The position numbers and the translations under genes are program-made. 64,000 bases of DNA from Roseococcus sp. (GTDB taxonomy: Bacteria > Pseudomonadota > Alphaproteobacteria > Acetobacterales > Acetobacteraceae): positions 1 through 64,000 of the forward strand of contig JAOAIK010000038.1 of assembly GCA_026414745.1 (NCBI GenBank). Reading direction: 5' to 3'. A model generated the notes under the pieces. That model was not told the origin of the DNA. It did no database searches and saw only the letters and a list, made by a program, of their open reading frames with translations. This document shows, in pieces, positions 1-64,000 of the stretch. Each line of letters opens with the position of its first letter. Position 1 is the stretch's first letter.

Positions 1-215
1 AGCAGCGCCCGCACGCGCTCGGCACGCTCGCCGCCCTCGCGCAGCGCCATCACCAGCGGCTCGCCCGCATCGAGCGCCATCCGCGCCAGCAGCCGCCGCA
101 TCCTGGCCGCGCGGATGGCGGCGCGACGGGCCGCGTCGGCCTCCGCCTGCCGCCGCTTCGCGTCCAGCAGGGCGAGCCTGTCGAGCCCCGAGGGTGAGTC
201 GCGCGCCGCCTCCAT
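1..215 (-). CDS. Small MobC/TraC-like mobilization accessory protein, C-terminus off the left edge
   Basis: The visible 71 codons encode a short, charged, alanine- and arginine-rich helical protein (LDRLALLDAKRRQAEADAA near the start). Two in-frame ATGs are present at 221 and 215. The AAGGAG ribosome site directly abuts the first and lies 6 nt before the second, so 215 is preferred. It is divergent from a relaxase remnant, which is where small TraC/MobC-type relaxosome proteins usually sit. No catalytic motif is visible. The assignment rests on size, composition and position, so it is tentative. The 3' end lies outside the window. Confidence 0.5.
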   Translation of the reverse strand, partial: MEAARDSPSGLDRLALLDAKRRQAEADAARRAAIRAARMRRLLARMALDAGEPLVMALREGGERAERVRAL

Positions 216-221
216 CGCCAT

Positions 222-353
222 CTCCTTGTCCTGCCGCAACGGACCTAGGTCGCTCCCAAGACCCCGACCACCCCACCGGCCACGGAGCGGGACAGGGGAA
301 TGGCGCGACCTAGCGTCGGCGGGGCCGACGCGCGTGGAGGAGGAGCAACCCCC
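222..353. promoter_or_regulatory. Divergent intergenic region with palindromes; candidate oriT and relaxase promoter
   Basis: This gap between the accessory gene and the relaxase remnant holds a perfect 10-bp palindrome GACCTAGGTC at 242-251. It also holds a hairpin with 8-bp arms, GCGTCGGC at 313-320 and GCCGACGC at 324-331. The heptamer GACCTAG recurs at 307-313. A possible promoter reads GGGACA (289-294), 16 bp, TAGCGT (311-316). Origins of transfer commonly lie between divergent relaxase and accessory genes and contain inverted repeats. No nic consensus is clearly recognisable here. Confidence 0.35.
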
Positions 354-1108
354 GTGGCCGTGATGTTCCTCGCCGTGAAAAGCCTGAGCCGCCGCGCCGG
401 GCAGTCCGCCGTGGCCGCCGCCGCCTACCGCACCGGCTCGCGCCTGACCGACGAGCGGACGGGGCGCGTGGCCGACTACACCCGCCGCGGCGGGGTGCTG
501 GCCTCCGGCGTGGTCGGGTGGCGGGGCGACCGGGCGGCGCTCTGGAACGCCGCCGAGGCCGCCGAGCGCCGGAAGGATGCGATGGTGGCCCGCGAGGTGC
601 TGCTCGCCCTGCCGCACGAACTCGACCCCGCCGCCCGTGCGCGGCTCGTGGCCGCCTACGCCCAGTGGCCTCACCGCCGCCACGGGGTCGCGGTCGAGTG
701 GGCCATCCACGCCCCGGCGGCGGGCGGCGACGCGCGCGCCCACCACGCGCACCTTCTGCTGACGACGCGACGCGTGGAGGCCGATGGCCGCCTCGGCGCG
801 AAGACCCGCGAGCTCGACGAGGCCCCGCGCAGCCGCCACCAGGTGGAGGCGTGGCCCTGCGGCAGGCGGACGTGGCCGAGCGGCTCGACCACCGCTCCTA
901 TCGCCGACAGGCCGAGGCCGATGGCCTGCCCGAGCTGCTGCCGCAGGTGAAGGAGGGGCCGCGCGCTCGCGCGCGGAGGCCGATGGACTGGGCGGCCCGC
1001 GCGCGCCGAATCAACGCCGCCCGCGCCGCGCTCAATGCCCCGGTGCGCGACCTGCGGCGGGCGCTCACGCGCGGCACCGGCGCCATCATCGACGCGGCGG
1101 CCCGCTGA
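354..1108 (+). pseudogene. MobA/MobL (MOBQ-type) relaxase, frameshifted remnant
   Basis: A relaxase nicks plasmid DNA at oriT for conjugal transfer. GTG at 354 is chosen because GGAGGAGGAG ends 8 nt upstream. The frame starts with the typical MobA/MobL N-terminus: SLSRRAGQSAVAAAAYRTG, whose Tyr fits the nicking residue, and later RAHHAHLLLTTR, which fits the metal-binding histidines. After HQVEAW (about nt 854) this frame continues in nonsense and stops at 950. The family's next conserved segment, RLDHRSYRRQ, is found in another frame and runs on to a stop at 1108. About ten codons normally found between the two parts are missing. This looks like a small frameshifting deletion, giving a decayed mobilization gene. 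A sequencing error could also explain the shift, but not the missing codons. Confidence 0.75.
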
Positions 1109-1250
1109 CAGCGCTTGCGGAGGGGCACAGGAACGGGGCACATTCGCGCCACGGAGCAGGCCGCGAGGCACGGAAGCCCCAAGGGTTTGGTCCCCCAGCA
1201 ACGGGTCCAGGTCCCCCAGCCAGCCTTCCGCCACCGGCCTCGTTCGCGCC
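1109..1250. other. Gap between element remnant and dadA, with a short direct repeat
   Basis: No convincing gene is seen. An 11-bp direct repeat, GGTCCCCCAGC, occurs at 1189-1199 and 1210-1220. The gap marks the edge of the mobile-element remnant. It may contain the terminator region of dadA, but no clear hairpin with a T-run is visible. Confidence 0.4.
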
Positions 1251-2510
1251 CTACGCCGCCGCGTAGCGCGCCAGCGCCAGGTCCTCATGCGCGATCTCGG
1301 GCCTGCGCCCGTCGATGAGATCGGCCAGCAGCCGGCCGCTGCCGCAGGCCATGGTCCAGCCCAGCGTGCCGTGCCCCGTGTTGAGGAACAGGTTGCGGTG
1401 GCGCGTGCCGCCCACCACCGGCGTGCCGTCCGGCGTCATCGGCCTCAGCCCCGTCCAGAACCGCGCCTGCGCGAGGTCGCCCCCGCGCGGGAAGAGATCG
1501 CCCACCGAATGGGCGAGGGTGGCGCGCCGCGCCGCGCGCAGCCGCAGCGAGAAGCCCGCGAGCTCGGCCGTGCCGCCCACGCGGATGCGCTCGCCCAGCC
1601 GGGTGATGGCCACCTTGTAGGTCTCGTCCATCACGGTCGAGACGGGGGCCATGGCCGGGTCGGTCACCGGCAGGGTCAGCGAATAGCCCTTCACCGGATA
1701 GACCGGCAGCGCGACGCCCAGCGGGCGCAGCAGCGCCGGCGCGTAGCTGCCCAGCGCCACCACATAGGCATCGGCCGCGACGCGCCCCGCGCGGGTCCGC
1801 ACGCCCGTCACCGCCCCGGCCTCGGCCTCGATGGCCTCGATCGTCTCGCCATAGAGGAAGCGCACGCCGCGCGCGGCGGCCAGCGCCGCGAGGCGCTGCG
1901 TGAACAGGTGGGCATCGCCCGTCTCGTCGCCCGGCAGGCGCAGCCCGCCCACATATTTGCCGGCGACGGCGGCCAGCGCGGGCTCCGCCGCCGCGCAGCC
2001 TCCCGCGTCCAGCACCTCGTAGGGCACGCCGAAGGCATCCAGCACGCGCGTGTCCGCGCCCACGGCATCGAGCTGCTTCTGCGTGCGGAAGAGCTGCAGC
2101 GTGCCGCGGCTGCGCGCGTCGTAGTCGAGGCCCGTCTCGGCGCGCAGCGCGCGCAGGCAGTCGCGCGAGTATTCCGCGAGGCGCAGCATGCGCCCCTTGT
2201 TGCGGCGATAGGCCTCCTCGGTGCAGTTGGCGAGCATGCGCGCCAGCCAGCCGTAGAGGCCGAGGTCGAGGCGCGGCCAGAGCACCAGGGGGCGGTGGCG
2301 CATCATCAGCCACCTCAGCGCCTTGATGGGAATGCCCGGCGCCGCCCAGGGCGCGGAATAGCCGGGCGAGACCTGGCCCGCATTGGCGAAGCTCGTCTCG
2401 AGGCCCGGGCCGGGCTGGCGGTCCAGCACCGTCACCTCATGGCCGGCGCGCGCCAGATACCAGGCGCTGGTCACGCCCACCACGCCCGCGCCGAGAACGA
2501 GAACCCGCAT
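1251..2510 (-). CDS. dadA: D-amino acid dehydrogenase, small (catalytic) subunit
   Basis: This FAD enzyme oxidizes D-amino acids (classically D-alanine) to 2-oxo acids at the membrane and feeds electrons to the respiratory chain. The 419-residue product starts [12 protein letters not shown], with the dinucleotide-binding GAGVVG at residues 7-12. It has the family's [14 protein letters not shown] segment and ends with an FAD-contacting region containing [16 protein letters not shown]. Length fits DadA (about 430). ATG at 2510 is preferred over upstream in-frame ATGs because the protein then begins at the Rossmann strand and GGAGG lies 6 nt before it. A possible -10 (TATCCT) covers 2544-2539. 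It is divergent from an Lrp-type regulator, the usual arrangement for amino-acid catabolism. Confidence 0.9.
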
Positions 2511-2606
2511 CGCCGCCTCCGCCATCCGCTGCCGGTGCAGGATAGCGGGGCGGGCGGGGCAGATCCGGCCCGAGTGGCGTGGATCTGGCGCGCAGCGGGG
2601 ATTCTG

Positions 2607-2621
2607 TCGCAGCATCTGCGA
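2607..2621. promoter_or_regulatory. 15-bp palindrome, candidate Lrp/AsnC operator
   Basis: The sequence TCGCAG-CAT-CTGCGA is a perfect inverted repeat centred at 2614, in the gap between dadA and the regulator and 20 bp before the regulator start. Lrp-family sites are typically about 15 bp and palindromic, and the family usually autoregulates and controls a divergent neighbour. The base content does not match the AT-rich E. coli Lrp consensus, so the assignment rests on symmetry and position. Confidence 0.45.
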
Positions 2622-2641
2622 GGATTTCGGAGATTCCACGC

Positions 2642-3079
2642 ATGGACGAGAAGGACCGCGCCATCCTGCGCCAGCTCCGCCAGGACGCGCGGATGCCCAA
2701 CGCGCAGCTCGCCGCGGCGGTGGGCCTCTCGCCCTCGGCCTGCCTGCGCCGGCTGCGCCTGCTGGAGCGCAGCGGCACCATCCGCGGCTACACCGTGGTG
2801 CTGGACGAGGCGCCGCCGCGCGAGGGCGTGGTGGTGATCGTGCAGATCACCCTCGAGCGCCAGACCGACGAGCATCTGCGCCGCTTCGAGGAGGCCGTGC
2901 GCAAATGCCCCGAGGTGCGCGAATGCCACCTGATGACCGGCCCTGCGGACTATCTGCTGCGCGTCGAGGCGCGCGACGCGGCCGATTACGAGCGCATCCA
3001 CAAGGAGGCGCTCTCGCGCATGCCGGGCGTGGCGCGCATCCAGTCGAGCTTCGCCATCCGCACCGTGATCCGCGCCTGA
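2642..3079 (+). CDS. Lrp/AsnC-family transcriptional regulator
   Basis: The 145-residue protein begins [20 protein letters not shown], the signature of the AsnC-type winged helix. The helix-turn-helix lies at about residues 20-45 ([20 protein letters not shown]). A RAM ligand-binding domain follows from about 65 to 140, with [16 protein letters not shown], a hallmark of the amino-acid-sensing fold. Start 2642 leaves the canonical N-terminus; the open frame extends upstream but without family similarity. Position next to dadA suggests it senses an amino acid (alanine or a branched-chain type) and controls dadA and itself, probably through the palindrome at 2607-2621. The ligand cannot be told from sequence. 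Confidence 0.88.
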
Positions 3080-3103
3080 AGGGGGAGCGCAGAACGGCGC
3101 GGG

Positions 3104-3925
3104 TCAGGCCGCGAGCAGCACCGCCTCCAGCGTCATCAGCACCGGGTTCTCCCCGGGGGTCAGCGCGCCCTCGGCGAGACCGCCCTCCATGTCCACCAGC
3201 CCGGCGCGCAGCGGCGCGCCGAGCCCGCCCGGTTCGAGAAAGGCCTCGGTGGCGAAGGGCTCGCTCACCCGGCCATCGGCGAAGCGCGCGCCGATCAGGC
3301 TGCCCACCGCCCCGGGCAGGGCGGCCCGCGCGAAGCCCGCCCCGCGCGCGAGGCCGCGCAGCGCCTCCGTCACGTCCTGGTTGGGGCGCAGCCGCAGCGC
3401 CAGCGCGTTCGCCGCCCCGGGCGCGAGCCGGCCGGGGCGCGGCTCGAAGAGGGTGAAGCCCGTCTCGGCGTCCGGCACCGCCTCGAAGCGCGCGCCGCGC
3501 AGCAGCACGCCCTCGGCGCGGATGGGGGCGGCGATCACGCTCTCCTCCGGCAGCACATGGCCGCCGCGCCGCGCGCCCCCCGCCTCGCGCCACAGCCCAT
3601 GGGCGTGGAAGAAGGGCGCGCCGTCGCGCCAGCCCAGCGTCACCGCCCCGCGCTCCCAGGCGGCCCCGCCGGGCGGGCGGTGCGGGGCGCTGTAGAAGGC
3701 GGCATGCGCCGCATCGGGCGAGGGCGCGGGCATCACATAGCCGAAGGGCTGCAGCGCGCCGCCGGTCAGGGCGAAGCTGCCGCTCTCCGCCCCCTCGAGC
3801 AGGGCGGCGAGGGCATCGAGCAGCCGCGTGCCGGCGGGAAGGTCGAGCGCGATGCGCCGCGCCGCGCAGGGCAGGGCGATGGCGCGCTCCGCCGGGGCGG
3901 GGCCGGGCTGCGCGATGCGCCGCAT
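3104..3925 (-). CDS. Tandem PPC (DUF296) domain protein
   Basis: The 273-residue protein appears to contain two PPC/DUF296 domains, a trimer-forming fold found in bacterial proteins and plant AT-hook factors. The first half carries the family's metal-site pattern: HAH at 107-109 and GGH at 121-123. The second half (from about 165) follows the same order but ends DMEGGLAEGALTPGENP with no matching histidines, so the second copy looks degenerate. ATG 3925 lies 4 nt after the stop of the upstream flavin monooxygenase, so the two genes are one transcript and probably coupled. The biochemical role of bacterial PPC proteins is not established. A function linked to the monooxygenase is inference from coupling only. 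Confidence 0.7.
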   Translation of the reverse strand: MRRIAQPGPAPAERAIALPCAARRIALDLPAGTRLLDALAALLEGAESGSFALTGGALQPFGYVMPAPSPDAAHAAFYSAPHRPPGGAAWERGAVTLGWRDGAPFFHAHGLWREAGGARRGGHVLPEESVIAAPIRAEGVLLRGARFEAVPDAETGFTLFEPRPGRLAPGAANALALRLRPNQDVTEALRGLARGAGFARAALPGAVGSLIGARFADGRVSEPFATEAFLEPGGLGAPLRAGLVDMEGGLAEGALTPGENPVLMTLEAVLLAA

Positions 3926-3929
3926 GCCC

Positions 3930-5687
3930 TCAGGCCAGCCCCATCTCCTGCGCCGCGATGCAGAGCGCGAGGGGGCGCGAGTAGATGCGCACCTGCGCGA
4001 GCCCGCCGGCGGTGAACCACAGCCCCTTCTGCGCGGTGGGGCGCCACATGTTGCGCAGCTCCCCGTCCTCGCCGAAGCCCCAGACGGGGCCGATGCGCTC
4101 GGCCACCGCATCGCCGAGCAGCCGGCGCGCCGTCTCCTGCATGTTCAGGTAGCCGGTGGCGCAGACGATGAGGTCGGCGGCGCGCAGCGATCCGTCCTTC
4201 ATGCGCGCCCCGCCCGCCTCGAAGCGCGCGATGTCGGAGAGCTGGATCAGGCCGATCTTCCCCTCCGCGATCAGGTCCGAGCAGCCGACATTGAAGTAGT
4301 AGCCGCCGCCGCGCTGCAGGTAGAGATACTGGAAGCCGGTGCCCTCGATGCCGTCGGAGAGGCGGAAGCCGCGCGCCGCGAGCCGCGCGTGCAGGGCCGC
4401 ATCCACCCGCTTCGAGATGGCGGTGGCGTGCTGGTAGCCGCGCACCAGCACCGGGTGCGGCACGGCGGTGGCGAGCAGGTCGCAGGCCTCGGTGGGCAGC
4501 CCCTCGGTGTAGATGGAATAGACGCGCTGCGCCTCCTCGATGCTCACCACATGGGTGGGGCTGCGCTGCACCATGGTGACCTCGCAGCCGCTCTCGTGCA
4601 GGTCCTGCGCCACGTCATGGGCGGAGTTGCCGGTGCCGATCACCAGCGCGCGCCGGCCCTTCCAGGCATGGCCCTCGGTGTAGGCGCCCGAGTGCAGCAG
4701 CGTGCCGGCGAAATCCCCGAGCCCCGGCAGATCGGGCATCACCGGGATGGCGCTGACCCCCGTGGCCATGACGAGATGGCGCGGCCGCACCACGCGGCGG
4801 CTGCCGTCGGCGCGGCGCAGGGTGATCTCCCAGGCCGTGTCCTCGGCGTTGCGCCGGCCCTGCTCGAGCTCCGTGCCGGTCCAGACATTGAGTTCCATCG
4901 CCTCGGCGTAGCTCTCGAGCCAGTTCGCGAGCTTGTCCTTCGGGATGAACACCGGCCAGGTGGGCGGGAAGGGCATGTAGGGCAGGTGGTTGACGTGCGT
5001 CTCGTTGTGCAGCGTCAGCGCGTGGTAGCGGCGGCGCCAGGAATCGCCGATGCGCGCCTCGCGATCCACCACCAGGGTGTCCACGCCGAAGGCGGTGAGC
5101 CGCGCGGCGATGGACAGGCCGGACTGCGCCCCGCCCAGCACCAGCACCGCCGGGTCCCGGTCCTCGTAGGCCTGGGCGCGGCGGCGGCGATCGGCCCAGT
5201 TCTCGGCCCCGAACTGGCGGGCATAGTCCTCGGGGTTGGCGTGGCGCACCGTCTCGGGCGGCGGGCGGCCGGGCAGGCCGGTGAGATGGGCGGCGATGAT
5301 CCAGCCGCGCGGGCCATCGGGGGTTTCCACGAGGCGCAGCGCGGCCTCCACCGGGCCATGCGCGCTCTCCCAGCCGATGAAGCCCTCGAGGCAGGGCGTG
5401 CCGCCGCCGCGGGTGACGCGGCGCGGCGCCGGCCAGCCCTCGAGCAGCCGCACATGGCGCGGGCGCAGCACGGGCAGCCGGGCCGCGAGCAGGGCGGCGA
5501 TGGCGGCGGGGCCCGCATGGGTGCGGATGCTCCATTCCATGGCCATCAGGTCGCGCCACCAGGATTCCGGGGCGAAGAGGGCGGCGGCGGCGGCCGCATC
5601 CCCGGCCTCCATCGCCGCGCCGAAATCGCGCACCCAGCGCGCCATCACGGCAGGCGCCTGGGCCTCGCGCAGACCAGGATCGTCCAT
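3930..5687 (-). CDS. Flavin-containing monooxygenase with N-terminal NTF2-like domain
   Basis: The 585-residue protein has an N-terminal region (about 10-135) resembling the SnoaL/NTF2 fold and a C-terminal FAD/NAD(P)H monooxygenase. The FAD Rossmann motif GGAQSG is at 185-190. The FMO/BVMO-type fingerprint DFAGTLLHSGAY is at about 325-336, and the second nucleotide-binding motif GTGNSA is at 351-356. Enzymes of this group (YUCCA-like) use NADPH and O2 to oxygenate N-, S- or carbonyl substrates. The substrate here is unknown. ATG 5687 follows a GGGAGGGACGGAG ribosome site. It is downstream of an ABC exporter (50-bp gap) and upstream of the PPC protein, probably one operon. Confidence 0.85.
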   Translation of the reverse strand: MDDPGLREAQAPAVMARWVRDFGAAMEAGDAAAAAALFAPESWWRDLMAMEWSIRTHAGPAAIAALLAARLPVLRPRHVRLLEGWPAPRRVTRGGGTPCLEGFIGWESAHGPVEAALRLVETPDGPRGWIIAAHLTGLPGRPPPETVRHANPEDYARQFGAENWADRRRRAQAYEDRDPAVLVLGGAQSGLSIAARLTAFGVDTLVVDREARIGDSWRRRYHALTLHNETHVNHLPYMPFPPTWPVFIPKDKLANWLESYAEAMELNVWTGTELEQGRRNAEDTAWEITLRRADGSRRVVRPRHLVMATGVSAIPVMPDLPGLGDFAGTLLHSGAYTEGHAWKGRRALVIGTGNSAHDVAQDLHESGCEVTMVQRSPTHVVSIEEAQRVYSIYTEGLPTEACDLLATAVPHPVLVRGYQHATAISKRVDAALHARLAARGFRLSDGIEGTGFQYLYLQRGGGYYFNVGCSDLIAEGKIGLIQLSDIARFEAGGARMKDGSLRAADLIVCATGYLNMQETARRLLGDAVAERIGPVWGFGEDGELRNMWRPTAQKGLWFTAGGLAQVRIYSRPLALCIAAQEMGLA

Positions 5688-5737
5688 GCTCCGTCCCTCC
5701 CGTCTTGCGGCGAGCATGGACCCGGGGCGGGCGCGGT

Positions 5738-7492
5738 TCAACCGGCGGGGGCGGGGTCGCGGAACTGCAGCGCGGCGAGGCGCGCATAGAGCCCGCCCTC
5801 GGCCACCAGCCCCGCATGCGTGCCCTCGGCCACCACACGCCCCGCCTCCATCACCACGATGCGGTCGGCCCGGCGGATGGTGGCGAGGCGGTGCGCGACG
5901 ACCAGCGTCGTGCGCCCGGCCGAAAGCCGCGCCAGCGCCTGCTGCACCGCCTGCTCGCTCTCGGCATCGAGCGCGCTCGTCGCCTCGTCGAGCAGAAGGA
6001 TGGGCGCATCGCGCAGCAGGGCGCGCGCCAGCGCGATGCGCTGGCGCTGCCCGCCCGAGAGCAGCACCCCGCGCGGGCCGAGCAGGCTGTCGTAGCCGGC
6101 GGGCAGGGCGGCGATGAAGCCGTGCGCGGCGGCGGCGCGGGCGGCGGCCTCCACCTCCGCCCCGGTCGCCTCGGGGCGGCCGTAGCGGATGTTCTCGGCC
6201 GCGCTGGCGCGGAAGATCACCGGCTCCTGCGGCACCAGGGCGAAGCGGGCGCGCAGTGCGGCGAGGCTCGCCTGCCGGATGTCCATTCCCTCCAGCGTCA
6301 CCCGCCCCGCCTCGGGATCGTAGAAGCGCGGCAGCAGCTGCAGCACCGTGGTCTTGCCCGCCCCCGAGGGGCCGACCAGCGCCACCGTCTCGCCCGGCGC
6401 CACGCGCAGCTCGAAGCCGTCCAGCGCCAGGTTCTCCGGCCGGCTGGGATAGCGGAAGCGCACCCCCTCTAAGGCGATGCGCCCGCGCGGCGGCGGCAGG
6501 ATGGCCGGCGCGGCGGGCGAGGCGAGGGCGGGTTCGCGCCCGAGCACCTCGAGGATGCGCTCCGCCGCCGCCGCGGCGCGCTGCACCTCGCCCCAGAGCT
6601 CGGACAGCGCGGCCCCGGAGGAGGCGAGCAGCACGGCATAGAACACGAAGGCCGAGAGCTGACCGCCCGACATGCGCCCCGCGATCACGTCCTGCGCGCC
6701 GATGTAGAGGGCGAGGGTGATGGCCCCGAAGCCGAGCAGGATGGCGAAGAGCAGCACCAGCGCGCGGCTGCGGATGCGGCGCTGGGCGGCGGCCACGGCG
6801 CGCTCCGTCTCCGCGGCGAAGCGGCGGCGCTCGGCCTCCTCCTGGCCATCGGCCTGGATGGCGGCGAGCGCGTTCAGCCCCTCCTCGGCGCGGGCGGCGA
6901 GGTCGGCCAGCCGGTCCTGCGCGGCGCGGGAGAGGCGGCGCTCGCGCCGCCCGAGCAGGATGAGGGGGGCGACCACGACGGGCAGCACCGCGAGCACGAC
7001 GAGCGCGAGCTTGAGGCTGGTCAGCACCAGCAGCGCGAGCGCGCCGGCCGCCGTCAGCGCGGCGCGCAGCCCCATCGAGACGGCCGAGCCGACGAGGGAT
7101 TGCAGCAGCGCCACGTCGTTCGTCATGCGCGAGAGCAGATCGCCGGGGGCGGCCGTCTCCACATCGGCGCGCGCGAGGCCGAGCACCCGGGCATGCAGCG
7201 CCGCGCGCAGATCGGCCGCCACGCGCTCGCCGAGCCAGGTGACGAGGTGGAAGCGCAGCGCGGTGGCGAGCGCGAGCAGCAGGATCACCCCGCCCATGAA
7301 GCCCGCCGCCGCATCGAGGCCCGGGCCCGAGCCGGCCGAGAGCCCCTCGTCGATCAGCCGCCCCACGCCCTGGCCGAGCAGCAGCGTGAGGCCGGCCGCG
7401 AGCAGCAGCGCCGCCAGCGCGGCCAGCAGCCGGGCCCGGTGCGGGCGCAGGAAGGGCCCGAGCAGGGCGAGGGGGGTGAGGGGACGGGCCAT
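5738..7492 (-). CDS. MsbA/LmrA-type ABC exporter (fused permease and ATPase)
   Basis: The 584-residue half-transporter has six predicted membrane helices in residues 20-300 and an ATPase domain from about 335. Walker A GPSGAGKT is at 374-381, the Q-loop is near 422, signature LSGGQ is at 478-482, and Walker B ILLLDE is at 498-503, with the switch His in [11 protein letters not shown]. Such homodimeric exporters move lipids, lipid-linked sugars or drugs across the inner membrane. The substrate cannot be read from sequence. It heads a run with the flavin monooxygenase and PPC protein. ATG 7492 has no clear ribosome site, and the predicted -10 (7509-7504) is so close that the leader would be only about 5 nt. 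Confidence 0.88.
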
Positions 7493-7503
7493 GGCGTGGC
7501 TGT

Positions 7504-7542
7504 CAGCTATGGTGGACGCGGCGGATGTCCATTGCCTAGGCT
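7504..7542. promoter_or_regulatory. Overlapping divergent promoters for the ABC exporter and bciB
   Basis: Plus strand: TGGACG (7513-7518), 18 bp, TAGGCT (7537-7542), then 6 nt to the bciB ATG, so transcription would begin at the start codon. Minus strand: TGGACA (7531-7526), 16 bp, TAGCTG (7509-7504), leading to the exporter ATG at 7492. The two promoters interleave, so their firing is likely mutually exclusive. Assigned by eye from box similarity. Confidence 0.5.
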
Positions 7543-7548
7543 TGCGGC

Positions 7549-8814
7549 ATGGACAGCCTGCCGCCCGCCGCCGGGGCCGATGTCCCCGGGCTGCGCCCCG
7601 CGCCGCACCGGCATCTCTGCACCGATTGCGGCGTCTCGCGCATGGAGAACCCGAAGGCCTGCGCGCGGGCCTGCCAGTTCATCGCCCCCGACTATGCGGC
7701 CGCCGAGGCGCGCGTGCATGGGCGCGCGCGCGATCCCTCCCGGCCGGACGAGCTGCATTTCGGCCCCTTCCGGGCGATGTGGCGGGCGCGGCTGAAGGCG
7801 CCCCGGCCGGGCGCGCAATGGAGCGGCATCACCACGCGCCTCGCCGAGCGGCTGCTGGAGACGGGGGCGGTGGAGGCGGTGCTGACCGTGGCGCCCGACC
7901 CCGCGGACCGCTGGCGCCCGGTGCCCGTGCTGGTGACGCGGGCGGAGGATCTGGCGCGCTGCCGGGGCATGCGGATGGGCTATGCGCCGCTGCTGGCGCT
8001 GCTGGAGCCCGCCCGGGCCGCGGGGCACCGCAGGATCGCCGTCATAGGCATCCCTTGCCAGGTCTATGCTCTCCGGGCGCTGGAGGCGGAGCTGGGCTTC
8101 GAGCGGATCTACGTCATAGGAACACCTTGTTCGGACAACACGACCACGGAAAACTTCCATAGGTTCCTCGGCCTCCTGGACGAGCGTCCCGACGAGATCA
8201 CCTATCTCGAGTTCCGCGCCGATTTCCATGTGGAGCTGCGCTACAAGGACGGCAGACGGCGCGAGATTCCCTTCCTGCAGCTCCCCATCTCGCAGCTCCC
8301 GCCGGATTTCTTCCCCATGACCTGCCGCAGCTGCGTGGACTACACCAATGTGCTGGCCGACATCACGGTGGGCTACATGGGCGGCGAGGGCCGGCAATGG
8401 GTCCTGGTGCGCAACGCGCGTGGCGAGGAGATCCTGGATCTCATCGCGGGCGAGGTGGAGCTGTCCCGCCCCGGCAGCGCCGGACGCCGGGCGGGCCCTG
8501 TGAAGGGCTTCCTCGAGAACACGCGTCGCGCCGCGGGCGGGCTGCCGCTGCGCCGCATGCCCGGCTGGCTGCGCCCCCTGATCGGCTGGCTGATGCCCCG
8601 CCTCGGGCCGAGGGGGCTCGAGTTCGCCCGGGCGCGGGTGGAGATGAAGGCGGTGGAGAGCATCCTCCATCTCGAGCGCGCCGAGCCCGCGCGGGCCAGG
8701 CGGATGATCCCGCCGCATGTCCGGGCGCTCGCGCGGCCCTACGGCCTGCTGCCGCCCGAGGACGGCCCGCAGCCGGGCCGAGGCCTCAGCCGAAGGCCCC
8801 CACCTCATGCGTGA
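7549..8814 (+). CDS. bciB: BciB-type ferredoxin-dependent 8-vinyl reductase (FrhB-family flavoprotein)
   Basis: The 421-residue protein aligns by eye along its length with cyanobacterial Slr1923/BciB, which reduces the C8-vinyl group of divinyl (proto)chlorophyllide with ferredoxin. Features in order: C24-x2-C27 and C38/C42 in an N-terminal cluster region, GAQWSGITT at about 88-96, IPCQVYALRALE with C170, GTPCSDNTTTENF with C194, and TCRSC at 259/262, followed by a C-terminal segment ending in GPRGLEFARAR. The cysteines fit two iron-sulfur clusters of the F420-hydrogenase beta family. It has no Shine-Dalgarno, and a -10 box ends 6 nt before ATG. Codons around 8041-8170 are unusually AT-rich (ATA, GGA, ACA, TGT, AGG). 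The related 7-hydroxymethyl-chlorophyll reductases are an alternative. No other pigment gene is in the window. Confidence 0.72.
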   Translation: MDSLPPAAGADVPGLRPAPHRHLCTDCGVSRMENPKACARACQFIAPDYAAAEARVHGRARDPSRPDELHFGPFRAMWRARLKAPRPGAQWSGITTRLAERLLETGAVEAVLTVAPDPADRWRPVPVLVTRAEDLARCRGMRMGYAPLLALLEPARAAGHRRIAVIGIPCQVYALRALEAELGFERIYVIGTPCSDNTTTENFHRFLGLLDERPDEITYLEFRADFHVELRYKDGRRREIPFLQLPISQLPPDFFPMTCRSCVDYTNVLADITVGYMGGEGRQWVLVRNARGEEILDLIAGEVELSRPGSAGRRAGPVKGFLENTRRAAGGLPLRRMPGWLRPLIGWLMPRLGPRGLEFARARVEMKAVESILHLERAEPARARRMIPPHVRALARPYGLLPPEDGPQPGRGLSRRPPPHA

Positions 8815-11566
8815 TGGCGGCCGAACAGCCGCGCACCAGCGCGAACAGCCGGCGCATGGGGCCGAAAAGCTCCGCATGCTCGCGCGCGTAGCTCGGGCTT
8901 TCGGCCGGGGCGGCGGGCTCGTGGAAATCGAGGCCGGCGGCCGGATCGGGGGCGTCTGGGAAGATCGTCTCGAGCATCGCCAGCGCCGGCTCCACATCGA
9001 GCGCGAGGATGCGCGCGATCGCGGCCTCGCGCGTCATGCCGTGCCGCGGACTGAATTCAGGCACAGCCACCGCCAGCAGCCAGAGGCGATGGATCAGCGC
9101 CAGCCGCAGCGTGTGCAGCAGCACCAGCCGCTCGGGCATCTCGGGCAGGTCGGTCCAGACGGCGCGCAGCGCCAGATGATCCGCCTTCAGCCGGCGGTAG
9201 AGGCGGCGCAGCGCCGCGGCCATGTCCAGCGCATCGAGCGGCGCGGCCACCGCAAGCAGCGCCTCGCGCCGGCCGGGCCGGCGGGTGGCCGCGGCCCGGT
9301 CGAGCCAGGTCGAGGGGTCGAGCGTGCCGATCACCGCCCGCAGCACGCCGAGGTCGGAGCAGGCGGCGGCGCGCGCGGCCATCTGCATGGCCCGGCGGAA
9401 GCGCGGCGAGCGCGCGCGCAGGTCCTGGAAGGCCTCGGGGTTCGCCGCCACCGCCGCGCCCAGCCCCTGCAGCGTGTTCGCGAGCCACCCCACCTGGTGC
9501 AGGATGGCGTTGTTCGGGATGGCGCGCAGCTGCGAGGGGTGGGTGATGCGCACCGGCCCGCCGAGACCATCCGTCTGCCGCGCGGCGGGGCGGGACCCGG
9601 TGGGCTCGATCAGCCCCGGCCCGAAACCGCCGAGCAGCGCGGCATAGCCCGGATCCTCGACGAGCGCCTGCATCTCGCGCCTGAGGGTCGCGAAGAAATC
9701 GGCGCCGTAGTCGCTCTCGGCATAGATCGGATCCGGCTCGGCCGGCGGGGCGGCGAAGGCGTGTTCGGCGATGCGCGCGACGCTGGCCGCGGCCAGCGCC
9801 GGCGTGCCCCAGAGCAGGTAGCCGTCGCCGCCCTGGAAGGAGGTCTCCTCGCGCACGGCGAAACCCGCCTCGGCGAGGCTGCGCCGCGCCTGGGGCGGGA
9901 AGAGGTAGTCCAGCCGGTCCGCGAGGCTGTCGGGATGCCCGCCGCGGCCGATGCTCTCGCCATGCGTGTCGAAGAGCACGAGCTCGATGCCCGAGAGCCC
10001 GTGCCGGCGCAGCAGCTCGCCGAGCCGCAGCTTCAGGCGCTCGACGAGGTAGGAGGCGGCGAGCTGCCCCACATAGCGCCCGGAATCCGAATAGCCGAAC
10101 TGCAGGCACAGCCGGCCGTGCAGCCGCAGGTAGTCGCGGAAATGCGGGCTGCGCAGCGCCTCGTCCAGCACGCGCTCGCCATGCTCCAGCGCGCTCGCCG
10201 TCTCGAACAGCGGCGACAGCTCGACATGCCGCTCGCAGCCGAAATGCCGGGCGAGCCAGAGCGCGGCGAGCAGCGTGTAGCCCGTCTCGGTCTCGGCGAT
10301 CAGGAAGCGGATGGGCGAGGCGGCGTCCACCCATTTGGCGATCTGCGCCGCCGTCATCATCAGCCGCGCCGCCGAGGCCTGCTCGCTCAGCAGCGCGCCG
10401 AAATCCACCGGGCGCGGCGCGGGGTCGGCCAGCGCGGCATTGACCTGGGCGAGCAGGGTGCGGCGCTGCGCCATGTCGTCGGGGGCCGATGAGATGCCGA
10501 TGCGCTGGCGCACGGCGTTGTGGATCTGCGCCGCGTTGAGCCGCATCTGCGTGTGCGCGAGCGCCAGCCCATGCCCCGCGAGCCCCGCGCGCGCCACCGC
10601 CAGCCGCCGGCGCGCCGCATCGTCTGGGGCGGCGGCGATGGCCTCGGCAAGGGCGGCGAGCAGGGGCGCGGGCGAGGTGAGGGCGGCCTCGGCGCGCGTC
10701 ACCATCGCCTCGGCCAGGGCCTGCACGCGCGCGGGCTCGGGCGTTTCGGGCACGGCCTCGATCTGCGCCGCCACCGCCGCGATGGCGGCGGCGAGCCGCG
10801 CGGAGAGGGTCGGGGCCGCGCCCTCGACCTGCGCGGCGAGGCGTTCGAGCTGCAGCCGCTTCATCACGAGCCGCAGCCGCAGCGTGTCCCACCAGCCGAT
10901 GTCGGTGCGCCCGTCCGTGTCGTAGCCCACCCAGGAGGCGAGGCGGATGGGGGCGGGGCAGAGGCCGTGCCAGCGGTCGGGCCAGATGGCGCGCGCGGCG
11001 TCCAGCATCGCCCCGGCCAGCGCGTCCAGCGCATCCCGGCCGCGGGCGATGGCGGCGGCGGCCTGCTCGAACTCCTGCCGCAGCGTCACCGGCGCGGGGC
11101 GGTGCGGCAGGTTGGCGGGGAAGGCCGTGCCTTCGCTCGCGGCCTCGGCCAGCGCCCGCGCCGTTGCCTCAGGCAAAGAGAAGGTCGGGTGCGCGGTGAA
11201 CACGGCGCAGAAGCGCGTGCGCTCCACCGCCGCGCGATAGGCGGCGAAGGGCACGGGGCTGTCGGCGGGGTCGGGGCGGGCGAGGCGCTCGGCGAGGGGC
11301 GCGAAGGCGGCGGCGGGGTCGCTGCCCGGGCGGTGGCCGAGATAGGCGGCGATGCGCCGCGCCCGCGCCTCGGCCGCCTCATCGGCCAGCGCCTGCACCA
11401 GGGCCTCGAGCCCCGCGAGATCCACCGCCCCCTGGTCGAGCTGGCGGCTGACCACGAGCGCCGTGAGCAGCACGGGATCGCCGAAGGGGTCCTCGAGCGC
11501 GGCCTCGCGCGCGTGGCGCAGCCGGGCGCGCAGGGCCTCGCGCAGGGAAGGGGGGGCGCCGTCCAT
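8786..11566 (-). CDS. Divergent phosphoenolpyruvate-carboxylase-like protein
   Basis: The 926-residue product has the length and overall order of PEP carboxylase, which makes oxaloacetate from PEP and bicarbonate. Recognisable landmarks are FTAHPTF at 123-129 (normally TAHPTE), PLFET, FGYSDSGRY and SIGRGGHP (the conserved phosphate-binding GRGG). Several catalytic positions differ: the usual FHGRGGS is FDTHGES at about 532-538, so the catalytic His and Arg are replaced. GGDRDGN is GYDTDGR, the Lys after YSDS is Arg, and the C-terminal NTG is not seen. It may be an enzyme with a shifted mechanism or substrate, or a carboxylase subfamily peculiar to this lineage. The 3' end overlaps bciB tail-to-tail by 29 bp. 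ATG 11566 is the family-like start. Confidence 0.7.
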   Translation of the reverse strand: MDGAPPSLREALRARLRHAREAALEDPFGDPVLLTALVVSRQLDQGAVDLAGLEALVQALADEAAEARARRIAAYLGHRPGSDPAAAFAPLAERLARPDPADSPVPFAAYRAAVERTRFCAVFTAHPTFSLPEATARALAEAASEGTAFPANLPHRPAPVTLRQEFEQAAAAIARGRDALDALAGAMLDAARAIWPDRWHGLCPAPIRLASWVGYDTDGRTDIGWWDTLRLRLVMKRLQLERLAAQVEGAAPTLSARLAAAIAAVAAQIEAVPETPEPARVQALAEAMVTRAEAALTSPAPLLAALAEAIAAAPDDAARRRLAVARAGLAGHGLALAHTQMRLNAAQIHNAVRQRIGISSAPDDMAQRRTLLAQVNAALADPAPRPVDFGALLSEQASAARLMMTAAQIAKWVDAASPIRFLIAETETGYTLLAALWLARHFGCERHVELSPLFETASALEHGERVLDEALRSPHFRDYLRLHGRLCLQFGYSDSGRYVGQLAASYLVERLKLRLGELLRRHGLSGIELVLFDTHGESIGRGGHPDSLADRLDYLFPPQARRSLAEAGFAVREETSFQGGDGYLLWGTPALAAASVARIAEHAFAAPPAEPDPIYAESDYGADFFATLRREMQALVEDPGYAALLGGFGPGLIEPTGSRPAARQTDGLGGPVRITHPSQLRAIPNNAILHQVGWLANTLQGLGAAVAANPEAFQDLRARSPRFRRAMQMAARAAACSDLGVLRAVIGTLDPSTWLDRAAATRRPGRREALLAVAAPLDALDMAAALRRLYRRLKADHLALRAVWTDLPEMPERLVLLHTLRLALIHRLWLLAVAVPEFSPRHGMTREAAIARILALDVEPALAMLETIFPDAPDPAAGLDFHEPAAPAESPSYAREHAELFGPMRRLFALVRGCSAAITHEVGAFG

Positions 11567-11660
11567 GCCGCGATGCTGCACCTGCGAAGGGGGCGCGCGC
11601 CAGCGGAATCCGCAGGGGCGGCGGGTTGCGCCCGCCGGGCGGCTTTGGCAAGTGCGCGCC

Positions 11661-12581
11661 ATGCCCGACAGCGCGCCCCACCTCCTGTGTCCCGGCTGCG
11701 GCGCCGCGCGGGCGCTGCCCGAGGCGGGGCCCTGGCTGGGCGGGGCGCTGGCCTGCGAGGCCTGCGGCTGGGCGCCGCCGCGCCAGGATGGGTTCGCCCT
11801 GCTCGCCCCCGCCCTGGCCGCCCAGGGTTCGGACTACGACCCGGCCGGATTCGCCGCGTTGCTGGCCGCCGAGCCCTGGCATTTCTGGTTCGCCCCCCGC
11901 GCGCGCCTGCTCGCGGGGCTGATCGCGCGGCATTTCCCGGCCGCCGAGAGCTTCCTCGAGGTGGGCTGCGGCACCGGCTATGTCACCGGCGTCATCGCCC
12001 GCGCCCGGCCCTGGCGGCGCGTGCTGGGTGCCGAGGTCTCGGCCGACGGGCTCGCCCATGCCGCGCGGCTGCTGCCGCCGGAGGTGGAGCTGATGCAGAT
12101 GGACGCGCGCGAGATGCCCTTCCGCGCGGCCTTCGACGTGATCGGCTGCTTCGACGTGCTGGAGCACATCGAGCAGGACCAGGAGGTGCTGCACCGCTTC
12201 GCCGCGGCGCTGCGCCCGGGGGGCGGGGTGGTGCTGGCCGTGCCGCAGCACATGTGGCTGTGGAGCGGGGCGGACGAGCACGCCCAGCACAAGCGCCGCT
12301 ACGCGCGCGGCGAGCTGGAGGGGCGCTGCCGCGCCGCCGGGCTCGAGGTGGCGGCGAGCCTCTCCTACAACAGCGTCACCCTGCCGCTGATGCTCGCTTC
12401 GCGCCTGCTGCCGCGGCGCGCGACGGCCGAGCAGGGCGCGCCTGACGAGATGAACCCGCCGCGCTGGCTGAACGCCCTGCTGCGCGCCGCGCTGCAGGCC
12501 GAGGTGGGAATGAGCCTCGCGGGGCTGCATCTGCCGCTGGGCGGCAGCCGGGTGGTGGTGGCGCGGAAGTCGGGGGCCTGA
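11661..12581 (+). CDS. SAM-dependent methyltransferase with N-terminal zinc ribbon
   Basis: The 306-residue protein opens with a four-cysteine knuckle (C10-x2-C13, C32-x2-C35) and then a class I methyltransferase domain. The SAM-binding motif LEVGCGTGYVTG is at 99-110, and FDVLEHIEQDQEVLHRF marks the post-II region. Such zinc-ribbon/methyltransferase proteins are common in polysaccharide loci. The target (sugar, lipid or small molecule) is unknown. It lies immediately upstream of a GT2 glycosyltransferase on the same strand, separated by 95 bp that hold a separate promoter. No Shine-Dalgarno is obvious before ATG 11661. Confidence 0.8.
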   Translation: MPDSAPHLLCPGCGAARALPEAGPWLGGALACEACGWAPPRQDGFALLAPALAAQGSDYDPAGFAALLAAEPWHFWFAPRARLLAGLIARHFPAAESFLEVGCGTGYVTGVIARARPWRRVLGAEVSADGLAHAARLLPPEVELMQMDAREMPFRAAFDVIGCFDVLEHIEQDQEVLHRFAAALRPGGGVVLAVPQHMWLWSGADEHAQHKRRYARGELEGRCRAAGLEVAASLSYNSVTLPLMLASRLLPRRATAEQGAPDEMNPPRWLNALLRAALQAEVGMSLAGLHLPLGGSRVVVARKSGA

Positions 12582-12640
12582 AGCGGTGTCTCTCCCCGCC
12601 CCGGGCCGGCGCCTGCTCGGCTTGTACAGGCGCTGGCCGA

Positions 12641-12670
12641 TTGGCCATTTGCCGGGTGGCGGCGTAGAAG
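12641..12670 (+). promoter_or_regulatory. Leaderless-type promoter of the GT2/formyltransferase pair
   Basis: TTGGCC (12641-12646), an 18-bp spacer and TAGAAG (12665-12670) end 6 nt before the ATG of the glycosyltransferase, so the first transcribed base would be the start codon. Only a weak ribosome site (AGAAG within the -10 box itself) is present. Assigned by eye. Confidence 0.45.
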
Positions 12671-12676
12671 CCGCTC

Positions 12677-13621
12677 ATGGCCCAGCCCGAACTCTCGGTC
12701 GTCACGACGCTCTACCGGTCCGCTCCCTTCCTCGCGGAGTTCCTGGCGCGCGCGACGGCAGCGGCCGAGGCGGCGAGCGCGTCGCATGAGATCGTGGTGG
12801 TGGACGACGGCTCGCCGGACGACGCTCTGGACATCGCCATCCGCGCCGCGCAGGCGGACCCTCGCATCCGCGTGATCGAACTGGCGCGCAACTTCGGCCA
12901 TCACGCCGCGATCCTGGCCGGCCTGACCCATGCCCGCGGCGAGCGCGTCTTCCTCGTCGATTCCGACCTCGAAGAGCCGCCGGAGCTGCTGCTGCGCTTT
13001 GCCGCCGCCCTGGAGGCCGAGGACGCGGACGTGGTCTATGGCTACCACGACCAGAAGGTGGGCTCGCGGATGCGCCAGTTCGCGAGCGGCCTGTTCTGGC
13101 GCCTGTTCAACCTGCTCTCGGAGACGCACACGCGGGAGAACATCTGCCATGTGCGGCTCATGCGCCGCGCCTATGTGGACGCGCTGCTCTCCCTGCCGGA
13201 GCGCAACATCTTCCTCGGCGGACTGTATTCGTGGCCCGGCTTCCGCCAAGTGCCGATGCGGGTGGAGCGGGTGATCAACCGCCCTGTCTCCACCTACAAC
13301 CTGCGCCGCCGGATCGCGCTGGCCGTCCGCTCCGTTGTCGCCTTCTCCGCGCGGCCCTTGCACCTCGTCTTCATGCTGGGTGCGGGCATCGCCGGCATCT
13401 CGCTGCTGGTGGCCTTGGCGACGCTGGCGCTGCGCCTGGTCTGGGGTTCGGAGATGCTGGTGGGCTTCGCCTCGATCATGATCTCGATCTGGTTCCTCGG
13501 CGGGCTCACCATCATGTCGCTCGGCGTGATCGGTCTTTACATCGCTCAACTCTACACCGAGGCGAAGGGACGCCCGCGCTGGCTTGTTCGCCGCATCCAC
13601 GGGGGACAGGGGCCAAGATGA
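12677..13621 (+). CDS. GT2 glycosyltransferase, polyprenyl-phosphate sugar synthase type (ArnC/DPM1-like)
   Basis: The 314-residue protein has a GT-A catalytic domain with VVDDGSPDD at 41-49 and the DSD metal motif at 95-97 in VFLVDSDLEEPPE. Two hydrophobic helices near the C-terminus (about 230-265 and 275-300) follow. This layout is typical of enzymes that load an activated sugar onto undecaprenyl phosphate at the cytoplasmic face, like ArnC and GtrB. Its stop overlaps the ATG of a formyltransferase by 4 nt, so the two are translated together. A close paralog (GT2 at 14951-15913) sits in opposite orientation 1.3 kb away and shares TLYRSAP and ELARNFGHH. The sugar is unknown; a 4-amino-4,6-dideoxy sugar is plausible from neighbours. 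Confidence 0.85.
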   Translation: MAQPELSVVTTLYRSAPFLAEFLARATAAAEAASASHEIVVVDDGSPDDALDIAIRAAQADPRIRVIELARNFGHHAAILAGLTHARGERVFLVDSDLEEPPELLLRFAAALEAEDADVVYGYHDQKVGSRMRQFASGLFWRLFNLLSETHTRENICHVRLMRRAYVDALLSLPERNIFLGGLYSWPGFRQVPMRVERVINRPVSTYNLRRRIALAVRSVVAFSARPLHLVFMLGAGIAGISLLVALATLALRLVWGSEMLVGFASIMISIWFLGGLTIMSLGVIGLYIAQLYTEAKGRPRWLVRRIHGGQGPR

Positions 13622-14307
13622 AGCGCCTCGCCTGGGCGGTCAGCGGAGAGGGCAGGGCGCTGGAGGCGGTCCTGCAGGCGAGCGATGCCGGGCTTCTTCC
13701 CGTCCGGGTCGTGGCCGTGGCCATCGATCGGCCCTCGCGGATTTCCGCCGTCGCAGAGGCGCGCGGCCTGCCCTGCCCCCTCATCGCGCCGGGGCCGTTG
13801 CCCTACCATCCGGACCTTGCGCGGCTCCTGGCCGCGACCGGGGCCGAGTGGCTCGGTCTCACCTTCAACCGGCTGCTTTCCACCGAAGTGATCGACCACA
13901 TGGAGGGGCGGATTTTCAACCTGCACCTCTCCCTGCTGCCGATGTTCCCCGGTTTCGGCGCCCTGCGCCGGGCCCTGGCCGAGGGCATGCGCATGACGGC
14001 GGTGACGGTGCATCTCGTGAACACGACGCTCGACCAGGGGCCGATCCTCGCCCAGGGCTGCGTGCCGGTGGCGCGGCGCGACACCCGGGCCACGCTGGGG
14101 CGGCGGCTGTTCGAGGCGGCCTTGCCGCTGCTGCTGCAGGTGGTGCGCAGCATCGGGCAGGGAGAGCTGCGTTTCACCCCCGCCACAGGGTTGGAATGGG
14201 AGAGAACCGATCGCGCCCCTGCCGCGCCCACGCCGCGCTTTCCCCTGGTCGACGAGGATCTGCTCGCCTTCGCCGAGGCGTATTGTGCGGCGCTGCCCGT
14301 GGCGTGA
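13618..14307 (+). CDS. Stand-alone formyltransferase (10-formyl-THF dependent, amino-sugar type)
   Basis: The 229-residue protein has a formyltransferase catalytic domain with the triad spacing N101, H103 (FNLHLSLLPMFPG) and D139 (TLDQGPILAQ). This is the same order as in purN, fmt and ArnA-N enzymes. Its length is close to a bare catalytic domain, without the C-terminal domain of methionyl-tRNA formyltransferase. ATGA overlap with the upstream GT2 gene implies a joint role. Most likely it N-formylates an amino sugar before or after lipid loading, as ArnA does for UDP-Ara4N. A GART/purN role is less likely given the partner. The substrate is inferred from context only. Confidence 0.78.
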   Translation: MKRLAWAVSGEGRALEAVLQASDAGLLPVRVVAVAIDRPSRISAVAEARGLPCPLIAPGPLPYHPDLARLLAATGAEWLGLTFNRLLSTEVIDHMEGRIFNLHLSLLPMFPGFGALRRALAEGMRMTAVTVHLVNTTLDQGPILAQGCVPVARRDTRATLGRRLFEAALPLLLQVVRSIGQGELRFTPATGLEWERTDRAPAAPTPRFPLVDEDLLAFAEAYCAALPVA

Positions 14308-14327
14308 GGCCGACCGCCGCCGGTCCT

Positions 14328-14954
14328 TCAGCCCCGCCGCACCAGCACGGTGAACTCCCACAGCCCGTAATCCTGCAGCAGCGCCACATGCCGGCCGTAG
14401 CGGTCGAGGCAGTGGCGCAGCATCGCGGCCGGGTCGGCGTAGTGCAGGTGCGGCCGGCGCTTCTCGGGGTCGGAGCAGAGGGAGAGCACGTTGAAGCCGA
14501 AGCCGCGCCGGCCGTTCCGCGCAAGGGTCTCGATCACGCCGAGCGTGTACTCGGCCCACTCCGCCTCCTCCGCCTCGCCCTTCACGTTCAGCACGCCCGA
14601 GGCGATGGCGTAGTCGGCCGGCGTATCGGGTTCGGCACCGACATGCCAGGAGACGCCCGGACCTTCGGGGTGGCGGGCGCGGGCGGCCTCGATCATCTCG
14701 GGCGCCACGTCCCAGCCCGCATAGGCGCCCAGATGGCCCTGGGCGCGCAGGAAATCGAGGAAATCCCCGTAGCCGCAGCCGAGATCGAGCACCGAGGCCT
14801 CGGGCTCGGCGCCGAGCAGGCGCAGGAACTGCGCGTGGCGCAGCCGCTGCGACTCCTCGCCGTTCCAGTCCACGCCGCGCGGGTTCGCCCCGTGCTCGGC
14901 CAGGCGTCCGGCATAGTAGCGCGCCACGCGATGCAGCAGCGCCTCCCGGTTCAT
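14328..14954 (-). CDS. SAM-dependent methyltransferase
   Basis: The 208-residue class I methyltransferase has SAM motif LDLGCGYGDFLDFL in the N-terminal half and a SGVLNVKGEAEEAEW segment in the core. It is convergent with the formyltransferase and starts by a 4-nt overlap (ATGA) with the stop of the GT2 gene upstream, so it is translationally coupled to a lipid-sugar synthase. A glycan or carrier-lipid O- or N-methylation role is plausible. The acceptor cannot be identified from sequence. Confidence 0.8.
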   Translation of the reverse strand: MNREALLHRVARYYAGRLAEHGANPRGVDWNGEESQRLRHAQFLRLLGAEPEASVLDLGCGYGDFLDFLRAQGHLGAYAGWDVAPEMIEAARARHPEGPGVSWHVGAEPDTPADYAIASGVLNVKGEAEEAEWAEYTLGVIETLARNGRRGFGFNVLSLCSDPEKRRPHLHYADPAAMLRHCLDRYGRHVALLQDYGLWEFTVLVRRG

Positions 14955-15913
14955 CGCACGGTTTCCCTGCGCGCCGCGACCTCCGTCCCCGCGCCCGCGG
15001 CGCGGTGCAGCCGGCGCAGATGGGTGTAGGGCCGGCGCTTCGACTCCTCGAGCAGCGCGGCGATGTAGATGCCGAGAATGCCGAGCACCAGCACGATCAG
15101 CCCGCCGAAGAACCAGACCGAGAGGAACACCGAGGTCCAGCCCGCCATCGCCACCCCGTGGGTGAGGTAGCGCAGCAGCAGCAGCAGCGCGACCGCGATG
15201 GCCAGGCCCGAGAGCGCGAGCCCGCTGTAGAAGACGAGGTAGAGCAGCCGCGTCGAGGTGGTGGTGACATGCTCCACCGCCATGCGGATGCGCCGCGACA
15301 GGGTGTAGGTGGTGGGCGAGAGGGAGAGCTTCGCCACCTCCATCGGCGCCTGGCGGAAGCCCGTCAGCACCCAGAGGTCCGACATCTGGAAGCTGCGGTC
15401 CTCGTGCGCCGTCAGGGCATCGACATAGTCGCGGCGCATCAGCCGGGCGGTGAGGAGGTTGCGCGGGATGCTGCGGTCGGACAGCGCGTCCATGAGCCGG
15501 TAGAAGGCCTCGCCGGTCACGCGCTCGAACCATCCGCCGCGGCGGGCGGGCTGAACGCCGTAGACCACGTCCCAGCCCTCGTCCATGAGCTTCTGGAGGA
15601 AGGCGGGGAGGGCTTCGGGCGGCTCCTCGAGGTCGCTGTCGAGCAGGAAGACGAGATCGCCCGTGGCGAGCTTGAGGCCGGTCATCATCGCCTTGTGGTG
15701 GCCGAAGTTGCGCGCGAGCTCGGCCACCACCACGCGCGGGTCGGCGGCCTGCAGGGCGAGGGCCAGCTGCAGGCTCTCGTCGGGCGACCCGTCATCGACG
15801 AGGATCATCTCGATCTCCCCGAACAGCGGCTCGGCCGCCGCCATGCAGCGGCGATGGAACTCCGCAAGGCCCGGGGCGGAACGGTAGAGAGTCGAAACGA
15901 TCGAGAGCTTCAC
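14951..15913 (-). CDS. GT2 glycosyltransferase, polyprenyl-phosphate sugar synthase type (paralog)
   Basis: The 320-residue paralog of the GT2 protein at 12677 begins with GTG at 15913 (KLSIVSTLYRSAPGLAEF). It has the acidic motifs VDDGSPDE and LLDSDLEEPPEALP, and two C-terminal membrane helices (about 230-265 and 270-300) with a basic tail. The fold predicts transfer of a sugar from a nucleotide donor to undecaprenyl phosphate. Its downstream partner is a methyltransferase, whereas the other copy pairs with a formyltransferase. The two probably load different sugars or act at different steps. Confidence 0.85.
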   Translation of the reverse strand: MKLSIVSTLYRSAPGLAEFHRRCMAAAEPLFGEIEMILVDDGSPDESLQLALALQAADPRVVVAELARNFGHHKAMMTGLKLATGDLVFLLDSDLEEPPEALPAFLQKLMDEGWDVVYGVQPARRGGWFERVTGEAFYRLMDALSDRSIPRNLLTARLMRRDYVDALTAHEDRSFQMSDLWVLTGFRQAPMEVAKLSLSPTTYTLSRRIRMAVEHVTTTSTRLLYLVFYSGLALSGLAIAVALLLLLRYLTHGVAMAGWTSVFLSVWFFGGLIVLVLGILGIYIAALLEESKRRPYTHLRRLHRAAGAGTEVAARRETVR

Positions 15914-15966
15914 GGGCGGTCCCGGCGCGGTGTGGGCACCGGCGGCACTAGACGAAAACCCCCTCC

Positions 15967-15995
15967 TTGGCGAGGGCCGCGCGCGCGCCTATCAG
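15967..15995 (+). promoter_or_regulatory. Promoter of the PhyH gene
   Basis: TTGGCG (15967-15972), a 17-bp spacer and TATCAG (15990-15995) lie upstream of the PhyH start. The leader would be about 20 nt and contains the GGAGAGGGGAG ribosome site. Box quality is good for this G+C-rich sequence. Confidence 0.45.
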
Positions 15996-16024
15996 GCGGG
16001 GCAGGAGAGGGGAGCCGGACGGGC

Positions 16025-16843
16025 ATGGACGCCACACCGCGCTACGGCGTGCGGATCGCCAACACCGTGCGCGACGCGACCGAGGAGGCGGCCGAGACGC
16101 TGCGCCTCGTCGGCTACGCCGTGGTGGATGCGGGGCTGAGCGAGGCCGAGCTGGAGGGGCTGCGCGAGGGCTTCGAGGCGCTGCGCCGCAAGGCCGCGAC
16201 CGACGAGCTCGCCGAGCTGCGCCGCCGCGTGGGCGAGGCCGATCTGCTGCGCTGCCCGCTCGCTGAGGATCCGCGCTTCCTCGCGCTCGCGGCCAACCCG
16301 CGCATCCTCGCGCTGTGCGAGGCGCTGATCGGCCCGGGCTTCATCCTCAACCAGCAGAATGGCATCGTGAACCCGGCGGGGACCGAGCGCTACAGCCAAT
16401 CCCCCTACCACCGCGACCTGCCCTACCAGCATTTCACCAGCAGCCGGCCCATCGCGCTCAATGCGCTGTTCTGCCTCGACCCCTTCACCGCCGAGAACGG
16501 CGCGACCTGGGTGATCCCCGCCTCGCACAAGGAGGAGGCCTTCCCCTCCGAGCCCGTGCTGCGCGCCCAGCGCCGCCAGGTGGAGGCGCCGGCGGGGAGT
16601 TTCCTCGTGCTCGACTGCATGCTCTGGCACGGCGGCGGGCAGAACCGCACGGATCGGGACCGGCGCGCGGTGAACCACGTCTACACCATCGCCATGATGC
16701 GCCAGCAGATCGACCTGCCCGCCTATCTCGGCGAGGGGTTCACCCGGGATCCGGCGCTGCGCCAGCTCCTCGGCTACCGTCATCCGCAGCCGCGCTCGGT
16801 GCGGGAGTATCTGGAGATGCAGGTGGCCCGGCGCGGGGTCTGA
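16025..16843 (+). CDS. Phytanoyl-CoA dioxygenase (PhyH) family Fe(II)/2-oxoglutarate oxygenase
   Basis: The 272-residue protein has the double-stranded beta-helix iron site: H129-x-D131 in YHRDLPY and distal H202 in WHGGGQNRT. Arg208 is suited to bind 2-oxoglutarate. PhyH-family enzymes hydroxylate aliphatic or sugar-linked substrates using O2. Here it lies inside the surface-sugar island, convergent with a WbqC-like gene (6-bp gap), so a glycan or lipid substrate is possible but unproven. A strong ribosome site precedes ATG 16025. Confidence 0.85.
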   Translation: MDATPRYGVRIANTVRDATEEAAETLRLVGYAVVDAGLSEAELEGLREGFEALRRKAATDELAELRRRVGEADLLRCPLAEDPRFLALAANPRILALCEALIGPGFILNQQNGIVNPAGTERYSQSPYHRDLPYQHFTSSRPIALNALFCLDPFTAENGATWVIPASHKEEAFPSEPVLRAQRRQVEAPAGSFLVLDCMLWHGGGQNRTDRDRRAVNHVYTIAMMRQQIDLPAYLGEGFTRDPALRQLLGYRHPQPRSVREYLEMQVARRGV

Positions 16844-16849
16844 CCCGCC

Positions 16850-17563
16850 TCACCCGCGCCGGCCGAGCAGCGCCGGCGCGGCGGGGCCGGTGTTGAGCAT
16901 GAGATCCACCACCGAGACGGCGGGCTCGAAGTCCCCCCAGAGCTGCGGATAGGGCGGGTAGCCCGAGTAGTCCATCCACGCCACCTCGATGCCGCGCCGC
17001 GCGAAGGGCGCGGGGTCGAGATAGGCCTGGGCCGCGGGCCCGGAGAGGTAGCGCGTCGCGCCTGTCGCCTCGGCGAGGGCCGCCAGGCGCTCCGAGGGGT
17101 CGAGGCGCGGCAGCTCGGCGCGCGGGATGTGGTCGGAATCGCGGCTGATGGCGAGGCCGAGGCCGAGCCGGGCGCAGAGGGCACGGATCAGCCGCTCGTT
17201 CATGCGGCTCAGCATCTCCTCCTCGGCGGCGGCGCGCAGCGTCGCCTCCAGCCAGGGGAAGACATCGGCGTAATGCTGTGCCCGGGCATAGGCGAGGGCG
17301 ATGGCCCGCAGGTGCTGGCCGACCCAGTCGCGGCCCTGGATGCGGGTCTCGTCCACCGCCTGATGGTATTTCCCCTTGGCCTCCACCGGCACGGTGATCC
17401 AGGCGGGGCCTTGCGGCGTCTTGATGCGATTGCGGTTGCGCCAGTCGCGGCGCGTGTACTGCACGCTGTCCAGGATCACCAGCGCATCGGCCTGGCGCAG
17501 CATGTCGAACCAGCCGCGCCAGGGGAGGTAGTTCGACTGGGTGACGACAACGGTGCGGCCCAC
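16850..17563 (-). CDS. WbqC-like family protein
   Basis: The 237-residue product begins at GTG 17563, just 5 nt after the stop of the RffA gene. It has the WbqC-family opening VVVTQSNYLPWRGWFDML, followed by RRDWRNRNRIKTPQGP and a C-terminal segment with SGPAAQAYLD and WMDYSGYPPYPQ. WbqC-like proteins occur in O-antigen and capsule clusters, often next to aminotransferases. A role in acylating amino sugars with amino acids has been proposed for the family, but function is not settled. Coupling to RffA supports action on the same 4-amino sugar. Confidence 0.8.
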   Translation of the reverse strand: MGRTVVVTQSNYLPWRGWFDMLRQADALVILDSVQYTRRDWRNRNRIKTPQGPAWITVPVEAKGKYHQAVDETRIQGRDWVGQHLRAIALAYARAQHYADVFPWLEATLRAAAEEEMLSRMNERLIRALCARLGLGLAISRDSDHIPRAELPRLDPSERLAALAEATGATRYLSGPAAQAYLDPAPFARRGIEVAWMDYSGYPPYPQLWGDFEPAVSVVDLMLNTGPAAPALLGRRG

Positions 17564-17568
17564 GCGCC

Positions 17569-18711
17569 TCAGCCCGGTCCGAGCACCTGCGCCAGCGCCG
17601 CGACGACCTGCTCCTGCTCCTCGGGCGTGAGCCGGGGATGCAGCGGCAGGCGGATGAGCCGCGCCGAGACGTCCTCCGTCACGCTCATCGGCCCCGCGGC
17701 GCGGCCGTAGCGCAGCCCCGCGGGCGCGGAGTGCAGGGGCACGTAGTGCATCACCGCGTTCACCCCGAGTTCGGCAAGGCGCGCGAGTGCGGGGTCGCGC
17801 TGCGCGGCATCGGGCACCAGCACGAAATAGATGTGGCCGTTGTGCCCGCATTCCTGGGGCACGCGCGGGCGGACGAGCCGGCCCGCCGCCTCCAGCGGCG
17901 CGAGCAGCGCATGGTAGCGCTCCCAGGCGGCGAGGCGCCGCGCCGTCACCTCCGGCCCGGCCTCGAGCTGGGCGAGGAGAAAGGCCGCCGTCAGCTCCGA
18001 GGGCAGGAAGGAGGAGCCGATGTCCACCCAGGTGTAGCGCGCCACTTCGCCGCGGGCGAACTGCGCGCGGTTGGTGCCCTTCTCCCAGACGATCTCCGCG
18101 CGCAGCGCAAGGTCGGGGTCGTTCACCAGCAGCGCGCCGCCCTCGCCCGAGATGAGGTTCTTCGTCTCGTGGAAGGAGATGGCCGCCGCCATGCCGAAGC
18201 TGCCGAGCGGCTTTCCGCGGAAGCTCGCGTGCAGGGCCTGGGCGGCGTCCTCCATGACGGCGAGGCCGTGGCGCGCCGCGATCTCCATGATCGCGTCCAT
18301 CTGCGCCGCCACCCCCGCGTAGTGCACGACCGAGATGGCCCTGGTGCGCGGCGTGATGGCGGCCTCGATGGCGCCCTCGTCGATGTTCAGCGTGTCGGGG
18401 CGGATGTCGACGAAGACCGGCACGCCGCCGCGCAGCACCACCGCATTGGCGGTGGAGCAGAAGGTGAAGGAGGGCATGATGACCTCATCCCCCGGCCCGA
18501 TGCCGGCGAGGATGGCGGCCATCTCCAGCGCGCCGGTGGCGGAATGCGTCAGCAGCGCGCGGGCCGCGCCGGTGCGCTCCTCGAGCAGCGCCTGGCAGCG
18601 CCGGGTGAACTCCCCGTTGCCCGAGAGCTTGCCCCGGTGCAGCGCGGCACGGACATGCTCGAACTCGGCGCCGACCAGGGTGGGCCAGTTGAAGGGGATG
18701 TGCGCGCGCAT
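17569..18711 (-). CDS. rffA: dTDP-4-amino-4,6-dideoxygalactose transaminase (WecE/RffA)
   Basis: This PLP enzyme converts dTDP-4-keto-6-deoxyglucose plus glutamate to dTDP-4-amino-4,6-dideoxygalactose (dTDP-Fuc4N). The 380-residue sequence follows E. coli WecE closely by eye: IPFNWP start, GKLSGNGEFTRRCQ, the DEVIMPSFTFCSTANA segment, PLP lysine K184 in SFHETKN, and WEKGTNRAQFARGEV. Length matches (376 in E. coli). It is the first gene of a pair with the WbqC-like protein and follows a propeller gene and a NeuD-like acyltransferase on the same strand. No rmlA/rmlB is in the window, so the dTDP-sugar precursor must come from elsewhere. Confidence 0.92.
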   Translation of the reverse strand: MRAHIPFNWPTLVGAEFEHVRAALHRGKLSGNGEFTRRCQALLEERTGAARALLTHSATGALEMAAILAGIGPGDEVIMPSFTFCSTANAVVLRGGVPVFVDIRPDTLNIDEGAIEAAITPRTRAISVVHYAGVAAQMDAIMEIAARHGLAVMEDAAQALHASFRGKPLGSFGMAAAISFHETKNLISGEGGALLVNDPDLALRAEIVWEKGTNRAQFARGEVARYTWVDIGSSFLPSELTAAFLLAQLEAGPEVTARRLAAWERYHALLAPLEAAGRLVRPRVPQECGHNGHIYFVLVPDAAQRDPALARLAELGVNAVMHYVPLHSAPAGLRYGRAAGPMSVTEDVSARLIRLPLHPRLTPEEQEQVVAALAQVLGPG

Positions 18712-18754
18712 GGCGCGCGCTTAGAGGGGAACGCGGGGGGCGTAAAGCGGGCCG

Positions 18755-19666
18755 TCAGCCGCCTTCGAGCAGGGCGAGGCCGAAGCCCGTGCGCCCGTAG
18801 CCCGCCCCGTTGTGGAGCATGTAGCGCCGCCCGCCATGATCGAAGACGGCGGGGTAGCAGCGCACCCCCTCCTCCCAGCCCGGGTCCTCGGGGAAGCGCA
18901 GCGCCGCGTCGTCGCGCCGCCAGTGCAGGCCGTCGGGCGAATGGGCGTAGCCCAGCCGGTATTCGGGCAGGCGGCGGCAATACCACATGTGCCAGCCGGC
19001 CGCGTCGCGCAGCAGGCTGGGGCGGGAGAGGGCGAACTCCTCGCCGCCGGCAGGGCTGAGGCAGGGGGCTGCGTCGCGCCGCCATACCCCGTCCGCCCCG
19101 CGCACGGCGCGGCGGATCGGGTGGTCCATGGCGAGCCACGCCTCGCCCCAGGAGAGGTGGGTGCCATACCAGACCCAGCGTTCGGGACCGACCTCGAGCG
19201 CCCAGGGATAGCCCAGCACGAAGGGATCCTCGGCCGAGCGGTCGAGCAGGGGGGCGAGGGAATCGCGCGTCAGCCGCCGCGCGCCGGGCGCGGCCGTGGC
19301 GCGGCCGATGGCGGTGCGGAAGGGCACGCTGACGCCGAGCGACCAGCCGAGATAGAGGCACTCGATCCCGCCATCGGGCAGCGCCCCCACCCAGGCGACC
19401 GACGCCCCGGCATCGTCGAAGGCGCCGCGCGGCCCGGGCTCGAGCCAGGGCCCCTCGGGCGGGCCCAGCCGCTCGAAGCGCCCCCCCTCGAGCGCGAGGT
19501 CGAGCGAGAAGATCGAGGAACGGCCCTTGCCGTCGCGCGGGGAGAAGAACACGCGCAGCCGCCCGTCGGGGAGGGAGAGCGGGGTGGGGTAGCTCGCATG
19601 GCTGGCGAGCCAGGGCGACTCGCCGCCGGCCACATAGACATGGCCGAGCGACCGCCAGCGCTGCAT
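18755..19666 (-). CDS. Five-bladed beta-propeller glycosidase-like protein
   Basis: The 303-residue protein has repeated blade-like segments (SYPTPLSLPDGRLRVFFSPRD, RPSLLRDAAGWHMWYCRR, GVRCYPAVFDHGGRRYMLH) typical of GH43/GH32-type propellers, at which sugar-active sites form. No signal peptide is visible, so it is likely cytoplasmic. It starts 5 nt after the stop of the acyltransferase and lies 43 bp before rffA, in one probable transcript. Propellers of this kind recur in polysaccharide loci, some as sugar transferases or hydrolases. Exact activity is unknown. Confidence 0.6.
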   Translation of the reverse strand: MQRWRSLGHVYVAGGESPWLASHASYPTPLSLPDGRLRVFFSPRDGKGRSSIFSLDLALEGGRFERLGPPEGPWLEPGPRGAFDDAGASVAWVGALPDGGIECLYLGWSLGVSVPFRTAIGRATAAPGARRLTRDSLAPLLDRSAEDPFVLGYPWALEVGPERWVWYGTHLSWGEAWLAMDHPIRRAVRGADGVWRRDAAPCLSPAGGEEFALSRPSLLRDAAGWHMWYCRRLPEYRLGYAHSPDGLHWRRDDAALRFPEDPGWEEGVRCYPAVFDHGGRRYMLHNGAGYGRTGFGLALLEGG

Positions 19667-19671
19667 CCCGC

Positions 19672-20334
19672 TCAGATGCCGCGCAGCCGCGAGGAGGGGA
19701 CGCGCGCCCGCTCCGTCGCCTGGCCCATGTACACGCCCTCGGCCTCGGCATCGGCCAGCAGCAGGGCGCCCGCGCCCACCACGCAGCGCGGGCCGAGCGT
19801 GATGTGGTCGCGCAGCGTCGCGTTCACCCCGATGAAGCAGCCCTGGCCGATGCGCACGCCGCCCGAGACCACGACATGGGAGGCGATGAACACGTCGTCC
19901 TCGATCACGCTGTGGTGGCCGATGTGGTTGCCGGACCAGAGCGTGACGTTGTTGCCGATCCGCACGAAGGGCTGGATGGTGTTGTCCTCCAGGATGAAGG
20001 CATTGTCGCCCACCGAGAGATCCCCGAACACCGTGGCGCGCGATGAGACGTAGCTGGCCAGGCGGTAGCCGAGCGCGCGCAGCGCCGCGCATTTCTCGGC
20101 GCGCAGCCGGTTCACCTTCGCGTAGCTCAGCGCCACGAAGGCGTCGTGCCGGTCGGGCGGGAAGCGGGCGGGCAGCTCCTCGAAGGGCACCAGCGGCAGG
20201 CCCATGACGGTCTCGGCCTGGCGGTAGGCGGCGTCCACGGTGAAGGCCACCACCCGCCGCGGCGAATCCTGCGTGAAATAGACATGCGCGAGCTCCGCGA
20301 TGTCGCCCGCGCCGAAGATCACGAGGTCCTTCAT
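19672..20334 (-). CDS. NeuD/PglD-like sugar O/N-acyltransferase
   Basis: The 220-residue protein has an N-terminal Rossmann-like domain beginning KDLVIFGAGDIAELAHVYF and a C-terminal left-handed beta-helix of hexapeptide repeats (about 100-205: SVGDNAFILEDN, GNNVTLWSGNHIGHHSVIED, GGVRIGQGCFIGVNATL). Family members acetylate 4-amino sugars (PglD) or sialic acids (NeuD) with acetyl-CoA. Next to rffA, the natural substrate would be dTDP-Fuc4N or a derivative, giving Fuc4NAc. That is inference. ATG 20334 has no ribosome site, and a -10-like TAAGCG ends 7 nt upstream. Confidence 0.8.
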   Translation of the reverse strand: MKDLVIFGAGDIAELAHVYFTQDSPRRVVAFTVDAAYRQAETVMGLPLVPFEELPARFPPDRHDAFVALSYAKVNRLRAEKCAALRALGYRLASYVSSRATVFGDLSVGDNAFILEDNTIQPFVRIGNNVTLWSGNHIGHHSVIEDDVFIASHVVVSGGVRIGQGCFIGVNATLRDHITLGPRCVVGAGALLLADAEAEGVYMGQATERARVPSSRLRGI

Positions 20335-20341
20335 GCCGCGG

Positions 20342-20371
20342 CGCTTACCACGCGGCGGCGGGGCCCGGCCA
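20342..20371 (-). promoter_or_regulatory. Candidate near-leaderless promoter of the acyltransferase-propeller-rffA run
   Basis: On the minus strand TGGCCG (20371-20366), 18 bp and TAAGCG (20347-20342) end 7 nt before the start codon. There is no Shine-Dalgarno sequence, so a leaderless or very short-leader transcript is possible. The -35 match is weak. Confidence 0.3.
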
Positions 20372-20441
20372 GAGCACCCGGGCTGGACAGGGGCGCGGCG
20401 GTCGGGCACTCGCCCGCGCATGAGCCTCCCCGCCTTCCGCC

Positions 20442-21074
20442 ATGGCTGAGCGCAGCACCGGCGCCTGGGCCCTGCTGCGCCACCCCCGCGCCTATGAGGC
20501 GCTGCAGCGCCTGCTCGGCGCCAATGAGCGCCGCCGCCGCTTCGTTGCGGAGGTGCTGCGCCCGCGCCCCGGCGAGCGCGTGCTCGACATCGGCTGCGGC
20601 ACCGCGGCGCTGGCGCGCCACCTCGGGCCCGTGACTTATGTCGGCTTCGAGCCCAACGCGGCGTATGTGGCGCGCGGGCGGGCCGAGAATGCGGGGCGCG
20701 ACGTGACGCTGCACGCCGGCTATTTCGACGCCGCGGCGGCCGAAACCCTCGCGCCCTTCGACCTCGTGATCGTCTCGGCCGTGCTGCACCACATGGATGA
20801 CGCGCAGGGGCAGGAGCTGTTTCGCCTGCTCGCGCGCGTCACCAAGCCCGAGGGCCGGGTGGTGACGCTCGACAACGTCCATGTGCCCGACCAGAACCCC
20901 ATCGCGCGCTGGCTGATCAGCCTCGACCGCGGGCGCAACGTGCGCGACCCCGAGGGCTATGCGGCGCTGGCCCGGCCGCATTTCGCCGAGGTGACGGGCG
21001 AGGTGAGCCACCGCCGCCTGCCGCCCTATACCTACTGGATCATGCGCTGCCGCGGTCCGCGGCCGGGCGCGTGA
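20442..21074 (+). CDS. SAM-dependent methyltransferase (UbiE-like class I)
   Basis: The 210-residue class I methyltransferase has SAM motif LDIGCGTAALARHL at about 47-60 and the post-II segment FDLVIVSAVLHHMDDAQG. It is divergent from the acyltransferase and convergent with a large membrane protein (13-bp gap). The arrangement and the C-terminal LPPYTYWIMRC resemble methyltransferases acting on lipid-linked or polyketide-like substrates, but the acceptor is not identifiable. Confidence 0.8.
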   Translation: MAERSTGAWALLRHPRAYEALQRLLGANERRRRFVAEVLRPRPGERVLDIGCGTAALARHLGPVTYVGFEPNAAYVARGRAENAGRDVTLHAGYFDAAAAETLAPFDLVIVSAVLHHMDDAQGQELFRLLARVTKPEGRVVTLDNVHVPDQNPIARWLISLDRGRNVRDPEGYAALARPHFAEVTGEVSHRRLPPYTYWIMRCRGPRPGA

Positions 21075-21087
21075 GGGCCGGGGCGGC

Positions 21088-23136
21088 TCAGGGCGCGGGT
21101 TCGGCCGGCCCCGCGGCCAGCAGCAACGCCACCGTGCCGAAGGGCTGGAAGGTCAGCCCGCGCGCCAGCAGCCGGCCATCCCCGGCGCGGTAGCGCACGC
21201 GGCAGGCGATGCGCCCGGCCTCCGGCGCGCAGCCCGCCTCCTCCAGCGCGGCGATGGGGCGCGGGCCGGGGCCGACGAGGGCGGGCGAGGCGCGCGCCTC
21301 GGGGCTCGGCGGCGGCGCGCCGGGCGGGGCGGCCGCCTCCAGCCCCTCGAGCCGGGCGAGGATCGCCTCGATCTGCCCCGGCAGCGGCGGGGGCGCGCCG
21401 TAGTGCGGGTTGGAGAGCAGGGCGCGCCCCACGGCGAAGCCGGGCACGCCCGGAAGCGCGATGGTCACGACCGGCCCCTCCTCGACGAGGAGGCCCAGTT
21501 CGCGCAGCGCCTGCGCCCCGGCGAGGCACTCTGCCGGCTCCGTGCACAGGGTGATCAGCGGCAGGGGGTGGGGGCCGACATTGGCGATGTGCTCCTGCCC
21601 CCAGCCCTCGTCGATGCCCGGCATGGCGAAGCCGAGCGCGAGGCGGTGCCAGCCCAGGGTCGCGGCCAGCGTGTCGAGGAAGTTCAGCCGCAGCCGGCTG
21701 CCGCGGAAGGCGATGTCGTGCAGGAAGGCGTCGCCGAGCCCATGGGCGCGGGTGTAGCCCTCGCGCGCCACCCAGATCACGAAGCTGCCGCCCAGACCGC
21801 CTGTGCGCGCAAGGACGCGGTGGAACTCCGCCAGCGCGCGCATGTGCGCCGCCTGGTCCGGCGCGCCGGGGAAGCGATAGGCGCGCGCCGTGTCGGCGTT
21901 CAACGCCCCCGCCAGCATCAGCCCGAGTGCCACCGCCGGCAGGGCCGGGCGCAGCCGGCCGGCGGCGGCCAGCGCCAGCCCCGCCGCCATCACACCCCCG
22001 GCCAGGGCCCAGGCGGCAAGGCCCAGCGCCGCCTCCTGCCGCCAGGGCAGCGGCGGCAGCGCGCCGAGCCCGAGCGCCAGCCCGAGCGCGAGGACCAGCA
22101 GCGCGAGCCCTCGCCGCCCGGGCAGCGCCCCCGCGCGCTCCACCCGCGCGAGGAACAGCATCAGCGCGGGGGCGAGGGCGAGTTGCAGGTAGCTCGCGTA
22201 GAAGTGGAACTGCAGCAGCGAGGCCGTGCGGAAGAACCAGGCCGCCAGCGGCAGCAGCGGCACCAGGATGGCGGCGAGAAGGGCGAGGCCCCGCCGCCCC
22301 TCGGCGCGCAGCACCGGCCGGGCCAGCAGCGGCAGGGCCAGCAGCAGCGGCAGGATCAGCAGCCGCGGCGCGAAGGGCAGCCAGGCGGCGGCGGGCAGGG
22401 CGAAGCCGTCATAGGTGCCGTCCACTGACAGGCGCAGCGGCGTCCAGAAGGCCTGCACGAACAGGAAGGGCAGGCCGAGCGCCCGCGCCGCGAGCCCGAG
22501 GGCGAGGAAGGCGGCCAGCACGCCCGCGAGCCCCGCCGCGCCGTTCGCCAGCACCGCCCGCCAGCCCGGCGCGCGCAGCAGCGGCACCGCCGCCACCGCC
22601 AGCGCCGCCATGCCGCCGCCCAGCGCATGGGCGCAGAGGGCGAGCACCAGCAGCGCCCCCGCCAGCGCATGGCGCAGCACCCCCGGCGGCGCCACGGGCC
22701 GCAGCAGGCAGGCGAGGGCGAGCAGCCCCAGCGCCATGCAGGGCCCGTCCACATAGCCGCGCGCGAAGGCGCCGATCCACAGCGGGTTCGCCCCCATCGC
22801 CACCAGCAGCACCGCCCGCGCCGCCGCCCCGCGCAGCAGCGCGCCCGAGAGCAGGTGCAGGGCGATCAGCCCCAGCAGGTAGAAGCCGCTGACCAGCAGC
22901 GCCTGCGCCAGCACGGGCTCGAACAGGCGGTAGAGCAGGAAGCCGGGCAGCACATAGGTCAGCCGCGCGCCGTGGTAGTCGAGGTCGCGGTGCGCCGCGT
23001 TCTCGGGCGCGAGCAGGAACCAGTGGATGTAGAGCCCCGGGTCCACCCAGCCGAGCGGCGGATGCAGGTGGAACAGCCCCGACCAGAACAGCCCGAGCAG
23101 CCCCGCGAACAGCAGGGGCGTGGCGAGGCGCGCCAT
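21088..23136 (-). CDS. Large polytopic membrane protein, GT-C glycosyltransferase-like (paralog A)
   Basis: The 682-residue protein has about twelve hydrophobic helices up to about residue 400 and a soluble C-terminal domain of about 270 residues. The first predicted periplasmic loop starts HPPLGWVDPGLYIHWF with an acidic residue at 32, which recalls the catalytic Asp/Glu of the first loop in GT-C enzymes such as ArnT and GT39. A second shared motif is ARGYVDGPCMA. It is paralogous to the protein at 24137-26554. The gene starts 3 nt after the stop of the UPF0104 gene, in one operon. A transferase using polyprenyl-phosphate sugars made by the GT2 proteins is plausible; direct family assignment is uncertain. 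Confidence 0.55.
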   Translation of the reverse strand: MARLATPLLFAGLLGLFWSGLFHLHPPLGWVDPGLYIHWFLLAPENAAHRDLDYHGARLTYVLPGFLLYRLFEPVLAQALLVSGFYLLGLIALHLLSGALLRGAAARAVLLVAMGANPLWIGAFARGYVDGPCMALGLLALACLLRPVAPPGVLRHALAGALLVLALCAHALGGGMAALAVAAVPLLRAPGWRAVLANGAAGLAGVLAAFLALGLAARALGLPFLFVQAFWTPLRLSVDGTYDGFALPAAAWLPFAPRLLILPLLLALPLLARPVLRAEGRRGLALLAAILVPLLPLAAWFFRTASLLQFHFYASYLQLALAPALMLFLARVERAGALPGRRGLALLVLALGLALGLGALPPLPWRQEAALGLAAWALAGGVMAAGLALAAAGRLRPALPAVALGLMLAGALNADTARAYRFPGAPDQAAHMRALAEFHRVLARTGGLGGSFVIWVAREGYTRAHGLGDAFLHDIAFRGSRLRLNFLDTLAATLGWHRLALGFAMPGIDEGWGQEHIANVGPHPLPLITLCTEPAECLAGAQALRELGLLVEEGPVVTIALPGVPGFAVGRALLSNPHYGAPPPLPGQIEAILARLEGLEAAAPPGAPPPSPEARASPALVGPGPRPIAALEEAGCAPEAGRIACRVRYRAGDGRLLARGLTFQPFGTVALLLAAGPAEPAP

Positions 23137-23139
23137 GGC

Positions 23140-24048
23140 TCAGCCCCGCTCGGCCGCGCGGCGGCCGCGCAGCAGGAACAGCCCGTGCAGCAGCCCGATG
23201 CCGATGACCAGCGGCGTCAGCAGCCGCAGCAGCAGCGCCCCCGCATCGGCGAGGCCCGGCTCCACCCCGAGCCAGAGCAGGAGCCCGCGGGTGGAGACCT
23301 CGGCCACCCCGATTCCCCCCGGCACCAGCGAGACGGTGACCGAGAGGGTGACCAGCACCACCACCAGCGCGGTGTGGGCGAAGCCGAGCCCGATGCCCGC
23401 CGCGGCGAAGGTGGTCTGCCACATCAGCACCACCATCAGCCATTTGGCGACGGTGCAGGCGCCCAGCACCAGCATGCGCGCGGCCGAGGGCCGGTACTGC
23501 GCGAGCGGGCCGAGTGCGGCGGCCATCCGCGGGGGCAGCCGCGCCCCGGCCAGCCGCCGCAGCAGGAAGGGCGCCAGCGCCACCGCCAGCGCCAGCAGCC
23601 CCGAGGCCGCCAGCAGCCAGAGGCCCGAGGCGCCGGCCAGCCCGAAGCCGATGGCGCCGATGCCGAAGAGCACCGCCGCATCGGCCAGCCGCTCCACCGC
23701 GAAGGCGCCGCCCAGCGAGGCGTAGTCCTTGCCGGTAAGGTCGCGCGCGAATTTCAGCTTCAGCGCCTCGCCCGCCTGCACCGGGGTGGCGGCGGCGGTG
23801 GCCAGCGCGAGCGCCGTCTGCACATGGGTGCGCCAGAGCAGCCCGGGCGTGAAGGCGATGCCCGCCACCGCCGCCCAGCGCAGCGAGCGCACGAGGAAGA
23901 GCAGCAGCCCCAGCGGCAGGCAGACCTCGAGGAAGAGTCCGATGTCGAAGCGCAGCAGCGCGCGGCCCACCATCGGCCAGTCGAAGGCATAGAGCGCCCA
24001 GGCGCAGGCGAGGGTGCAGACGAGGACGGGCCAGAGGCGCCGCGCCAT
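23140..24048 (-). CDS. UPF0104 / lysylphosphatidylglycerol-synthase transmembrane-domain protein
   Basis: The 302-residue polytopic protein of about eight helices has the family's SLVPGGIGVAEVSTRGLLL segment near residue 240 and TPVQAGEALKLKFARD near 85. The fold is that of the MprF flippase domain. Related proteins occur in glycolipid and hopanoid loci and are thought to move lipids across the inner membrane. It sits between two paralogous GT-C-like membrane proteins, consistent with flipping or handling their lipid-linked donor. No soluble synthase domain is attached. Confidence 0.75.
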   Translation of the reverse strand: MARRLWPVLVCTLACAWALYAFDWPMVGRALLRFDIGLFLEVCLPLGLLLFLVRSLRWAAVAGIAFTPGLLWRTHVQTALALATAAATPVQAGEALKLKFARDLTGKDYASLGGAFAVERLADAAVLFGIGAIGFGLAGASGLWLLAASGLLALAVALAPFLLRRLAGARLPPRMAAALGPLAQYRPSAARMLVLGACTVAKWLMVVLMWQTTFAAAGIGLGFAHTALVVVLVTLSVTVSLVPGGIGVAEVSTRGLLLWLGVEPGLADAGALLLRLLTPLVIGIGLLHGLFLLRGRRAAERG

Positions 24049-24078
24049 GGACAGGGTCTCCGGGAGGGGGCGCGGTGC

Positions 24079-24111
24079 CGCGCCGGGCAGGGGTTGCCCC
24101 AGCCCGGCGCG
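24079..24111. terminator. Intergenic hairpin with 10-bp arms
   Basis: CGCGCCGGGC (24079-24088) and GCCCGGCGCG (24102-24111) form a perfect stem around a 13-nt loop that itself contains GGGG/CCCC. It lies in the 88-bp gap between two genes of the same operon, so it may act as an attenuator or processing site rather than a full stop. No T-run follows on the minus strand. Confidence 0.35.
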
Positions 24112-24136
24112 TTTGGCAACCGGCGCGCCCGCCGCC

Positions 24137-26554
24137 TCAGCGCGGCCACGAGAGGCCGAAGCGGGCCAGCCAGGCCGCGCGCAGCCGGGCCGTGGCCATC
24201 AGGCAGGCGGCCTCGTCATGGCGGCGCCCGGCCGCCTCGGCCGCCGCCAGCTCGGCTGCCACGCGGTCATCGGCGAAGGCCCCCGTGAGCGCGCCCGCGA
24301 GCGCCCGCGCGGCGGCGAGTTCCACCTCGCAGCCCATGGCGATGCGGGGCAGATGGCCGGGCCGCCAGTCGAGGTCGAAGGCCCGCGCGAGGGCGAGGCC
24401 CGCCTCGAGGCAGGCCACCGGCCCCTGCTCGGCCTGGGCGCGGAGCATGGCGGCGAAGGCGGCCGCCGCCTCGGGCGGGCGCGGCACCGCCTCCGGCCGG
24501 TCGAGCCAGAAGCCGGCGCGGCGCAGCTCCGACCGGCACAGCAGCGCGGCGAGCGCGGGCTCGAGCGCGGCGAGGGCGGGCTCGGCCGGGCCCACCCCAT
24601 GCGGCAGCGCGAGGCGGCCGAGGCGTTCGAAATGCAGGCGGCGCGCCTCCAGCCTCCCGTCCTCGCGGCGCAGCAGGGCGCGGCAGAGGCGCTGCGGCCC
24701 CGCCTCGATGCAGGCGAAATACTCGAGCGCCGGGGGCGCGCCCAGCACCGCGGCCAGCACATGGGCCGCCTGCTCGGCGCTCGGCGCCTCATCGGCGCCG
24801 GGGAAGGCGAGGCGGTGGCGCTCCACCCGCAGCCGTGCGGCGCCCGGGCTGTCGAGGGTCGCCTCCGCCACCGGCTCGGGCCGCAGGCCCAGGCGCTGGA
24901 GCAGGGCGCGCCCGGCCGCGCAGTCCTCCGCCGCGGGGCAGAGGAGGAGGATGTCGCGCCGCTCGCCCGCCCCCGGCTCGGTCAGCCGGTTCCAGCGGAA
25001 GCCGGGATCGAGGGCGGGCATGCGGAGGCCAAGCGCGGGGGCGTCCCAGCCCAGCGAGGCCGCCAGCGAATCCACCGCGTTCAGCCGCAGGCTCTGCCCG
25101 CCATAGGCAACCGGATGGATCCCTCCCGGCGGGGGCGAGAGCCCCTCGCGCGACAGCCAGAGCAGGGGCGGGGGGGCGAGGCCGCCGCTTTGCGCCAGGA
25201 AGCCACGGAACTCGGCCAGCAGGCGCTGCTGCGCGGCGAAATCCGCCTCGCCGGGGCGCGCGAAGACGCTCGCCGTATCGCGGGTGAAGGCCCCCGCCGC
25301 GCCGAGCAGCGCGAGCGTGGCGAGCAGCGCCGCCCCCGGCCGGGCGAGGGCGCGGGCGAACACCGCCGCGCCCAGCGCCGCCAGCGCGATCCCCCAGCCG
25401 ATCCAGCCGAGGAGCGGCGCCTCGCGCGCCTCGAGCGGCAGCAGCCATCCCAGCCCGAGCCCGCCGGCGAGCGGCAGCAGCACGGCCCAGACGGGCAACC
25501 CGCCGCGCGCCTCGGCCGCCGCCGCCAGCAGCGCGAGGCCCGGGATCACCGCAAGCCAGGCATAGCTCGCATAGAAGGCGAACTGCGCCATGAAACCGTG
25601 CCAGAGCAGGTCGGCGGCCAGCAGCGGGGCGATCATCGCCGCGGCCGCGGCGGCCATGGCGCGCGGGGCGGCCGGCCCGCCGCGCGCGGCCAGCCAACCC
25701 GTCACGGCGAGCCAGGCCGCCGCCGGGAACAGCGCCACGCGCACCGTGCCGGGCAGCCATTCGGCCAGGGGCATGTTGAAGGGCGTGGGGCCGGCCGCGG
25801 CCAGCGCCTGCCCGATGCGGCCCAGCGCGGGCGCGAAAAAGAGGAAGGGAAACCCGGCCAGGACCGCCGCCAGGGCGGTGAGCAGCAGCGCCGCCAACGC
25901 GCCGCCGGCGGCGGCCCGCCCGCGCCCGGGCAGATCGCCCTCGGCCCGCCCCCGCACCCACAGCGCGGCCGCGAGGCCAAGCAGCGCGAGCCCACCGCCG
26001 AAGGGATGGGTGAGGAAGGCCAGCATGCCGCAGGCCCCCGCGCCCAGCGCGCCGTGCCGGCCCGGCAGGCGCAGCAGCAGGGCTAGGCCGAGCAGGCCGA
26101 AGGCCATGCAGGGCCCGTCCACATAGCCGCGCGCGATGGCGGCGAGCCAGACCGGGTTCAGCGCCACCGAGGCGGTCAGCGCCGCGCGCAGCGCCACCCC
26201 GCGCACCACCGCGCCGGTCAGCGCATGGATCCCGGCCAGCGCCAGGGCCTGGAACAGCAGCACCAGCGCCATCTGCCCCGCGACAGGCCCGAACAGCGCG
26301 TGCAGCAGCCGCCCCGCCACCACGAAAGGTGCGCGGGCGGAGTGGTAGTCGCCCCCGCCGGGCGCCAGCGCCGGCGCGGGTTCGAGGAACCAGCGGATGT
26401 AGAGCCCGGGATCCACCCAGCCGATCGGGGGATGGAGCTGGAAGGGGCCGAGCAGGAGAAGCAGCAGAAGCCCGGACAGCAGCAGCGCCTCGCGCCGGAG
26501 GCGGCCGGCACGCGGCCCTGAACTCGGGAAAGGCAGGACGGGCCGCGTCGTCAT
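24137..26554 (-). CDS. Large polytopic membrane protein, GT-C glycosyltransferase-like (paralog B)
   Basis: The 805-residue paralog of the 21088-23136 protein shares QLHPPIGWVDPGLYIRWFL (acidic residue at 48), DYHSAR and ARGYVDGPCMAFGLLGLAL. It has about twelve membrane helices followed by a soluble C-terminal domain of some 400 residues, longer than in paralog A. ATG 26554 and ATG 26569 are both possible and neither has a good ribosome site; 26554 is chosen as nearer the first hydrophobic helix. A lipid-sugar-dependent transferase function is inferred from topology and from the nearby GT2 and UPF0104 genes. No family motif proves it. Confidence 0.55.
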   Translation of the reverse strand: MTTRPVLPFPSSGPRAGRLRREALLLSGLLLLLLLGPFQLHPPIGWVDPGLYIRWFLEPAPALAPGGGDYHSARAPFVVAGRLLHALFGPVAGQMALVLLFQALALAGIHALTGAVVRGVALRAALTASVALNPVWLAAIARGYVDGPCMAFGLLGLALLLRLPGRHGALGAGACGMLAFLTHPFGGGLALLGLAAALWVRGRAEGDLPGRGRAAAGGALAALLLTALAAVLAGFPFLFFAPALGRIGQALAAAGPTPFNMPLAEWLPGTVRVALFPAAAWLAVTGWLAARGGPAAPRAMAAAAAAMIAPLLAADLLWHGFMAQFAFYASYAWLAVIPGLALLAAAAEARGGLPVWAVLLPLAGGLGLGWLLPLEAREAPLLGWIGWGIALAALGAAVFARALARPGAALLATLALLGAAGAFTRDTASVFARPGEADFAAQQRLLAEFRGFLAQSGGLAPPPLLWLSREGLSPPPGGIHPVAYGGQSLRLNAVDSLAASLGWDAPALGLRMPALDPGFRWNRLTEPGAGERRDILLLCPAAEDCAAGRALLQRLGLRPEPVAEATLDSPGAARLRVERHRLAFPGADEAPSAEQAAHVLAAVLGAPPALEYFACIEAGPQRLCRALLRREDGRLEARRLHFERLGRLALPHGVGPAEPALAALEPALAALLCRSELRRAGFWLDRPEAVPRPPEAAAAFAAMLRAQAEQGPVACLEAGLALARAFDLDWRPGHLPRIAMGCEVELAAARALAGALTGAFADDRVAAELAAAEAAGRRHDEAACLMATARLRAAWLARFGLSWPR

Positions 26555-26693
26555 GGCGCGCGGAGACATGAGGGGAAGGGCGAAACAGGGCAAGCCATGC
26601 GGCGCGGCTCCTCGGGCTGGCCTGCCTCGCCGCGCGCGCCGGATCATGCACGGATGGCCAGAGGCGTGGCGCACTCCTGCGCCCCGGGCAGGC

Positions 26694-26712
26694 CGGCGCC
26701 GGGGCGGCGCCG
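26694..26712 (-). terminator. Weak hairpin downstream of the TctC gene
   Basis: CGGCGCC and GGCGCCG (26694-26700 and 26706-26712) form a 7-bp stem 14 bp beyond the stop of the TctC gene. No T-tract follows. The rest of the 171-bp gap up to the membrane-protein gene shows no gene. Confidence 0.3.
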
Positions 26713-26725
26713 TTGCGGTCGGCGG

Positions 26726-27703
26726 CTACCCGTCGATGCGGATGTTGGCCGCCTGGATGGCGGTCTGGAAGCCGCGGCGCTGGGCCGCGATGTAGGCGCG
26801 CATGCCGTCGCGGTTGTGGTGGATGGGCTCGAGCCCCGCCTGGGCGAGCCGGTCGCGGAACTCGGCCTCCCCCATGGCGCGTCCGATCTCCAGGTCGAGC
26901 CGCTCCAGGATGGGCGCGGGCGTGCCGGCCGGGGCCATCACGCCGATCCAGGCCCCCGCGTCATAGCCCTCGCAACCGGGCAGGCGGGCGAGCGGTGGCA
27001 CATCGGGCGCGAGGGCCGAGCCGCGCGCGAAGGAGATGCCGAGGGCGCGCAACTGCCCGTTGCGGACCAGCGGCCCCGTGGCCGCCAAGGTCTCGATGGA
27101 ATAGCTCACATGCCCGCCGACGACAGCGGTGAGCGCCGGGCCCGAGCCGGCGAAGGGCACATGCACGACGTCGAGCCCGGCCAGCGCATGGAACCACGCC
27201 GCGACGATGTGCGCTGTCGCCCCCGTGCCGGAGGAGGAGAAGGTGTAGTGCCCGGGCCGCGCCCGGACCAGCGCCACGAACTCCTCGGCCGTGCGGGCGG
27301 GGAAGTTCGGCGGCACCACCAGGAGATAGGCCGAGATGCCGGTGATGCCGACTTCCGCGAAATCGCGCTCCGCGTTGTAGGTGGTGCGCTGCACGAGCGG
27401 CGAGGTGACGATGGGGCCGGTCGAGGCCGCAAGCAGCGTGTAGCCGTCGGCTGCGGCCTTGGCGACGAGATCGGTGCCGATCATGCCGGCCGCGCCCGGC
27501 CGGTTCTCGGCGACGAAGGGCTGGCCGAAGGCCTGGGTGAGCCGGTCGGCGAGGATGCGGGCCGCAAGGTCGGTGGCCTGGCCGGGCGGCCAGGGGATGA
27601 TCACGCGCACCGGCCGGTTGGGCCAGGGCGCCCCTTGGGCCAGGGCGGGGCCGGCGAGGCCGATGAGCGCGGGGGCCGCGAGCAGGCGGCGGCGGTCGAG
27701 CAT
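26726..27703 (-). CDS. Bug/TctC-family periplasmic solute-binding protein
   Basis: The 325-residue protein has a signal peptide (RRRLLAAPALIGLAGPALAQ, cleavage after ALAQ). The mature part is the Bug fold: WPNRPVRVIIPWPPGQATD, then VAENRPGAAGMIG and the TFSSSGTGATAHI loop that contacts carboxylates. Bug proteins bind tricarboxylates, aromatic acids or amino acids and usually work with TctAB, but orphans are common in this group. No permease genes are adjacent. It is divergent from an enoyl-CoA hydratase, which hints at a carboxylic acid substrate. GGGAGG precedes ATG 27703. Confidence 0.88.
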   Translation of the reverse strand: MLDRRRLLAAPALIGLAGPALAQGAPWPNRPVRVIIPWPPGQATDLAARILADRLTQAFGQPFVAENRPGAAGMIGTDLVAKAAADGYTLLAASTGPIVTSPLVQRTTYNAERDFAEVGITGISAYLLVVPPNFPARTAEEFVALVRARPGHYTFSSSGTGATAHIVAAWFHALAGLDVVHVPFAGSGPALTAVVGGHVSYSIETLAATGPLVRNGQLRALGISFARGSALAPDVPPLARLPGCEGYDAGAWIGVMAPAGTPAPILERLDLEIGRAMGEAEFRDRLAQAGLEPIHHNRDGMRAYIAAQRRGFQTAIQAANIRIDG

Positions 27704-27809
27704 GGCTGTCCTCCCTGGCGGCGGGGCTGTGCCGCCCCGCTGTGTTGCGTCAAGGTGGCGGGAAGCGCGCCGCGGCACAAGGCGGCGCCTTGCCGGAGAG
27801 AGGACGCCG

Positions 27810-28610
27810 ATGACCGATTTTCCCGCCTTCGAGACGCTCGCCCTGGAACAGCCCGCCGCGCATGTGCTGCTGGTGCGGCTCAACCGGCCGGAAGTGGCGA
27901 ACGCGCTGAACACGCAGATGGGGCGCGAGCTTTTCGCGCTGTGGTCGCAGCTCTCGGCGGAGCCGGGCGAGACGCGCTGCGTGATCCTGACCGGCACCGG
28001 GGGGCGGGCCTTCTGCGCGGGCGGCGATCTCAAGGAGCGCCATGGCATGACCGACGCGCAATGGGTGGCCCAGCACGAGATCTTCGAGCGCGCCTTCTGG
28101 ACGATGCTGGACTGCCCCATCCCCATCCTCGCGGCGGTCAACGGGCATGCCTACGCGGGCGGGCTCGAGATGGTGCTGGCCTCGGACTTCGCCTATGGCC
28201 AGAGCACCGCGCGCTTCGCCCTGACGGAGGTGAGCATCGGCATCATGCCCGGGGCGGGCGGGACGATGACGCTGCCCCGCGCGGTGGGCGAGCGGCGGGC
28301 GAAGGAGATCATCCTGACCGGGCGGCCCTTCGGCGCGCAGGAGGCGCTGGACTGGGGCATCCTGAACGCGGTGTACGAGCCCGAGGCGCTGCTGCCGGCC
28401 GCGCTCGAGACCGCCTGCCGGATCGCGGCCAACGCGCCGCTGTCGGTGCGCCAGGCGAAGAAGAGCATCCATTTCGGCATGCAGATGGACCTGCGCAGCG
28501 GGCTGCGCTTCGAGATCGAGGCCTACAACCGGCTGGTGCCGACCGAGGACCGGCGCGAGGGCATCGCAAGCTTCAACGAGAAGAGGAAGCCCGTCTTCAA
28601 GGGACGATGA
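27810..28610 (+). CDS. Enoyl-CoA hydratase/isomerase family protein
   Basis: The 266-residue crotonase-fold protein has the oxyanion segment GRAFCAGGDLKERHG at about 66-80 and the second loop GGLEMVLASDFAYG near 115-130. The family's TEVSIGIMPGAGGTMTLPRAVG, with a Glu in the catalytic area, is present. Hydration of 2-enoyl-CoA in fatty or amino-acid catabolism is the default call, and some members are isomerases or methylglutaconyl-CoA hydratases. GGAGAGAGG lies before ATG 27810. It ends 2 nt from the convergent hldD. Confidence 0.85.
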   Translation: MTDFPAFETLALEQPAAHVLLVRLNRPEVANALNTQMGRELFALWSQLSAEPGETRCVILTGTGGRAFCAGGDLKERHGMTDAQWVAQHEIFERAFWTMLDCPIPILAAVNGHAYAGGLEMVLASDFAYGQSTARFALTEVSIGIMPGAGGTMTLPRAVGERRAKEIILTGRPFGAQEALDWGILNAVYEPEALLPAALETACRIAANAPLSVRQAKKSIHFGMQMDLRSGLRFEIEAYNRLVPTEDRREGIASFNEKRKPVFKGR

Positions 28611-28612
28611 GG

Positions 28613-29590
28613 CTAGGGCTGGAGGTTCCAGGGATTGGCCTCCAGCCACCGCACATAGGACGCAACACCCTGTTCCAGCGGCGTGGGCGGACGGGAGAAG
28701 CCCGCCTGGCGCAGCTTCGCCATGGGCGCCTCGGTGAAGTATTGGTATTTTCCTCCCAGGTCCGAAGGCATAGGAAAAAACTCTATATTTGGTTCTCTTC
28801 CCATCGCCAGGAAGATCGCCCGGGCGAGGTCCAGGAAACTGCGCGCCCGCCCGCTGCCGATGTTGAACAGCCCGCTCACGCCCGGGTGGTCCAGCAGCCA
28901 CAGCATCGCCGCCACCGCGTCCTCGACATGGACGAAGTCGCGCATCTGCCCGCCATCGGGGATGTCCGGCCGGTCGGAGGCGAAGAGCCGCGCCGGCCCT
29001 CCGGCCTTCGCCTCGCGCCACTTGTGCAGCGCGACACTCGCCATGCGGCCCTTGTGCGCCTCGCGCGGGCCATAGACGTTGAAGAACTTGAGCCCCGCCC
29101 ATTGCGGCGGCCGCGGCCGGCCGAGGGCCAGCATCTGCGCCACCCGCCGATCGAACAGGTGCTTCGACCAGCCATAGAGGTTGAGCGGCGCGAGCCGCGC
29201 CAGCGCCTCGGGCGTCTCCTCGTCGGCGAAACCGGCGCTCCCGTCGCCATAGGTCGCGGCCGAGGAGGCATAGAGGAACGGCACCCCCTCGCGCGCGCAC
29301 CACTCCCACAGCCTGAGCGAAAGGGTGAAGTTCGCCGCCACCACCGCATCCGCATCGGTGGCCGTGGTGGCGCTGATGGCCCCCAGATGCGCGATCGCGC
29401 GCGGCTTGAGCGCCAGCGCCTGATCGAGCGCCTCGGGCGGCAGCAGATGCGCGATCACCGCGCCCTCCAGGTTGCGCCACTTCACGCCCGATTCCAGGCG
29501 GTCGAGCACCGCGACCTCCTCGCCGCGCGCGGAGAGGGCCTGCACGAGATTGGCGCCGATGAAGCCGGCGCCGCCGGTGACGAGGATCAT
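28613..29590 (-). CDS. hldD: ADP-L-glycero-D-manno-heptose 6-epimerase
   Basis: HldD converts ADP-D-glycero- to ADP-L-glycero-manno-heptose for the LPS inner core. The 325-residue SDR has GGAGFIG at 6-12, Y139-x3-K143 in LNLYGWSK, and family-specific FFNVYGPREAHKGRMAS and PSDLGGKYQYFTEA. Nucleotides 28735-28805, within the last 60 codons, use rare AT-rich codons (AGA, CCA, AAT, ATA, TTT TTT, CCT, GGA GGA AAA) unlike the rest of the gene. There is no Shine-Dalgarno, and a -10-like box ends 6 nt before the ATG. Partner heptose genes are not in the window. Confidence 0.93.
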   Translation of the reverse strand: MILVTGGAGFIGANLVQALSARGEEVAVLDRLESGVKWRNLEGAVIAHLLPPEALDQALALKPRAIAHLGAISATTATDADAVVAANFTLSLRLWEWCAREGVPFLYASSAATYGDGSAGFADEETPEALARLAPLNLYGWSKHLFDRRVAQMLALGRPRPPQWAGLKFFNVYGPREAHKGRMASVALHKWREAKAGGPARLFASDRPDIPDGGQMRDFVHVEDAVAAMLWLLDHPGVSGLFNIGSGRARSFLDLARAIFLAMGREPNIEFFPMPSDLGGKYQYFTEAPMAKLRQAGFSRPPTPLEQGVASYVRWLEANPWNLQP

Positions 29591-29596
29591 GCGCCC

Positions 29597-29625
29597 GGGT
29601 TAGAACCCGCGCGCCAGACGATCAA
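29597..29625 (-). promoter_or_regulatory. Leaderless-type promoter of hldD
   Basis: TTGATC (29625-29620), a 17-bp spacer and TAACCC (29602-29597) end 6 nt before the hldD ATG at 29590. No ribosome site exists upstream of the start. It overlaps the short gap shared with the divergent ubiK. Confidence 0.45.
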
Positions 29626-29636
29626 CGGGAGCCGCC

Positions 29637-29903
29637 ATGACCGCACGCCAGCGCCTCGACGACCTTGCCGGAGTGGCGGGGGGCGCCTTCTCGCTGCTCT
29701 CGGGCCTGCGCGCCGAGATGGAGGCCATGGCCCGCGCCCAGGCCGAGGCCATGGTGCGCCGTCTCGAACTCGCCCGCGCCGCCGATCTCGACGCCGCCAT
29801 GGAGGTGGCCCGCCGCGCCCGCGAGCAGGCCGAGGCGCTGGAGGCGCGCGTGGCCGCGCTGGAGGCGGAGCTCGCCTCCCTCCGCTCGCCGCCGGAGGGC
29901 TGA
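29637..29903 (+). CDS. ubiK: Ubiquinone biosynthesis accessory factor UbiK (BMFP domain)
   Basis: The 88-residue protein matches the BMFP/YqiC family: an N-terminal amphipathic segment (RQRLDDLAGVAGGAFSLLSGLRAE) and a C-terminal coiled coil from about residue 50 (EQAEALEARVAALEAELASL). UbiK binds UbiJ and supports aerobic ubiquinone synthesis, and it associates with membranes. Length is typical (80-100). GGGAG lies before ATG 29637. It is divergent from hldD and followed by the metE regulatory region. Confidence 0.85.
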   Translation: MTARQRLDDLAGVAGGAFSLLSGLRAEMEAMARAQAEAMVRRLELARAADLDAAMEVARRAREQAEALEARVAALEAELASLRSPPEG

Positions 29904-29912
29904 CAGCGGGGC

Positions 29913-29945
29913 TTGCCGCCCGCATGGCATAAAGATATCTTTATG
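29913..29945 (+). promoter_or_regulatory. metE promoter overlapped by an 18-bp palindromic operator
   Basis: TTGCCG (29913-29918), exactly 17 bp and TATCTT (29936-29941) form a good promoter. A perfect 18-bp palindrome, CATAAAGATATCTTTATG (29928-29945), covers the -10 box and part of the spacer, so a bound dimer would block transcription. The AT-rich palindrome is striking in this sequence. ArsR-type regulators of methionine metabolism (SahR class) use similar symmetric sites; that identification is tentative. Confidence 0.65.
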
Positions 29946-30145
29946 GCGCGTCGGTCCCGCGCGAGCGGGTGAAAAGGGAAGGCCGTGCGGGGTTCGCCCC
30001 AAGTCGGCCGCTGCCCCAGCAACTGTCGGCGGGAAGTCGCCGGTCCTTCCCCGGGCTTCGGGGCGCCACTGCGCGAGCGGGAAGGCGGGATCGGCGGCGG
30101 CGGGCCAGGCCCGGAACCCGCAAGCCAGGAGACCTGCCGGCGCCG
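29945..30145 (+). promoter_or_regulatory. Cobalamin (adenosylcobalamin-type) riboswitch
   Basis: The leader has the conserved B12-element pieces in order: AAGGGAAGGCCG, then GCTGCCCCAGCAACTGT (about 30011-30027), GCCACTG (30065-30071), GCGGGAAGGCGG, and the B12 box GCCAGGAGACCTGCC (about 30124-30138). Cobalamin riboswitches upstream of metE switch off the B12-independent enzyme when the vitamin is available. Together with the hairpin after it, it fills the 329-bp gap between ubiK and metE. Boundaries are approximate. Confidence 0.92.
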
Positions 30146-30210
30146 TGCACCCCGGCCGCTTCCGCGGAAGGGCAGGGGGCGCGCCACCCTCACGGCCGGG
30201 CTGGGTGCAC
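30145..30210 (+). promoter_or_regulatory. Putative expression-platform hairpin of the metE riboswitch
   Basis: GTGCACCC (30145-30152) pairs with GGGTGCAC (30203-30210), and inside it CGGCCG (30153-30158) pairs with CGGCCG (30193-30198). The hairpin starts directly after the B12 element and ends shortly before the GGAG ribosome site (about 30219-30222). It could terminate transcription or affect access to the start. No T-run follows, so translational or Rho-linked control is more likely. Confidence 0.5.
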
Positions 30211-30232
30211 CGGACGATGGAGACGCCTTGCG

Positions 30233-32548
30233 ATGACCATCGCTGCCAATCTCGGCTACCCGCGCATCGGCCCGCGCCGGGAGCTCAAGACCGCCCTCGA
30301 AGCCCATTGGGCCGGGCAGATCCCCGAGAGCGAGCTGCTGCAGCGCGCCGCCGCGCTGCGCGCCACCGCCCGCGCCCAGCAGCTCGGCGCCGGCATCAGC
30401 CATATCCCCTCGGGCGATTTCGCCCTCTACGACCATGTGCTGGAAACCGCCTGCGCCTTCGGGCTGATCCCCGAGGGCTATGGCTGGTCGGGCGAGGGGC
30501 CCGTCCCGCTCGCCACCCTCTTCGCCCTCGCCCGCGGCGCCCGCGGCAGCGAGGCCGAGCGCGCCGCCGGCATTCCCGCGCACGCCCGGGCGCTCGAGAT
30601 GACCAAGTGGTTCGACACCAACTACCACTACCTCGTGCCGCGCCTGTCCTCGCGCATGCGTCCGCGCCTCGTCGACCACCGCTGGGCGCGGGCCTTCCGC
30701 GAGGGGCTGGAGCACGGCCAGCGCACCCGCCCCGTGCTGCTCGGCCCGGTCTCGCTGCTGCTGCTCGCCAAGGGCGAGGATGGCGGCCGGCCGCTCGAGC
30801 TGCTGCCTGCGCTGCTGCCCGCCTACGCCGAGGCGCTGCGCATCCTCGCCGAGGCCGGCGCCGCCTGGGTGCAGATGGACGAGCCCTGCCTCGCCACCGA
30901 CCTGCCCCCCGGGGCGGAGGCCGCCTATCTCCAGGCCTACCAGAACCTCGCCGCGGCGGCGCCGGGGCTCGATCTGCTCCTCGCCACCTATTTCGAGGGG
31001 CTGCGGGACAATCTCGGCCTCGCCGCCTCGCTGCCCGTCGCCGGGCTGCATGTCGATCTGGTGCGCGCGCCCGGGCAGCTCGAGGCGGTGCTCGCCACCC
31101 TGCCCAAGGGGCGCTGGCTCTCGCTCGGCCTGGTGGACGGGCGCAACGTCTGGCGCACCGACCTGCGCGCCGCGCTCGCGCTCGCGCGCCGCGCCGCCGC
31201 GGCGGGCTTCGCGAAGCGGCTGATGGTGGCGCCCTCCTGCTCCCTGCTGCATGTGCCGCTCAGCCTCGAGATGGAGACCGCGCTCGACCCGGCGCTGAAG
31301 CGCCGCCTGGCCTTCGCCCAGGAGAAGCTGCGCGAGGTGGCGGTCCTGGCCCGCGGCCTGGACGAGGGGGAGGGGGCCATCGCCGCGGCGCTCGAGGAGA
31401 GCGACCGCGCCCTGGCCGAGGCCCGTGCCGACGCCCGCCTCTCCGACCCGGCCGTGGCGGCGCGGCTCGCCGCGCTCACGCCCGGGATGGAGCGGCGCGC
31501 CAGCCCCTATCCGGCGCGCGCCGCCGCCCAGGCGGCGCGCCTGAAGCTGCCGCCGCTGCCCACCACCGCGATCGGCTCCTGGCCGCAGACCGCCGAGGTG
31601 CGCGGCCTGCGCGCGCGCCTCGCCCGCGGCGAGATCGCCGAGGCCGCCTACGAGGCGGAGATGAAGCGCCTCACCGCCGAGGCGGTGCGCTGGCAGGAGG
31701 AGATCGGCGTCGATGTCCTCGTCCACGGGGAGTTCGAGCGCAACGACATGGTCAAGTATTTCGGCGAGCAGCTCGCGGGCTTCGCCTTCACGAAGCACGG
31801 CTGGGTGCAGAGCTATGGCAGCCGCTGCGTCGCGCCCCCGATCATCTGGGCGGACGTGTCGCGGCCGCAGCCCATGACGGTCCGCTGGTCCGCCTATGCG
31901 CAGTCGCTGACCGACAAGCCCATGAAGGGCATGCTCACGGGCCCCGTGACCATGCTGCAATGGTCCTTCGTCCGCACCGACATCCCGCGCGAGACGATCT
32001 GCCGGCAGATCGCGCTCGCCCTCCGCGACGAGGTGGCGGACCTCGAGGCGGCCGGCATCCCGATCATCCAGATCGACGAGCCCGCCTTCCGCGAGGGCCT
32101 GCCTCTGCGCCAGGCCGACCGCCCCGACTACCTGCGCTGGGCCGTCGCCTGCTTCCGCCTCGCCGCCTCCGGCGTGCGCGACGACACGCAGATCCACACC
32201 CACATGTGCTACTCGGAGTTCAACGACATCATCGCGCACATCGCGGCGATGGACGCCGACGTGATCTCGATCGAGACGGCGCGCAGCGACATGGAGCTGC
32301 TCGAGGCCTTCGCCGGCTTCGCCTATCCCAACGCGATCGGGCCGGGGGTGTGGGACATCCATTCGCCGCGCGTGCCCTCGGCCGAGGAGATGGCAGGGCT
32401 GCTGCGCCTTGCCAGCGGCCGCGTTCCCCCCTCCCGCCTCTGGGTCAATCCCGATTGCGGCTGCAAGACCCGGGGCTGGGCCGAGGTGAAGCCCGCCATG
32501 GCCAACCTCGTCGCCGCGGCGCGCCGGCTGCGGGCCGAGCTCGTCTGA
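30233..32548 (+). CDS. metE: Cobalamin-independent methionine synthase (5-methyltetrahydropteroyltriglutamate-homocysteine methyltransferase)
   Basis: MetE transfers the methyl group of methyl-THF-triglutamate to homocysteine without B12. The 771-residue protein starts ANLGYPRIGPRRELK, the conserved N-terminus, and has two TIM-barrel-like halves. The C-terminal half carries the zinc ligands H657 and C659 (THMCYSEFND) and C742 (PDCGCKTRGW), plus TTAIGSWPQT and QIDEPAFREGLP for homocysteine and folate binding. Length is usual (about 755-770). The gene is single, with its own promoter, a palindromic operator and a cobalamin riboswitch, so it should be on only when B12 is scarce. A MetH is expected elsewhere in the genome. 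Confidence 0.96.
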   Translation: MTIAANLGYPRIGPRRELKTALEAHWAGQIPESELLQRAAALRATARAQQLGAGISHIPSGDFALYDHVLETACAFGLIPEGYGWSGEGPVPLATLFALARGARGSEAERAAGIPAHARALEMTKWFDTNYHYLVPRLSSRMRPRLVDHRWARAFREGLEHGQRTRPVLLGPVSLLLLAKGEDGGRPLELLPALLPAYAEALRILAEAGAAWVQMDEPCLATDLPPGAEAAYLQAYQNLAAAAPGLDLLLATYFEGLRDNLGLAASLPVAGLHVDLVRAPGQLEAVLATLPKGRWLSLGLVDGRNVWRTDLRAALALARRAAAAGFAKRLMVAPSCSLLHVPLSLEMETALDPALKRRLAFAQEKLREVAVLARGLDEGEGAIAAALEESDRALAEARADARLSDPAVAARLAALTPGMERRASPYPARAAAQAARLKLPPLPTTAIGSWPQTAEVRGLRARLARGEIAEAAYEAEMKRLTAEAVRWQEEIGVDVLVHGEFERNDMVKYFGEQLAGFAFTKHGWVQSYGSRCVAPPIIWADVSRPQPMTVRWSAYAQSLTDKPMKGMLTGPVTMLQWSFVRTDIPRETICRQIALALRDEVADLEAAGIPIIQIDEPAFREGLPLRQADRPDYLRWAVACFRLAASGVRDDTQIHTHMCYSEFNDIIAHIAAMDADVISIETARSDMELLEAFAGFAYPNAIGPGVWDIHSPRVPSAEEMAGLLRLASGRVPPSRLWVNPDCGCKTRGWAEVKPAMANLVAAARRLRAELV

Positions 32549-32555
32549 AGCGGGC

Positions 32556-32581
32556 GGGGCGCGGCCGCCGCGCCGCGCCCC
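32556..32581. terminator. Bidirectional hairpin between metE and the DUF1028 gene
   Basis: GGGGCGCGGC (32556-32565) and GCCGCGCCCC (32572-32581) form a perfect 10-bp stem with a 6-nt loop, exactly filling the gap between the two convergent stops. No T-run is present, so its strength as an intrinsic terminator is uncertain, but its placement is typical of a shared one. Confidence 0.6.
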
Positions 32582-33301
32582 TCAGCGGGCGAAGCGCAGG
32601 GAGAGCCCCTGCCGGCGCCACGCCTCCTCCATCGCCTCCATGTCGAGATTGCCCGAGGGATTGGCGCGGCGGGGGGCATCCTTGAGCCAGGGCTCGCGCT
32701 GGCTGCGCCAGAGCCGCAGCAGCCGGGCGAGCTCGGCGAGCGGCTCGCGATGGTCGTCGACGCGCAGGTCGATGTCGGGAAAATCCTCCGTGGTGAGGAT
32801 CTGCAGCGCGGCGGATTGGCGGCCGCGCCGGTCGCCTCCCGCGGCCTCTCCGGCCTCGAGCGCGGCGATCAGGCGTTCGGGCAGCGGCAGCTCGTCGCGC
32901 GCGAGGAAGGCGGCCATGGTGTCCGTCACCACCGCTTCGCTCGTCAGCATGTTGCCCGCGACCGACCAGCCCTGCCCGCTGATCCCGCCCGCCCAGGGCA
33001 CGCAGTTCGCCCCGGTCCAGACGGCGGAGCGGCCATGCACGTCCACCGCGTGCACCTGGCGCAGCCCCTTGCCCTCGTCGCCGACCAGCGCCCCCTCGAT
33101 GGCGGCCGCCGGATGCAGCCCGCGCGCCATGCCGTCCAGCACGGCCGGGCCGAGATACCGGTTGGTGATGGACTGGGTGGAGACGGCCCCCACCCCGCGG
33201 CGCAGGAAGGGGCAGGAGGCGCCCACCGCCAGGTTGCAGGTGGTGATGGCGAGTCCGAGAGCCTGGCTCTGCGGGTCGTGGACGATGAGCGACCACGTCA
33301 T
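32582..33301 (-). CDS. DUF1028 (Ntn-hydrolase-like) protein
   Basis: The 239-residue protein matches DUF1028 from its first residues (TWSLIVHDPQSQALGLAI) through ASCPFLRRGVGAVSTQSITN, PAAAIEGALVGDEGKGLRQVH, SGQGWSVAGNML and the conserved FPDIDLRVDDHREPLAELARL. The fold is related to N-terminal nucleophile hydrolases and amidases, but no activity is established for the family. Its promoter TTTCCC-17-TATACT and GAGGAG ribosome site are clear. It is divergent from a TctC protein, an arrangement compatible with amide or peptide use, but unproven. Confidence 0.85.
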   Translation of the reverse strand: MTWSLIVHDPQSQALGLAITTCNLAVGASCPFLRRGVGAVSTQSITNRYLGPAVLDGMARGLHPAAAIEGALVGDEGKGLRQVHAVDVHGRSAVWTGANCVPWAGGISGQGWSVAGNMLTSEAVVTDTMAAFLARDELPLPERLIAALEAGEAAGGDRRGRQSAALQILTTEDFPDIDLRVDDHREPLAELARLLRLWRSQREPWLKDAPRRANPSGNLDMEAMEEAWRRQGLSLRFAR

Positions 33302-33324
33302 GCGGCGTTCTCCTCAGAAACCGG

Positions 33325-33353
33325 AGTATAGGCGCCGGTCGGCACCAGGGAAA
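33325..33353 (-). promoter_or_regulatory. Promoter of the DUF1028 gene
   Basis: Minus-strand TTTCCC (33353-33348), 17 bp and TATACT (33330-33325). The -10 box is one base from consensus. The leader carries GAGGAG about 7 nt before ATG 33301. Confidence 0.5.
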
Positions 33354-33435
33354 ACACGGCTTCGCATGCGCCGGGGCGGGCGATGGACAAGCCCGGCGCG
33401 CCGTGCATCCCTTCGCCGCACCGGAGGAGACGCCC

Positions 33436-34422
33436 ATGCCCCAGCCCACGCGCCGCGAGGCGCTCGCCCTGCCGCTGCTGGCCGGCCCGCTGCTGGCCGC
33501 CCCCGCTCTCGCCCAGCCCGCCTGGCCGGACCGTCCCATCCGCCTGGTGGTGCCCTTCGGGGCGGGGGGCGCGATCGACACGCTCTCGCGCACCGTGGCG
33601 GCGCGCTTCGCGGAGTTCGCCAACGGCCATGCGCTGGTGGTGGAGAACCGCCCCGGCGCGGGCGGCACCATCGCCGGCGCCTTCGTCGCGCAACAGCGCC
33701 CGGACGGGCTGACGCTGATGATGGCCGACATCGGCGCCAACGCCATCGGCCGCGAACTCAACCCGAACCTTCCCTATGACCCGATGACGGCCTTCACCCC
33801 CGTCATCCACCTGGTGCGGCTGCCGGCGGTGCTGATCGCCCACCCCGCCGTGCGCGAGCAGACCGTGCCCGCCATCATCGAGGCCGCGCGCGCGCGGCCC
33901 GATGGCTTCGTCTTCTCCTCGGCGGGCAACGGCAACGGCTCGCACCTGTTCATGGAACTGTTCCTGCGCCGCGCGGGCATCCGCATGACCCATGTGCCCT
34001 ACCGCTCGGGCGCGGAGATGGTGACCGCCCTGGTGCGCGCCGATGTGCAGTTCGGCTTCCCCACCGTCTCCTCCGCGCTCGCCATGATCCGCGACGGCCG
34101 GGCGCGGGCGGTGGCGGTAGGCACGGCGGGCGGCACGCCGCTGCTGCCGGGCGTGCCGACCATCGACACCGTCCTGCCCGGCTTCGACGTGGCGGTCTGG
34201 CACGGCATCGTGGCGCCGGCGGGCATGGAGCCCGCGCTCGTGCAGCGCATCAACGAGGTGTTCGCCCTCATCATCGCCCTGCCCGAGGTGCAGCAGCGCA
34301 TCTTCGAGACCCAGGCGGGGCGGGTGGTGGGCGGCAGCCCGGCCGATTTCGCCGCGCATATCCGGCGCGAGTTCGACACCTGGGCGCCCATCATCCGCGA
34401 GGGCAACATCCGCGCCGACTGA
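33436..34422 (+). CDS. Bug/TctC-family periplasmic solute-binding protein
   Basis: The 328-residue protein has a signal peptide (RREALALPLLAGPLLAAPALAQ) and the Bug fold: WPDRPIRLVVPFGAGGAID, VVENRPGAGGTIAG, FVFSSAGNGNGSHL and VPYRSGAEMVTALV. GGAGGAGA lies before ATG 33436, so upstream in-frame ATG 33403 is not used. Ligand unknown; no TctAB permease is next to it. Divergent from the DUF1028 gene and followed by a NUDIX gene 54 bp downstream. It is only distantly similar to the TctC protein at 26726. Confidence 0.88.
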   Translation: MPQPTRREALALPLLAGPLLAAPALAQPAWPDRPIRLVVPFGAGGAIDTLSRTVAARFAEFANGHALVVENRPGAGGTIAGAFVAQQRPDGLTLMMADIGANAIGRELNPNLPYDPMTAFTPVIHLVRLPAVLIAHPAVREQTVPAIIEAARARPDGFVFSSAGNGNGSHLFMELFLRRAGIRMTHVPYRSGAEMVTALVRADVQFGFPTVSSALAMIRDGRARAVAVGTAGGTPLLPGVPTIDTVLPGFDVAVWHGIVAPAGMEPALVQRINEVFALIIALPEVQQRIFETQAGRVVGGSPADFAAHIRREFDTWAPIIREGNIRAD

Positions 34423-34476
34423 GGCGCGGCCGGGCAGGGGTGGGCAAGGCGCGCGCGCCGCGCTTCACTGGCGCGC

Positions 34477-35217
34477 ATGAACGCCCCGCCCGCCCCGCCC
34501 CGCCCCGCCGCCACCCTTCTGCTGCTGCGCGACGGGCCGGCCGGGCTCGAGGTGCTGATGGTCGCCCGCGCGCGCGAGGTGGATTTCGCCTCCGGCGCGC
34601 TGGTCTTTCCCGGCGGCCGCGTGGACCCGGAGGACCACGCCCTGGCCGACCCGGACGATCCCTTCGGCCCCTTCCGCATCGCCGCCCTGCGCGAGGCCTG
34701 GGAGGAATGCGGCCTGCTGCTGGCCCGCCCCGGCCGGACGGCAGGGGAGGGGGCCTTCGCCCGGCACCTCGCCGAACGCGGCCTCGCCCCCGATGCGGGG
34801 GCGCTGCGGCGCTTCGCCCACTGGATCACGCCGGCGCACAGCCCCAAGCGGTTCGACACGCATTTCTTCCTCGCCCGCGCCCCCGAGGGGCAGGAACCCG
34901 TTCATGACGGCCGCGAGGCCACCGAGGCGATCTTCCTGCCTCCCGCCCAGGCCCTGGCGGAGGCGGAGGCGGGGCTGAGGACGCTGGTCTTCGCCACCCG
35001 GCTGAACCTGATGCGCCTCGCCCGCCACCGCAGCGTGGAGGAGGCGCTGAGGGAGGCGGATAGGAATCCTATCATCACCGTTTGTCCCGAACCGATCCCT
35101 GACGCCGAGGGCCATGTGATGCTGCGCATCCCCGAGGCCGCGGGCTATGGCGGCAGCCTCTTTCCCGCCAAGGACCGGCCGGCCATGGGCGGGCGCTGGC
35201 CCGGCCAGAAGGGATAG
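34477..35217 (+). CDS. NUDIX hydrolase (NUDT19/CoA-pyrophosphatase-like)
   Basis: The 246-residue protein opens with AATLLLLRDGPAGLEVLMVAR, and the NUDIX box is split by an insertion: FPGGRVDPED, then about 17 residues, then REAWEECGLLL. Such an insertion and the length resemble the NUDT19/RP2-type CoA or nucleotide diphosphatases. The C-terminal part has KRFDTHFFLAR. Codons at about 35056-35100 (GAT AGG AAT CCT ATC, TGT) are unusually AT-rich. The likely role is trimming CoA or other NDP compounds. No ribosome site is evident before ATG 34477. Confidence 0.8.
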   Translation: MNAPPAPPRPAATLLLLRDGPAGLEVLMVARAREVDFASGALVFPGGRVDPEDHALADPDDPFGPFRIAALREAWEECGLLLARPGRTAGEGAFARHLAERGLAPDAGALRRFAHWITPAHSPKRFDTHFFLARAPEGQEPVHDGREATEAIFLPPAQALAEAEAGLRTLVFATRLNLMRLARHRSVEEALREADRNPIITVCPEPIPDAEGHVMLRIPEAAGYGGSLFPAKDRPAMGGRWPGQKG

Positions 35218-35230
35218 GCGGGCAGCGGGG

Positions 35231-36037
35231 CTACAGGCCGCGCGCCTTCGCCGCCTGCCAGGCCTGCTCCATCTCGGCCAGCGTCGCGTCCTGCGGTGCC
35301 TTTCCCTGGGCGGCGAGATCGGCCTCCACCGCGCGGAAGCGCCGCTCGAACTTCGCATTGGCCGCGGCCAGCGCCGCCTCCGGGTCGAGATCGAGCTTGC
35401 GCGCGAGGTTGGCCAGCACGAAGAGAAGGTCGCCCAGCTCGTCGCGCAGCCGGGCGGGGTCGGCGGCGGGGAGTTCGCGGCGCAGCTCCTCCGCCTCCTC
35501 GGCGAGCTTGTCGAGCACGGCCGCCGCATCCGGCCAGTCGAAGCCGACCCGCGCGGCGCGCCGGGTGAGCTTCACGGCGCGGGTGAGGGCGGGCAGATGC
35601 GCCGCCACCCCGGCGAGCGCCCCGGTCTCGGCGCGAGCGGCGCGCTCGGCGGCCTTCATCGCCTCCCAGGCCTCGGTCTGCGCCTCGGCGGAGGCGATCT
35701 CGGCCGCGCCGAAGACATGGGGGTGGCGGCGGATCATCTTGGCGGTGATGGACTGGGCGACCTCGGCGAAGCCGAACCAGCCGCGCTCCTCGGCCATGCG
35801 GGCGTGATAGGCCACCTGCAGCAGCAGGTCGCCGAGTTCCTCGCGCAGCTCCGCGGGGTCGGGGCCGCGGCGGATGGCGTCCGCCACCTCATGCGCTTCC
35901 TCGACCGTGTAGGGCGCGATGGAGGCGAAATCCTGCGCCACATCCCAGGGGCAGCCGGAGGCGGGATCGCGCAGCCGGGCCATGACGGCGAGCAGGGCGA
36001 GGGTGGCGGCGGCGGCGTCGGGGGGCGCGTCGGTCAT
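35231..36037 (-). CDS. mazG: Nucleoside triphosphate pyrophosphohydrolase MazG
   Basis: MazG hydrolyses (d)NTPs to NMPs and PPi, housecleaning and lowering (p)ppGpp-linked stress. The 268-residue protein has two MazG repeats: YTVEEAHEVADAI with REELGDLLLQV (about 45-85), and KLAEEAEELRREL with RDELGDLLFVLANLARKL (about 175-215). The acidic residues of both EExxE...ExxD sites are present. CPWDVAQ near the start fits the usual CPWD(x)xQ. ATG 36037 gives the canonical N-terminus. The AT-rich block upstream (36067-36138) is its probable control region. Confidence 0.93.
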   Translation of the reverse strand: MTDAPPDAAAATLALLAVMARLRDPASGCPWDVAQDFASIAPYTVEEAHEVADAIRRGPDPAELREELGDLLLQVAYHARMAEERGWFGFAEVAQSITAKMIRRHPHVFGAAEIASAEAQTEAWEAMKAAERAARAETGALAGVAAHLPALTRAVKLTRRAARVGFDWPDAAAVLDKLAEEAEELRRELPAADPARLRDELGDLLFVLANLARKLDLDPEAALAAANAKFERRFRAVEADLAAQGKAPQDATLAEMEQAWQAAKARGL

Positions 36038-36066
36038 GGCGGCGGTGTGGCGCGGGGGCGGCGGGC

Positions 36067-36138
36067 TGTCCACAAGGGTTGAAGTCGCATAATCAATATT
36101 ATGGAAAAATCTGCGGTTGGGGATGAGCGGTGGACAAC
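36067..36138. promoter_or_regulatory. AT-rich block with nested inverted repeats upstream of mazG
   Basis: TGTCCAC (36067-36073) and GTGGACA (36130-36136) are perfect inverted copies around a markedly AT-rich core. In that core CATAAT (36088-36093) and ATTATG (36098-36103) form a second inverted repeat. TGTCCACAA and GTGGACAAC are each two bases off the DnaA-box consensus. The 101-bp gap must also contain the mazG promoter (TTATG/ATTAT boxes on the minus strand). No gene is present. Confidence 0.45.
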
Positions 36139-36933
36139 TCAGCCGGGCGCCTCCAGCACCATCCCGTCGAAGCCGGGCTCCACCCCCTCGGGCAGCTCCG
36201 CCCGCAGCCGCGCCTCATCGAGCTGGTTGCCCATATGCGTCAGCACCATGCGCCGCGGCCGGAAGCGGTCGTGCCAGGCCAGCACGGTGGCGAGATCGGC
36301 GTGCACCGGGTGCGGCGCGGGCTGGAAGCAGCCCACCACCCAGCAGTCCAGCCCCGCGAGGAAGCCCTCGCTCTCGGGCGGAAAGGCCGCGACATCGGTG
36401 CTGTAGGCGAAGCCGCCGATGCGCAGGCCCAGGGTGCGCATCACCCGGTGATCCTGCGCGAAGACCCGGCCTTCCAGCCCCGGCAGGCGCAGCGCCTCGC
36501 CCGGCGCCAGCTCATGCACCTCGAAGGCCGGCCGGTAGAAGCCGCGCGCCGGCGGCAGGAAGCAGTAGTCGAAGCGCCGGCGCAGCTCGGCCAGCGTCGG
36601 GGCGTCGGCGAAGAGCGGCAGCGCCCGCCCCGTCGCGCGGTTCACCGCGCGCATGTCGTCCAGCCCAGCGATGTGGTCGGCATGGGCGTGGGTGATGAGC
36701 AGGCCGTGGATCTCGGCCGTGCCGGCGGCGAGAAGCTGCTCGCGCACATCGGGGCCCGCATCCACCAGCAACCGCGTGCCGGCGGGGCTTTCGATCAGTG
36801 CCGAGGTTCGCAACCTTCGGTTGCGAGGGTTCGCGGGGTCGCAGGCGCCCCAGCCATCATTCAGCCCCGGCACGCCCTGCGAGGGGCCGGTGCCGAGCAG
36901 CCGCACGCGCAGCCGGGCGCCCCCGCCGCTCAC
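36139..36933 (-). CDS. MBL-fold metallohydrolase (PhnP-like)
   Basis: The 264-residue protein carries the metallo-beta-lactamase site HAHADH in LITHAHADHIAGLDDMRAVN at about 85, and YSTDVAAFP and LTHMGNQLD for further ligands. The opening RVRLLGTGPSQGVPG and NPRNRRLRTSALIE fit the phosphodiesterase branch that includes PhnP. GTG 36933 overlaps the tatD stop by 4 nt. It is commonly linked to tatD and metG in alphaproteobacteria. The substrate, perhaps a cyclic phosphodiester or small nucleotide, is unknown. Confidence 0.85.
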   Translation of the reverse strand: MSGGGARLRVRLLGTGPSQGVPGLNDGWGACDPANPRNRRLRTSALIESPAGTRLLVDAGPDVREQLLAAGTAEIHGLLITHAHADHIAGLDDMRAVNRATGRALPLFADAPTLAELRRRFDYCFLPPARGFYRPAFEVHELAPGEALRLPGLEGRVFAQDHRVMRTLGLRIGGFAYSTDVAAFPPESEGFLAGLDCWVVGCFQPAPHPVHADLATVLAWHDRFRPRRMVLTHMGNQLDEARLRAELPEGVEPGFDGMVLEAPG

Positions 36934-37700
36934 GCCGCTTTCGTGAAGAGGCGATGGAAGTTGGCGGTGGTGAGGGCGGCGAGCGCCTCGAGGCTCATCC
37001 CCCGCGCCTCGGCCAGCACGCGGGCCGTGTGCACCGTGTAGGCGGGCTCGCAGCGCTTGCCGCGCAGCGGCACGGGGGCGAGGTAGGGCGCATCCGTCTC
37101 CACCAGCAGCCGGTCCTCGGGCAGCCGGGCGGCCAGCGCGCGCAGCGCCTCGGATTTCGGGAAGGTCAGGATGCCGGAGAAGGAGATGTACCCCCCCATC
37201 TCCACCGCCTTTTCCGCAAGTTCCGGCGAGGAGCTGAAGCAGTGCAGCAGGAAGGGGAAATCCCCCCCTGCCCGCTCCTCCTCCAGGATGCGCGCCACAT
37301 CCGCATCCGCGTCGCGGGCGTGGATGCACATGGGCAGGCCGGTGGCGCGGGCGGCGCGCAGGTGGCGGCGGAACCCCTCCTGCTGCACCGCGCGCGGCGC
37401 CTTGTCGTAGAAGTAGTCGAGCCCGCTCTCGCCGATGCCGATCACCCGCGGATGGTCGGCCAGCGCCACCAGCTCCTCCACCGTCGGCATGGGGCCCTCG
37501 GCGGCGCGGTGAGGATGCACGCCCACCGTGGCCCAGACCTCGGGGAAGCGCTCGGCCAGCGCTTTCACGGCTGCTGCCTGCGGCACACTGGTGCCGATGG
37601 TCACCATGCGCCCCACTCCGGCAGCGACGGCGCGCGCGACGACGGCCTCGATCTCCGCCTCGCTGAAATAGTCGAGGTGGCAGTGGGAATCTATGATCAT
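36930..37700 (-). CDS. tatD: TatD-family metal-dependent deoxyribonuclease
   Basis: The 256-residue amidohydrolase-fold protein begins MIIDSHCHLDYF (metal-binding H-x-H) and has WATVGVHPH, GIGESGLDYFYD with the acidic ligand, IHARDAD, LHCFSSSPELA and LVETDAPYLAP. These are the conserved metal and catalytic positions of TatD/YcfH nucleases, which act on DNA ends and D-aminoacyl products. ATG 37700 lies 7 nt after the metG stop. Co-transcription with metG and holB upstream is a widely conserved arrangement. Confidence 0.92.
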   Translation of the reverse strand: MIIDSHCHLDYFSEAEIEAVVARAVAAGVGRMVTIGTSVPQAAAVKALAERFPEVWATVGVHPHRAAEGPMPTVEELVALADHPRVIGIGESGLDYFYDKAPRAVQQEGFRRHLRAARATGLPMCIHARDADADVARILEEERAGGDFPFLLHCFSSSPELAEKAVEMGGYISFSGILTFPKSEALRALAARLPEDRLLVETDAPYLAPVPLRGKRCEPAYTVHTARVLAEARGMSLEALAALTTANFHRLFTKAA

Positions 37701-37707
37701 CAGAGCC

Positions 37708-39246
37708 TTACGCCGGGTTCTGCATCTTCTGGAAGAGCGGCGCGGGCGCGGGCAGAGCAAGTCCGCCGGGCAGGGGCGTCGCCAGGGCGCCGAGGTGGCG
37801 CGCCCCCTCGGGGACGCCGAGCTGGTCCAGCATCCGCGCCATGGTCCCGGGCATGACGGGCTGCAGCAGCGTGGCGAAGACGCGCAGCGCCTCGTGCAGC
37901 TCGCGCAGCACCAGGGCCATGCGCGCGGGGTCGGTCTTCTTCAGCGCCCAGGGCGCCTCGCGGGTGATATGGGCGTTGGCCTCGCGCACCGCCTCGAAGA
38001 CGGCCTCCAGCGCCGCGTGGAACTCCAGCCGGTCGAGGTGCTCGCCCACCCGCTGCGCCAGGGGGGCGATGAAGCCGGCATGGAAGGCGGCCCCCGTCTC
38101 GGTGGCGCCGGGCGGCGGCAGCACGCCCTCGCAGTTGCGCTGGATGAGCGAAAGGGTGCGGTTGGCGAGGTTGCCCAGCGCGTCCGCCAGCTCCCCGTTC
38201 AGCCGGTTGATCAGGGCGTTGCGGGAGAAATCTCCGTCCTGGCCGAAGGGCACCTCGCGCAGCAGGAAATAGCGCACGGGATCGAGCCCGAACTCGGCCA
38301 CCAGCGCCACGGGATCGATGACATTGCCGAGGGACTTGCTGATCTTCTGCCCCTCATTGGTCCACCAGCCATGGGCGAAGACGCGCGAGGGCGGGTTGAG
38401 CCCCGCCGCCATCAGGAAGGCCGGCCAGTAGATGGCGTGGAAGCGCAGGATGTCCTTGCCCACCAGGTGCAGCCGCTCGGCCGACTGCCAGAAGCGCCAG
38501 AGTTCCGCCCTTTCATCGGGATAGCCCAGCGCCGTGATGTAGTTCGTCAGCGCATCCAGCCAGACATACATCACATGGCCCGGATCGCCCGGCACCGGCA
38601 CGCCCCAGCGGAAGGAGGTGCGGGAGATGGAGAGGTCATGCAGGCCCGCCTTCACGAAAGCAATGACTTCGTTGCGCCGGCTCGCGGGCTGGATGAAGTC
38701 CGGGTTCTTCTCGTAGAATGCCAGCAGCCTGTCGGCCCAGGCGGAGAGCCGGAAGAAATAGGAGGGCTCCTTCACCCAGGCCACCGGCGCGCCCGAGGGG
38801 GCATACTTCACGCCGTCGCGCTCGGTGAGTTCGTCGGGGCCGTAGAAGGCCTCGTCGCGCACCGCATACCAGCCCTCATAGGCGCCGAGGTAGATCTCGC
38901 CGCGCGCCTCCAGCGCCTTCCACAGCGCCTGGCAGGCGGCGCGGTGGCGCGGCTCGGTGGTGCGGATGAAGCCGTCGTTGGACAGGCCCATGGTGGCGGT
39001 GAGGTCGCGGAAGGCCTGGCTCACCCGGTCGGTGAAGGCCTGGGGCTCCTCGCCGGCCTCCTGGGCGGCGCGCTCCACCTTCTGGCCGTGCTCGTCCGTG
39101 CCGGTGAGGAAATACACCTCCCGCCCCGCGAGCCGGTTCCAGCGCGCCAGCACATCGGCGGCGAGGCTCGTGTAGGCATGCCCGATATGGGGCCGATCGT
39201 TCACGTAATAGATCGGCGTGGTGATGTAGAGAGGCGGCCGGCTCAT
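37708..39246 (-). CDS. metG: Methionyl-tRNA synthetase
   Basis: MetG charges methionine onto initiator and elongator tRNA. The 512-residue class Ia enzyme has the HIGH motif PHIGHAY at 19-25, TGTDEHGQKV, and the KMSKS-type motif KISKS at 301-305. An anticodon-binding helical domain follows. The short length and absence of a C-terminal tRNA-binding extension match the common alphaproteobacterial form. It lies between holB (21-bp gap) and tatD (7-bp gap) in one operon. Confidence 0.96.
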   Translation of the reverse strand: MSRPPLYITTPIYYVNDRPHIGHAYTSLAADVLARWNRLAGREVYFLTGTDEHGQKVERAAQEAGEEPQAFTDRVSQAFRDLTATMGLSNDGFIRTTEPRHRAACQALWKALEARGEIYLGAYEGWYAVRDEAFYGPDELTERDGVKYAPSGAPVAWVKEPSYFFRLSAWADRLLAFYEKNPDFIQPASRRNEVIAFVKAGLHDLSISRTSFRWGVPVPGDPGHVMYVWLDALTNYITALGYPDERAELWRFWQSAERLHLVGKDILRFHAIYWPAFLMAAGLNPPSRVFAHGWWTNEGQKISKSLGNVIDPVALVAEFGLDPVRYFLLREVPFGQDGDFSRNALINRLNGELADALGNLANRTLSLIQRNCEGVLPPPGATETGAAFHAGFIAPLAQRVGEHLDRLEFHAALEAVFEAVREANAHITREAPWALKKTDPARMALVLRELHEALRVFATLLQPVMPGTMARMLDQLGVPEGARHLGALATPLPGGLALPAPAPLFQKMQNPA

Positions 39247-39267
39247 GCGGGTCTTTCTGGGCCGGGC

Positions 39268-40257
39268 TCAGCCGCCCCGCAAGGTGGCCATGGCCGCGAT
39301 CACCGCCTGGCGGCGGTCCAGCGAGAGGCGCTCGGCCTCCATGGCCATGCGGCGCAGCGCGACGCTCGCCTCCGCCCAGGCGGCGAGGGGCCGGCGGGCC
39401 ACCCAGCCCGGCCCCCCCTGCCCCGCTGCCGCCGCGCGCACCCCGGATTCGACGGCGCGGGCGAGCAGATCGAAGAAGGTGGCGAAGGCCGCCCCCGCCT
39501 CGCGCCCCGCGAGGCGGTCGGCCAGGGCATGGGCGGCCTCGGGCCCCGCCCCGCCGGCCAGCGCCTCCTCGGCGAGGCGCGCGAGTTCGAGCCCCTCGGC
39601 AGCCATGAGGGCGAGGGCGCGCCCGGGCGAGCCGCCGGCGAGCGGCGCGAGCGCCCCCGCGCCCGGCTGCCAGGAGTCCAGCAGCGAGGCAAGGAGTCCT
39701 TCCGGCAGGGGAAAGAAATCAAGCCTACGACACCGCGAGCGGATGGTGGGCAGCAGGCGCCCGGGCGCGTGGGACAAAAGAATGATGATCGTCCTAGGCG
39801 GTGGTTCCTCCAGCGTCTTCAGCAGGGTGTTCGCCGCGGGCGCCTCCATCGCCTCCGCCTCGTCCACGATCAGGCAGCGATAGCCCCCCTCGGCCGGGGT
39901 CAGCGCCAGGAACTGCCGCGCCGCCCGCACCGCCTCCACCTTGATGGTGCGCCGCCTCCCCGCCTCCTCGTCCGGCGCGAGCGCCAGCAGATCCGGGTGC
40001 GCCCCGGCCGCCACCCGGCGGAGCACGGGCGAAGCGGGCGGCAGCCACAGCGGCCCCTGCCCCGCCGGGGCGCGCGGCTGGCCGGAGAGAAGCCAGGCCG
40101 CGAAGCGGAACGCCGCGCTCGCCTTGCCGATGCCGCGCGGGCCGCAGAACAGCCAGGTATGGTGCAGCCGGCCCGAGAGGGCGGCCGCCTCCAGCGTGCG
40201 CAGCGCCTCCTCCTGGCCCAGCAGCGGCGGGGCCGTGCGCGGTTCGGCCGGGCTCAC
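39268..40257 (-). CDS. holB: DNA polymerase III subunit delta'
   Basis: Delta' is a structural AAA+ part of the clamp loader. The 329-residue protein starts with GTG at 40257, overlapping tmk by 4 nt. It has LLGQEEALRTLEAAALSGRLHHTWLF, a vestigial P-loop GPRGIGKAS, and the arginine-finger motif SRC in TIRSRCRRLDFF. Codons around 39715-39800 (AGG, ATT, CTT, TTG, CGT) are AT-rich relative to the rest. The order tmk-holB-metG-tatD is widely conserved in proteobacteria. Confidence 0.93.
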   Translation of the reverse strand: MSPAEPRTAPPLLGQEEALRTLEAAALSGRLHHTWLFCGPRGIGKASAAFRFAAWLLSGQPRAPAGQGPLWLPPASPVLRRVAAGAHPDLLALAPDEEAGRRRTIKVEAVRAARQFLALTPAEGGYRCLIVDEAEAMEAPAANTLLKTLEEPPPRTIIILLSHAPGRLLPTIRSRCRRLDFFPLPEGLLASLLDSWQPGAGALAPLAGGSPGRALALMAAEGLELARLAEEALAGGAGPEAAHALADRLAGREAGAAFATFFDLLARAVESGVRAAAAGQGGPGWVARRPLAAWAEASVALRRMAMEAERLSLDRRQAVIAAMATLRGG

Positions 40258-40871
40258 GGCGCGCCGAGCCGCGCCCGGCAGGCCGCGAGCGCGGCCTCGG
40301 TCACCGCGGCCTCGGGGGCGCTCGCGTCGAGCACCGCGAAGCGCGCCGGGTCCGCCGCCGCCTCAGCGAGGAAAGCCGCGCGCACCCGGGCGTGGAACGC
40401 CGGCCCCAGCGCCTCGTAGCGGTTCGCCTCGCCGCGCGCGCCCGCGCGCGCCAGCCCCTGTTCCGCCGGCATGTCGAGGAGCAGGGTCAGATCCGGCGCC
40501 ACGCCGGGCAGCAGGGCCTCGCGCAGCCCCTCCCAGGCGGCGCGCGGCGCGCCCTGCCCCCCGACCTGGTAGGCCAGGGTGGAGTCGTAGAAGCGGTCGC
40601 ACACCACCCAGATGCCGGCCTCCAGGGCCGGGGCGATGGTGCGCGCCCAGTGCTCGCGCCGGGCGGCGAAGTGCAGGGCCATCTCGGCCAGCGCATCCCA
40701 GGGGCGGGAGAAGATCAGCCCGCGCAGCGCCTCCGCCCCCGGGCTGCCGCCCGGCTCGCGCGTGCGCAGGACCGCAAGCCCATGCGCCGCCAGGGCGGCC
40801 GCGAGCCGGCGGGCCTGGGTGGATTTTCCGGCCCCCTCTCCACCCTCGAGGGTGAGGAACCTCCCCCTCAC
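40254..40871 (-). CDS. tmk: Thymidylate kinase
   Basis: Tmk phosphorylates dTMP to dTDP. The 205-residue P-loop kinase starts GTG at 40871 (RGRFLTLEGGEGAGKSTQ, Walker A GGEGAGKST). It has the DR(Y/F) motif CDRFYDSTLAYQVGGQG and a LID region near 150 with RGEANRYEALG. It overlaps the D-Ala carboxypeptidase upstream and holB downstream by 4 nt each, so translation of all three is coupled. Confidence 0.95.
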   Translation of the reverse strand: MRGRFLTLEGGEGAGKSTQARRLAAALAAHGLAVLRTREPGGSPGAEALRGLIFSRPWDALAEMALHFAARREHWARTIAPALEAGIWVVCDRFYDSTLAYQVGGQGAPRAAWEGLREALLPGVAPDLTLLLDMPAEQGLARAGARGEANRYEALGPAFHARVRAAFLAEAAADPARFAVLDASAPEAAVTEAALAACRARLGAP

Positions 40872-42097
40872 GTGCCGCCGCCGAACAGGCTGCGCGCCAC
40901 CGCCGGAATGCGGGCGAGGAGGCCGAGCCGTTCGACATCCGCCCCCGCATAGAGCGGAATGGTCATCGGCGGCACCCCGCGCCCCGAGACCTCGAGCCGC
41001 CCCATCTCCTGCCCGCGCAGCACGGGGGCGGTGACCGGCGCTTCGTAGCGCAGCCGGACCTCCAGCCTGTGGCGCCAGTCGCGCGGCAGGGTCGCCACCA
41101 CCTCCTGCCCGACGACGAGCGGCACGCGCGCCCGCTCGCCGAGATGCACCGGCGCCTCCTCCACCGTGTCGGCGGCGCGGAAGAGCACCACGTTGTCGAA
41201 CTCGCGGAAACCCCATTCCATCAGCCGCTCGCTTTCCTCGGCGCGGGCGCGCATCGAGGGCAGCCCCCCGAGGACGAGGATCAGCCGCCGCTCGCCGCGC
41301 CGAGCGCTCGCCGTCAGGCCGAAGCCCGCCTCCTCCGTGTGGCCGGTCTTGAGCCCGTCCGCGCCCGGGAAGCGGCCGATCAGGGGGTTGCGGTTCTCCT
41401 GGACGATGTTGTTCCAGCGGAAGCTGCGCTCGCTGTAATAGCGGTAGAACTCCGGGAAATCCGTGATGATGCGCCGCGCGAGCGTGGCAAGGTCGCGCGC
41501 CGTCATGCGGTGCTCGGGGTCGGGCCAGCCGGTGGCGTTGCGGAAATGGCTGCCCGTGAGGCCGATCTCGCGCGCCATCCGGTTCATCAGGTCGGCGAAG
41601 CCGCGCTCCGAGCCGGCGATGGCCTCGGCGAAGACGATGCAGGCGTCGTTGCCCGACTGCACGATCACGCCGCGCGCCAGCTCCTCCACCGTCGGGGTCG
41701 AGCCGCGCTCGAGGAACATGCGCGACCCGCCCATCCGCGCCGCCGCCTCGGAGACGAGGAGCGGCTGGTCGAGACGCAGCCGCCCGCGCCGGATCTGGTC
41801 GAAGACGACGTACATCGTCATCAGCTTCGACATCGAGGCCGGCGGCATCGAGGTCTCGGCCGCCTTCTCGAGCAGCGTCGCCCCCGTCTCGAAATCCACC
41901 ATCAGCGCATGGCGCGCGAGGGTCTCCACCGGGCCGAGGGGGGATTGGGCGGGCGCGCTGGCCGGGGCGGGGGCCGGGCGGGGCGCAGGGCGCGGGGCCT
42001 GGGGCGCGCGCTGCGGTTGGGCACCGGCCGGGCCGGCGAGGCCCGCGGCCAGGGCGGCGCCGACCAGGGCACGGCGGGGCGAGGGAGTCGTCCTCAT
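40868..42097 (-). CDS. D-alanyl-D-alanine carboxypeptidase (DacA/DacC, PBP5/6-like)
   Basis: A periplasmic low-molecular-mass penicillin-binding protein that trims the terminal D-Ala of peptidoglycan stem peptides. The 409-residue protein has an N-terminal signal (RRALVGAALAAGLAGPAGA) and a Pro/Ala-rich linker. The active-site motifs are S88-x2-K91 (SMSK), SGN at 148-150 and KTG at 250-252 (LKTGHTE), with a PBP5-like C-terminal domain. It stands between rlpA and tmk; the start has no ribosome site but a -10-like TATCTG ends 6 nt before ATG 42097. Confidence 0.92.
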   Translation of the reverse strand: MRTTPSPRRALVGAALAAGLAGPAGAQPQRAPQAPRPAPRPAPAPASAPAQSPLGPVETLARHALMVDFETGATLLEKAAETSMPPASMSKLMTMYVVFDQIRRGRLRLDQPLLVSEAAARMGGSRMFLERGSTPTVEELARGVIVQSGNDACIVFAEAIAGSERGFADLMNRMAREIGLTGSHFRNATGWPDPEHRMTARDLATLARRIITDFPEFYRYYSERSFRWNNIVQENRNPLIGRFPGADGLKTGHTEEAGFGLTASARRGERRLILVLGGLPSMRARAEESERLMEWGFREFDNVVLFRAADTVEEAPVHLGERARVPLVVGQEVVATLPRDWRHRLEVRLRYEAPVTAPVLRGQEMGRLEVSGRGVPPMTIPLYAGADVERLGLLARIPAVARSLFGGGT

Positions 42098-42103
42098 GGG
42101 CCG

Positions 42104-42133
42104 CAGATAGGCCCCGGCCTCACTCCACGACAA
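42104..42133 (-). promoter_or_regulatory. Internal leaderless-type promoter of the D-Ala carboxypeptidase gene
   Basis: TTGTCG (42133-42128), 18 bp and TATCTG (42109-42104) end 6 nt before ATG 42097. It lies within the rlpA 3' end and the short gap, so the downstream part of the operon may be transcribed separately. Confidence 0.4.
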
Positions 42134-42998
42134 GCCGCAGCTCCGGCAGGCCGGCCGCCATGGCGCGCGCGAAGGCGGCATCGGCCTCGGCGAGGCTCGC
42201 ATAGGGGCCGGCGCGCACCACGAACTGCTGCTGCCGGCCGCGCGGGCCGACCGGCTCCGCCCGCGCGCCGGGGATGCGCGCGGCCTCGCGCTCGGCGAGA
42301 TCGCGGCGGAAATAGCGCCCGGCCTCCAGCCGGATCAGGCCCGGCGCCGGGGCACCCTGCTCCACCGCCTCGGGCAGCCGCTCCGGCAGGGGAAGGACGC
42401 CGGGTTCGGCCGGCGCCGCGTCGGAGGGCGCGCCGGCCTCGCGCCCGAGCGGCTGCGCGCGCGCGGCGGCGCGCGCGCCCTCGGGCGGGGCGAGGCTCTC
42501 CCGCGTCACCGCCTCCACCGGCGCGGCGGCGATGGAGAGGGCGGCGGCCTGCCCCGGCAGCCCCGCGATGGCGGCGCGCGAGGCCGGCCCGTCCAGCACC
42601 ACCCGCGCCTGGAAGGGGCCGGACGCGCCGAGCAGCGCGGCAGCGCGCGGGCTCACCGCGATCAGCCGCGCCGGGTTCTCCGGGCCGCGGTCGTTCACCC
42701 GAAGCCGCAGGCTGCGCCCCGTCTCGAGGTTGGTGACGGTGACGATGGCCGGAAGCTGCAGGGTGCGGTGGGCGGCGAACATCCCCTCCTCGCGCCGCTC
42801 GCCATTGGCGGTGAGGCCAGGGCGCGGGGGCTGGATGGCGGCGATGCCGCGCTCGTCCAGCGCGAACTCCTCGCGCGGATAGGCCCAGAGGCCGCCGGCG
42901 CGATAGGGCTCGCCCAGGTGGTAGCGCGGGCTGGGCGCGGGGCCGGCCTCGCAGGCTGCGGCCAGCGCCGCGAGGGCGAGCGCGAGGGAAGCGCGCAT
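42120..42998 (-). CDS. rlpA: RlpA-like septal ring lytic transglycosylase lipoprotein
   Basis: RlpA-type lipoproteins cleave denuded glycan strands at the septum. The 292-residue protein has a lipobox ending at C16 (LAALAAACEAG). The double-psi beta-barrel region contains GLTANGERREEGMFAAHRTLQLP and VNDRGPENPARLIAVSPRAA, with the catalytic-type Asp. A linker follows and then a C-terminal SPOR-like domain (RYFRRDLAEREAARIPG...FVVRAGPYAS). ATGA overlap with mltB upstream links two cell-wall enzymes in one operon. Confidence 0.88.
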   Translation of the reverse strand: MRASLALALAALAAACEAGPAPSPRYHLGEPYRAGGLWAYPREEFALDERGIAAIQPPRPGLTANGERREEGMFAAHRTLQLPAIVTVTNLETGRSLRLRVNDRGPENPARLIAVSPRAAALLGASGPFQARVVLDGPASRAAIAGLPGQAAALSIAAAPVEAVTRESLAPPEGARAAARAQPLGREAGAPSDAAPAEPGVLPLPERLPEAVEQGAPAPGLIRLEAGRYFRRDLAEREAARIPGARAEPVGPRGRQQQFVVRAGPYASLAEADAAFARAMAAGLPELRLVVE

Positions 42999-43981
42999 CA
43001 GGCCACCCGGTCGGAGAGCAGCCCCACCACCGTCGCGTAGAAGTTGGAGGGGTTGTAGCGGCGGATGGCGAGGAAGTTCTGCCCCACCAGGAAGGCCTGG
43101 TCATCGCCGCGCGCGAGGCCCGGGATCACCACCGCCCAGTCGTTCTCGAGCGGGGGCAGCGCCATGCCCGCGGCCGTCCTGACACCGAGGCGCGCCCACT
43201 CCCGCGCCGGGCGCATGTTCTGGTGGCCGGAGAGCGCGGCGTCGAAGCCCGGCGGCAGGGCCACCTCGAAGCCCCAGGTCTCGCCCTCGCGCCAGCCGCT
43301 CCGCGCGAGGTAGTTGGCGATGGAGGCCAGGGCGTCTGGCCGGCTGTCCCAGATGTCGCGCCGCCCGTCGCCGTCGAAATCCACGGCGAGGCGCTCGAAA
43401 CTGGTCGGCATGAACTGGGGCTGGCCCATGGCGCCGGCATGGCTGCCGCGCATGCGCTCGAAGCCGATGTGCCCGGCGTCGAGAATGCGCAGCGCGGCCA
43501 GCAGCTCGGCGCGGAAGAAGGCGGCGCGGCGGCCCTCCCAGGCCAGGGTCGCCAGCGCCTCGATCACGTTGAAGTTGCCGGTGAAGCCGCCATAGCTCGT
43601 CTCCAGCCCCCAGATCGCCACGATCACCCGCGGGCTGACGCGGAAGCGCGCCTGGATGGCCTCCAGCGTGGCGCGATTCTCGGCGAAGGCGCGGCGGCCG
43701 TTCTCGATGCGCGTGGGCGAGAGGCGCGCGTCGCGGTATTGCGGCCAGGTCTGGGTGAACTCGGCCTGCCGCCGGTCGAGCTCGAGGACGCGCTCGTTGG
43801 GACGCAGGCCCTGGAAGGCGCGGTTGAGCGTCGCCGCGCTGACCCCGGCGCGGCGCGCCTCCTGGCGCACGCCCTCGAGGAAGGCCTGGAAGCTCTGCTG
43901 CGCGCGGGCGGGGGCGGACGGGAGGGCCGCCGCGGCCGCCATGGCCGCAAACCCGCTGCCGAGGCGACGGCGCGTGATCAT
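42998..43981 (-). CDS. Lytic murein transglycosylase B-type (MltB family)
   Basis: The 327-residue protein has an N-terminal signal (ITRRRLGSGFAAMAAAAAL...SAPARA) and an MltB-type domain with the catalytic Glu in IWGLETSYGGFTGNF at about 125. GAMGQPQFMPTSFERLAVDFDGDGRRDIWDS and a C-terminal YNPSNFYATVVGLLSDR segment complete it. It cleaves peptidoglycan glycan strands with 1,6-anhydro ends. First gene of the wall-to-housekeeping run. Start 43981 fits the signal peptide. Confidence 0.92.
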   Translation of the reverse strand: MITRRRLGSGFAAMAAAAALPSAPARAQQSFQAFLEGVRQEARRAGVSAATLNRAFQGLRPNERVLELDRRQAEFTQTWPQYRDARLSPTRIENGRRAFAENRATLEAIQARFRVSPRVIVAIWGLETSYGGFTGNFNVIEALATLAWEGRRAAFFRAELLAALRILDAGHIGFERMRGSHAGAMGQPQFMPTSFERLAVDFDGDGRRDIWDSRPDALASIANYLARSGWREGETWGFEVALPPGFDAALSGHQNMRPAREWARLGVRTAAGMALPPLENDWAVVIPGLARGDDQAFLVGQNFLAIRRYNPSNFYATVVGLLSDRVA

Positions 43982-44104
43982 GCGCCCGTTCGTGCCATGC
44001 CGCGCCCCGCACGGCAACGCGCCGGCCATGCCCGGGGCGGCGGGCGGCATTCCGCCGGCCGCGCAACTGTCCTAGGCTTGCCCGGAAGGAGAGGGAGCCC
44101 GTCC

Positions 44105-45505
44105 ATGGTTGCGCTGACCGAGAGTTTCGCCCGCTATGCCGCCGGTCTCAGTCACGCCGCGCTGCCGGCAGAGGTGGAGGCGCGCGCCCGCTTCCTGCTG
44201 CTCGATCTGGTGGGCAACATGGTGCGCGGGCGCGCCGAGGCCGAGAGCAGCCCGCCGCTCCTTGCCGCGGTGCGCGCCATGGGGCTCGGCCAGGGCCAGG
44301 CGGCGGTGTTCGGCGAGTCGGCGCGCTTCGCCCCCGCCGGCGCGGCGCTGCTGAACGGCTGCTTCGCCCACAGCCTCGATTTCGACGACACCCATGCGGG
44401 CGGCAGCCTGCACCCCGGCGCGCCGGTGATCCCCGCCGCCCTGGCGGCGGCCGAGATGACGGGCGCGCCGGGTCGCGAGGTGATCGCCGCGCTGGTCGCG
44501 GGCTATGAGGTGACGATCCGCCTCGGCCTCGCCCTGCCCGCGGGCGAGCACTACGACCGCGGCTACCACCCCACCGCCACCTGCGGCGCCTTTGGCGCGG
44601 CTGCGGCGGCCGGGCGGGTGTTCGGCCTCGATGCCGCGCGCATGGCCGACGCCTTCGGCATCGTGCTGAGCCAGGCCGCCGGCAGCCTGCAGTTCCTCGC
44701 CAATGGCGCCTGGACCAAGCGCTGGCAGGTGGGCTGGGCGGCCATGGCCGGGCTCTCGGCCGCGCTCTTGGCGCGCGAGGGCTTCCGCGGCGCGGCGGAG
44801 GCGCTGGAGGGCAAGGCCGGCTTCCTGCGCGCCTATGCCCCGAACCCCGTGCCGGAGCGCGCGCTGGAAGGCCTCGGCGCGCGCTACGAGCTGATGGAGA
44901 CGGCGGTGAAGCCCTACCCTTCCTGTCGCTACGGCCACGCGAGCGTGGATGCGGCGCTCGCGCTGCGCGCCGAGCACGGGCTTGCGCCCGAGGAGATCGA
45001 GGCCGTCACCATGGGCCTGCCCGAGAAGGGCATGCTGCTGGTCGGCGCGCCGCTCGCCTACAAGCAGAACCCGCAGAACGTGGTGGACGGGCAGTTCAGC
45101 GGCCCCTTCGTGGTGGCCTGCGCCCTGGCGCACGGCCATTTCGGCTGGGACAGCTACGCCCGCATGGAGGAGCCCGCGCTGCGCGCCCTGATGCGCAAGG
45201 TGGTCTGCGTCCAGGATCCCGAGGTGCAGGCCGAGTTCCCGCGCAACATGGCGGGCAAGCTGACCGTGCGCGCGCGCGGGCGGGAGTTCTCGAAGATGGT
45301 GCTCGTGCCGAAGGGCGAGCCGGGCAACTTCCTCACCGAGGCGGAGCTGCGCGCGAAGTTCCACGGCCTCGCCGACGCGGTGCTGGGGGCCGAGCGCGCC
45401 GCCCAGCTCGCCGACGCGGTGCTTGGGCTCGACCGCGCGGGGGATGTGCATGCGATGATGCGCCTCGGCGCGCCGCTGCTCGCGACGCGGATGGCAGGGG
45501 AGTAG
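44105..45505 (+). CDS. MmgE/PrpD family protein
   Basis: The 466-residue protein follows the MmgE/PrpD layout: NGCFAHSLDFDDTHAGGSLHPGAPVIPAALAA in the N-terminal half, PTATCGAFGAAAAAGRVFGLD and KPYPSCRYGHASVDAALAL in the C-terminal half. The best-known member, PrpD, is 2-methylcitrate dehydratase. Many others are isomerases or dehydratases of polycarboxylic acids, and this one is not clearly PrpD because no methylcitrate-cycle partner is near. A GGAAGGAGAGGG ribosome site precedes ATG 44105, and a -10-like TAGGCT is at 44073-44078. Confidence 0.85.
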   Translation: MVALTESFARYAAGLSHAALPAEVEARARFLLLDLVGNMVRGRAEAESSPPLLAAVRAMGLGQGQAAVFGESARFAPAGAALLNGCFAHSLDFDDTHAGGSLHPGAPVIPAALAAAEMTGAPGREVIAALVAGYEVTIRLGLALPAGEHYDRGYHPTATCGAFGAAAAAGRVFGLDAARMADAFGIVLSQAAGSLQFLANGAWTKRWQVGWAAMAGLSAALLAREGFRGAAEALEGKAGFLRAYAPNPVPERALEGLGARYELMETAVKPYPSCRYGHASVDAALALRAEHGLAPEEIEAVTMGLPEKGMLLVGAPLAYKQNPQNVVDGQFSGPFVVACALAHGHFGWDSYARMEEPALRALMRKVVCVQDPEVQAEFPRNMAGKLTVRARGREFSKMVLVPKGEPGNFLTEAELRAKFHGLADAVLGAERAAQLADAVLGLDRAGDVHAMMRLGAPLLATRMAGE

Positions 45506-45777
45506 AGGCTCCTCGCGCCGCCGGGGCGGTCGGTCCCGCCAGCCGTGGCGGCGGCAGGGCGGCCGGGCCTATGCCCGCTGCTCCTGCCCCTGCCCCTGCC
45601 CTTGCCCCTCCCCCTCCGCGGCCCCGCGGCGGGCCGCGCCGCGCCCGTCACGCCCGATGCGGCCTGCGCGCGGCAGCATGACCGCCACGGCGACGCCCGC
45701 CGCGGCCATGCCCCTGCCGACTGGCGCGCTCCGCACGGGCCGGCGGTGCTGTCGCGGGAGGAGGCGCCGGGCGAGGT
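45506..45777. other. 272-bp gap between convergent genes with a CTGCCC repeat and hairpin
   Basis: The gap lies between the stops of the MmgE/PrpD gene and the GT4 gene. It has a run of near-perfect CTGCCC hexamers (about 45583-45605). CGCGGCCC (45617-45624) pairs with GGGCCGCG (45631-45638) in an 8-bp hairpin with a 6-nt loop, a terminator candidate. The short frames it contains (Leu-Pro or Gln-Gly repeats) look like repeat by-products. No gene is supported. Confidence 0.45.
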
Positions 45778-47025
45778 TCAATCCGCCGCGCCGTAGCAGG
45801 GCGCGATGGCGGCGAGGAACTCGGCGGGCCCGGTGGCGTCGGCCAGGGTGGCCACGATGGCCGCGCGCCGCGCCGGATCCGCCGCTTCGAGGAGCGCACG
45901 CGCGAGGTCGGCCACCGAGCCGAAGCGGAAATGCAGCCCATCGAGGCCGGGACGCACCTTCTCGGCCATGCCGCCCAGATCGGCCACGATCAGCGGCGTG
46001 CCGGCGCGCTTCGCCTCCTGGATCACGACGGGCGAGTTCTCCCACCAGCGCGAGGGCAGCACGACCCAGCCCGCGGCCCGCATCAGCGTCAGCACATCGC
46101 GCGCGCCGTAGCGCCCGCCGAAGGCGACGGCGGGGCCGAGCTCCTCCAGCACGGGACCGAGGGAGGGGTGGAGCTCGATCACCGCCCCGGCCGTGGTGCC
46201 ATTGAGGGTGAGATGCAGCTCCGGCCGCTCCGCCCGCGCCAGGGCGAAGGCCTGCACAAGAAGGTCGATCCCCTTGAACGGGGTGGCCTGGCCGAAGAAG
46301 GCGAAACGCGTCTCGATGCCGGGCATCTCCGCCGGGACGCGGGGTCTCGCCATCATCTCCGCCGTCAGCGGGTTCTCGAGCACCATGCCCCGCTCGGCGG
46401 GCAGACCCCAGGCCTCGTAGCGCGCGCGCAGGAAGGCGCTCGGGTAGATGAAATGGTCGCAGGCGCGCAGCGCGTGCAGCAGCAGGGCGCGACGGATGAT
46501 GAGCCGCTCGATGGTCTCCCCGGGGAAGCAGCCGAGGCAGGAGAGCGGGGCTGCCGCCTCGCACGGCTCGCCGCCGGGGATGCGGACCATCTGGCCGTGG
46601 TGGAGGCAGATGGCGAGCATCTCGTGCAGCGTCATCACGATCCGCGCATCGGGCCGTGCGGCGCGGAGGGCGCTGATCAGGTCCGCCCCCACGCGCCAGT
46701 AGTGGTGGAAGTGGTAGGCCTGGGCGCCGAGCCCGGCGAGGAAGCCGACCAGCGCGCGCCTGCGCGTCGCATCCTGCCAGGCGAGGCGGTCTTCGGCCAT
46801 GCCATCGAAGGCGTAGAGATACTCATCCGCGGCATGTCGCCACACCGTCGGGGTGGGGCGCCGCGCGGCCAGCCCGCTCAACTCCATCGAGGCGGCCAGG
46901 ACGGTGACGCGCCAGCCGGCCGCCCGCAGCGCCTGGGCCTGGCGCAAGGCCGCCACCTCGCCGCCACCCTTCGAGTGGTCGGGATGGCCATGGGCGATGA
47001 TGCAGACATGGCGGGGCTCAGCCAT
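45778..47025 (-). CDS. GT4-family glycosyltransferase
   Basis: The 415-residue GT-B enzyme starts MAEPRHVCIIAHGHPDHSKGGGE, with the Gly-rich donor-fold loop, and a C-terminal nucleotide-sugar domain: FAFFGQATPFKGIDLLVQAF, then LPSRWWENSPVVIQEAKRAGTPLIVADLGG with the conserved E-x7-E-type pair (ENSPVVIQE). GT4 enzymes are retaining transferases common in LPS and capsule synthesis. The N-terminal domain has several Cys (CLGC). Overlaps the upstream unknown gene by 8 nt, so the two are translated together. Confidence 0.88.
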   Translation of the reverse strand: MAEPRHVCIIAHGHPDHSKGGGEVAALRQAQALRAAGWRVTVLAASMELSGLAARRPTPTVWRHAADEYLYAFDGMAEDRLAWQDATRRRALVGFLAGLGAQAYHFHHYWRVGADLISALRAARPDARIVMTLHEMLAICLHHGQMVRIPGGEPCEAAAPLSCLGCFPGETIERLIIRRALLLHALRACDHFIYPSAFLRARYEAWGLPAERGMVLENPLTAEMMARPRVPAEMPGIETRFAFFGQATPFKGIDLLVQAFALARAERPELHLTLNGTTAGAVIELHPSLGPVLEELGPAVAFGGRYGARDVLTLMRAAGWVVLPSRWWENSPVVIQEAKRAGTPLIVADLGGMAEKVRPGLDGLHFRFGSVADLARALLEAADPARRAAIVATLADATGPAEFLAAIAPCYGAAD

Positions 47026-48526
47026 GGCCGGTATTCCCGGCCGGGGCGGGGCTGCGAAACCCGCGCCAGAGCGCCTCGAGATGCGCCGACAGCGGCGCCT
47101 TCACCTCCGGGCAGGCGGAGATCTGCGGCGGCGCCTCCTCGCCCGCAAGCCGCGCGCGGGTGGCCTCGAGATCGCCGCCGGGCCCGGCGAGCCGATGCAG
47201 GAGCAGCAGATCCCGGGCAGGGATCGTCGGCATGCCGTCGCCCAGCCCCGCGGGGAGGCGCCGGTCGATCACCGCTTCGGCCAGTTGCCGCAGCGCGAGT
47301 GCCGCGACCCGGCGCGACCCCGCCGCCTCCAGGGCCTGTTCCGCCTCGTCGCCGACGAGCGCCGCGATTCCCGCCTCCTCCAGCGCCAGCTGCCCGAGCT
47401 GCGCCGCGGGACCGGAGAGCAGGAGCGGAGGCGGCATCTCGGCCAATAGCGGGGCGAGGGCCTCGATGAGGCGTACGCCGAGCTCCTCCTCGATGCCGGT
47501 AAGCAGCAGCAGCGGGGGCGGGTCCGACGGAGCCGGCGCGCGCCATTCCGTCGGGATCATGCCGCGCACCGCCGCCTCCCGCCGGGCGAGCAGCCGACCC
47601 AGTGCACGGCGCAGGGCGGCACGCGCCGCCGGAGTCGGCTCCGGACCCAGCGCGGCAGCGGCGAGAGGGTCGAACAGCCCGACCAGGTGGCGGGCCGTGG
47701 GGCGACAGCGGGCCCAGAGGCCCTCGCCCCCGACCCGGGCCTCCAGAAGCACCTCGACCGCCGCGGGGATGGGCGCCGTCCAAGGCTCCACCCGGCCCCA
47801 GGCAAGCAGCGCCTCCCCGACGGGTTCCGCCTGCCAGTCGGCGATGCACAGGGGCATGACGCCGGCGGAAGCGGGGGCCGGGAGGGAGGGTCGCGCGAAG
47901 GCCTCGATCCGGACGCTGTCCGCCGGAACGGCACCGGTGCCGGGAGCCGGGCGCAGCGCGAGGGCGATATCGCCCGCCATGGTCACGCCCACCCCGAGCG
48001 CGCCGGCAGAGCCGAAGGGCGCAGGCTCGGCCGGCAGTTCGGGAACCCGCGCGACCCAGTCCTGGAAGACGCCGAAGCTTCGCCCCTGCGCCGTGAAGAG
48101 CGGGGCGAGCAGCGGCCCGGCGCGCCGCGCATCGGCGAGCAGGGAGAGGTTCTCGGCCCAGCCGCGGGCCGCGATCACGGGCGCGAGATCGTCAGGAATG
48201 GAAGGGTCGCCGAGGCGGACGCGCAGCTCCTCTCCATCGGCTTCCGCCTGCAGCCGCAGGTCGCCACGCTCACCCTCGCCCGCCGCGAAGACGAGATGGA
48301 ATCCGTCCACCTCGGCGAGGTCGGGCCGGGCGGGGCAGACATCGGGGCGCGGGTGGCGACCCTCGAAGAGCAGCGGCAGGGGCCGGCCGTCGGCGGCGAG
48401 GAAGCTCAGCCGCGCCTCCTCCCCGCGCGGGCGCATCACCCAGCCGAAGAGAAGCCAGCGCCCCTCGCCCACTGGCGCGAGGGCATCAAGGCCCATCTGG
48501 AAACTCTCGGTCACGCGGCAGAACAT
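47018..48526 (-). CDS. Unknown protein coupled to a GT4 glycosyltransferase
   Basis: The 502-residue protein has no recognised motif. The first about 120 residues look like a beta-sandwich (GEGRWLLFGWVMRPRGEEARL, LRLQAEADGEELRV). A middle region has more beta strands, and from about 300 the chain is helical and Leu/Ala-rich (ARAALRRALGRLLARREAAV). No signal peptide or membrane helix is seen. Its 3' end overlaps the GT4 gene by 8 nt, and the promoter is its own (TTGTCG-17-AAACAT). A glycan-assembly or donor-handling function is inferred only from coupling. GC and codon use look normal for the region. Confidence 0.6.
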   Translation of the reverse strand: MFCRVTESFQMGLDALAPVGEGRWLLFGWVMRPRGEEARLSFLAADGRPLPLLFEGRHPRPDVCPARPDLAEVDGFHLVFAAGEGERGDLRLQAEADGEELRVRLGDPSIPDDLAPVIAARGWAENLSLLADARRAGPLLAPLFTAQGRSFGVFQDWVARVPELPAEPAPFGSAGALGVGVTMAGDIALALRPAPGTGAVPADSVRIEAFARPSLPAPASAGVMPLCIADWQAEPVGEALLAWGRVEPWTAPIPAAVEVLLEARVGGEGLWARCRPTARHLVGLFDPLAAAALGPEPTPAARAALRRALGRLLARREAAVRGMIPTEWRAPAPSDPPPLLLLTGIEEELGVRLIEALAPLLAEMPPPLLLSGPAAQLGQLALEEAGIAALVGDEAEQALEAAGSRRVAALALRQLAEAVIDRRLPAGLGDGMPTIPARDLLLLHRLAGPGGDLEATRARLAGEEAPPQISACPEVKAPLSAHLEALWRGFRSPAPAGNTGHG

Positions 48527-48546
48527 GCAGCTTTCCCCTGCCTCTC

Positions 48547-48575
48547 ATGTTTGCACCCGGCCTGGAGGCCGACAA
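48547..48575 (-). promoter_or_regulatory. Promoter of the unknown/GT4 gene pair
   Basis: TTGTCG (48575-48570), 17 bp and AAACAT (48552-48547) precede the start at 48526 with a GGGGAAAG ribosome site between. The remaining gap to tRNA-Ser (about 48576-48761) shows no gene. Confidence 0.4.
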
Positions 48576-48807
48576 GGCAGGCTCGGCCGGGCTGAAGGCC
48601 CACCTCCGTGCCGACATCCGTCCGCGGTGGCGGCGCGGTCGCGGGGCTGGGGTCGGTGTCCGGCGCGTGCGCACCGCCCCGCCGGCCATCGGCCCCTGCT
48701 GCAGTCGCCGCGCCCCCCCCGACGGCGAATGCGAGGGGGCGGCGCCTCTCCCCCACCGCCCTTGCCCAGGGCGCCCGGCCGCGGCAGGGTGCCGGCGCGA
48801 TCCGTCC

Positions 48808-48894
48808 GGGCAGGTGGCCGAGTGGTTTAAGGCAGCGGTCTTGAAAACCGCCGCGGGGTCGCCCCCGCCGTGGGTTCGAATCCCACCCTGCCCG
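48808..48894 (+). tRNA. tRNA-Ser (anticodon UGA)
   Basis: An 87-nt tRNA with a long variable arm. Acceptor arms are GGGCAGG (48808-48814) and CCTGCCC (48887-48893). The anticodon loop CTTGAAA gives UGA (48842-48844), the T-arm is GGGTTCGAATCCC, and the class-II variable arm CGGGG...CCCCG is visible. Discriminator G at 48894 is followed by CCG, so CCA is not encoded and must be added. Promoter TTGCCC (48762-48767), 17 bp, CAGGGT (48785-48790). Confidence 0.97.
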
Positions 48895-48971
48895 CCGAGC
48901 GGGCATGCGCGGCCGGCGCGGGGAGCGGGAGGGAGGGCGGAGGCGGGCGCACGGCCGGGCGCGGCGCACCT

Positions 48972-49517
48972 CTACCCGTTCTCCTCGCCGTCCTCCTTTC
49001 CCTTGCCGGATTTCGCGAGGATCTTGGTTTGCGTCTGCATGCGATCGAGCACGCCGAGCACCAGCGCGCCGACGACGAAGGTGATGTGGATCCCGACCGC
49101 CCAGGCGAGCTCCCGGTCGCTCAGCGAGGCCACGTCCATGAACTTCTGCAGCAGGTGGATGGAGCTGATCGCGATGATGGCGATGCCCACCTTGAGCTTG
49201 AGATTGCCGGGGTCGAGGTTGGACACCCACTCGATCTTCGACCCGCCCTCCGCCGACTGCAGCCGCGAGACGAGGCTGTCGTAGGAGGAAATGGCGACCA
49301 TCGCCACCAGGGAGGCCACGAGCGCACTGTCCACGAGGTAGAGCATGCCGAGCAGGAGCTGCTCATCGCTCCCGGTCGAGAGCGCCTCATGCGCGAACTT
49401 CCACACCTTCTGCCCGAATCGCACCGCATAGGCGAGCAGCGCGACGCCCAGGCCGAGATAGAAGACCACCAGCACGTAGCGGGTGGCCAGGACGGTCCGG
49501 TCGAGTAGGCTCTGCAT
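48972..49517 (-). CDS. YqhA/UPF0114-family membrane protein
   Basis: The 181-residue protein is UPF0114-like: an opening helix with QSLLDRTVLATRYVLVVFYLGLGVALLAYAVRF, GMLYLVDSALVASLVAMVAISSYDSLVSR in the middle, and a C-terminal helix pair (IHITFVVGALVLGVLDRM) followed by a charged Lys/Glu tail. Four membrane helices are predicted. Function is unknown; no activity is established. ATG 49517 is preferred since a longer frame upstream is not hydrophobic. It is divergent from a RidA gene, 48 bp away. Confidence 0.85.
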   Translation of the reverse strand: MQSLLDRTVLATRYVLVVFYLGLGVALLAYAVRFGQKVWKFAHEALSTGSDEQLLLGMLYLVDSALVASLVAMVAISSYDSLVSRLQSAEGGSKIEWVSNLDPGNLKLKVGIAIIAISSIHLLQKFMDVASLSDRELAWAVGIHITFVVGALVLGVLDRMQTQTKILAKSGKGKEDGEENG

Positions 49518-49565
49518 GGGCGCGCATGTGGCGCAGCCCGGCAGGGAAGAAAAGACGGGGGTGGC

Positions 49566-49913
49566 ATGATCCTGAGACTGGCCGAGGAGGGGCGCCTTTC
49601 GGGCGCGGTGGTGCATGGCGGCCTCGTGTGGCTGGCCGGCCAGGTGGCCGAGGATGCGAGCCTCGACACCGAGGGCCAGACGGCGGACGTGCTCCGCCAG
49701 ATCGACGCGCTGCTCGCCGAGGCCGGGACGGACAAGTCCCGCCTGCTGCAGGTGCAGGTGATCCTCGCGGACATCCGCGACGCCCCGGCGATGAACCGCG
49801 CCTGGGACGCCTGGCTCGACCCGGCGGCCAAGCCCGCGCGCTTCACCATCCAGGCGCCGCTCGTGGATCCCGCCTGGAAGGTGGAGATCGCCGGGGTGGC
49901 CGCCCTGCCGTGA
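49566..49913 (+). CDS. RidA/YjgF-family imine deaminase
   Basis: The 115-residue protein has the RidA fold: GGLVWLAGQVAEDASLDTEGQTADVLRQIDALLAEAG, with the quaternary-interface Gln, and MNRAWDAWLDPAAKPARFTIQAPLVDPAWKVEIAG at the C-terminus; the usual Arg of the active site lies in PARFT. RidA proteins hydrolyse reactive enamine/imine products of PLP enzymes. Its stop overlaps the GTG of the channel gene by 4 nt. The operon also carries a PLP aminotransferase, a natural source of such imines. Confidence 0.85.
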   Translation: MILRLAEEGRLSGAVVHGGLVWLAGQVAEDASLDTEGQTADVLRQIDALLAEAGTDKSRLLQVQVILADIRDAPAMNRAWDAWLDPAAKPARFTIQAPLVDPAWKVEIAGVAALP

Positions 49914-50902
49914 CGCCGCGCCGCCTCGCCCGCCGGCAGGCGCTGCTCGCGACGGGGATGACCTATGGGCTGATGCTCGTCGTCGCGGCCGGGGTCGCCG
50001 ACCAGGGCTGGGCCTTCGCCGCCGCCTCGCTGCTCGTCGCGAGCATGGCGCTGGGCGGGCTCAACCTTCTCTTCCCGCAGGGGCTCACCTTCGCCTTCGG
50101 CGCGGCCAACGGGCTCGCGGTCTATGTATGCCTGTTCGTGGTGATGGGGCGGGCCGGCTTTCCGCTCGCGCATGAGTGGTCGCGGCCGCTCGCCTTCCTG
50201 CTGCCGGTGCTCGCCTTCGTCGCCGCCTGCTGGTGGCGGCGGCGGGAACTGCAGGCGGTGGCGGAGGGCGGCGCCGACCTCGCCCATTTCCCGCGCTTCG
50301 TGCGCTGGCTGCTGGTCAGCGGCCTGATCGGCGTCGTCTCCCTCGCCAGTCCGATCTCCCGCCTGGGGCCGGACGGGCAGACCCTCGCGCTGCTCCTGGC
50401 CATGGCGGCGATCGCCGCCATCGGGGCGGCCTCGGTGGGCGATGTGGTGCGGCTGCTCGTGGACGTGGCGACCATGCTGCGGCGCGTCGGCGTGCGGCTG
50501 CGGCTGCTGTCGGTGCCCATCGCCACCTATGTGAGCCTCTTCGCGCTGCTCGCGGTGGCTTTCGGCTGCGTCTATCGCATCGCCGACGGGCTCTCGCGCG
50601 AGCCGGTCTTCCTCTTCGTCGGCGCGCCGGCGCGGATCAGCTTCTCCGAGGCGCTGCACTTCAGCGTGGTGACCCTCTCGACCGTCGGCTACGGCGACAT
50701 CCAGCCGCACGACGACGGCATCCGCCTGCTGGCCGCGCTGCAGATGGTGCTGGGGCAGCTCCTCCTCCTCTTCGGCTTCGCCGAGATCATGCGCAGCCAC
50801 ACCGAGGGGCTGCGCCGCGGGAATGACGGGCGCAAGCCCGGTTTTGGCCCCAATGAGGAGGATGCTACAGGGACGCGGCTTCGCACGGATCTCCGCCCTT
50901 GA
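49910..50902 (+). CDS. Potassium channel-like ion channel protein
   Basis: The 330-residue membrane protein has the K+ selectivity filter TVGYGD at 258-263 inside a two-helix pore module (HFSVVTLSTVGYGDIQ; about 210-290). An N-terminal region has four to six further hydrophobic helices. No RCK/TrkA regulatory domain follows, only a short charged tail. GTG 49910 overlaps the RidA stop (GTGA), and its own stop overlaps the epimerase TTG (TTGA). Potassium or ion passage is inferred from the filter. Function in a sugar-nucleotide operon is unclear. Confidence 0.8.
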   Translation: MTPRRLARRQALLATGMTYGLMLVVAAGVADQGWAFAAASLLVASMALGGLNLLFPQGLTFAFGAANGLAVYVCLFVVMGRAGFPLAHEWSRPLAFLLPVLAFVAACWWRRRELQAVAEGGADLAHFPRFVRWLLVSGLIGVVSLASPISRLGPDGQTLALLLAMAAIAAIGAASVGDVVRLLVDVATMLRRVGVRLRLLSVPIATYVSLFALLAVAFGCVYRIADGLSREPVFLFVGAPARISFSEALHFSVVTLSTVGYGDIQPHDDGIRLLAALQMVLGQLLLLFGFAEIMRSHTEGLRRGNDGRKPGFGPNEEDATGTRLRTDLRP

Positions 50903-51900
50903 CCCTCGGTTCCCCCGATTTCTGGCGCCGCCGCCGCGTCCTCGTCACCGGCGGGGCGGGCTTCCTCGGCTCCAATCTCTGTCATGCGCTGGCCGGCCTC
51001 GGCGCGCGCGTCACCGCCCTCGACGCCATGCTGCCCGAAGGCGGCGCCAACCCCGCGAACCTGGAGGGCGCGGGCGTGATGCTGGTGCGCGGCGATCTGC
51101 GCGAGACCGAGCTGCACTCGCTCTGCCAGGGCGTGGAGGTGCTGTTCAACATGGCGGCGCAGACCAGCCACATGGGCGGACAGAAGGACCCCGTGGCGGA
51201 CCTCGCCATCAACGCGGTGGCGCAGGTGCGCCTCGTTCAGGTGATGCGCGAGGTGGCGCCGCAGGCCACGGTGGTGCATGCCTCCACCCGCCAGTTCTAC
51301 GGCCGCCCCCTCACCCTGCCCGTCGACGAGTTCCACCCGGTGAACCCGCCGGACGCCAATGGCGTCAGCAAATGGGCGGGCGAGCAGTACTGGCTGCTCG
51401 AGAACCGTGTGCTCGGCCGGCCCGTGGTGTCGCTGCGGCTGACCAACTGCTACGGCCCGCGCCTGCGCATCGCCGATGCACGGCAGACCTTCCTTGGCAT
51501 CTGGATCCGCCGCGTGCTGGAGGATGCGCCCTTCGAGGTGTGGGGCGGATCCCAGCTGCGCGACCTCGCCTATGTGGACGACGTGACGCGCGCCTTCCTG
51601 CTGGCGGCCGAGCAGGCGCACAGGCCGCAGGTGGCGGGGCGCGTGTTCAACCTGGGCGGCGCCCCGCCCATCTCGCTGCTCGACCTCGCCCATCTGCTGA
51701 TCGCCGCCAATGGCGGACGCGGGCGGTTCGAGACGCGCGAGTTCCCGCCCGACCGCGCGCCCATCGACATCGGCAGCTACCACGCCGACGACCGCGCCTT
51801 CCGCGCCGCCACGGGCTGGGCGCCGCTGGTGCCGCTCGAGGAGGGGCTGCGCCGGTCCCTCGCCTGGTTCCGCGAACGCTTCGCCGACTACGCCTTCTGA
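50899..51900 (+). CDS. NDP-sugar epimerase/dehydratase (SDR), with Asn in place of the catalytic Tyr
   Basis: The 333-residue extended SDR starts with TTG at 50899 (TTGA overlap). NAD motif GGAGFLGSN is near residue 18-26. HASTRQFYGRPLTLPVDEF is a segment typical of a sugar-nucleotide subfamily, and the position where Y-x3-K is usual reads N-G-V-S-K. The Tyr is therefore replaced, though the Lys is kept. Late motifs VWGGSQLRDLAYVDDVTRAF fit NDP-sugar 4-epimerases or dehydratases. Reaction unknown: possibly a 4-epimerase of a 6-deoxy sugar using a different base. Coupled to channel and aminotransferase genes. Confidence 0.75.
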   Translation: MTLGSPDFWRRRRVLVTGGAGFLGSNLCHALAGLGARVTALDAMLPEGGANPANLEGAGVMLVRGDLRETELHSLCQGVEVLFNMAAQTSHMGGQKDPVADLAINAVAQVRLVQVMREVAPQATVVHASTRQFYGRPLTLPVDEFHPVNPPDANGVSKWAGEQYWLLENRVLGRPVVSLRLTNCYGPRLRIADARQTFLGIWIRRVLEDAPFEVWGGSQLRDLAYVDDVTRAFLLAAEQAHRPQVAGRVFNLGGAPPISLLDLAHLLIAANGGRGRFETREFPPDRAPIDIGSYHADDRAFRAATGWAPLVPLEEGLRRSLAWFRERFADYAF

Positions 51901-51910
51901 GGACACGCCC

Positions 51911-53044
51911 ATGACCGCGCCCCCGCCCCTGCTTCCCTTCGCCGATCCGGGCGCGGGCTATCGCGCGCTGCAGGGCGAGATCGACGCGGCGGTGGCGCGC
52001 GCCCTCGCCTCGGGCTGGTACATTCTCGGCCGCGAGGGCGAGGCCTTCGAGGCAGAGTTCGCCGCCTGGCTCGGCGAGGGGCAGCACGCGGTGGGCTGCG
52101 CCAACGGCACGGACGCGCTCATGCTCATCCTGCGCGGCCTGGGCATCGGGCCGGGCAGCACGGTGGTGACGGTGAGCCACACGGCGGTGGCCACCGTCGC
52201 GGCCATCGAGATGGCCGGGGCCACGCCGCTGCTGCTCGACATCGAGCCCGGCACCTACACCATGGACCCGGCAGAGCTCGAGGCGGTGCTCGCCGCCCCG
52301 CCGCCCGGCCTGCCGCCCATCCGCGCCGTCATTCCCGTGCATCTCTATGGGCAGGCGGCGGATCTCGGCCGCATCGCCGCCGCCTGCGCGCGCGCGGGCG
52401 TGGCGCTGATCGAGGACTGCGCGCAGTGCCACGGCGCGCTGTGGCAGGGGCGCAAGCTCGGCACCTTCGGGGCGGCGGCCGCCTTCAGCCTCTATCCCAC
52501 CAAGAATCTCGGCGCGCTGGGCGATGGCGGGGTGCTGGCCAGCGCCGATCCCGACCTCGCCGCGCGCATCGGCGCCATCCGGCAATATGGTTGGCGGCAG
52601 CGCTATGTGAGCGACATGGTGGGCGTGAACTCCCGCCTCGACGAGATCCAGGCGGCGATCCTGCGGGTGAAGCTGCGGCATCTCGACGCGCAGAACGCGC
52701 GGCGGCGCGCCATCGCGGCGGCTTATGACGCGGTGCTCGCCGGCACGGGCCTTGCGCCGCCGCTGCGGCGCCGGGAGGCGGAGCACGTGTTCCACCTCTA
52801 TGTGCTCCGGCACCCCGAGCGCGATGCGCTCATGGCGCGGCTCAGGGCGTGCGGCATCGGCACGGGCATCCACTACCCCGTGCCGGTGCACATGCAGCCC
52901 GCCTATGCCGGCCGGGTGGCGCTCGGTCCGGCCGCCTGCAGCGAGACGGAGCGCGCTGCGCGCGAGGTGTTCAGCCTGCCCATGTATCCCGAGTTGACGG
53001 ACGCGCAGGTGGAGCGGGTCTGCGCGGCGCTGCGCGCGCTGTGA
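51911..53044 (+). CDS. DegT/DnrJ/EryC1/StrS-family NDP-sugar aminotransferase
   Basis: The 377-residue PLP enzyme has SGWYILGREGEAFEAEF at about 34-50, GCANGTDALMLILRGLGIG and VTVSHTAVATVAAIEMAG, and IEDCAQCHGALWQGRK with the cofactor Asp. The PLP lysine is K198 in SLYPTKNLGALGDGG. This resembles FdtB/QdtB-type 3-aminotransferases more than WecE, so a 3-amino-3,6-dideoxy sugar is a plausible product. Ten nt after the epimerase, in one operon with RidA and the channel. Distinct from rffA at 17569. Confidence 0.85.
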   Translation: MTAPPPLLPFADPGAGYRALQGEIDAAVARALASGWYILGREGEAFEAEFAAWLGEGQHAVGCANGTDALMLILRGLGIGPGSTVVTVSHTAVATVAAIEMAGATPLLLDIEPGTYTMDPAELEAVLAAPPPGLPPIRAVIPVHLYGQAADLGRIAAACARAGVALIEDCAQCHGALWQGRKLGTFGAAAAFSLYPTKNLGALGDGGVLASADPDLAARIGAIRQYGWRQRYVSDMVGVNSRLDEIQAAILRVKLRHLDAQNARRRAIAAAYDAVLAGTGLAPPLRRREAEHVFHLYVLRHPERDALMARLRACGIGTGIHYPVPVHMQPAYAGRVALGPAACSETERAAREVFSLPMYPELTDAQVERVCAALRAL

Positions 53045-53089
53045 GCGCGGCGACGCCCTCGGGAAGAGCCGGGGTGTCGGGGTGAGGGC

Positions 53090-53164
53090 TGGCTCCGGCG
53101 GTTGGATTCGAACCAACGACCAACGGATTAACAGTCCGCTGCGCTACCGCTGCGCCACGCCGGA
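53090..53164 (-). tRNA. tRNA-Asn (anticodon GUU), CCA encoded
   Basis: A 72-nt body plus CCA. Acceptor 5' arm TCCGGCG (53164-53158) pairs with CGCCGGA. The anticodon loop CTGTTAA gives GUU, the T-arm is GTTGGTTCGAATCCAAC, and discriminator G is followed by encoded CCA (53092-53090). Promoter TTGCGC (53208-53203), 17 bp, TACAGG (53185-53180). Confidence 0.97.
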
Positions 53165-53309
53165 TCGCCTGCCGCCGGGCCTGTAGCAGAGGCCTCCGGG
53201 GAGCGCAACGGAGGCCCGGATGGCCGCTGATCGCGCCGGCCCGGCCCCTCACCGCGCGGGCAAGACAGGCGCGCGGACGACGGGCAGAGGGTCATGGCGG
53301 AGCGGGAGC

Positions 53310-53383
53310 TGGAGGTCCGAGGCGGAATCGAACCGCCGTAGAGGGTTTTGCAGACCCTTGCCTGACCACTCGGCCATCGGACC
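53310..53383 (-). tRNA. tRNA-Cys (anticodon GCA), CCA encoded
   Basis: A 71-nt body plus CCA. Acceptor 5' arm GGTCCGA (53383-53377) pairs with TCGGACC. The anticodon loop CTGCAAA gives GCA, the T-arm is GGCGGTTCGATTCCGCC, and discriminator U is followed by encoded CCA (53312-53310). Strong promoter TTGACC (53422-53417), 17 bp, GATACA (53399-53394). Confidence 0.97.
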
Positions 53384-53490
53384 ACCGGCGCCCTGTATCG
53401 GGCGGCGGGGCGCGCGGGTCAAGGCACGGCGCGGCTTTCACGCCATGCATCCGCGGCCTATAACCGGCGCCGAGGACAGGCAGGACACCC

Positions 53491-54189
53491 ATGATCGCAG
53501 CGCAGAGCGTCGCGACGCACTCCCTCGCGGCGGAGGATTTCGACACCGCCCGCCGCCTGATGGTGGACGGGCAGGTGACGCCCACCGGCGTCAACGACCC
53601 GCTGCTGATCGGGGCGATGCGCGAGGTGCCGCGCGAGCGCTTCGTCCCCCCGGCGCTGCGCCATCGCGCCTACGCGGATGCGCCGCTGCCTCTCGGCGCC
53701 GGGCGCGCCATGCTGATCCCGATGGTGCAGGCGCGGCTGATCCAGGCGCTGGCGCCGCAGCCCGGGGACCGCGCGCTGGTGCTCGCTTCCGGCACGGGCT
53801 ATGCGGCGGCGCTGCTCGCCCGCATGGGGCTGCTCGTCACCGCCGTCGAGCAGGAGGAGGGGTTGCGCAGTCTCGCCCGCCAAGCCTGCGACCTCGCGCT
53901 GCGGGAGAACCGCCCGGAGTTCCTCGCGGGCGACCCCGCCCAGGGCCATGCGCCCGGCGCGCCCTATCGCGTGATGCTGATCGACGGCGCGGTGGCGCGC
54001 ATCCCCCGCCCCGTGCTTGACCAGATGGCCGAGGGCGGCCGCCTCGCCTGCCTGCGCGTGAAGGAAGGACGGCTGTGCGAGGCGCTGCTGCTGCGCCGCG
54101 CCGGCGGCGGCTTCGGCGAGACGGCGCTGTTCGAAACCCTGGCCGACCCCCTGCCCGGCTTCGCCGCCCCGCCGCGCTTCGTCTTCTGA
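53491..54189 (+). CDS. Protein-L-isoaspartate O-methyltransferase-like protein
   Basis: The 232-residue protein follows Pcm layout: an N-terminal helical part with ARRLMVDGQVTPTGVND, then the SAM domain (LVLASGTGYAAALLARMG) replacing the usual GSGSGYxxA motif with ASGTGY, and a C-terminal strand set. Pcm methylates isoaspartyl residues to start repair. The degenerate motif and the family position upstream of outer membrane genes in alphaproteobacteria suggest a paralog that may not be a true repair enzyme. Promoter TTCACG (53437-53442), 16 bp, TATAAC (53459-53464). Confidence 0.78.
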   Translation: MIAAQSVATHSLAAEDFDTARRLMVDGQVTPTGVNDPLLIGAMREVPRERFVPPALRHRAYADAPLPLGAGRAMLIPMVQARLIQALAPQPGDRALVLASGTGYAAALLARMGLLVTAVEQEEGLRSLARQACDLALRENRPEFLAGDPAQGHAPGAPYRVMLIDGAVARIPRPVLDQMAEGGRLACLRVKEGRLCEALLLRRAGGGFGETALFETLADPLPGFAAPPRFVF

Positions 54190-54202
54190 CGCTGCGGCCT
54201 GC

Positions 54203-55063
54203 CTAGCGGCCGAGGAAGCGCGCAGTCGCCTCGGCCCAATCCGCCTCGCGCGTCCAGCGCGCCATGGCGCCCCTGGGCGGCAGCCCCGGCAGATCGGCCG
54301 GGCGCACCCCCTCGCGCAGCGCCTTGAGCGTGGCGTGGATGGCCTGCGCCGCGGCCTGGCTCGGGGCATGGCCCTGCAGGGCGATGCGCACGCCCCGGCT
54401 TGCGAGGTAGGCGCGGTCGCTGATCTCGTCGGTCAGGGTGCCGAGCACGAGCGGCAGCCGCGCCGCCTCGGCCGCCGCGTCCAGCTCGGCGCGGCTGCGC
54501 ACCCCGGTGAGGAAGATGCCATCCACCCCCGTCGCGTTGTAGGCGCGGATGCGCGCGAGCGCGTCCTCGAGGCCGCTGACGCCCATCGCCCCGGTGCGGG
54601 CGAAGATGGCCAGCCCCGGGTCGATGCGGGCGGCCACCGCGGCGCGCATCTTGCCCACCCCCTCCTCGAGGGGGATGAGGCGCGGCTCGCCCGCGGCGAA
54701 GGGGCGCGGCAGCTCCGTATCCTCGATGGAAAGGGCGGCGATGCCGGCCTGCTCGAGCTCCTCGACCGTGCGCATCACGTTGAGCGCGTTGCCGTAGCCG
54801 TGGTCCGCGTCCACCACGAGGGGGAGCTCGGCCGCGCGGGTGATGCGGCGGCACTGCTCGACGAACTCGCTCAGCGTGATGAGGATCAGGTCCGGCGCGC
54901 CGAGAATGGCCAGCGCCGCCGTGCTGCCGGCGAACATGCCGAGCTCGAAGCCGAGCTCCTCGGCGATGCGCGCCGAGAGCGGGTCATGCACCGAGGCGGG
55001 GTGGACGCAGGCGCTCCCCTCCAGCACCGCCCGCGCCTTTTCGCGCCGCTGCCTGTAGCGCAT
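54203..55063 (-). CDS. Oxaloacetate decarboxylase-like protein (PEP mutase/isocitrate lyase superfamily)
   Basis: The 286-residue barrel resembles PA4872 of Pseudomonas, an oxaloacetate decarboxylase: YRQRREKARAVL start, SVHDPLSARIAEELGFELG, DADHGYGNALNVMRT with the His that marks this branch, and ALSIEDTELPRPF, then EEGVGKMRAAVAARIDPGLAI. The family also contains phosphonopyruvate and 2-methylisocitrate lyase types, but DADHGYGNA favours oxaloacetate. AAGGAGG lies 7 nt before ATG 55063. It is divergent from an FMN hydroxy-acid oxidase. Confidence 0.8.
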   Translation of the reverse strand: MRYRQRREKARAVLEGSACVHPASVHDPLSARIAEELGFELGMFAGSTAALAILGAPDLILITLSEFVEQCRRITRAAELPLVVDADHGYGNALNVMRTVEELEQAGIAALSIEDTELPRPFAAGEPRLIPLEEGVGKMRAAVAARIDPGLAIFARTGAMGVSGLEDALARIRAYNATGVDGIFLTGVRSRAELDAAAEAARLPLVLGTLTDEISDRAYLASRGVRIALQGHAPSQAAAQAIHATLKALREGVRPADLPGLPPRGAMARWTREADWAEATARFLGR

Positions 55064-55079
55064 CGCATGCCTCCTTCCC

Positions 55080-55108
55080 TTGCCCCGCCATGATGGCGCG
55101 CCTAGCGT
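55080..55108 (+). promoter_or_regulatory. Promoter of the FMN hydroxy-acid oxidase gene
   Basis: TTGCCC (55080-55085), exactly 17 bp, TAGCGT (55103-55108), in the 70-bp gap shared with the divergent oxaloacetate-decarboxylase-like gene. The leader contains GGGAGGGGG before ATG 55134. Confidence 0.5.
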
Positions 55109-55133
55109 CGCTGCGGAACGGGAGGGGGCACGC

Positions 55134-56237
55134 ATGAGCGACAGGCTGAACGCGAACGAGCTGGACGGCGGCAAGTATCTCTGCCTGCACGAGTTCGTGA
55201 AGGCGGCCAAGCTCAAGCTCAACGCCAACATCTGGGACTACCTGGTGGGCGGGACGGAGACGGAGACGACGCTGGCGCGCAACCGCCTCGCCATCGACAC
55301 GGTGGCGCTGCGGCCCCGCGTCCTCAATGATGTCTCGCAGGTGGACCCGAGCGCGGAGTTCTTCGGCCGCCGCATCCGCCTGCCGGTGTTCCTCGCCCCC
55401 GTGGGCTCGCTCGAATCCTTCGACCGGGGCGGCGGGGCGAGCGTGGCGCGCGGGGCGGGCGCCTTCGGCGTGCCCTTCATGCTGAGCAGCGTGACGCAGC
55501 CCGGGCTGGAGGCGGCGGCCGAGGCGGCCTCGGGCCCGCGCGTGTTCCAGCTCTACGTGCGCGGCGGCGACGCCTTCGTGGACGAGCATGTGCGGCGCGC
55601 CATGGATGCCGGCTATGACGCCTTCTGCATCACCGTGGACACGGCCCACTACTCGCGCCGCGAGCGCGACATCGCCAAGCGCTTCGTCAAGACCTGGCGG
55701 GCGGCGAACACGGGCATGGACCACCAGGCCGCGCTGTCCTGGCGCGAGGTGGCGCGCTTCAAGGAGAAGCACCGCATCCCCCTCATCCTCAAGGGCATCG
55801 GCACGGCCGAGGACGCGGCGCTGGCGGTCGAGCACGGGGTCGAGGTGATCTACGTCTCCAACCATGGCGGGCGGCAGCTCGATGGCGGGCGCGGCTCGCT
55901 CGACGTGCTGCCCGAGGTGGTGGAGGCGGTGGCCGGCCGGGCCAGGATCATGGTGGATGGCGGCTTCTCGCGCGGAACCGACATCGTGAAGGCCATCGCG
56001 CTCGGCGCGGACTGGGTGGGGCTCGGGCGGCTCTATCTCTACGGCCTGGCCGCCGAGGGCGCGGCCGGCGTGACGCGGCTGCTCGAGATCCTGGAAGACG
56101 AGTGCATCAAGGCGCTCGGCCTCACCGGCGTGACCCGCTTCGGCGAACTGACGCGCGGCCATGTGCACCGCGGCGCGCCGCCCGTGCTGTGGCCGCATGT
56201 GCACAGCGCCTTCCCGCTGCTGCGCGAGGGGTATTGA
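55134..56237 (+). CDS. FMN-dependent alpha-hydroxy acid oxidase/dehydrogenase
   Basis: The 367-residue TIM-barrel flavoprotein belongs to the lactate/glycolate/mandelate oxidase family. The catalytic His and Arg lie in YVSNHGGRQLDGG at about 240. PVFLAPVGSLESF and FMLSSVTQPGLEAAAE lie near the FMN ring, and MVDGGFSRGTDIVKAIALGADWVGLGR binds the FMN phosphate. Substrate length cannot be read. Start 55134 follows a GGGAGGG ribosome site. Divergent from an oxo-acid decarboxylase, so a hydroxy-acid/keto-acid pathway is plausible. Confidence 0.88.
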   Translation: MSDRLNANELDGGKYLCLHEFVKAAKLKLNANIWDYLVGGTETETTLARNRLAIDTVALRPRVLNDVSQVDPSAEFFGRRIRLPVFLAPVGSLESFDRGGGASVARGAGAFGVPFMLSSVTQPGLEAAAEAASGPRVFQLYVRGGDAFVDEHVRRAMDAGYDAFCITVDTAHYSRRERDIAKRFVKTWRAANTGMDHQAALSWREVARFKEKHRIPLILKGIGTAEDAALAVEHGVEVIYVSNHGGRQLDGGRGSLDVLPEVVEAVAGRARIMVDGGFSRGTDIVKAIALGADWVGLGRLYLYGLAAEGAAGVTRLLEILEDECIKALGLTGVTRFGELTRGHVHRGAPPVLWPHVHSAFPLLREGY

Positions 56238-56357
56238 GGGGCCGGCCTCCCCCCCGGCGCGGCGGCCGCGGAGTGACACGAGATCGTCGCCCGTCTGCCG
56301 CCGGACCGTTACCGAAGCGCGATAGCCTTTGCGGCCGTTTCCGCAGGGGATGACCAC

Positions 56358-57224
56358 ATGCTCCGCCGCGCCGCGTTCGCCGCCGTCCTCGCCGCCCTGC
56401 CGCTCGCCGCGCCCTCGGCCCAGCCGCGCAGCGTCTCCCTCGCCATCACCGATGTGCCGGGGCTCGAGGAGCTGCAGCGCGATTTCGGCCCCTTCCGCGA
56501 GGCCTTCCAGCGCCTGTCGGGGATGGAGCTGCGCTTCTTCCCCGTGAACAGCCGCACCGCCGCGGTCGAGGCGCTGAACGCCCGCCGCGTGGACTTCGTG
56601 CTGACCGGCCCCTCGGAATATGTCGTCTTCCGCCAGCGCACCCAGGCCATTCCCGTGGTCACCTTCCAGCGGCCCGACTACTTCTCGAACATCGTCGTGC
56701 TCGCCCGCAGCGAGTTCCAGACGCCGGCCGACCTGCGCGGGCGGCGCGTGGCCTTCGGCGATGTCGGCTCCACCAGCCGCCATCTCGGCCCGATGCAGCT
56801 GCTGGCCGACCATGGCCTCGATCCGCGCCGCGACATCCAGCCCATGCACGTCTCGCGCAACCTCGCCATCGAGGGGCTGCGCCGCGGCGACATCGCGGCC
56901 ATCGCCGTGAACCACACCGATGTCCAGCAGCTCCGCCAGCGCTTCCCCGACCTGCCGCTGCGCGTCATCGCCCGCGGCCGCGACCTGCCGGACGACGTGA
57001 TGGTGGCCGGCCCGCATGTGCCGGCCGAGACCATCGAGGCGGTGCGCCGCGTCTTCGTGGACAACCCCGCCGAGATGTGGCGCGCGCTGACCGCCACCGA
57101 GAACAACCAGAAATACCTGGGCGGGGTGTTCCTGCCCACGCCGCGCGACGCCGACTACAACTACGTGCGCGCCATGTACCGCACCATCGGCCAGCCGCAA
57201 TTCGCCGACTTCGTCGGGAATTGA
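56358..57224 (+). CDS. phnD: Phosphate/phosphite/phosphonate ABC transporter, substrate-binding protein
   Basis: The 288-residue periplasmic protein has a signal peptide (RRAAFAAVLAALPLAAPSA) and the PhnD/PtxB fold: VPGLEELQRDFGPFREAFQR, the anion loop VDFVLTGPSEYVVF, ADLRGRRVAFGDVGSTSRHLGP and MWRALTATENN. PhnD binds phosphonates, phosphite or related anions for the PhnCE importer that follows. A -10-like TAGCCT is at 56323-56328 upstream. No phosphonate lyase or phosphite dehydrogenase is in the window, so the ligand is open. Confidence 0.87.
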   Translation: MLRRAAFAAVLAALPLAAPSAQPRSVSLAITDVPGLEELQRDFGPFREAFQRLSGMELRFFPVNSRTAAVEALNARRVDFVLTGPSEYVVFRQRTQAIPVVTFQRPDYFSNIVVLARSEFQTPADLRGRRVAFGDVGSTSRHLGPMQLLADHGLDPRRDIQPMHVSRNLAIEGLRRGDIAAIAVNHTDVQQLRQRFPDLPLRVIARGRDLPDDVMVAGPHVPAETIEAVRRVFVDNPAEMWRALTATENNQKYLGGVFLPTPRDADYNYVRAMYRTIGQPQFADFVGN

Positions 57225-58006
57225 GCGCGACCCTGACCGTCGCGGCGCCGGCGGCCGCCCCGCCGCCCGGCCCCGACGACATCCGCATCGAGGGGCTGGT
57301 CAAGCGCTTCGGCGCGACCGAGGTGCTGCGGGGCGTGCGGCTCAGCGTGCCGCGCGGCGAGCTCTGCGCGCTGATCGGCGCGAACGGCGCGGGCAAATCC
57401 ACCCTGCTGCGCTGCCTGCTGCGCCTGGTCGAGCCCGATGCCGGCTCCGTCGAGATCCTGGGCCAGGACGCGCGGCGGCTGCGCGGTCGGGCGCTGCGCC
57501 GGCTGCGCGCGCGCGTCGGCTTCGTCTTCCAGCGCCACAACCTGGTGCCACGCCTCTCTGCGCTCTCCAACGTCGTGCACGGGGCCATCGCGCGGGAGGG
57601 CGCGCGGGCCTGGCACCAGGCGCTTTCTCCGCCCGCGCTGCGCGCCGAGGCGATGCGCTGCCTCGCGGAGGTGGGCCTCGCCCCGCTCGCGCTGCGGCGG
57701 GCCGATGCGCTCTCCGGCGGGCAGTCCCAGCGGGTGGCGATCGCGCGCGCCCTGATGCAGCGCCCCGAGATGATCCTGGCCGATGAGCCGGTCGCCTCCC
57801 TCGACCCCGCGGCGGGGCGCGAGGTGATGGGGCTGCTCGCCGCGCTGGCGCGTCAGCGCGGCATCACCGTGCTGTTCACCACCCACCACATGGAGCACGC
57901 CATCGCCTTCGCCGACCGCATCGTCGGGCTGCGCGCGGGCGCCGTGGTGCTCGACAGCCCGGCCGCGGCAGCGGTGCCCGGGGCTCTGGAGCGCTTCTTT
58001 GACTGA
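57221..58006 (+). CDS. phnC: Phosphonate-type ABC transporter ATP-binding protein
   Basis: The 261-residue ATPase has Walker A GANGAGKST at 53-61, Q-loop near 100 (FQRHNLVPRLSALSNVVHGA), signature LSGGQSQRVAIARAL and Walker B MILADEPVASLDP, and ends in a switch His (TTHHMEHA). The PhnC pattern is clear. The start appears to be TTG at 57221, overlapping the phnD stop (TTGA); no ATG or GTG gives a shorter sensible start. It should work with PhnD and PhnE. Confidence 0.87.
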   Translation: MSATLTVAAPAAAPPPGPDDIRIEGLVKRFGATEVLRGVRLSVPRGELCALIGANGAGKSTLLRCLLRLVEPDAGSVEILGQDARRLRGRALRRLRARVGFVFQRHNLVPRLSALSNVVHGAIAREGARAWHQALSPPALRAEAMRCLAEVGLAPLALRRADALSGGQSQRVAIARALMQRPEMILADEPVASLDPAAGREVMGLLAALARQRGITVLFTTHHMEHAIAFADRIVGLRAGAVVLDSPAAAAVPGALERFFD

Positions 58007-58790
58007 TCGCCCCGCCCCGCCCCGGCTCGAGCGGCCCTCGCCCCTCGCCTTCGCCCTGCTCGTGGGGGCGGCGGCGCTCGTCCTCTCCTCCTTCCAGGGG
58101 GTGGGCTTCTCGCTCGCCGAGCTCTGGGCCGGGCTGCCGCAGATGGCGCGCATCCTGGGCGAGATGCTGCCGCCCGCGCATGACCGCTGGGACCGGGTGC
58201 TGGCCTCGCTGATCGAGACCTTCCACATGGCCCTGGCGGGCACGCTGCTCGGCGTGCTGCTCTCGGTGCCACTGGCGGTGCTGGCCTGCCGCGCGCTCAC
58301 CCCCTCCTGGCCGCTGCGCGCGGCGGCGCGGTCGCTGATCGCGCTGTTCCGCACCGTGCCGGACCTCGTCTGGGCGCTGCTCTTCGTGGTGGCGGTGGGC
58401 CTCGGTCCCTTCGCGGGCACCCTCGCGCTGATGGTGGACACGATGGGTTACGCCGCCCGCTTCTTCGCCGAGGCGATGGAGGAACAGGACAAGGGGCCGC
58501 AGGAGGCGCTGGCGGCGGCCGGCGCCCCCCGATCGGGGCTGCTGATGGCCGCCGTGCTGCCGGCCGCCCTGCCCTCCATGGTGGCGACCAGCCTGTTCTG
58601 CCTCGAGAAGGCGACGCGCGGCGGCGTGGTGCTGGGGCTCGTCGGCGCGGGCGGGATCGGGATGGAGCTGAAGGTCGCGATGGACCTGTTCAACTACGCC
58701 GAGGCCGCGGCCTCGATCCTCGCGATCCTGCTGCTGGTGGTGGCGGTGGAGCAGGCCGCGGCCGCGCTGCGCCGGCGCATCATCGGCTGA
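57999..58790 (+). CDS. phnE: Phosphonate-type ABC transporter permease
   Basis: The 263-residue permease has six predicted helices and the EAA loop region TMGYAARFFAEAMEEQDKGPQEALAAAGAP at about 148-177, typical of PhnE-type importers. A TTG start at 57999 overlaps the phnC end by 8 nt; no upstream in-frame ATG fits. This is a single permease (some systems have two). It completes a phnDCE operon. Confidence 0.86.
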   Translation: MTDRPAPPRLERPSPLAFALLVGAAALVLSSFQGVGFSLAELWAGLPQMARILGEMLPPAHDRWDRVLASLIETFHMALAGTLLGVLLSVPLAVLACRALTPSWPLRAAARSLIALFRTVPDLVWALLFVVAVGLGPFAGTLALMVDTMGYAARFFAEAMEEQDKGPQEALAAAGAPRSGLLMAAVLPAALPSMVATSLFCLEKATRGGVVLGLVGAGGIGMELKVAMDLFNYAEAAASILAILLLVVAVEQAAAALRRRIIG

Positions 58791-58808
58791 CCGGCCGCCG
58801 CCGCCCCC

Positions 58809-59777
58809 TCACCGCCCCGCCGGCAGCAGCCGCGGCACCAGCCGCAGGAAGAGCAGCATCCCCAGCAGCTCCACCAGCGATTGCAGCACGATCACCAGCG
58901 CCGCCAGCGCCCATTCCGCCGGCAGCGCCAGCGCGAGCGGCAGCACCACGAAGGAGTTGCGCGTGCCCAGGCTGAACACCACCGCCCGCCCCGAGGCCGC
59001 CCCCAGCCGCAGGGCCCGCGCCAGCCCGAGGCCGAGGCCGAGCGCCCCCAGAAGGAAGAGCACGAACACCCCCGCCACCGCTGCGAGCCCCTCGAGCGCC
59101 CCCGCCAGCACCCCGCCCTGGCCGAGCGCGATGAGGAACACCACGAGGGCGAGCAGCGGCACCGGCGCCGCCCCCATGGCCCGCACCACCCTGGCCCCCG
59201 CCGGCGCGCGCTCCGCCCAGCGCTCCAGCAGCCAGGCCAGCCCGAGCGGTGCGGCGATCAGCAGGCCGAAGACCAGCAGCAGCCGCCCCGCCGGCAGCGC
59301 CCCGAGCTCGCCCGAGCCGAGAAAGAGCCAGAGATAGGCCGGCAGGAGCAGCATCTGCGCCAGCAGCAGCAGGGGCACCGCCGCGATCAGCCCCGCCGTG
59401 TTCCCGCGCGCGAGATGGGTGAAGGTGATGGACCAGTCGGTGCAAGGCAGCAGCAGCACCAGCAGCACGCCGAGGCGGATGGCCGGATCGGCCGGCACCA
59501 GCGGCCAGAGCAGGGCGACGAGCAGCGGCGCCAGCAGGAAGTTGCCGATGAGCAGCGCCGCCAGCAGCCGCGCATCGCGCGCCGCCTCGGCGATGTGGGT
59601 CAGCGGCACCTGGCTGAAGGTGGCGAGCAGCAGCAGCGCCAGGACGGGCCAGAGCAGCGCCTCGGCGAGGGCCGTCACCCCGGGCGCCGCCGCCCCCGCG
59701 GCAAGACCGAGCAGCGTGGCGGCGAGATAGATCCAGACCTGCTGACGCTCGAGCGCCGCGCGGTCCGGCCAGCTCAC
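58809..59777 (-). CDS. Bile acid:sodium symporter/arsenical permease superfamily transporter
   Basis: The 322-residue polytopic protein of about ten helices has LVLLLPCTDWSITFTHLARGN near residue 110 and SLGTRNSFVVLPLALALP late in the chain, hallmarks of the BASS/ACR3 superfamily branch often annotated arsenic resistance protein. Arsenite export or organic acid transport both fit; no ars regulator or arsenate reductase is nearby. GTG 59777 overlaps the kdsD stop (GTGA), so it is in the kds operon. Confidence 0.78.
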   Translation of the reverse strand: MSWPDRAALERQQVWIYLAATLLGLAAGAAAPGVTALAEALLWPVLALLLLATFSQVPLTHIAEAARDARLLAALLIGNFLLAPLLVALLWPLVPADPAIRLGVLLVLLLPCTDWSITFTHLARGNTAGLIAAVPLLLLAQMLLLPAYLWLFLGSGELGALPAGRLLLVFGLLIAAPLGLAWLLERWAERAPAGARVVRAMGAAPVPLLALVVFLIALGQGGVLAGALEGLAAVAGVFVLFLLGALGLGLGLARALRLGAASGRAVVFSLGTRNSFVVLPLALALPAEWALAALVIVLQSLVELLGMLLFLRLVPRLLPAGR

Positions 59778-60763
59778 GCCACCCCGGCGCGCAGCAGGTC
59801 GTGGAGGTGGAGGATGCCGACCGGCCGCCCCTCCTCCACCACGAACAGGCTCGTGATCTTGCGCTCGTTCATTTCCGCGAGCAGGTCGGCGGCCCAGGCC
59901 TCGGGCGGCGCGGTGCGCGGCGTGCGCGTCATGGCCGCCTCCACGGGGCTGTCGAGGCCGAGCGCGCGCTGAAAGGCGCGGCGCAGGTCGCCATCCGTCA
60001 GCAGCCCCGCGAGCCGCCCCTCCGAATCCAGCACCCCGGTGACGCCGAAGCGGCCGCGCGTCATCTCGATGATCGCCTGCTGCAAGGTGGCGCCGAGCGG
60101 CACCAGCGGCAGCTCCGCGCCGGTATGCATCAGGTCCCGCGCGCGCTTGAGCCGTGCGCCGAGCTTCCCGCCCGGGTGGAAGTCCCGGAAGCGCTCGGGC
60201 GAGAAGCCCCGCGCCTCGAGCAGACACATCGCCAGCGCATCGCCCGCCGCGAGCTGCATGGTCGTGCTGGTGGTGGGGGCGAGCCCGTTCGGGCAGGCCT
60301 CCGGCATGCGCGGCAGGGCGATGCAGGGATCGGCGGCGCGACCGAGCGTGCTCTCCGCCCGCGAGGTCAGCGCGATCAGCGGCACCCGGAAGCGCTGCGC
60401 ATAGGCGATGATGTCGGCGAGTTCCGGCGCCTCGCCCGACCAGGAGAGGGCAAGCACCGCATCCTCCGGCCCGATCATGCCGAGATCGCCGTGGCTCGCC
60501 TCGGCGGGATGGACGAAATGCGCGGGCGTGCCGGTCGAGGCCAGGGTCGCCGCGATCTTGCGCCCGACATGGCCCGACTTGCCCATGCCGGTGACGATCA
60601 CCCGCCCCGGGCGGTCGAGGATCAGCGCCACCGCGCGCAGCAGCGCGGCGCCGACCTCCCCCGCCAGCGCGGCATGCAGCGCCTGCAGCCCCTCCGCCTC
60701 CAGCGCCACCGTGCGCGCCAGCGTGGCGCGCCGCGCCGCGACCGCGGCCAAGTCCTCAGGCAT
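59774..60763 (-). CDS. kdsD: D-arabinose 5-phosphate isomerase
   Basis: KdsD converts D-ribulose 5-phosphate to D-arabinose 5-phosphate, the first step to Kdo. The 329-residue protein has a SIS domain ([41 protein letters not shown]) and two CBS domains from about 205 ([32 protein letters not shown]). Length fits (about 325-330). It overlaps kdsA by 8 nt, coupling two consecutive steps of Kdo synthesis. Confidence 0.94.
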
Positions 60764-61610
60764 CGAAGCCCTTCACCAGCGCGTCCAGGGCCTGCAGCCG
60801 CGCCAGAAGTCCCTCGAAGGCGGAGAGCGGCACCATGTTCGGCCCGTCCGAGGGGGCGCGGTCAGGGTCCTGGTGCGTCTCGATGAAGAGCCCCGCGACG
60901 CCCACCGCCACCGCCGCCCGCGCCAGGGTTTCCACGAACTCCCGCTGCCCGCCCGAAGCCGCCCCCTGCCCGCCCGGCTGCTGCACGGAATGCGTCGCGT
61001 CGAAGATCACGGGCAGGCCCGTCTCGCGCGCCATGATCGGCAGGGCGCGCATGTCGGAAACCAGCGTGTTGTAGCCGAAGGAGGCGCCGCGCTCGGTCAG
61101 AAGCACGCGCCCGTTGCCGGCCTCGGTGATCTTCGCCGCCACGTGCTTCATGTCCCAGGGGGCGAGGAACTGGCCCTTCTTGACGTTCACCGCCCGCCCC
61201 GTCGCCGCCGCCGCGAGCAGGAGGTCGGTCTGCCGGCAGAGGAAGGCCGGGATCTGCAGCACGTCCACCACCTCGGCCACCGGGGCGCATTGCGCCGGCT
61301 CGTGCACGTCGGTCAGCACGGGCAGGCCGAGCGTCTCGCGGATCTCGGCGAAGACCGGCAGCGCCGCGGCGAGCCCCATGCCCCGCGCGGCGCGGCCCGA
61401 GGTGCGGTTCGCCTTGTCGAAGCTCGTCTTGTAGACGAGGCCGATGCCCCGCCGCGCGGCGATCTCGCGCAGCGCGGAGGCCGTCTCCAGCGCATGCGCG
61501 CGCGACTCCATCTGGCAGGGGCCGGCGATCAGCGCGATGGGAAGACGGTTGGAAAAGCGGACGACGCCGCCCGGCCCCTCCACCGACACGGTGGCCTGGT
61601 TCAGCTCCAT
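60756..61610 (-). CDS. kdsA: 3-deoxy-8-phosphooctulonate synthase (Kdo-8-P synthase)
   Basis: KdsA condenses PEP and arabinose 5-phosphate. The 284-residue barrel has [77 protein letters not shown] and [12 protein letters not shown], the family signature. Length is typical. It has no Shine-Dalgarno; a -10 (TAGGCG) ends 6 nt before the ATG. First gene of kdsA-kdsD-transporter. Confidence 0.96.
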
Positions 61611-61616
61611 GCGGCC

Positions 61617-61645
61617 CGCCTAACCGCTTTGCCGCCCCGCCACAA
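61617..61645 (-). promoter_or_regulatory. Leaderless-type promoter of the kdsA operon
   Basis: TTGTGG (61645-61640), 17 bp and TAGGCG (61622-61617) end 6 nt before ATG 61610. Transcription would start at the start codon. The gap to the divergent rsmB (to 61758) shows nothing further. Confidence 0.5.
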
Positions 61646-61758
61646 GCCGCGCGGAAGGCAGGCCGCCCCCGACCGCCCGGGCTTGCCCGCGCCGCGGATT
61701 CCGGCAGAGGCTGCCTCCTCCGGCGCCGCCGCGCGCCCCCTCTCCGCGGACCACCCCC

Positions 61759-63066
61759 ATGACCCCCGAAGGGCGCCTCGCCGCCGCGATCGACCTGCTG
61801 CACGCCACCCTCGAGGCGCCCCGCCGCCCGGCGGACGCCATCGCGGCCGAGTTCTTCCGCGCCCGCCGCTACATTGGCGGGAGCGATCGCCGCGCCGTCT
61901 CCGACCTCGCCTGGGGGGTGCTGCGCCAGCGCCTGCGCCTCGACTGGTGGCTGGCGGGGCTGGGCGCGCGGCCCACGCCGCGGCGGCTCGCGCTCGCGCA
62001 TCTGCTGCTGGTCGAGGGGCTCACCCCTGCGGCCGCCGCGCGGCGCTTCGCAGGCGGGCGTTATGGTGCGGGCGCGCTGGAGCCCGAGGAGCAGCGCCTG
62101 GCTCAGGCCCTCGCCGGCAAGCCCCTGATCGGCAAGGAGATGCCCGAGGGCGTGCGCCTCAACCTCCCCCCCTGGGCGCTGCCCGGCCTTGCCGCCCGCT
62201 TCGGCCCGCGCCTCGCGGAGGAGGCGGCGGCGCTGGAGCAGGGCGCGCCGCTCGACCTGCGCGTCAATCGGCTGCGCGCGACGCGCGAGGCGGCCCGGGC
62301 GGCGCTGGCGGCCGAGGGCTTCGCCCCCGAGCCCACGCCCTTCGCCCCGCAGGGGCTGCGGCTGCGGGGGCGTGCGCCGGTGACCGCGGGCGCCGCCTTC
62401 CGCGCCGGGCTGGTGGAGGTGCAGGACGAGGGCAGCCAGCTCATCGCCGCCCTGGTCGGCGCCCGGCCGGGCATGCGCGTCGTGGACTATTGCGCGGGCG
62501 CGGCGGGCAAGACGCTGGCCATGGCCGCCGACATGGAGAACCGGGGCCGCATCACCGCCTGCGATGTCTCGGCCCCGCGCCTCGCGGGGGCGCTGAAGCG
62601 GCTGCGCCGGGCGGGCGTGCACAATGCCGAGACCCATCTCCTCACCCCTGGCGACCGCTGGGCGAAGCGTCGCGCCGGCGCCTTCGACCGCGTGCTGGTG
62701 GACGCGCCCTGCAGCGGCACCGGCACCTGGCGGCGCAACCCCGACGCGCGCACCCGGCTGGGTGCGGAGGATCTTCAGGAACTCCTCACCAAGCAGGGTG
62801 AAATTCTCGACACCTCGGCCCAACTGGTGCGGCCCGGGGGTAGGCTCGTCTACGCGACATGCTCGCTGCTGCCGGAGGAGGATGAGATGCAGGTCGAGGC
62901 CTTCCTCGCGCGCCATCCCGGGTTCCGCGCCGTGCCGCTCGCGCGCGCCTGGGCCGAGGCGGGGCTGCCCGGCGCCCCGCCCTGCCCCGGGCCGCATCTT
63001 GCCCTCTCCCCGGCCGCGCACGGCACGGACGGTTTCTTCGCCGCCGTGCTGGAACGGGCGGCATGA
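61759..63066 (+). CDS. rsmB: 16S rRNA m5C967 methyltransferase (RsmB family)
   Basis: RsmB (Fmu) methylates C967 of 16S rRNA. The 435-residue protein has an N-terminal NusB-like helical domain, then the SAM domain with VVDYCAGAAGKTLAMA, DAPCSGTGTWRRNPD (motif IV, Cys for product release) and VYATCSLLPEED (motif VI with the nucleophile Cys). Length fits. Its stop overlaps the GNAT start by 4 nt (ATGA). It is upstream of guaA. Confidence 0.93.
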   Translation: MTPEGRLAAAIDLLHATLEAPRRPADAIAAEFFRARRYIGGSDRRAVSDLAWGVLRQRLRLDWWLAGLGARPTPRRLALAHLLLVEGLTPAAAARRFAGGRYGAGALEPEEQRLAQALAGKPLIGKEMPEGVRLNLPPWALPGLAARFGPRLAEEAAALEQGAPLDLRVNRLRATREAARAALAAEGFAPEPTPFAPQGLRLRGRAPVTAGAAFRAGLVEVQDEGSQLIAALVGARPGMRVVDYCAGAAGKTLAMAADMENRGRITACDVSAPRLAGALKRLRRAGVHNAETHLLTPGDRWAKRRAGAFDRVLVDAPCSGTGTWRRNPDARTRLGAEDLQELLTKQGEILDTSAQLVRPGGRLVYATCSLLPEEDEMQVEAFLARHPGFRAVPLARAWAEAGLPGAPPCPGPHLALSPAAHGTDGFFAAVLERAA

Positions 63067-63626
63067 TCACCATCCGCCGCGCCCGGGCGGCGGACGCGTC
63101 CGCCATGGCGCAGGTGCATCTGGCCGCCTGGCGCAGCGCCTATGCCGGCATCCTGCCGGCGGACTACCTCGCCGGCCTCTCGGCGCTGCGCGAGGCCGCG
63201 GCCTATGAGCAAGCCATCCTCCAACGGCCCGGCGGCCATGCCGCCTTCGTCGCGGTGGCCGACGGGTTCGAGCCCACTGGCCCCGGCATCGTCGGCTTCG
63301 TCACAGGCGGGTTGGCGCGCCGACCCGGCATCGCGGAGGGGGAGGTGGAGACGCTCTACCTGCTCGATGACGTGCAGGGGCGCGGGGTGGGGCGGCGGAT
63401 GATGCGCGCCATCGCCTCGCACCTCGCCTCCCTCGGCGCGCAATCGGCCTTCGCCTGGGTTCTCGAGGCCAACCCCTCGCGCTGGTTCTACGCGCGGCTG
63501 GGTGCGCGGCTGGCGGCGCGCGAGACCATCCGCTTCGCCGGCCAGCCCCTGGTGCAGCTCGCCTATGCCTGGGCGCCCATCCACACCCTGCTCAGCGCGA
63601 CGGCGGTGACGCGCCTGCCGCGCTAG
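63063..63626 (+). CDS. GNAT-family N-acetyltransferase
   Basis: The 187-residue protein has the GNAT core: [31 protein letters not shown] at the start, and [27 protein letters not shown] with the pyrophosphate-binding R/Q-x-x-G-x-G/A pattern (QGRGVG) at about 108-113. [20 protein letters not shown] closes the fold. Substrate unknown. Co-translated with rsmB (ATGA), 50 bp from guaA. Confidence 0.85.
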
Positions 63627-63676
63627 GCCCCGCGCCGCGTCTTGACGGCGGGCGCGCGGGCGTGCTGCTGCCCGTC

Positions 63677-64000
63677 ATGGCCCAGCACCACGACCGCCTC
63701 CTCATCCTCGACTTCGGCAGCCAGGTGACGCAGCTCATCGCCCGGCGCCTGCGCGAATCCGGCGTCTATTGCGAGATCTGGCCCTACAACCGCGCCCCCG
63801 AGGCGCGCATCCGCGCCTTCGCGCCCAAGGGCATCATCCTCTCCGGCGGCCCGGCCAGCGTCACCGAGGGCGAGAGCCCCCGCGCGCCCGAGGCCGTCTT
63901 CACCCTGGGCGTGCCGGTGCTCGGCATCTGCTACGGCCAGCAGACCATGGCCGCGCAGCTCGGCGGGCGCGTCGAGGGCTCCGAGCACCGCGAGTTCGGC
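63677..64000 (+). CDS. guaA: GMP synthase (glutamine-hydrolysing), N-terminal part; continues past the right edge
   Basis: GuaA makes GMP from XMP. The visible 108 codons are the N-terminal class I glutamine amidotransferase domain: [31 protein letters not shown] and the nucleophile C85 in [10 protein letters not shown]. The His/Glu of the triad and the ATP-pyrophosphatase domain lie beyond the window. ATG 63677 gives the typical N-terminus; the ribosome site is weak. Confidence 0.95.

What the first reader, a model, noticed from the sequence alone, without database searches (positions are those of the whole stretch)
11661..26554. Arn-like surface-sugar island assembled from separate parts
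The sequence shows, within 15 kb, an NDP-sugar 4-aminotransferase (rffA), a stand-alone formyltransferase fused by ATGA overlap to a polyprenyl-phosphate-type GT2, a second such GT2, a NeuD-like acyltransferase, a WbqC-like protein, a UPF0104 flippase-type protein and two GT-C-like membrane proteins. The known Arn pathway (ArnB, ArnA formyltransferase, ArnC, flippase, ArnT) uses the same logic but with a UDP-pentose. Here the sugar would be a dTDP-4-amino-4,6-dideoxyhexose. I infer a system that decorates a lipid or glycan with an N-acylated Fuc4N-type sugar. Methyltransferases and a PhyH dioxygenase could add further decoration.
Basis: partly seen in the sequence, partly recalled or inferred. 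Interest (0 to 1): 0.75.

Follow-up and report, generated by a model that had tools for sequence, protein, structure and literature searches.

The report
Widespread cassette for decorated amino sugars
A 15-kb island carries a gene set, found in many bacterial phyla, that probably builds an unusual sugar carrying an amino acid and attaches it to the cell surface through a lipid carrier; its least understood protein resembles the enzyme thought to join cysteine to an amino sugar in bacillithiol.

Summary
In 85 propeller-centred loci from many phyla, WbqC, ArnC/GtrB-type GT2, this methyltransferase, NeuD and a DegT aminotransferase recur; 46 of 85 have all six families. In 39 WbqC-centred loci the aminotransferase is in 27 and NeuD in 20; in 39 control stretches 0 and 1. 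Flippase genes (SMR, GtrA, UPF0104) are in 44 of 85, so Arn-like lipid-carrier logic is plausible. Two same-genus genomes lack the island between the same flanks. New lead: the WbqC model's best solved match is BshC, the putative cysteine ligase of bacillithiol synthesis (Z 13.4), and E. coli O121, whose Qui4N carries N-acetylglycyl, has WbqC between a sugar aminotransferase and an acetyltransferase. I propose that WbqC adds an amino acid to the 4-amino group of dTDP-Fuc4N. Sequence profiles do not link WbqC to BshC; acceptor and amino acid are unknown.

The parts
11661..12581 (+). SAM methyltransferase (MT1), accessory
   Evidence: Methyltransf_23 E 1e-17; start ATG; also in Rubritepida
12677..13621 (+). 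GT2a, polyprenyl-phosphate sugar transferase of GtrB/ArnC/PgfS type
   Evidence: GtrB 5ekp E 3.5e-49 and ArnC 9hwj E 2.5e-40 over nearly the full length; NCBIfam PgfS 188 bits, ArnC 147 bits, both under cut-off
13618..14307 (+). PurN-type formyltransferase paralog, ATGA overlap with GT2a; seen only here and in Rubritepida
   Evidence: PF00551 E 6e-26; N101, H103, D139 kept, R11/S13/N14 of PurN changed; 1 of 85 related loci
14328..14954 (-). small SAM methyltransferase MT2, core of cassette; start overlaps the GT2b stop
   Evidence: Methyltransf_23 domain; 62 of 85 loci
14951..15913 (-). GT2b, ArnC/GtrB-type polyprenyl-phosphate sugar transferase, core of cassette
   Evidence: PF00535; ArnC 9hwj E 8.6e-40, GtrB 5ekp E 1.7e-39; family in 70 of 85 loci
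16049..16843 (+). PhyH-type Fe(II)/2-oxoglutarate dioxygenase, frequent accessory; start not determined
   Evidence: PF05721 E 6e-30; 28 of 85 loci
16850..17545 (-). WbqC, proposed amino-acid ligase acting on the 4-amino sugar, core of cassette; start not determined
   Evidence: PF08889 235 bits; model pLDDT 95.6 with BshC 4wbd Z 13.4, rmsd 3.2, 216 aligned; 73 of 85 loci
17569..18711 (-). RffA/WecE, dTDP-4-keto-6-deoxyglucose 4-aminotransferase, core of cassette
   Evidence: NF008687 545 bits over cut-off 375; 6blg E 1.2e-124; DegT profile in 71 of 85 loci
18755..19666 (-). five-bladed beta-propeller protein without Pfam family, core of cassette
   Evidence: model pLDDT 94.7; glycoside hydrolase BT_0996 and mannoside phosphorylases Z 28; no Pfam; bait of the 85 loci
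19672..20334 (-). NeuD/PglD-type acyltransferase, core of cassette
   Evidence: TIGR03570 173.7 bits over cut-off 160.8; best named solved relatives are PglD-type acetyltransferases; 78 of 85 loci
20442..21074 (+). SAM methyltransferase (MT3), accessory
   Evidence: Methyltransf_23 E 2e-14
21088..23136 (-). large multi-pass membrane protein, candidate GT-C transferase
   Evidence: about 12 hydrophobic stretches; no Pfam, no PDB match; related proteins in 6 of 85 loci
23140..24048 (-). UPF0104 / LPG_synthase_TM protein, candidate flippase
   Evidence: PF03706 E 1e-19; no SMR or GtrA gene in the window; 2 of 85 loci
24137..26554 (-). second large multi-pass membrane protein, homologous to 21088-23136, candidate GT-C transferase; start uncertain
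   Evidence: about 8 hydrophobic stretches; each protein finds the Rubritepida counterpart of the other at about E 2e-81

Best explanation
A horizontally variable island carries a standing cassette (WbqC, GT2, methyltransferase, NeuD, propeller, RffA) that makes an elaborately N-substituted dTDP-4-amino-4,6-dideoxyhexose and hands it to a lipid carrier. Supported by homology: RmlA, RmlB and RffA give dTDP-Fuc4N; an ArnC/GtrB-type GT2 would move the finished sugar to polyprenyl phosphate. Inferred: WbqC joins an amino acid to the 4-amino group, as BshC and MshC are thought to do on glucosamine; NeuD and MT2 acylate and methylate it (compare MshD and NmbA in mycothiol and N-methyl-bacillithiol); UPF0104 here, or SMR/GtrA elsewhere, flips the lipid-linked sugar; the large multi-pass proteins transfer it to a surface glycan or lipid. 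The formyltransferase and PhyH are add-ons that vary the product. The propeller's role is unknown; a GH130-like binding or transfer role is a guess.
For: Recurrence of the six families across phyla, often in the same order, with controls: in 39 WbqC-centred loci DegT aminotransferase 27, NeuD 20, propeller 13; in 39 control stretches 0, 1, 0. Clustering of unlabelled neighbours brings in SMR, GtrA, RmlA and RmlB; a flippase gene is in 41 of 70 loci with GT2 and 3 of 15 without (Fisher p 0.0095, loci not independent). RffA, GT2 and NeuD are assigned by strong homology. WbqC model: BshC Z 13.4 over 216 of 231 residues, next row Z 6.8. E. coli O121: rfbB, rfbA, DegT, WbqC and GNAT acetyltransferase in a row; of the other genes among the 14 between galF and gndA only asnB (asparagine synthase) is an amide-forming enzyme, and it is accounted for most simply by the amidated GalNAcA of that O-antigen (PMC7555982, passage), while the Qui4N carries N-acetylglycyl (PMC3210612, passages). 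A match over at least 80% of that wbqC is found in only 13 of 5426 E. coli genomes (blastn).
Against: Profile-profile comparison finds no sequence link between WbqC and BshC (probability 0.2%), and Foldseek alone gives only E 0.018, so the link rests on one aligner and one model. BshC activity itself had not been shown in vitro according to a 2015 review (PMC4360819, passages). O121 WbqC is only 24% identical to the window's, and O121 has Wzx and Wzy, not this lipid route; its asnB cannot be excluded as the glycine-joining enzyme by annotation alone. In the WbqC-centred set GT2 is in only 9, MT2 in 7, SMR and GtrA in 1 each of 39, so the lipid-carrier part goes with the propeller-type cassette, not with WbqC in general. 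There only 16 of 27 loci with an aminotransferase have NeuD, and GNAT is no more frequent than in controls (4 and 4 of 39). The membrane proteins have no assigned family, and multi-pass proteins are not enriched in the WbqC-centred set (11 of 39; control 15 of 39). Acceptor, amino acid and propeller function are unknown.
Confidence: 0.5

Rival explanations
1. One reading: an Arn analogue in which the formyltransferase formylates dTDP-Fuc4N so that the ArnC-like GT2 can load it on undecaprenyl phosphate, followed by transfer to lipid A or a glycan.
For: ATGA-coupled GT2a and formyltransferase; the formyltransferase keeps the catalytic triad but has lost PurN's GAR phosphate loop, and the genome has a separate purMN; ArnC homology.
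Against: Formyltransferase in 1 of 85 related loci; in 384 other class genomes the only matches at E 1e-25 are two PurN beside purM; no ArnA C-terminal domain; RffA is not ArnB; ArnD not looked for.
Confidence: 0.15
2. The cassette makes an ordinary building block of an O-antigen, exopolysaccharide or capsule; GT2 adds it to a growing glycan and the neighbouring membrane proteins are unrelated or Wzx/Wzy-like.
For: WbqC and an aminotransferase also occur in O-antigen loci such as E. coli O121 with Wzx and Wzy; 41 of 85 loci have no flippase gene of the three kinds sought; in the WbqC-centred set GT2 is in 9 of 39 only.
Against: Both GT2 proteins are nearly full-length ArnC/GtrB homologues with a membrane part; flippase genes go with GT2.
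Confidence: 0.25
3. WbqC is not a ligase but another sugar-modifying or non-catalytic protein with a HUP/Rossmann-like fold, and the amino group is simply acylated by NeuD.
For: No sequence link to BshC; other enzymes of that fold class follow at Z 6.8 and below; NeuD alone could acetylate a 4-amino sugar, as its PglD relatives do.
Against: The gap from Z 13.4 to 6.8; the O121 cluster has both an acetyltransferase and WbqC and its sugar has N-acetylglycyl.
Confidence: 0.35

Closest known systems
Arn pathway (aminoarabinose addition to lipid A)
   Same: 4-aminotransferase, ArnC-type GT2, flippase and large membrane transferase candidates; lipid-carrier logic
   Different: dTDP-hexose instead of UDP-pentose; no ArnA-type enzyme in the island; the formyltransferase is not conserved; WbqC, NeuD, methyltransferase and propeller have no Arn counterpart that I know of
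Three-component (Gtr-type) extracytoplasmic glycosylation, PMC11127046 (passages read)
   Same: polyprenyl-phosphate GT, small flippase (an SMR protein in the decaprenyl-phosphate-arabinose prototype) and GT-C transferase
   Different: here the donor is made by a dedicated amino-sugar cassette; the GT-C identity is unproven
E. coli O121 O-antigen cluster (Qui4N with N-acetylglycyl)
   Same: rfbB, rfbA, DegT aminotransferase, WbqC and N-acetyltransferase side by side
   Different: Qui4N in a cluster with Wzx and Wzy; GNAT instead of NeuD; no gene annotated like the propeller or MT2; its family-2 glycosyltransferase was not classified (no profiles were run on this cluster)
Bacillithiol and mycothiol synthesis (BshC, MshC, MshD, NmbA); PMC4360819 and PMC6282198, passages
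   Same: amino acid joined to the amino group of a sugar, then acetylated or N-methylated; WbqC model resembles BshC
   Different: WbqC shows no sequence similarity to BshC and is less than half its length; substrate here would be a nucleotide sugar
PurN (GAR formyltransferase)
   Same: family and N, H, D triad of the island formyltransferase
   Different: R11, S13 and N14, conserved in 31 of 31 PurN-type proteins, are E, R, A

Membership tests
dTDP-Fuc4N transaminase (WecE/RffA) | score over the curated equivalog cut-off | tested here: met
   NF008687 545 bits, cut-off 375; 6blg E 1.2e-124
dTDP-Fuc4N transaminase (WecE/RffA) | substrate supply by RmlA and RmlB in the genome | tested here: met
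   both over cut-off on contig C7
Arn pathway | ArnB-type aminotransferase | tested here: not met
   NF008658 210 bits, cut-off 631; ArnB 1mdo only E 1.5e-52
Arn pathway | ArnA formyltransferase with C-terminal domain, conserved in the pathway | tested here: not met
   229 aa, PurN best in PDB; 1 of 85 loci
Arn pathway | ArnC-type GT2 | tested here: inconclusive
   strong homology but 147 bits against an equivalog cut-off of 529 for GT2a; GtrB equally close
Arn pathway | ArnD deformylase | not tested
   not searched for
Arn pathway | ArnT transferase | tested here: inconclusive
   no Pfam match for either membrane protein, no PDB match for 21088-23136
Three-component glycosylation | polyprenyl-phosphate GT2 of GtrB type | tested here: met
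   GtrB 5ekp E 3.5e-49 (GT2a) and 1.7e-39 (GT2b)
Three-component glycosylation | flippase gene (SMR or GtrA) | tested here: inconclusive
   none in the window; UPF0104 candidate; SMR or GtrA in relatives: 30 and 13 of 85
Three-component glycosylation | GT-C transferase | tested here: inconclusive
   multi-pass proteins without family
WbqC (PF08889) | score over the gathering cut-off | tested here: met
   235 bits, cut-off 21.3
BshC (PF10079) | sequence-profile similarity | tested here: not met
   hhalign probability 0.2%; PF10079 not among the families matched by the 61 members
BshC (PF10079) | Rossmann-like core fold | tested here: met
   4wbd Z 13.4, rmsd 3.2, 216 aligned; Foldseek E only 0.018
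BshC (PF10079) | amino-acid ligase activity on an amino sugar | not testable with these tools
   needs enzymology
GH130/GH43-type glycosidases and phosphorylases | five-bladed propeller fold | tested here: met
   Z up to 28.3 (5mt2), 28.0 (9fj8)
GH130/GH43-type glycosidases and phosphorylases | Pfam glycosidase match or family catalytic acids | tested here: inconclusive
   no Pfam match at E 1; catalytic residues not mapped
PurN | GAR phosphate loop together with the catalytic triad | tested here: not met
   triad kept, loop residues changed

The most novel reading that the evidence does not exclude
WbqC is the founding member of a minimal, BshC-like class of amino-acid ligases that act on nucleotide-bound 4-amino sugars, and the six-gene cassette is a cross-phylum machine that makes aminoacylated, capped and methylated sugars and exports them on polyprenyl phosphate, the glycan counterpart of bacillithiol and mycothiol chemistry.
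Probability: 0.45. Interest if true: 0.78.

Novelty: new variant of a known kind. Interest (0 to 1): 0.62.

Why it matters
Amino acids on bacterial surface sugars are known from chemistry (N-acetylglycyl and 3-hydroxybutyryl-alanyl on Qui4N, PMC3210612, passages). Of 12 papers in the library that hold the word WbqC, I opened three that concern the protein: one calls it functionally uncharacterised, two say only that it may act in O-antigen production (PMC5532660, PMC5507510, PMC7848895; passages). A testable assignment would explain the family (37 of 337 class genomes), give a marker to predict such glycans from genomes, and add a new donor type to lipid-carrier glycosylation.

Tried and rejected
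Formyltransferase as marker for related loci: rejected. In 150 family genomes 148 have a match at E 1e-5, the best outside the own genome E 1.9e-23; 31 of these matches, used as a PurN set, share the GAR loop. In the 385 class genomes the two foreign matches at E 1e-25 lie next to purM. Named plasmid matches were PurN, ArnA or formyltetrahydrofolate deformylase, many rows without annotation. With the island formyltransferase as the only seed of the profile, one of 39 WbqC-centred and one of 39 control stretches also gave a match at E 1e-10; I did not look at these two and take them for PurN-like proteins.

WbqC-BshC by sequence: tried with Pfam on 61 members and with hhalign; negative. PDB by sequence: no match for WbqC or for the membrane protein 21088-23136.

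GNAT as a general replacement for NeuD: not enriched (4 of 39 in both sets). Multi-pass proteins as a sign of GT-C: enriched in the propeller-centred set (56 of 85) but not in the WbqC-centred one (11 of 39; control 15 of 39); the measure is crude.

Count caveats. Close relatives are included (for example seven Pseudomonas and four Mesorhizobium), many are metagenome bins, several contigs are short, and one locus is Rubritepida with the same island. The two Chloroflexi loci (L115, L123) showed the propeller gene alone. 'RffA' in the counts means a DegT profile at E 1e-10, which also finds other sugar aminotransferases (a second one in this window). A first labelling gave 45 loci with all six families, the later one 46. 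Five of 39 WbqC loci are shorter than 12 kb because of contig ends. Controls are 38 arbitrary stretches of genomes of the WbqC-centred set and one of the window's own genome; some genomes gave several stretches.

Literature searches. WbqC together with formyltransferase, aminotransferase and glycosyltransferase, and three of Qui4N, glycyl, gene cluster, WbqC, found no paper. Nine of the 12 papers were not opened. Only the open library was searched, so the WbqC proposal may exist elsewhere. PMC7389260 was seen in a listing only. Recalled, from no call: the catalytic roles of N, H and D in formyltransferases, the ArnD step, the family labels GH130/GH43 where the entry title does not give them, the accession numbers of the O121 genomes (then checked), and that STEC O121 is on control lists.

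Full report
What is there. The window is contig C56 of a 3.2-Mb, 63-contig genome of about 74% G+C. Between a PEPcase-like gene (8786-11662) and a TctC gene (26726-28141) lie fourteen genes. On the minus strand, in transcription order: a large membrane protein (24137-26554), UPF0104, a second large membrane protein, NeuD, a Pfam-less protein, RffA, WbqC, GT2b and the small methyltransferase MT2. On the plus strand: MT1, GT2a, the formyltransferase, PhyH and MT3.

It is an island. Two same-genus genomes (G044, G124) keep PEPcase, the heptose epimerase, DUF1028, TctC and NUDIX genes in order, but in the stretch between PEPcase and the epimerase they hold other genes and none of the island genes. 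Rubritepida flocculans DSM 14296 has all fourteen at the same site.

It is not a chance assembly. An alignment of the Pfam-less protein found 184 relatives in the genome collection, of which the best 80 were fetched. Together with five plasmid loci this gave 85 loci from Alpha-, Beta-, Gamma- and Deltaproteobacteria, Bacteroidota, Nitrospirae, Omnitrophota, Planctomycetes, Chlamydiae, Actinobacteria and (propeller gene alone) Chloroflexi, as named in the record titles. Profile counts: NeuD 78, WbqC 73, DegT aminotransferase 71, ArnC/GtrB-type GT2 70, MT2 62, PhyH 28, formyltransferase 1, UPF0104 2, the large membrane proteins 6. All six core families are present in 46 of 85. A common order is WbqC, GT2, MT2, NeuD, propeller, then RffA; NeuD lies next to the propeller gene in 60 of the 78 loci that have it. 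As a reverse test I took the WbqC genes found in 337 class genomes (40 places in 37 genomes) and read up to 19.5 kb around the 39 that are not the window's own. DegT aminotransferase was in 27, NeuD in 20, propeller in 13, GT2 in 9, MT2 in 7, SMR and GtrA in 1 each; in 39 control stretches 0, 1, 0, 0, 0, 0 and 0. So WbqC with an aminotransferase is the widest association; the full cassette with its lipid-carrier genes is narrower.

The precursor. RffA is over the equivalog cut-off for dTDP-4-amino-4,6-dideoxygalactose transaminase, and its closest solved relative is that enzyme (6blg, E 1e-124), far ahead of perosamine synthase and ArnB. RmlA and RmlB are present on contig C7, near genes that read like RmlC, GmhA and an ABC-2 type permease (my reading of the translations). 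RmlB- and RmlA-like genes are also neighbours of the cassette elsewhere (28 and 18 of 85; controls 5 and 1 of 39). A dTDP-Fuc4N-type sugar is therefore well supported.

The lipid carrier. Both GT2 proteins match ArnC and GtrB structures over almost their whole length. Clustering of unlabelled neighbours, without prior choice of families, brought up an SMR-type protein and GtrA (names by my reading of the sequences and of the EamA annotations). SMR is in 30, GtrA in 13 and UPF0104 in 2 of 85 loci; only one locus has two kinds; a flippase gene is in 41 of 70 loci with GT2 and 3 of 15 without (Fisher p 0.0095; loci are not independent). In this window only UPF0104 is available. The large membrane proteins have no Pfam match, and the one tested has no PDB match; GT-C remains a guess.

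The formyltransferase. It is PurN-like. Compared with 31 PurN-type proteins of other genomes it keeps N101, H103 and D139 but has E, R and A in place of the invariant R11, S13 and N14 of the phosphate loop. The genome's own purMN is on contig C1. So it is probably a working formyltransferase with another substrate, but it belongs to this island and Rubritepida, not to the cassette in general.

WbqC. The family is called functionally uncharacterised in print (PMC5532660, passage). The AlphaFold model (pLDDT 95.6) was compared with solved structures: BshC of Bacillus subtilis stands out at Z 13.4 (216 residues, 3.2 A), the next rows being mostly tyrosyl-tRNA synthetases and pantothenate synthetases at 6.8 and less. 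Foldseek ranks BshC first too, but only at E 0.018, and profile comparison with six BshC proteins is negative. BshC is the presumed enzyme that joins cysteine to the amino group of glucosamine-malate; a 2015 review notes that its activity had not been shown in vitro (PMC4360819, passages). Independent support comes from E. coli O121. A review gives N-acetylglycyl as a substituent of Qui4N with the O121 structure as its reference (PMC3210612, passages). The O-antigen cluster of O121 strain RM8352 has rfbB, rfbA, a DegT aminotransferase, WbqC and a GNAT acetyltransferase in a row. Of the remaining genes only asnB is annotated as an amide-forming enzyme, and the amidated GalNAcA reported for O121 (PMC7555982, passage) is its natural product; so WbqC is the best candidate for adding glycine, though annotation alone does not prove it. 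A match covering at least 80% of that wbqC was found in 13 of 5426 E. coli genomes, five of them named O121, one named O103, seven without a serogroup in the name; more distant wbqC genes would have been missed by this DNA search. The simplest reading is aminotransferase, then glycine by WbqC, then acetyl by GNAT. By analogy, in the present cassette WbqC would add an amino acid, and NeuD and MT2 would cap it. Mycothiol (MshC then MshD, PMC4360819) and N-methyl-bacillithiol (NmbA on the cysteine nitrogen, PMC6282198, passages) follow the same chemistry. This step is inference.

The propeller. The model (pLDDT 94.7) is a five-bladed propeller like those of glycoside hydrolase BT_0996, mannoside phosphorylases and family-43 enzymes (Z 28 and below). 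Strongly conserved residues include R44, H23, R232 and N286, but I did not map the catalytic acids of any glycosidase family.

Verdict. Observation confirmed; interpretation partly supported. The Arn comparison fits the carrier logic and fails for the part it leaned on. The interest lies in a conserved cassette that I found described in none of the papers searched, and in a testable function for WbqC.

Noticed in passing
window 11660-11663: The PEPcase-like gene (-) and MT1 (+) as read here share a CATG, so two divergent genes would start within four bases; one of the starts is probably further in.
   Followed up: partly
window 8786-11662: 958-aa protein with only a partial, weak PEPcase match (residues 338-578, 66 bits); present in both same-genus genomes examined.
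   Followed up: no
window 50899-53044: A second NAD-dependent epimerase/dehydratase and DegT aminotransferase pair, below the equivalog cut-offs of the families listed: perhaps a second amino sugar.
   Followed up: partly
L238-L242 (IMG/VR contigs): All five viral-collection matches have NeuD upstream of the propeller gene on the same strand, within about 1.5 kb; L238 also has WbqC, MT2, DegT, RmlB and a GT2. Whether these contigs are truly viral was not tested.
   Followed up: partly
window 28613-29590: ADP-glyceromanno-heptose 6-epimerase over the TIGR02197 cut-off, at the island's conserved flank: the genome probably makes heptose-containing LPS.
   Followed up: partly
window 26726-28141, 33403-34422; L234: Several TctC (tripartite tricarboxylate transporter) binding-protein genes (similar translations).
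   Followed up: no
window 54203-58006: PEP mutase-like gene, FMN dehydrogenase and phosphonate-type ABC transporter genes.
   Followed up: no
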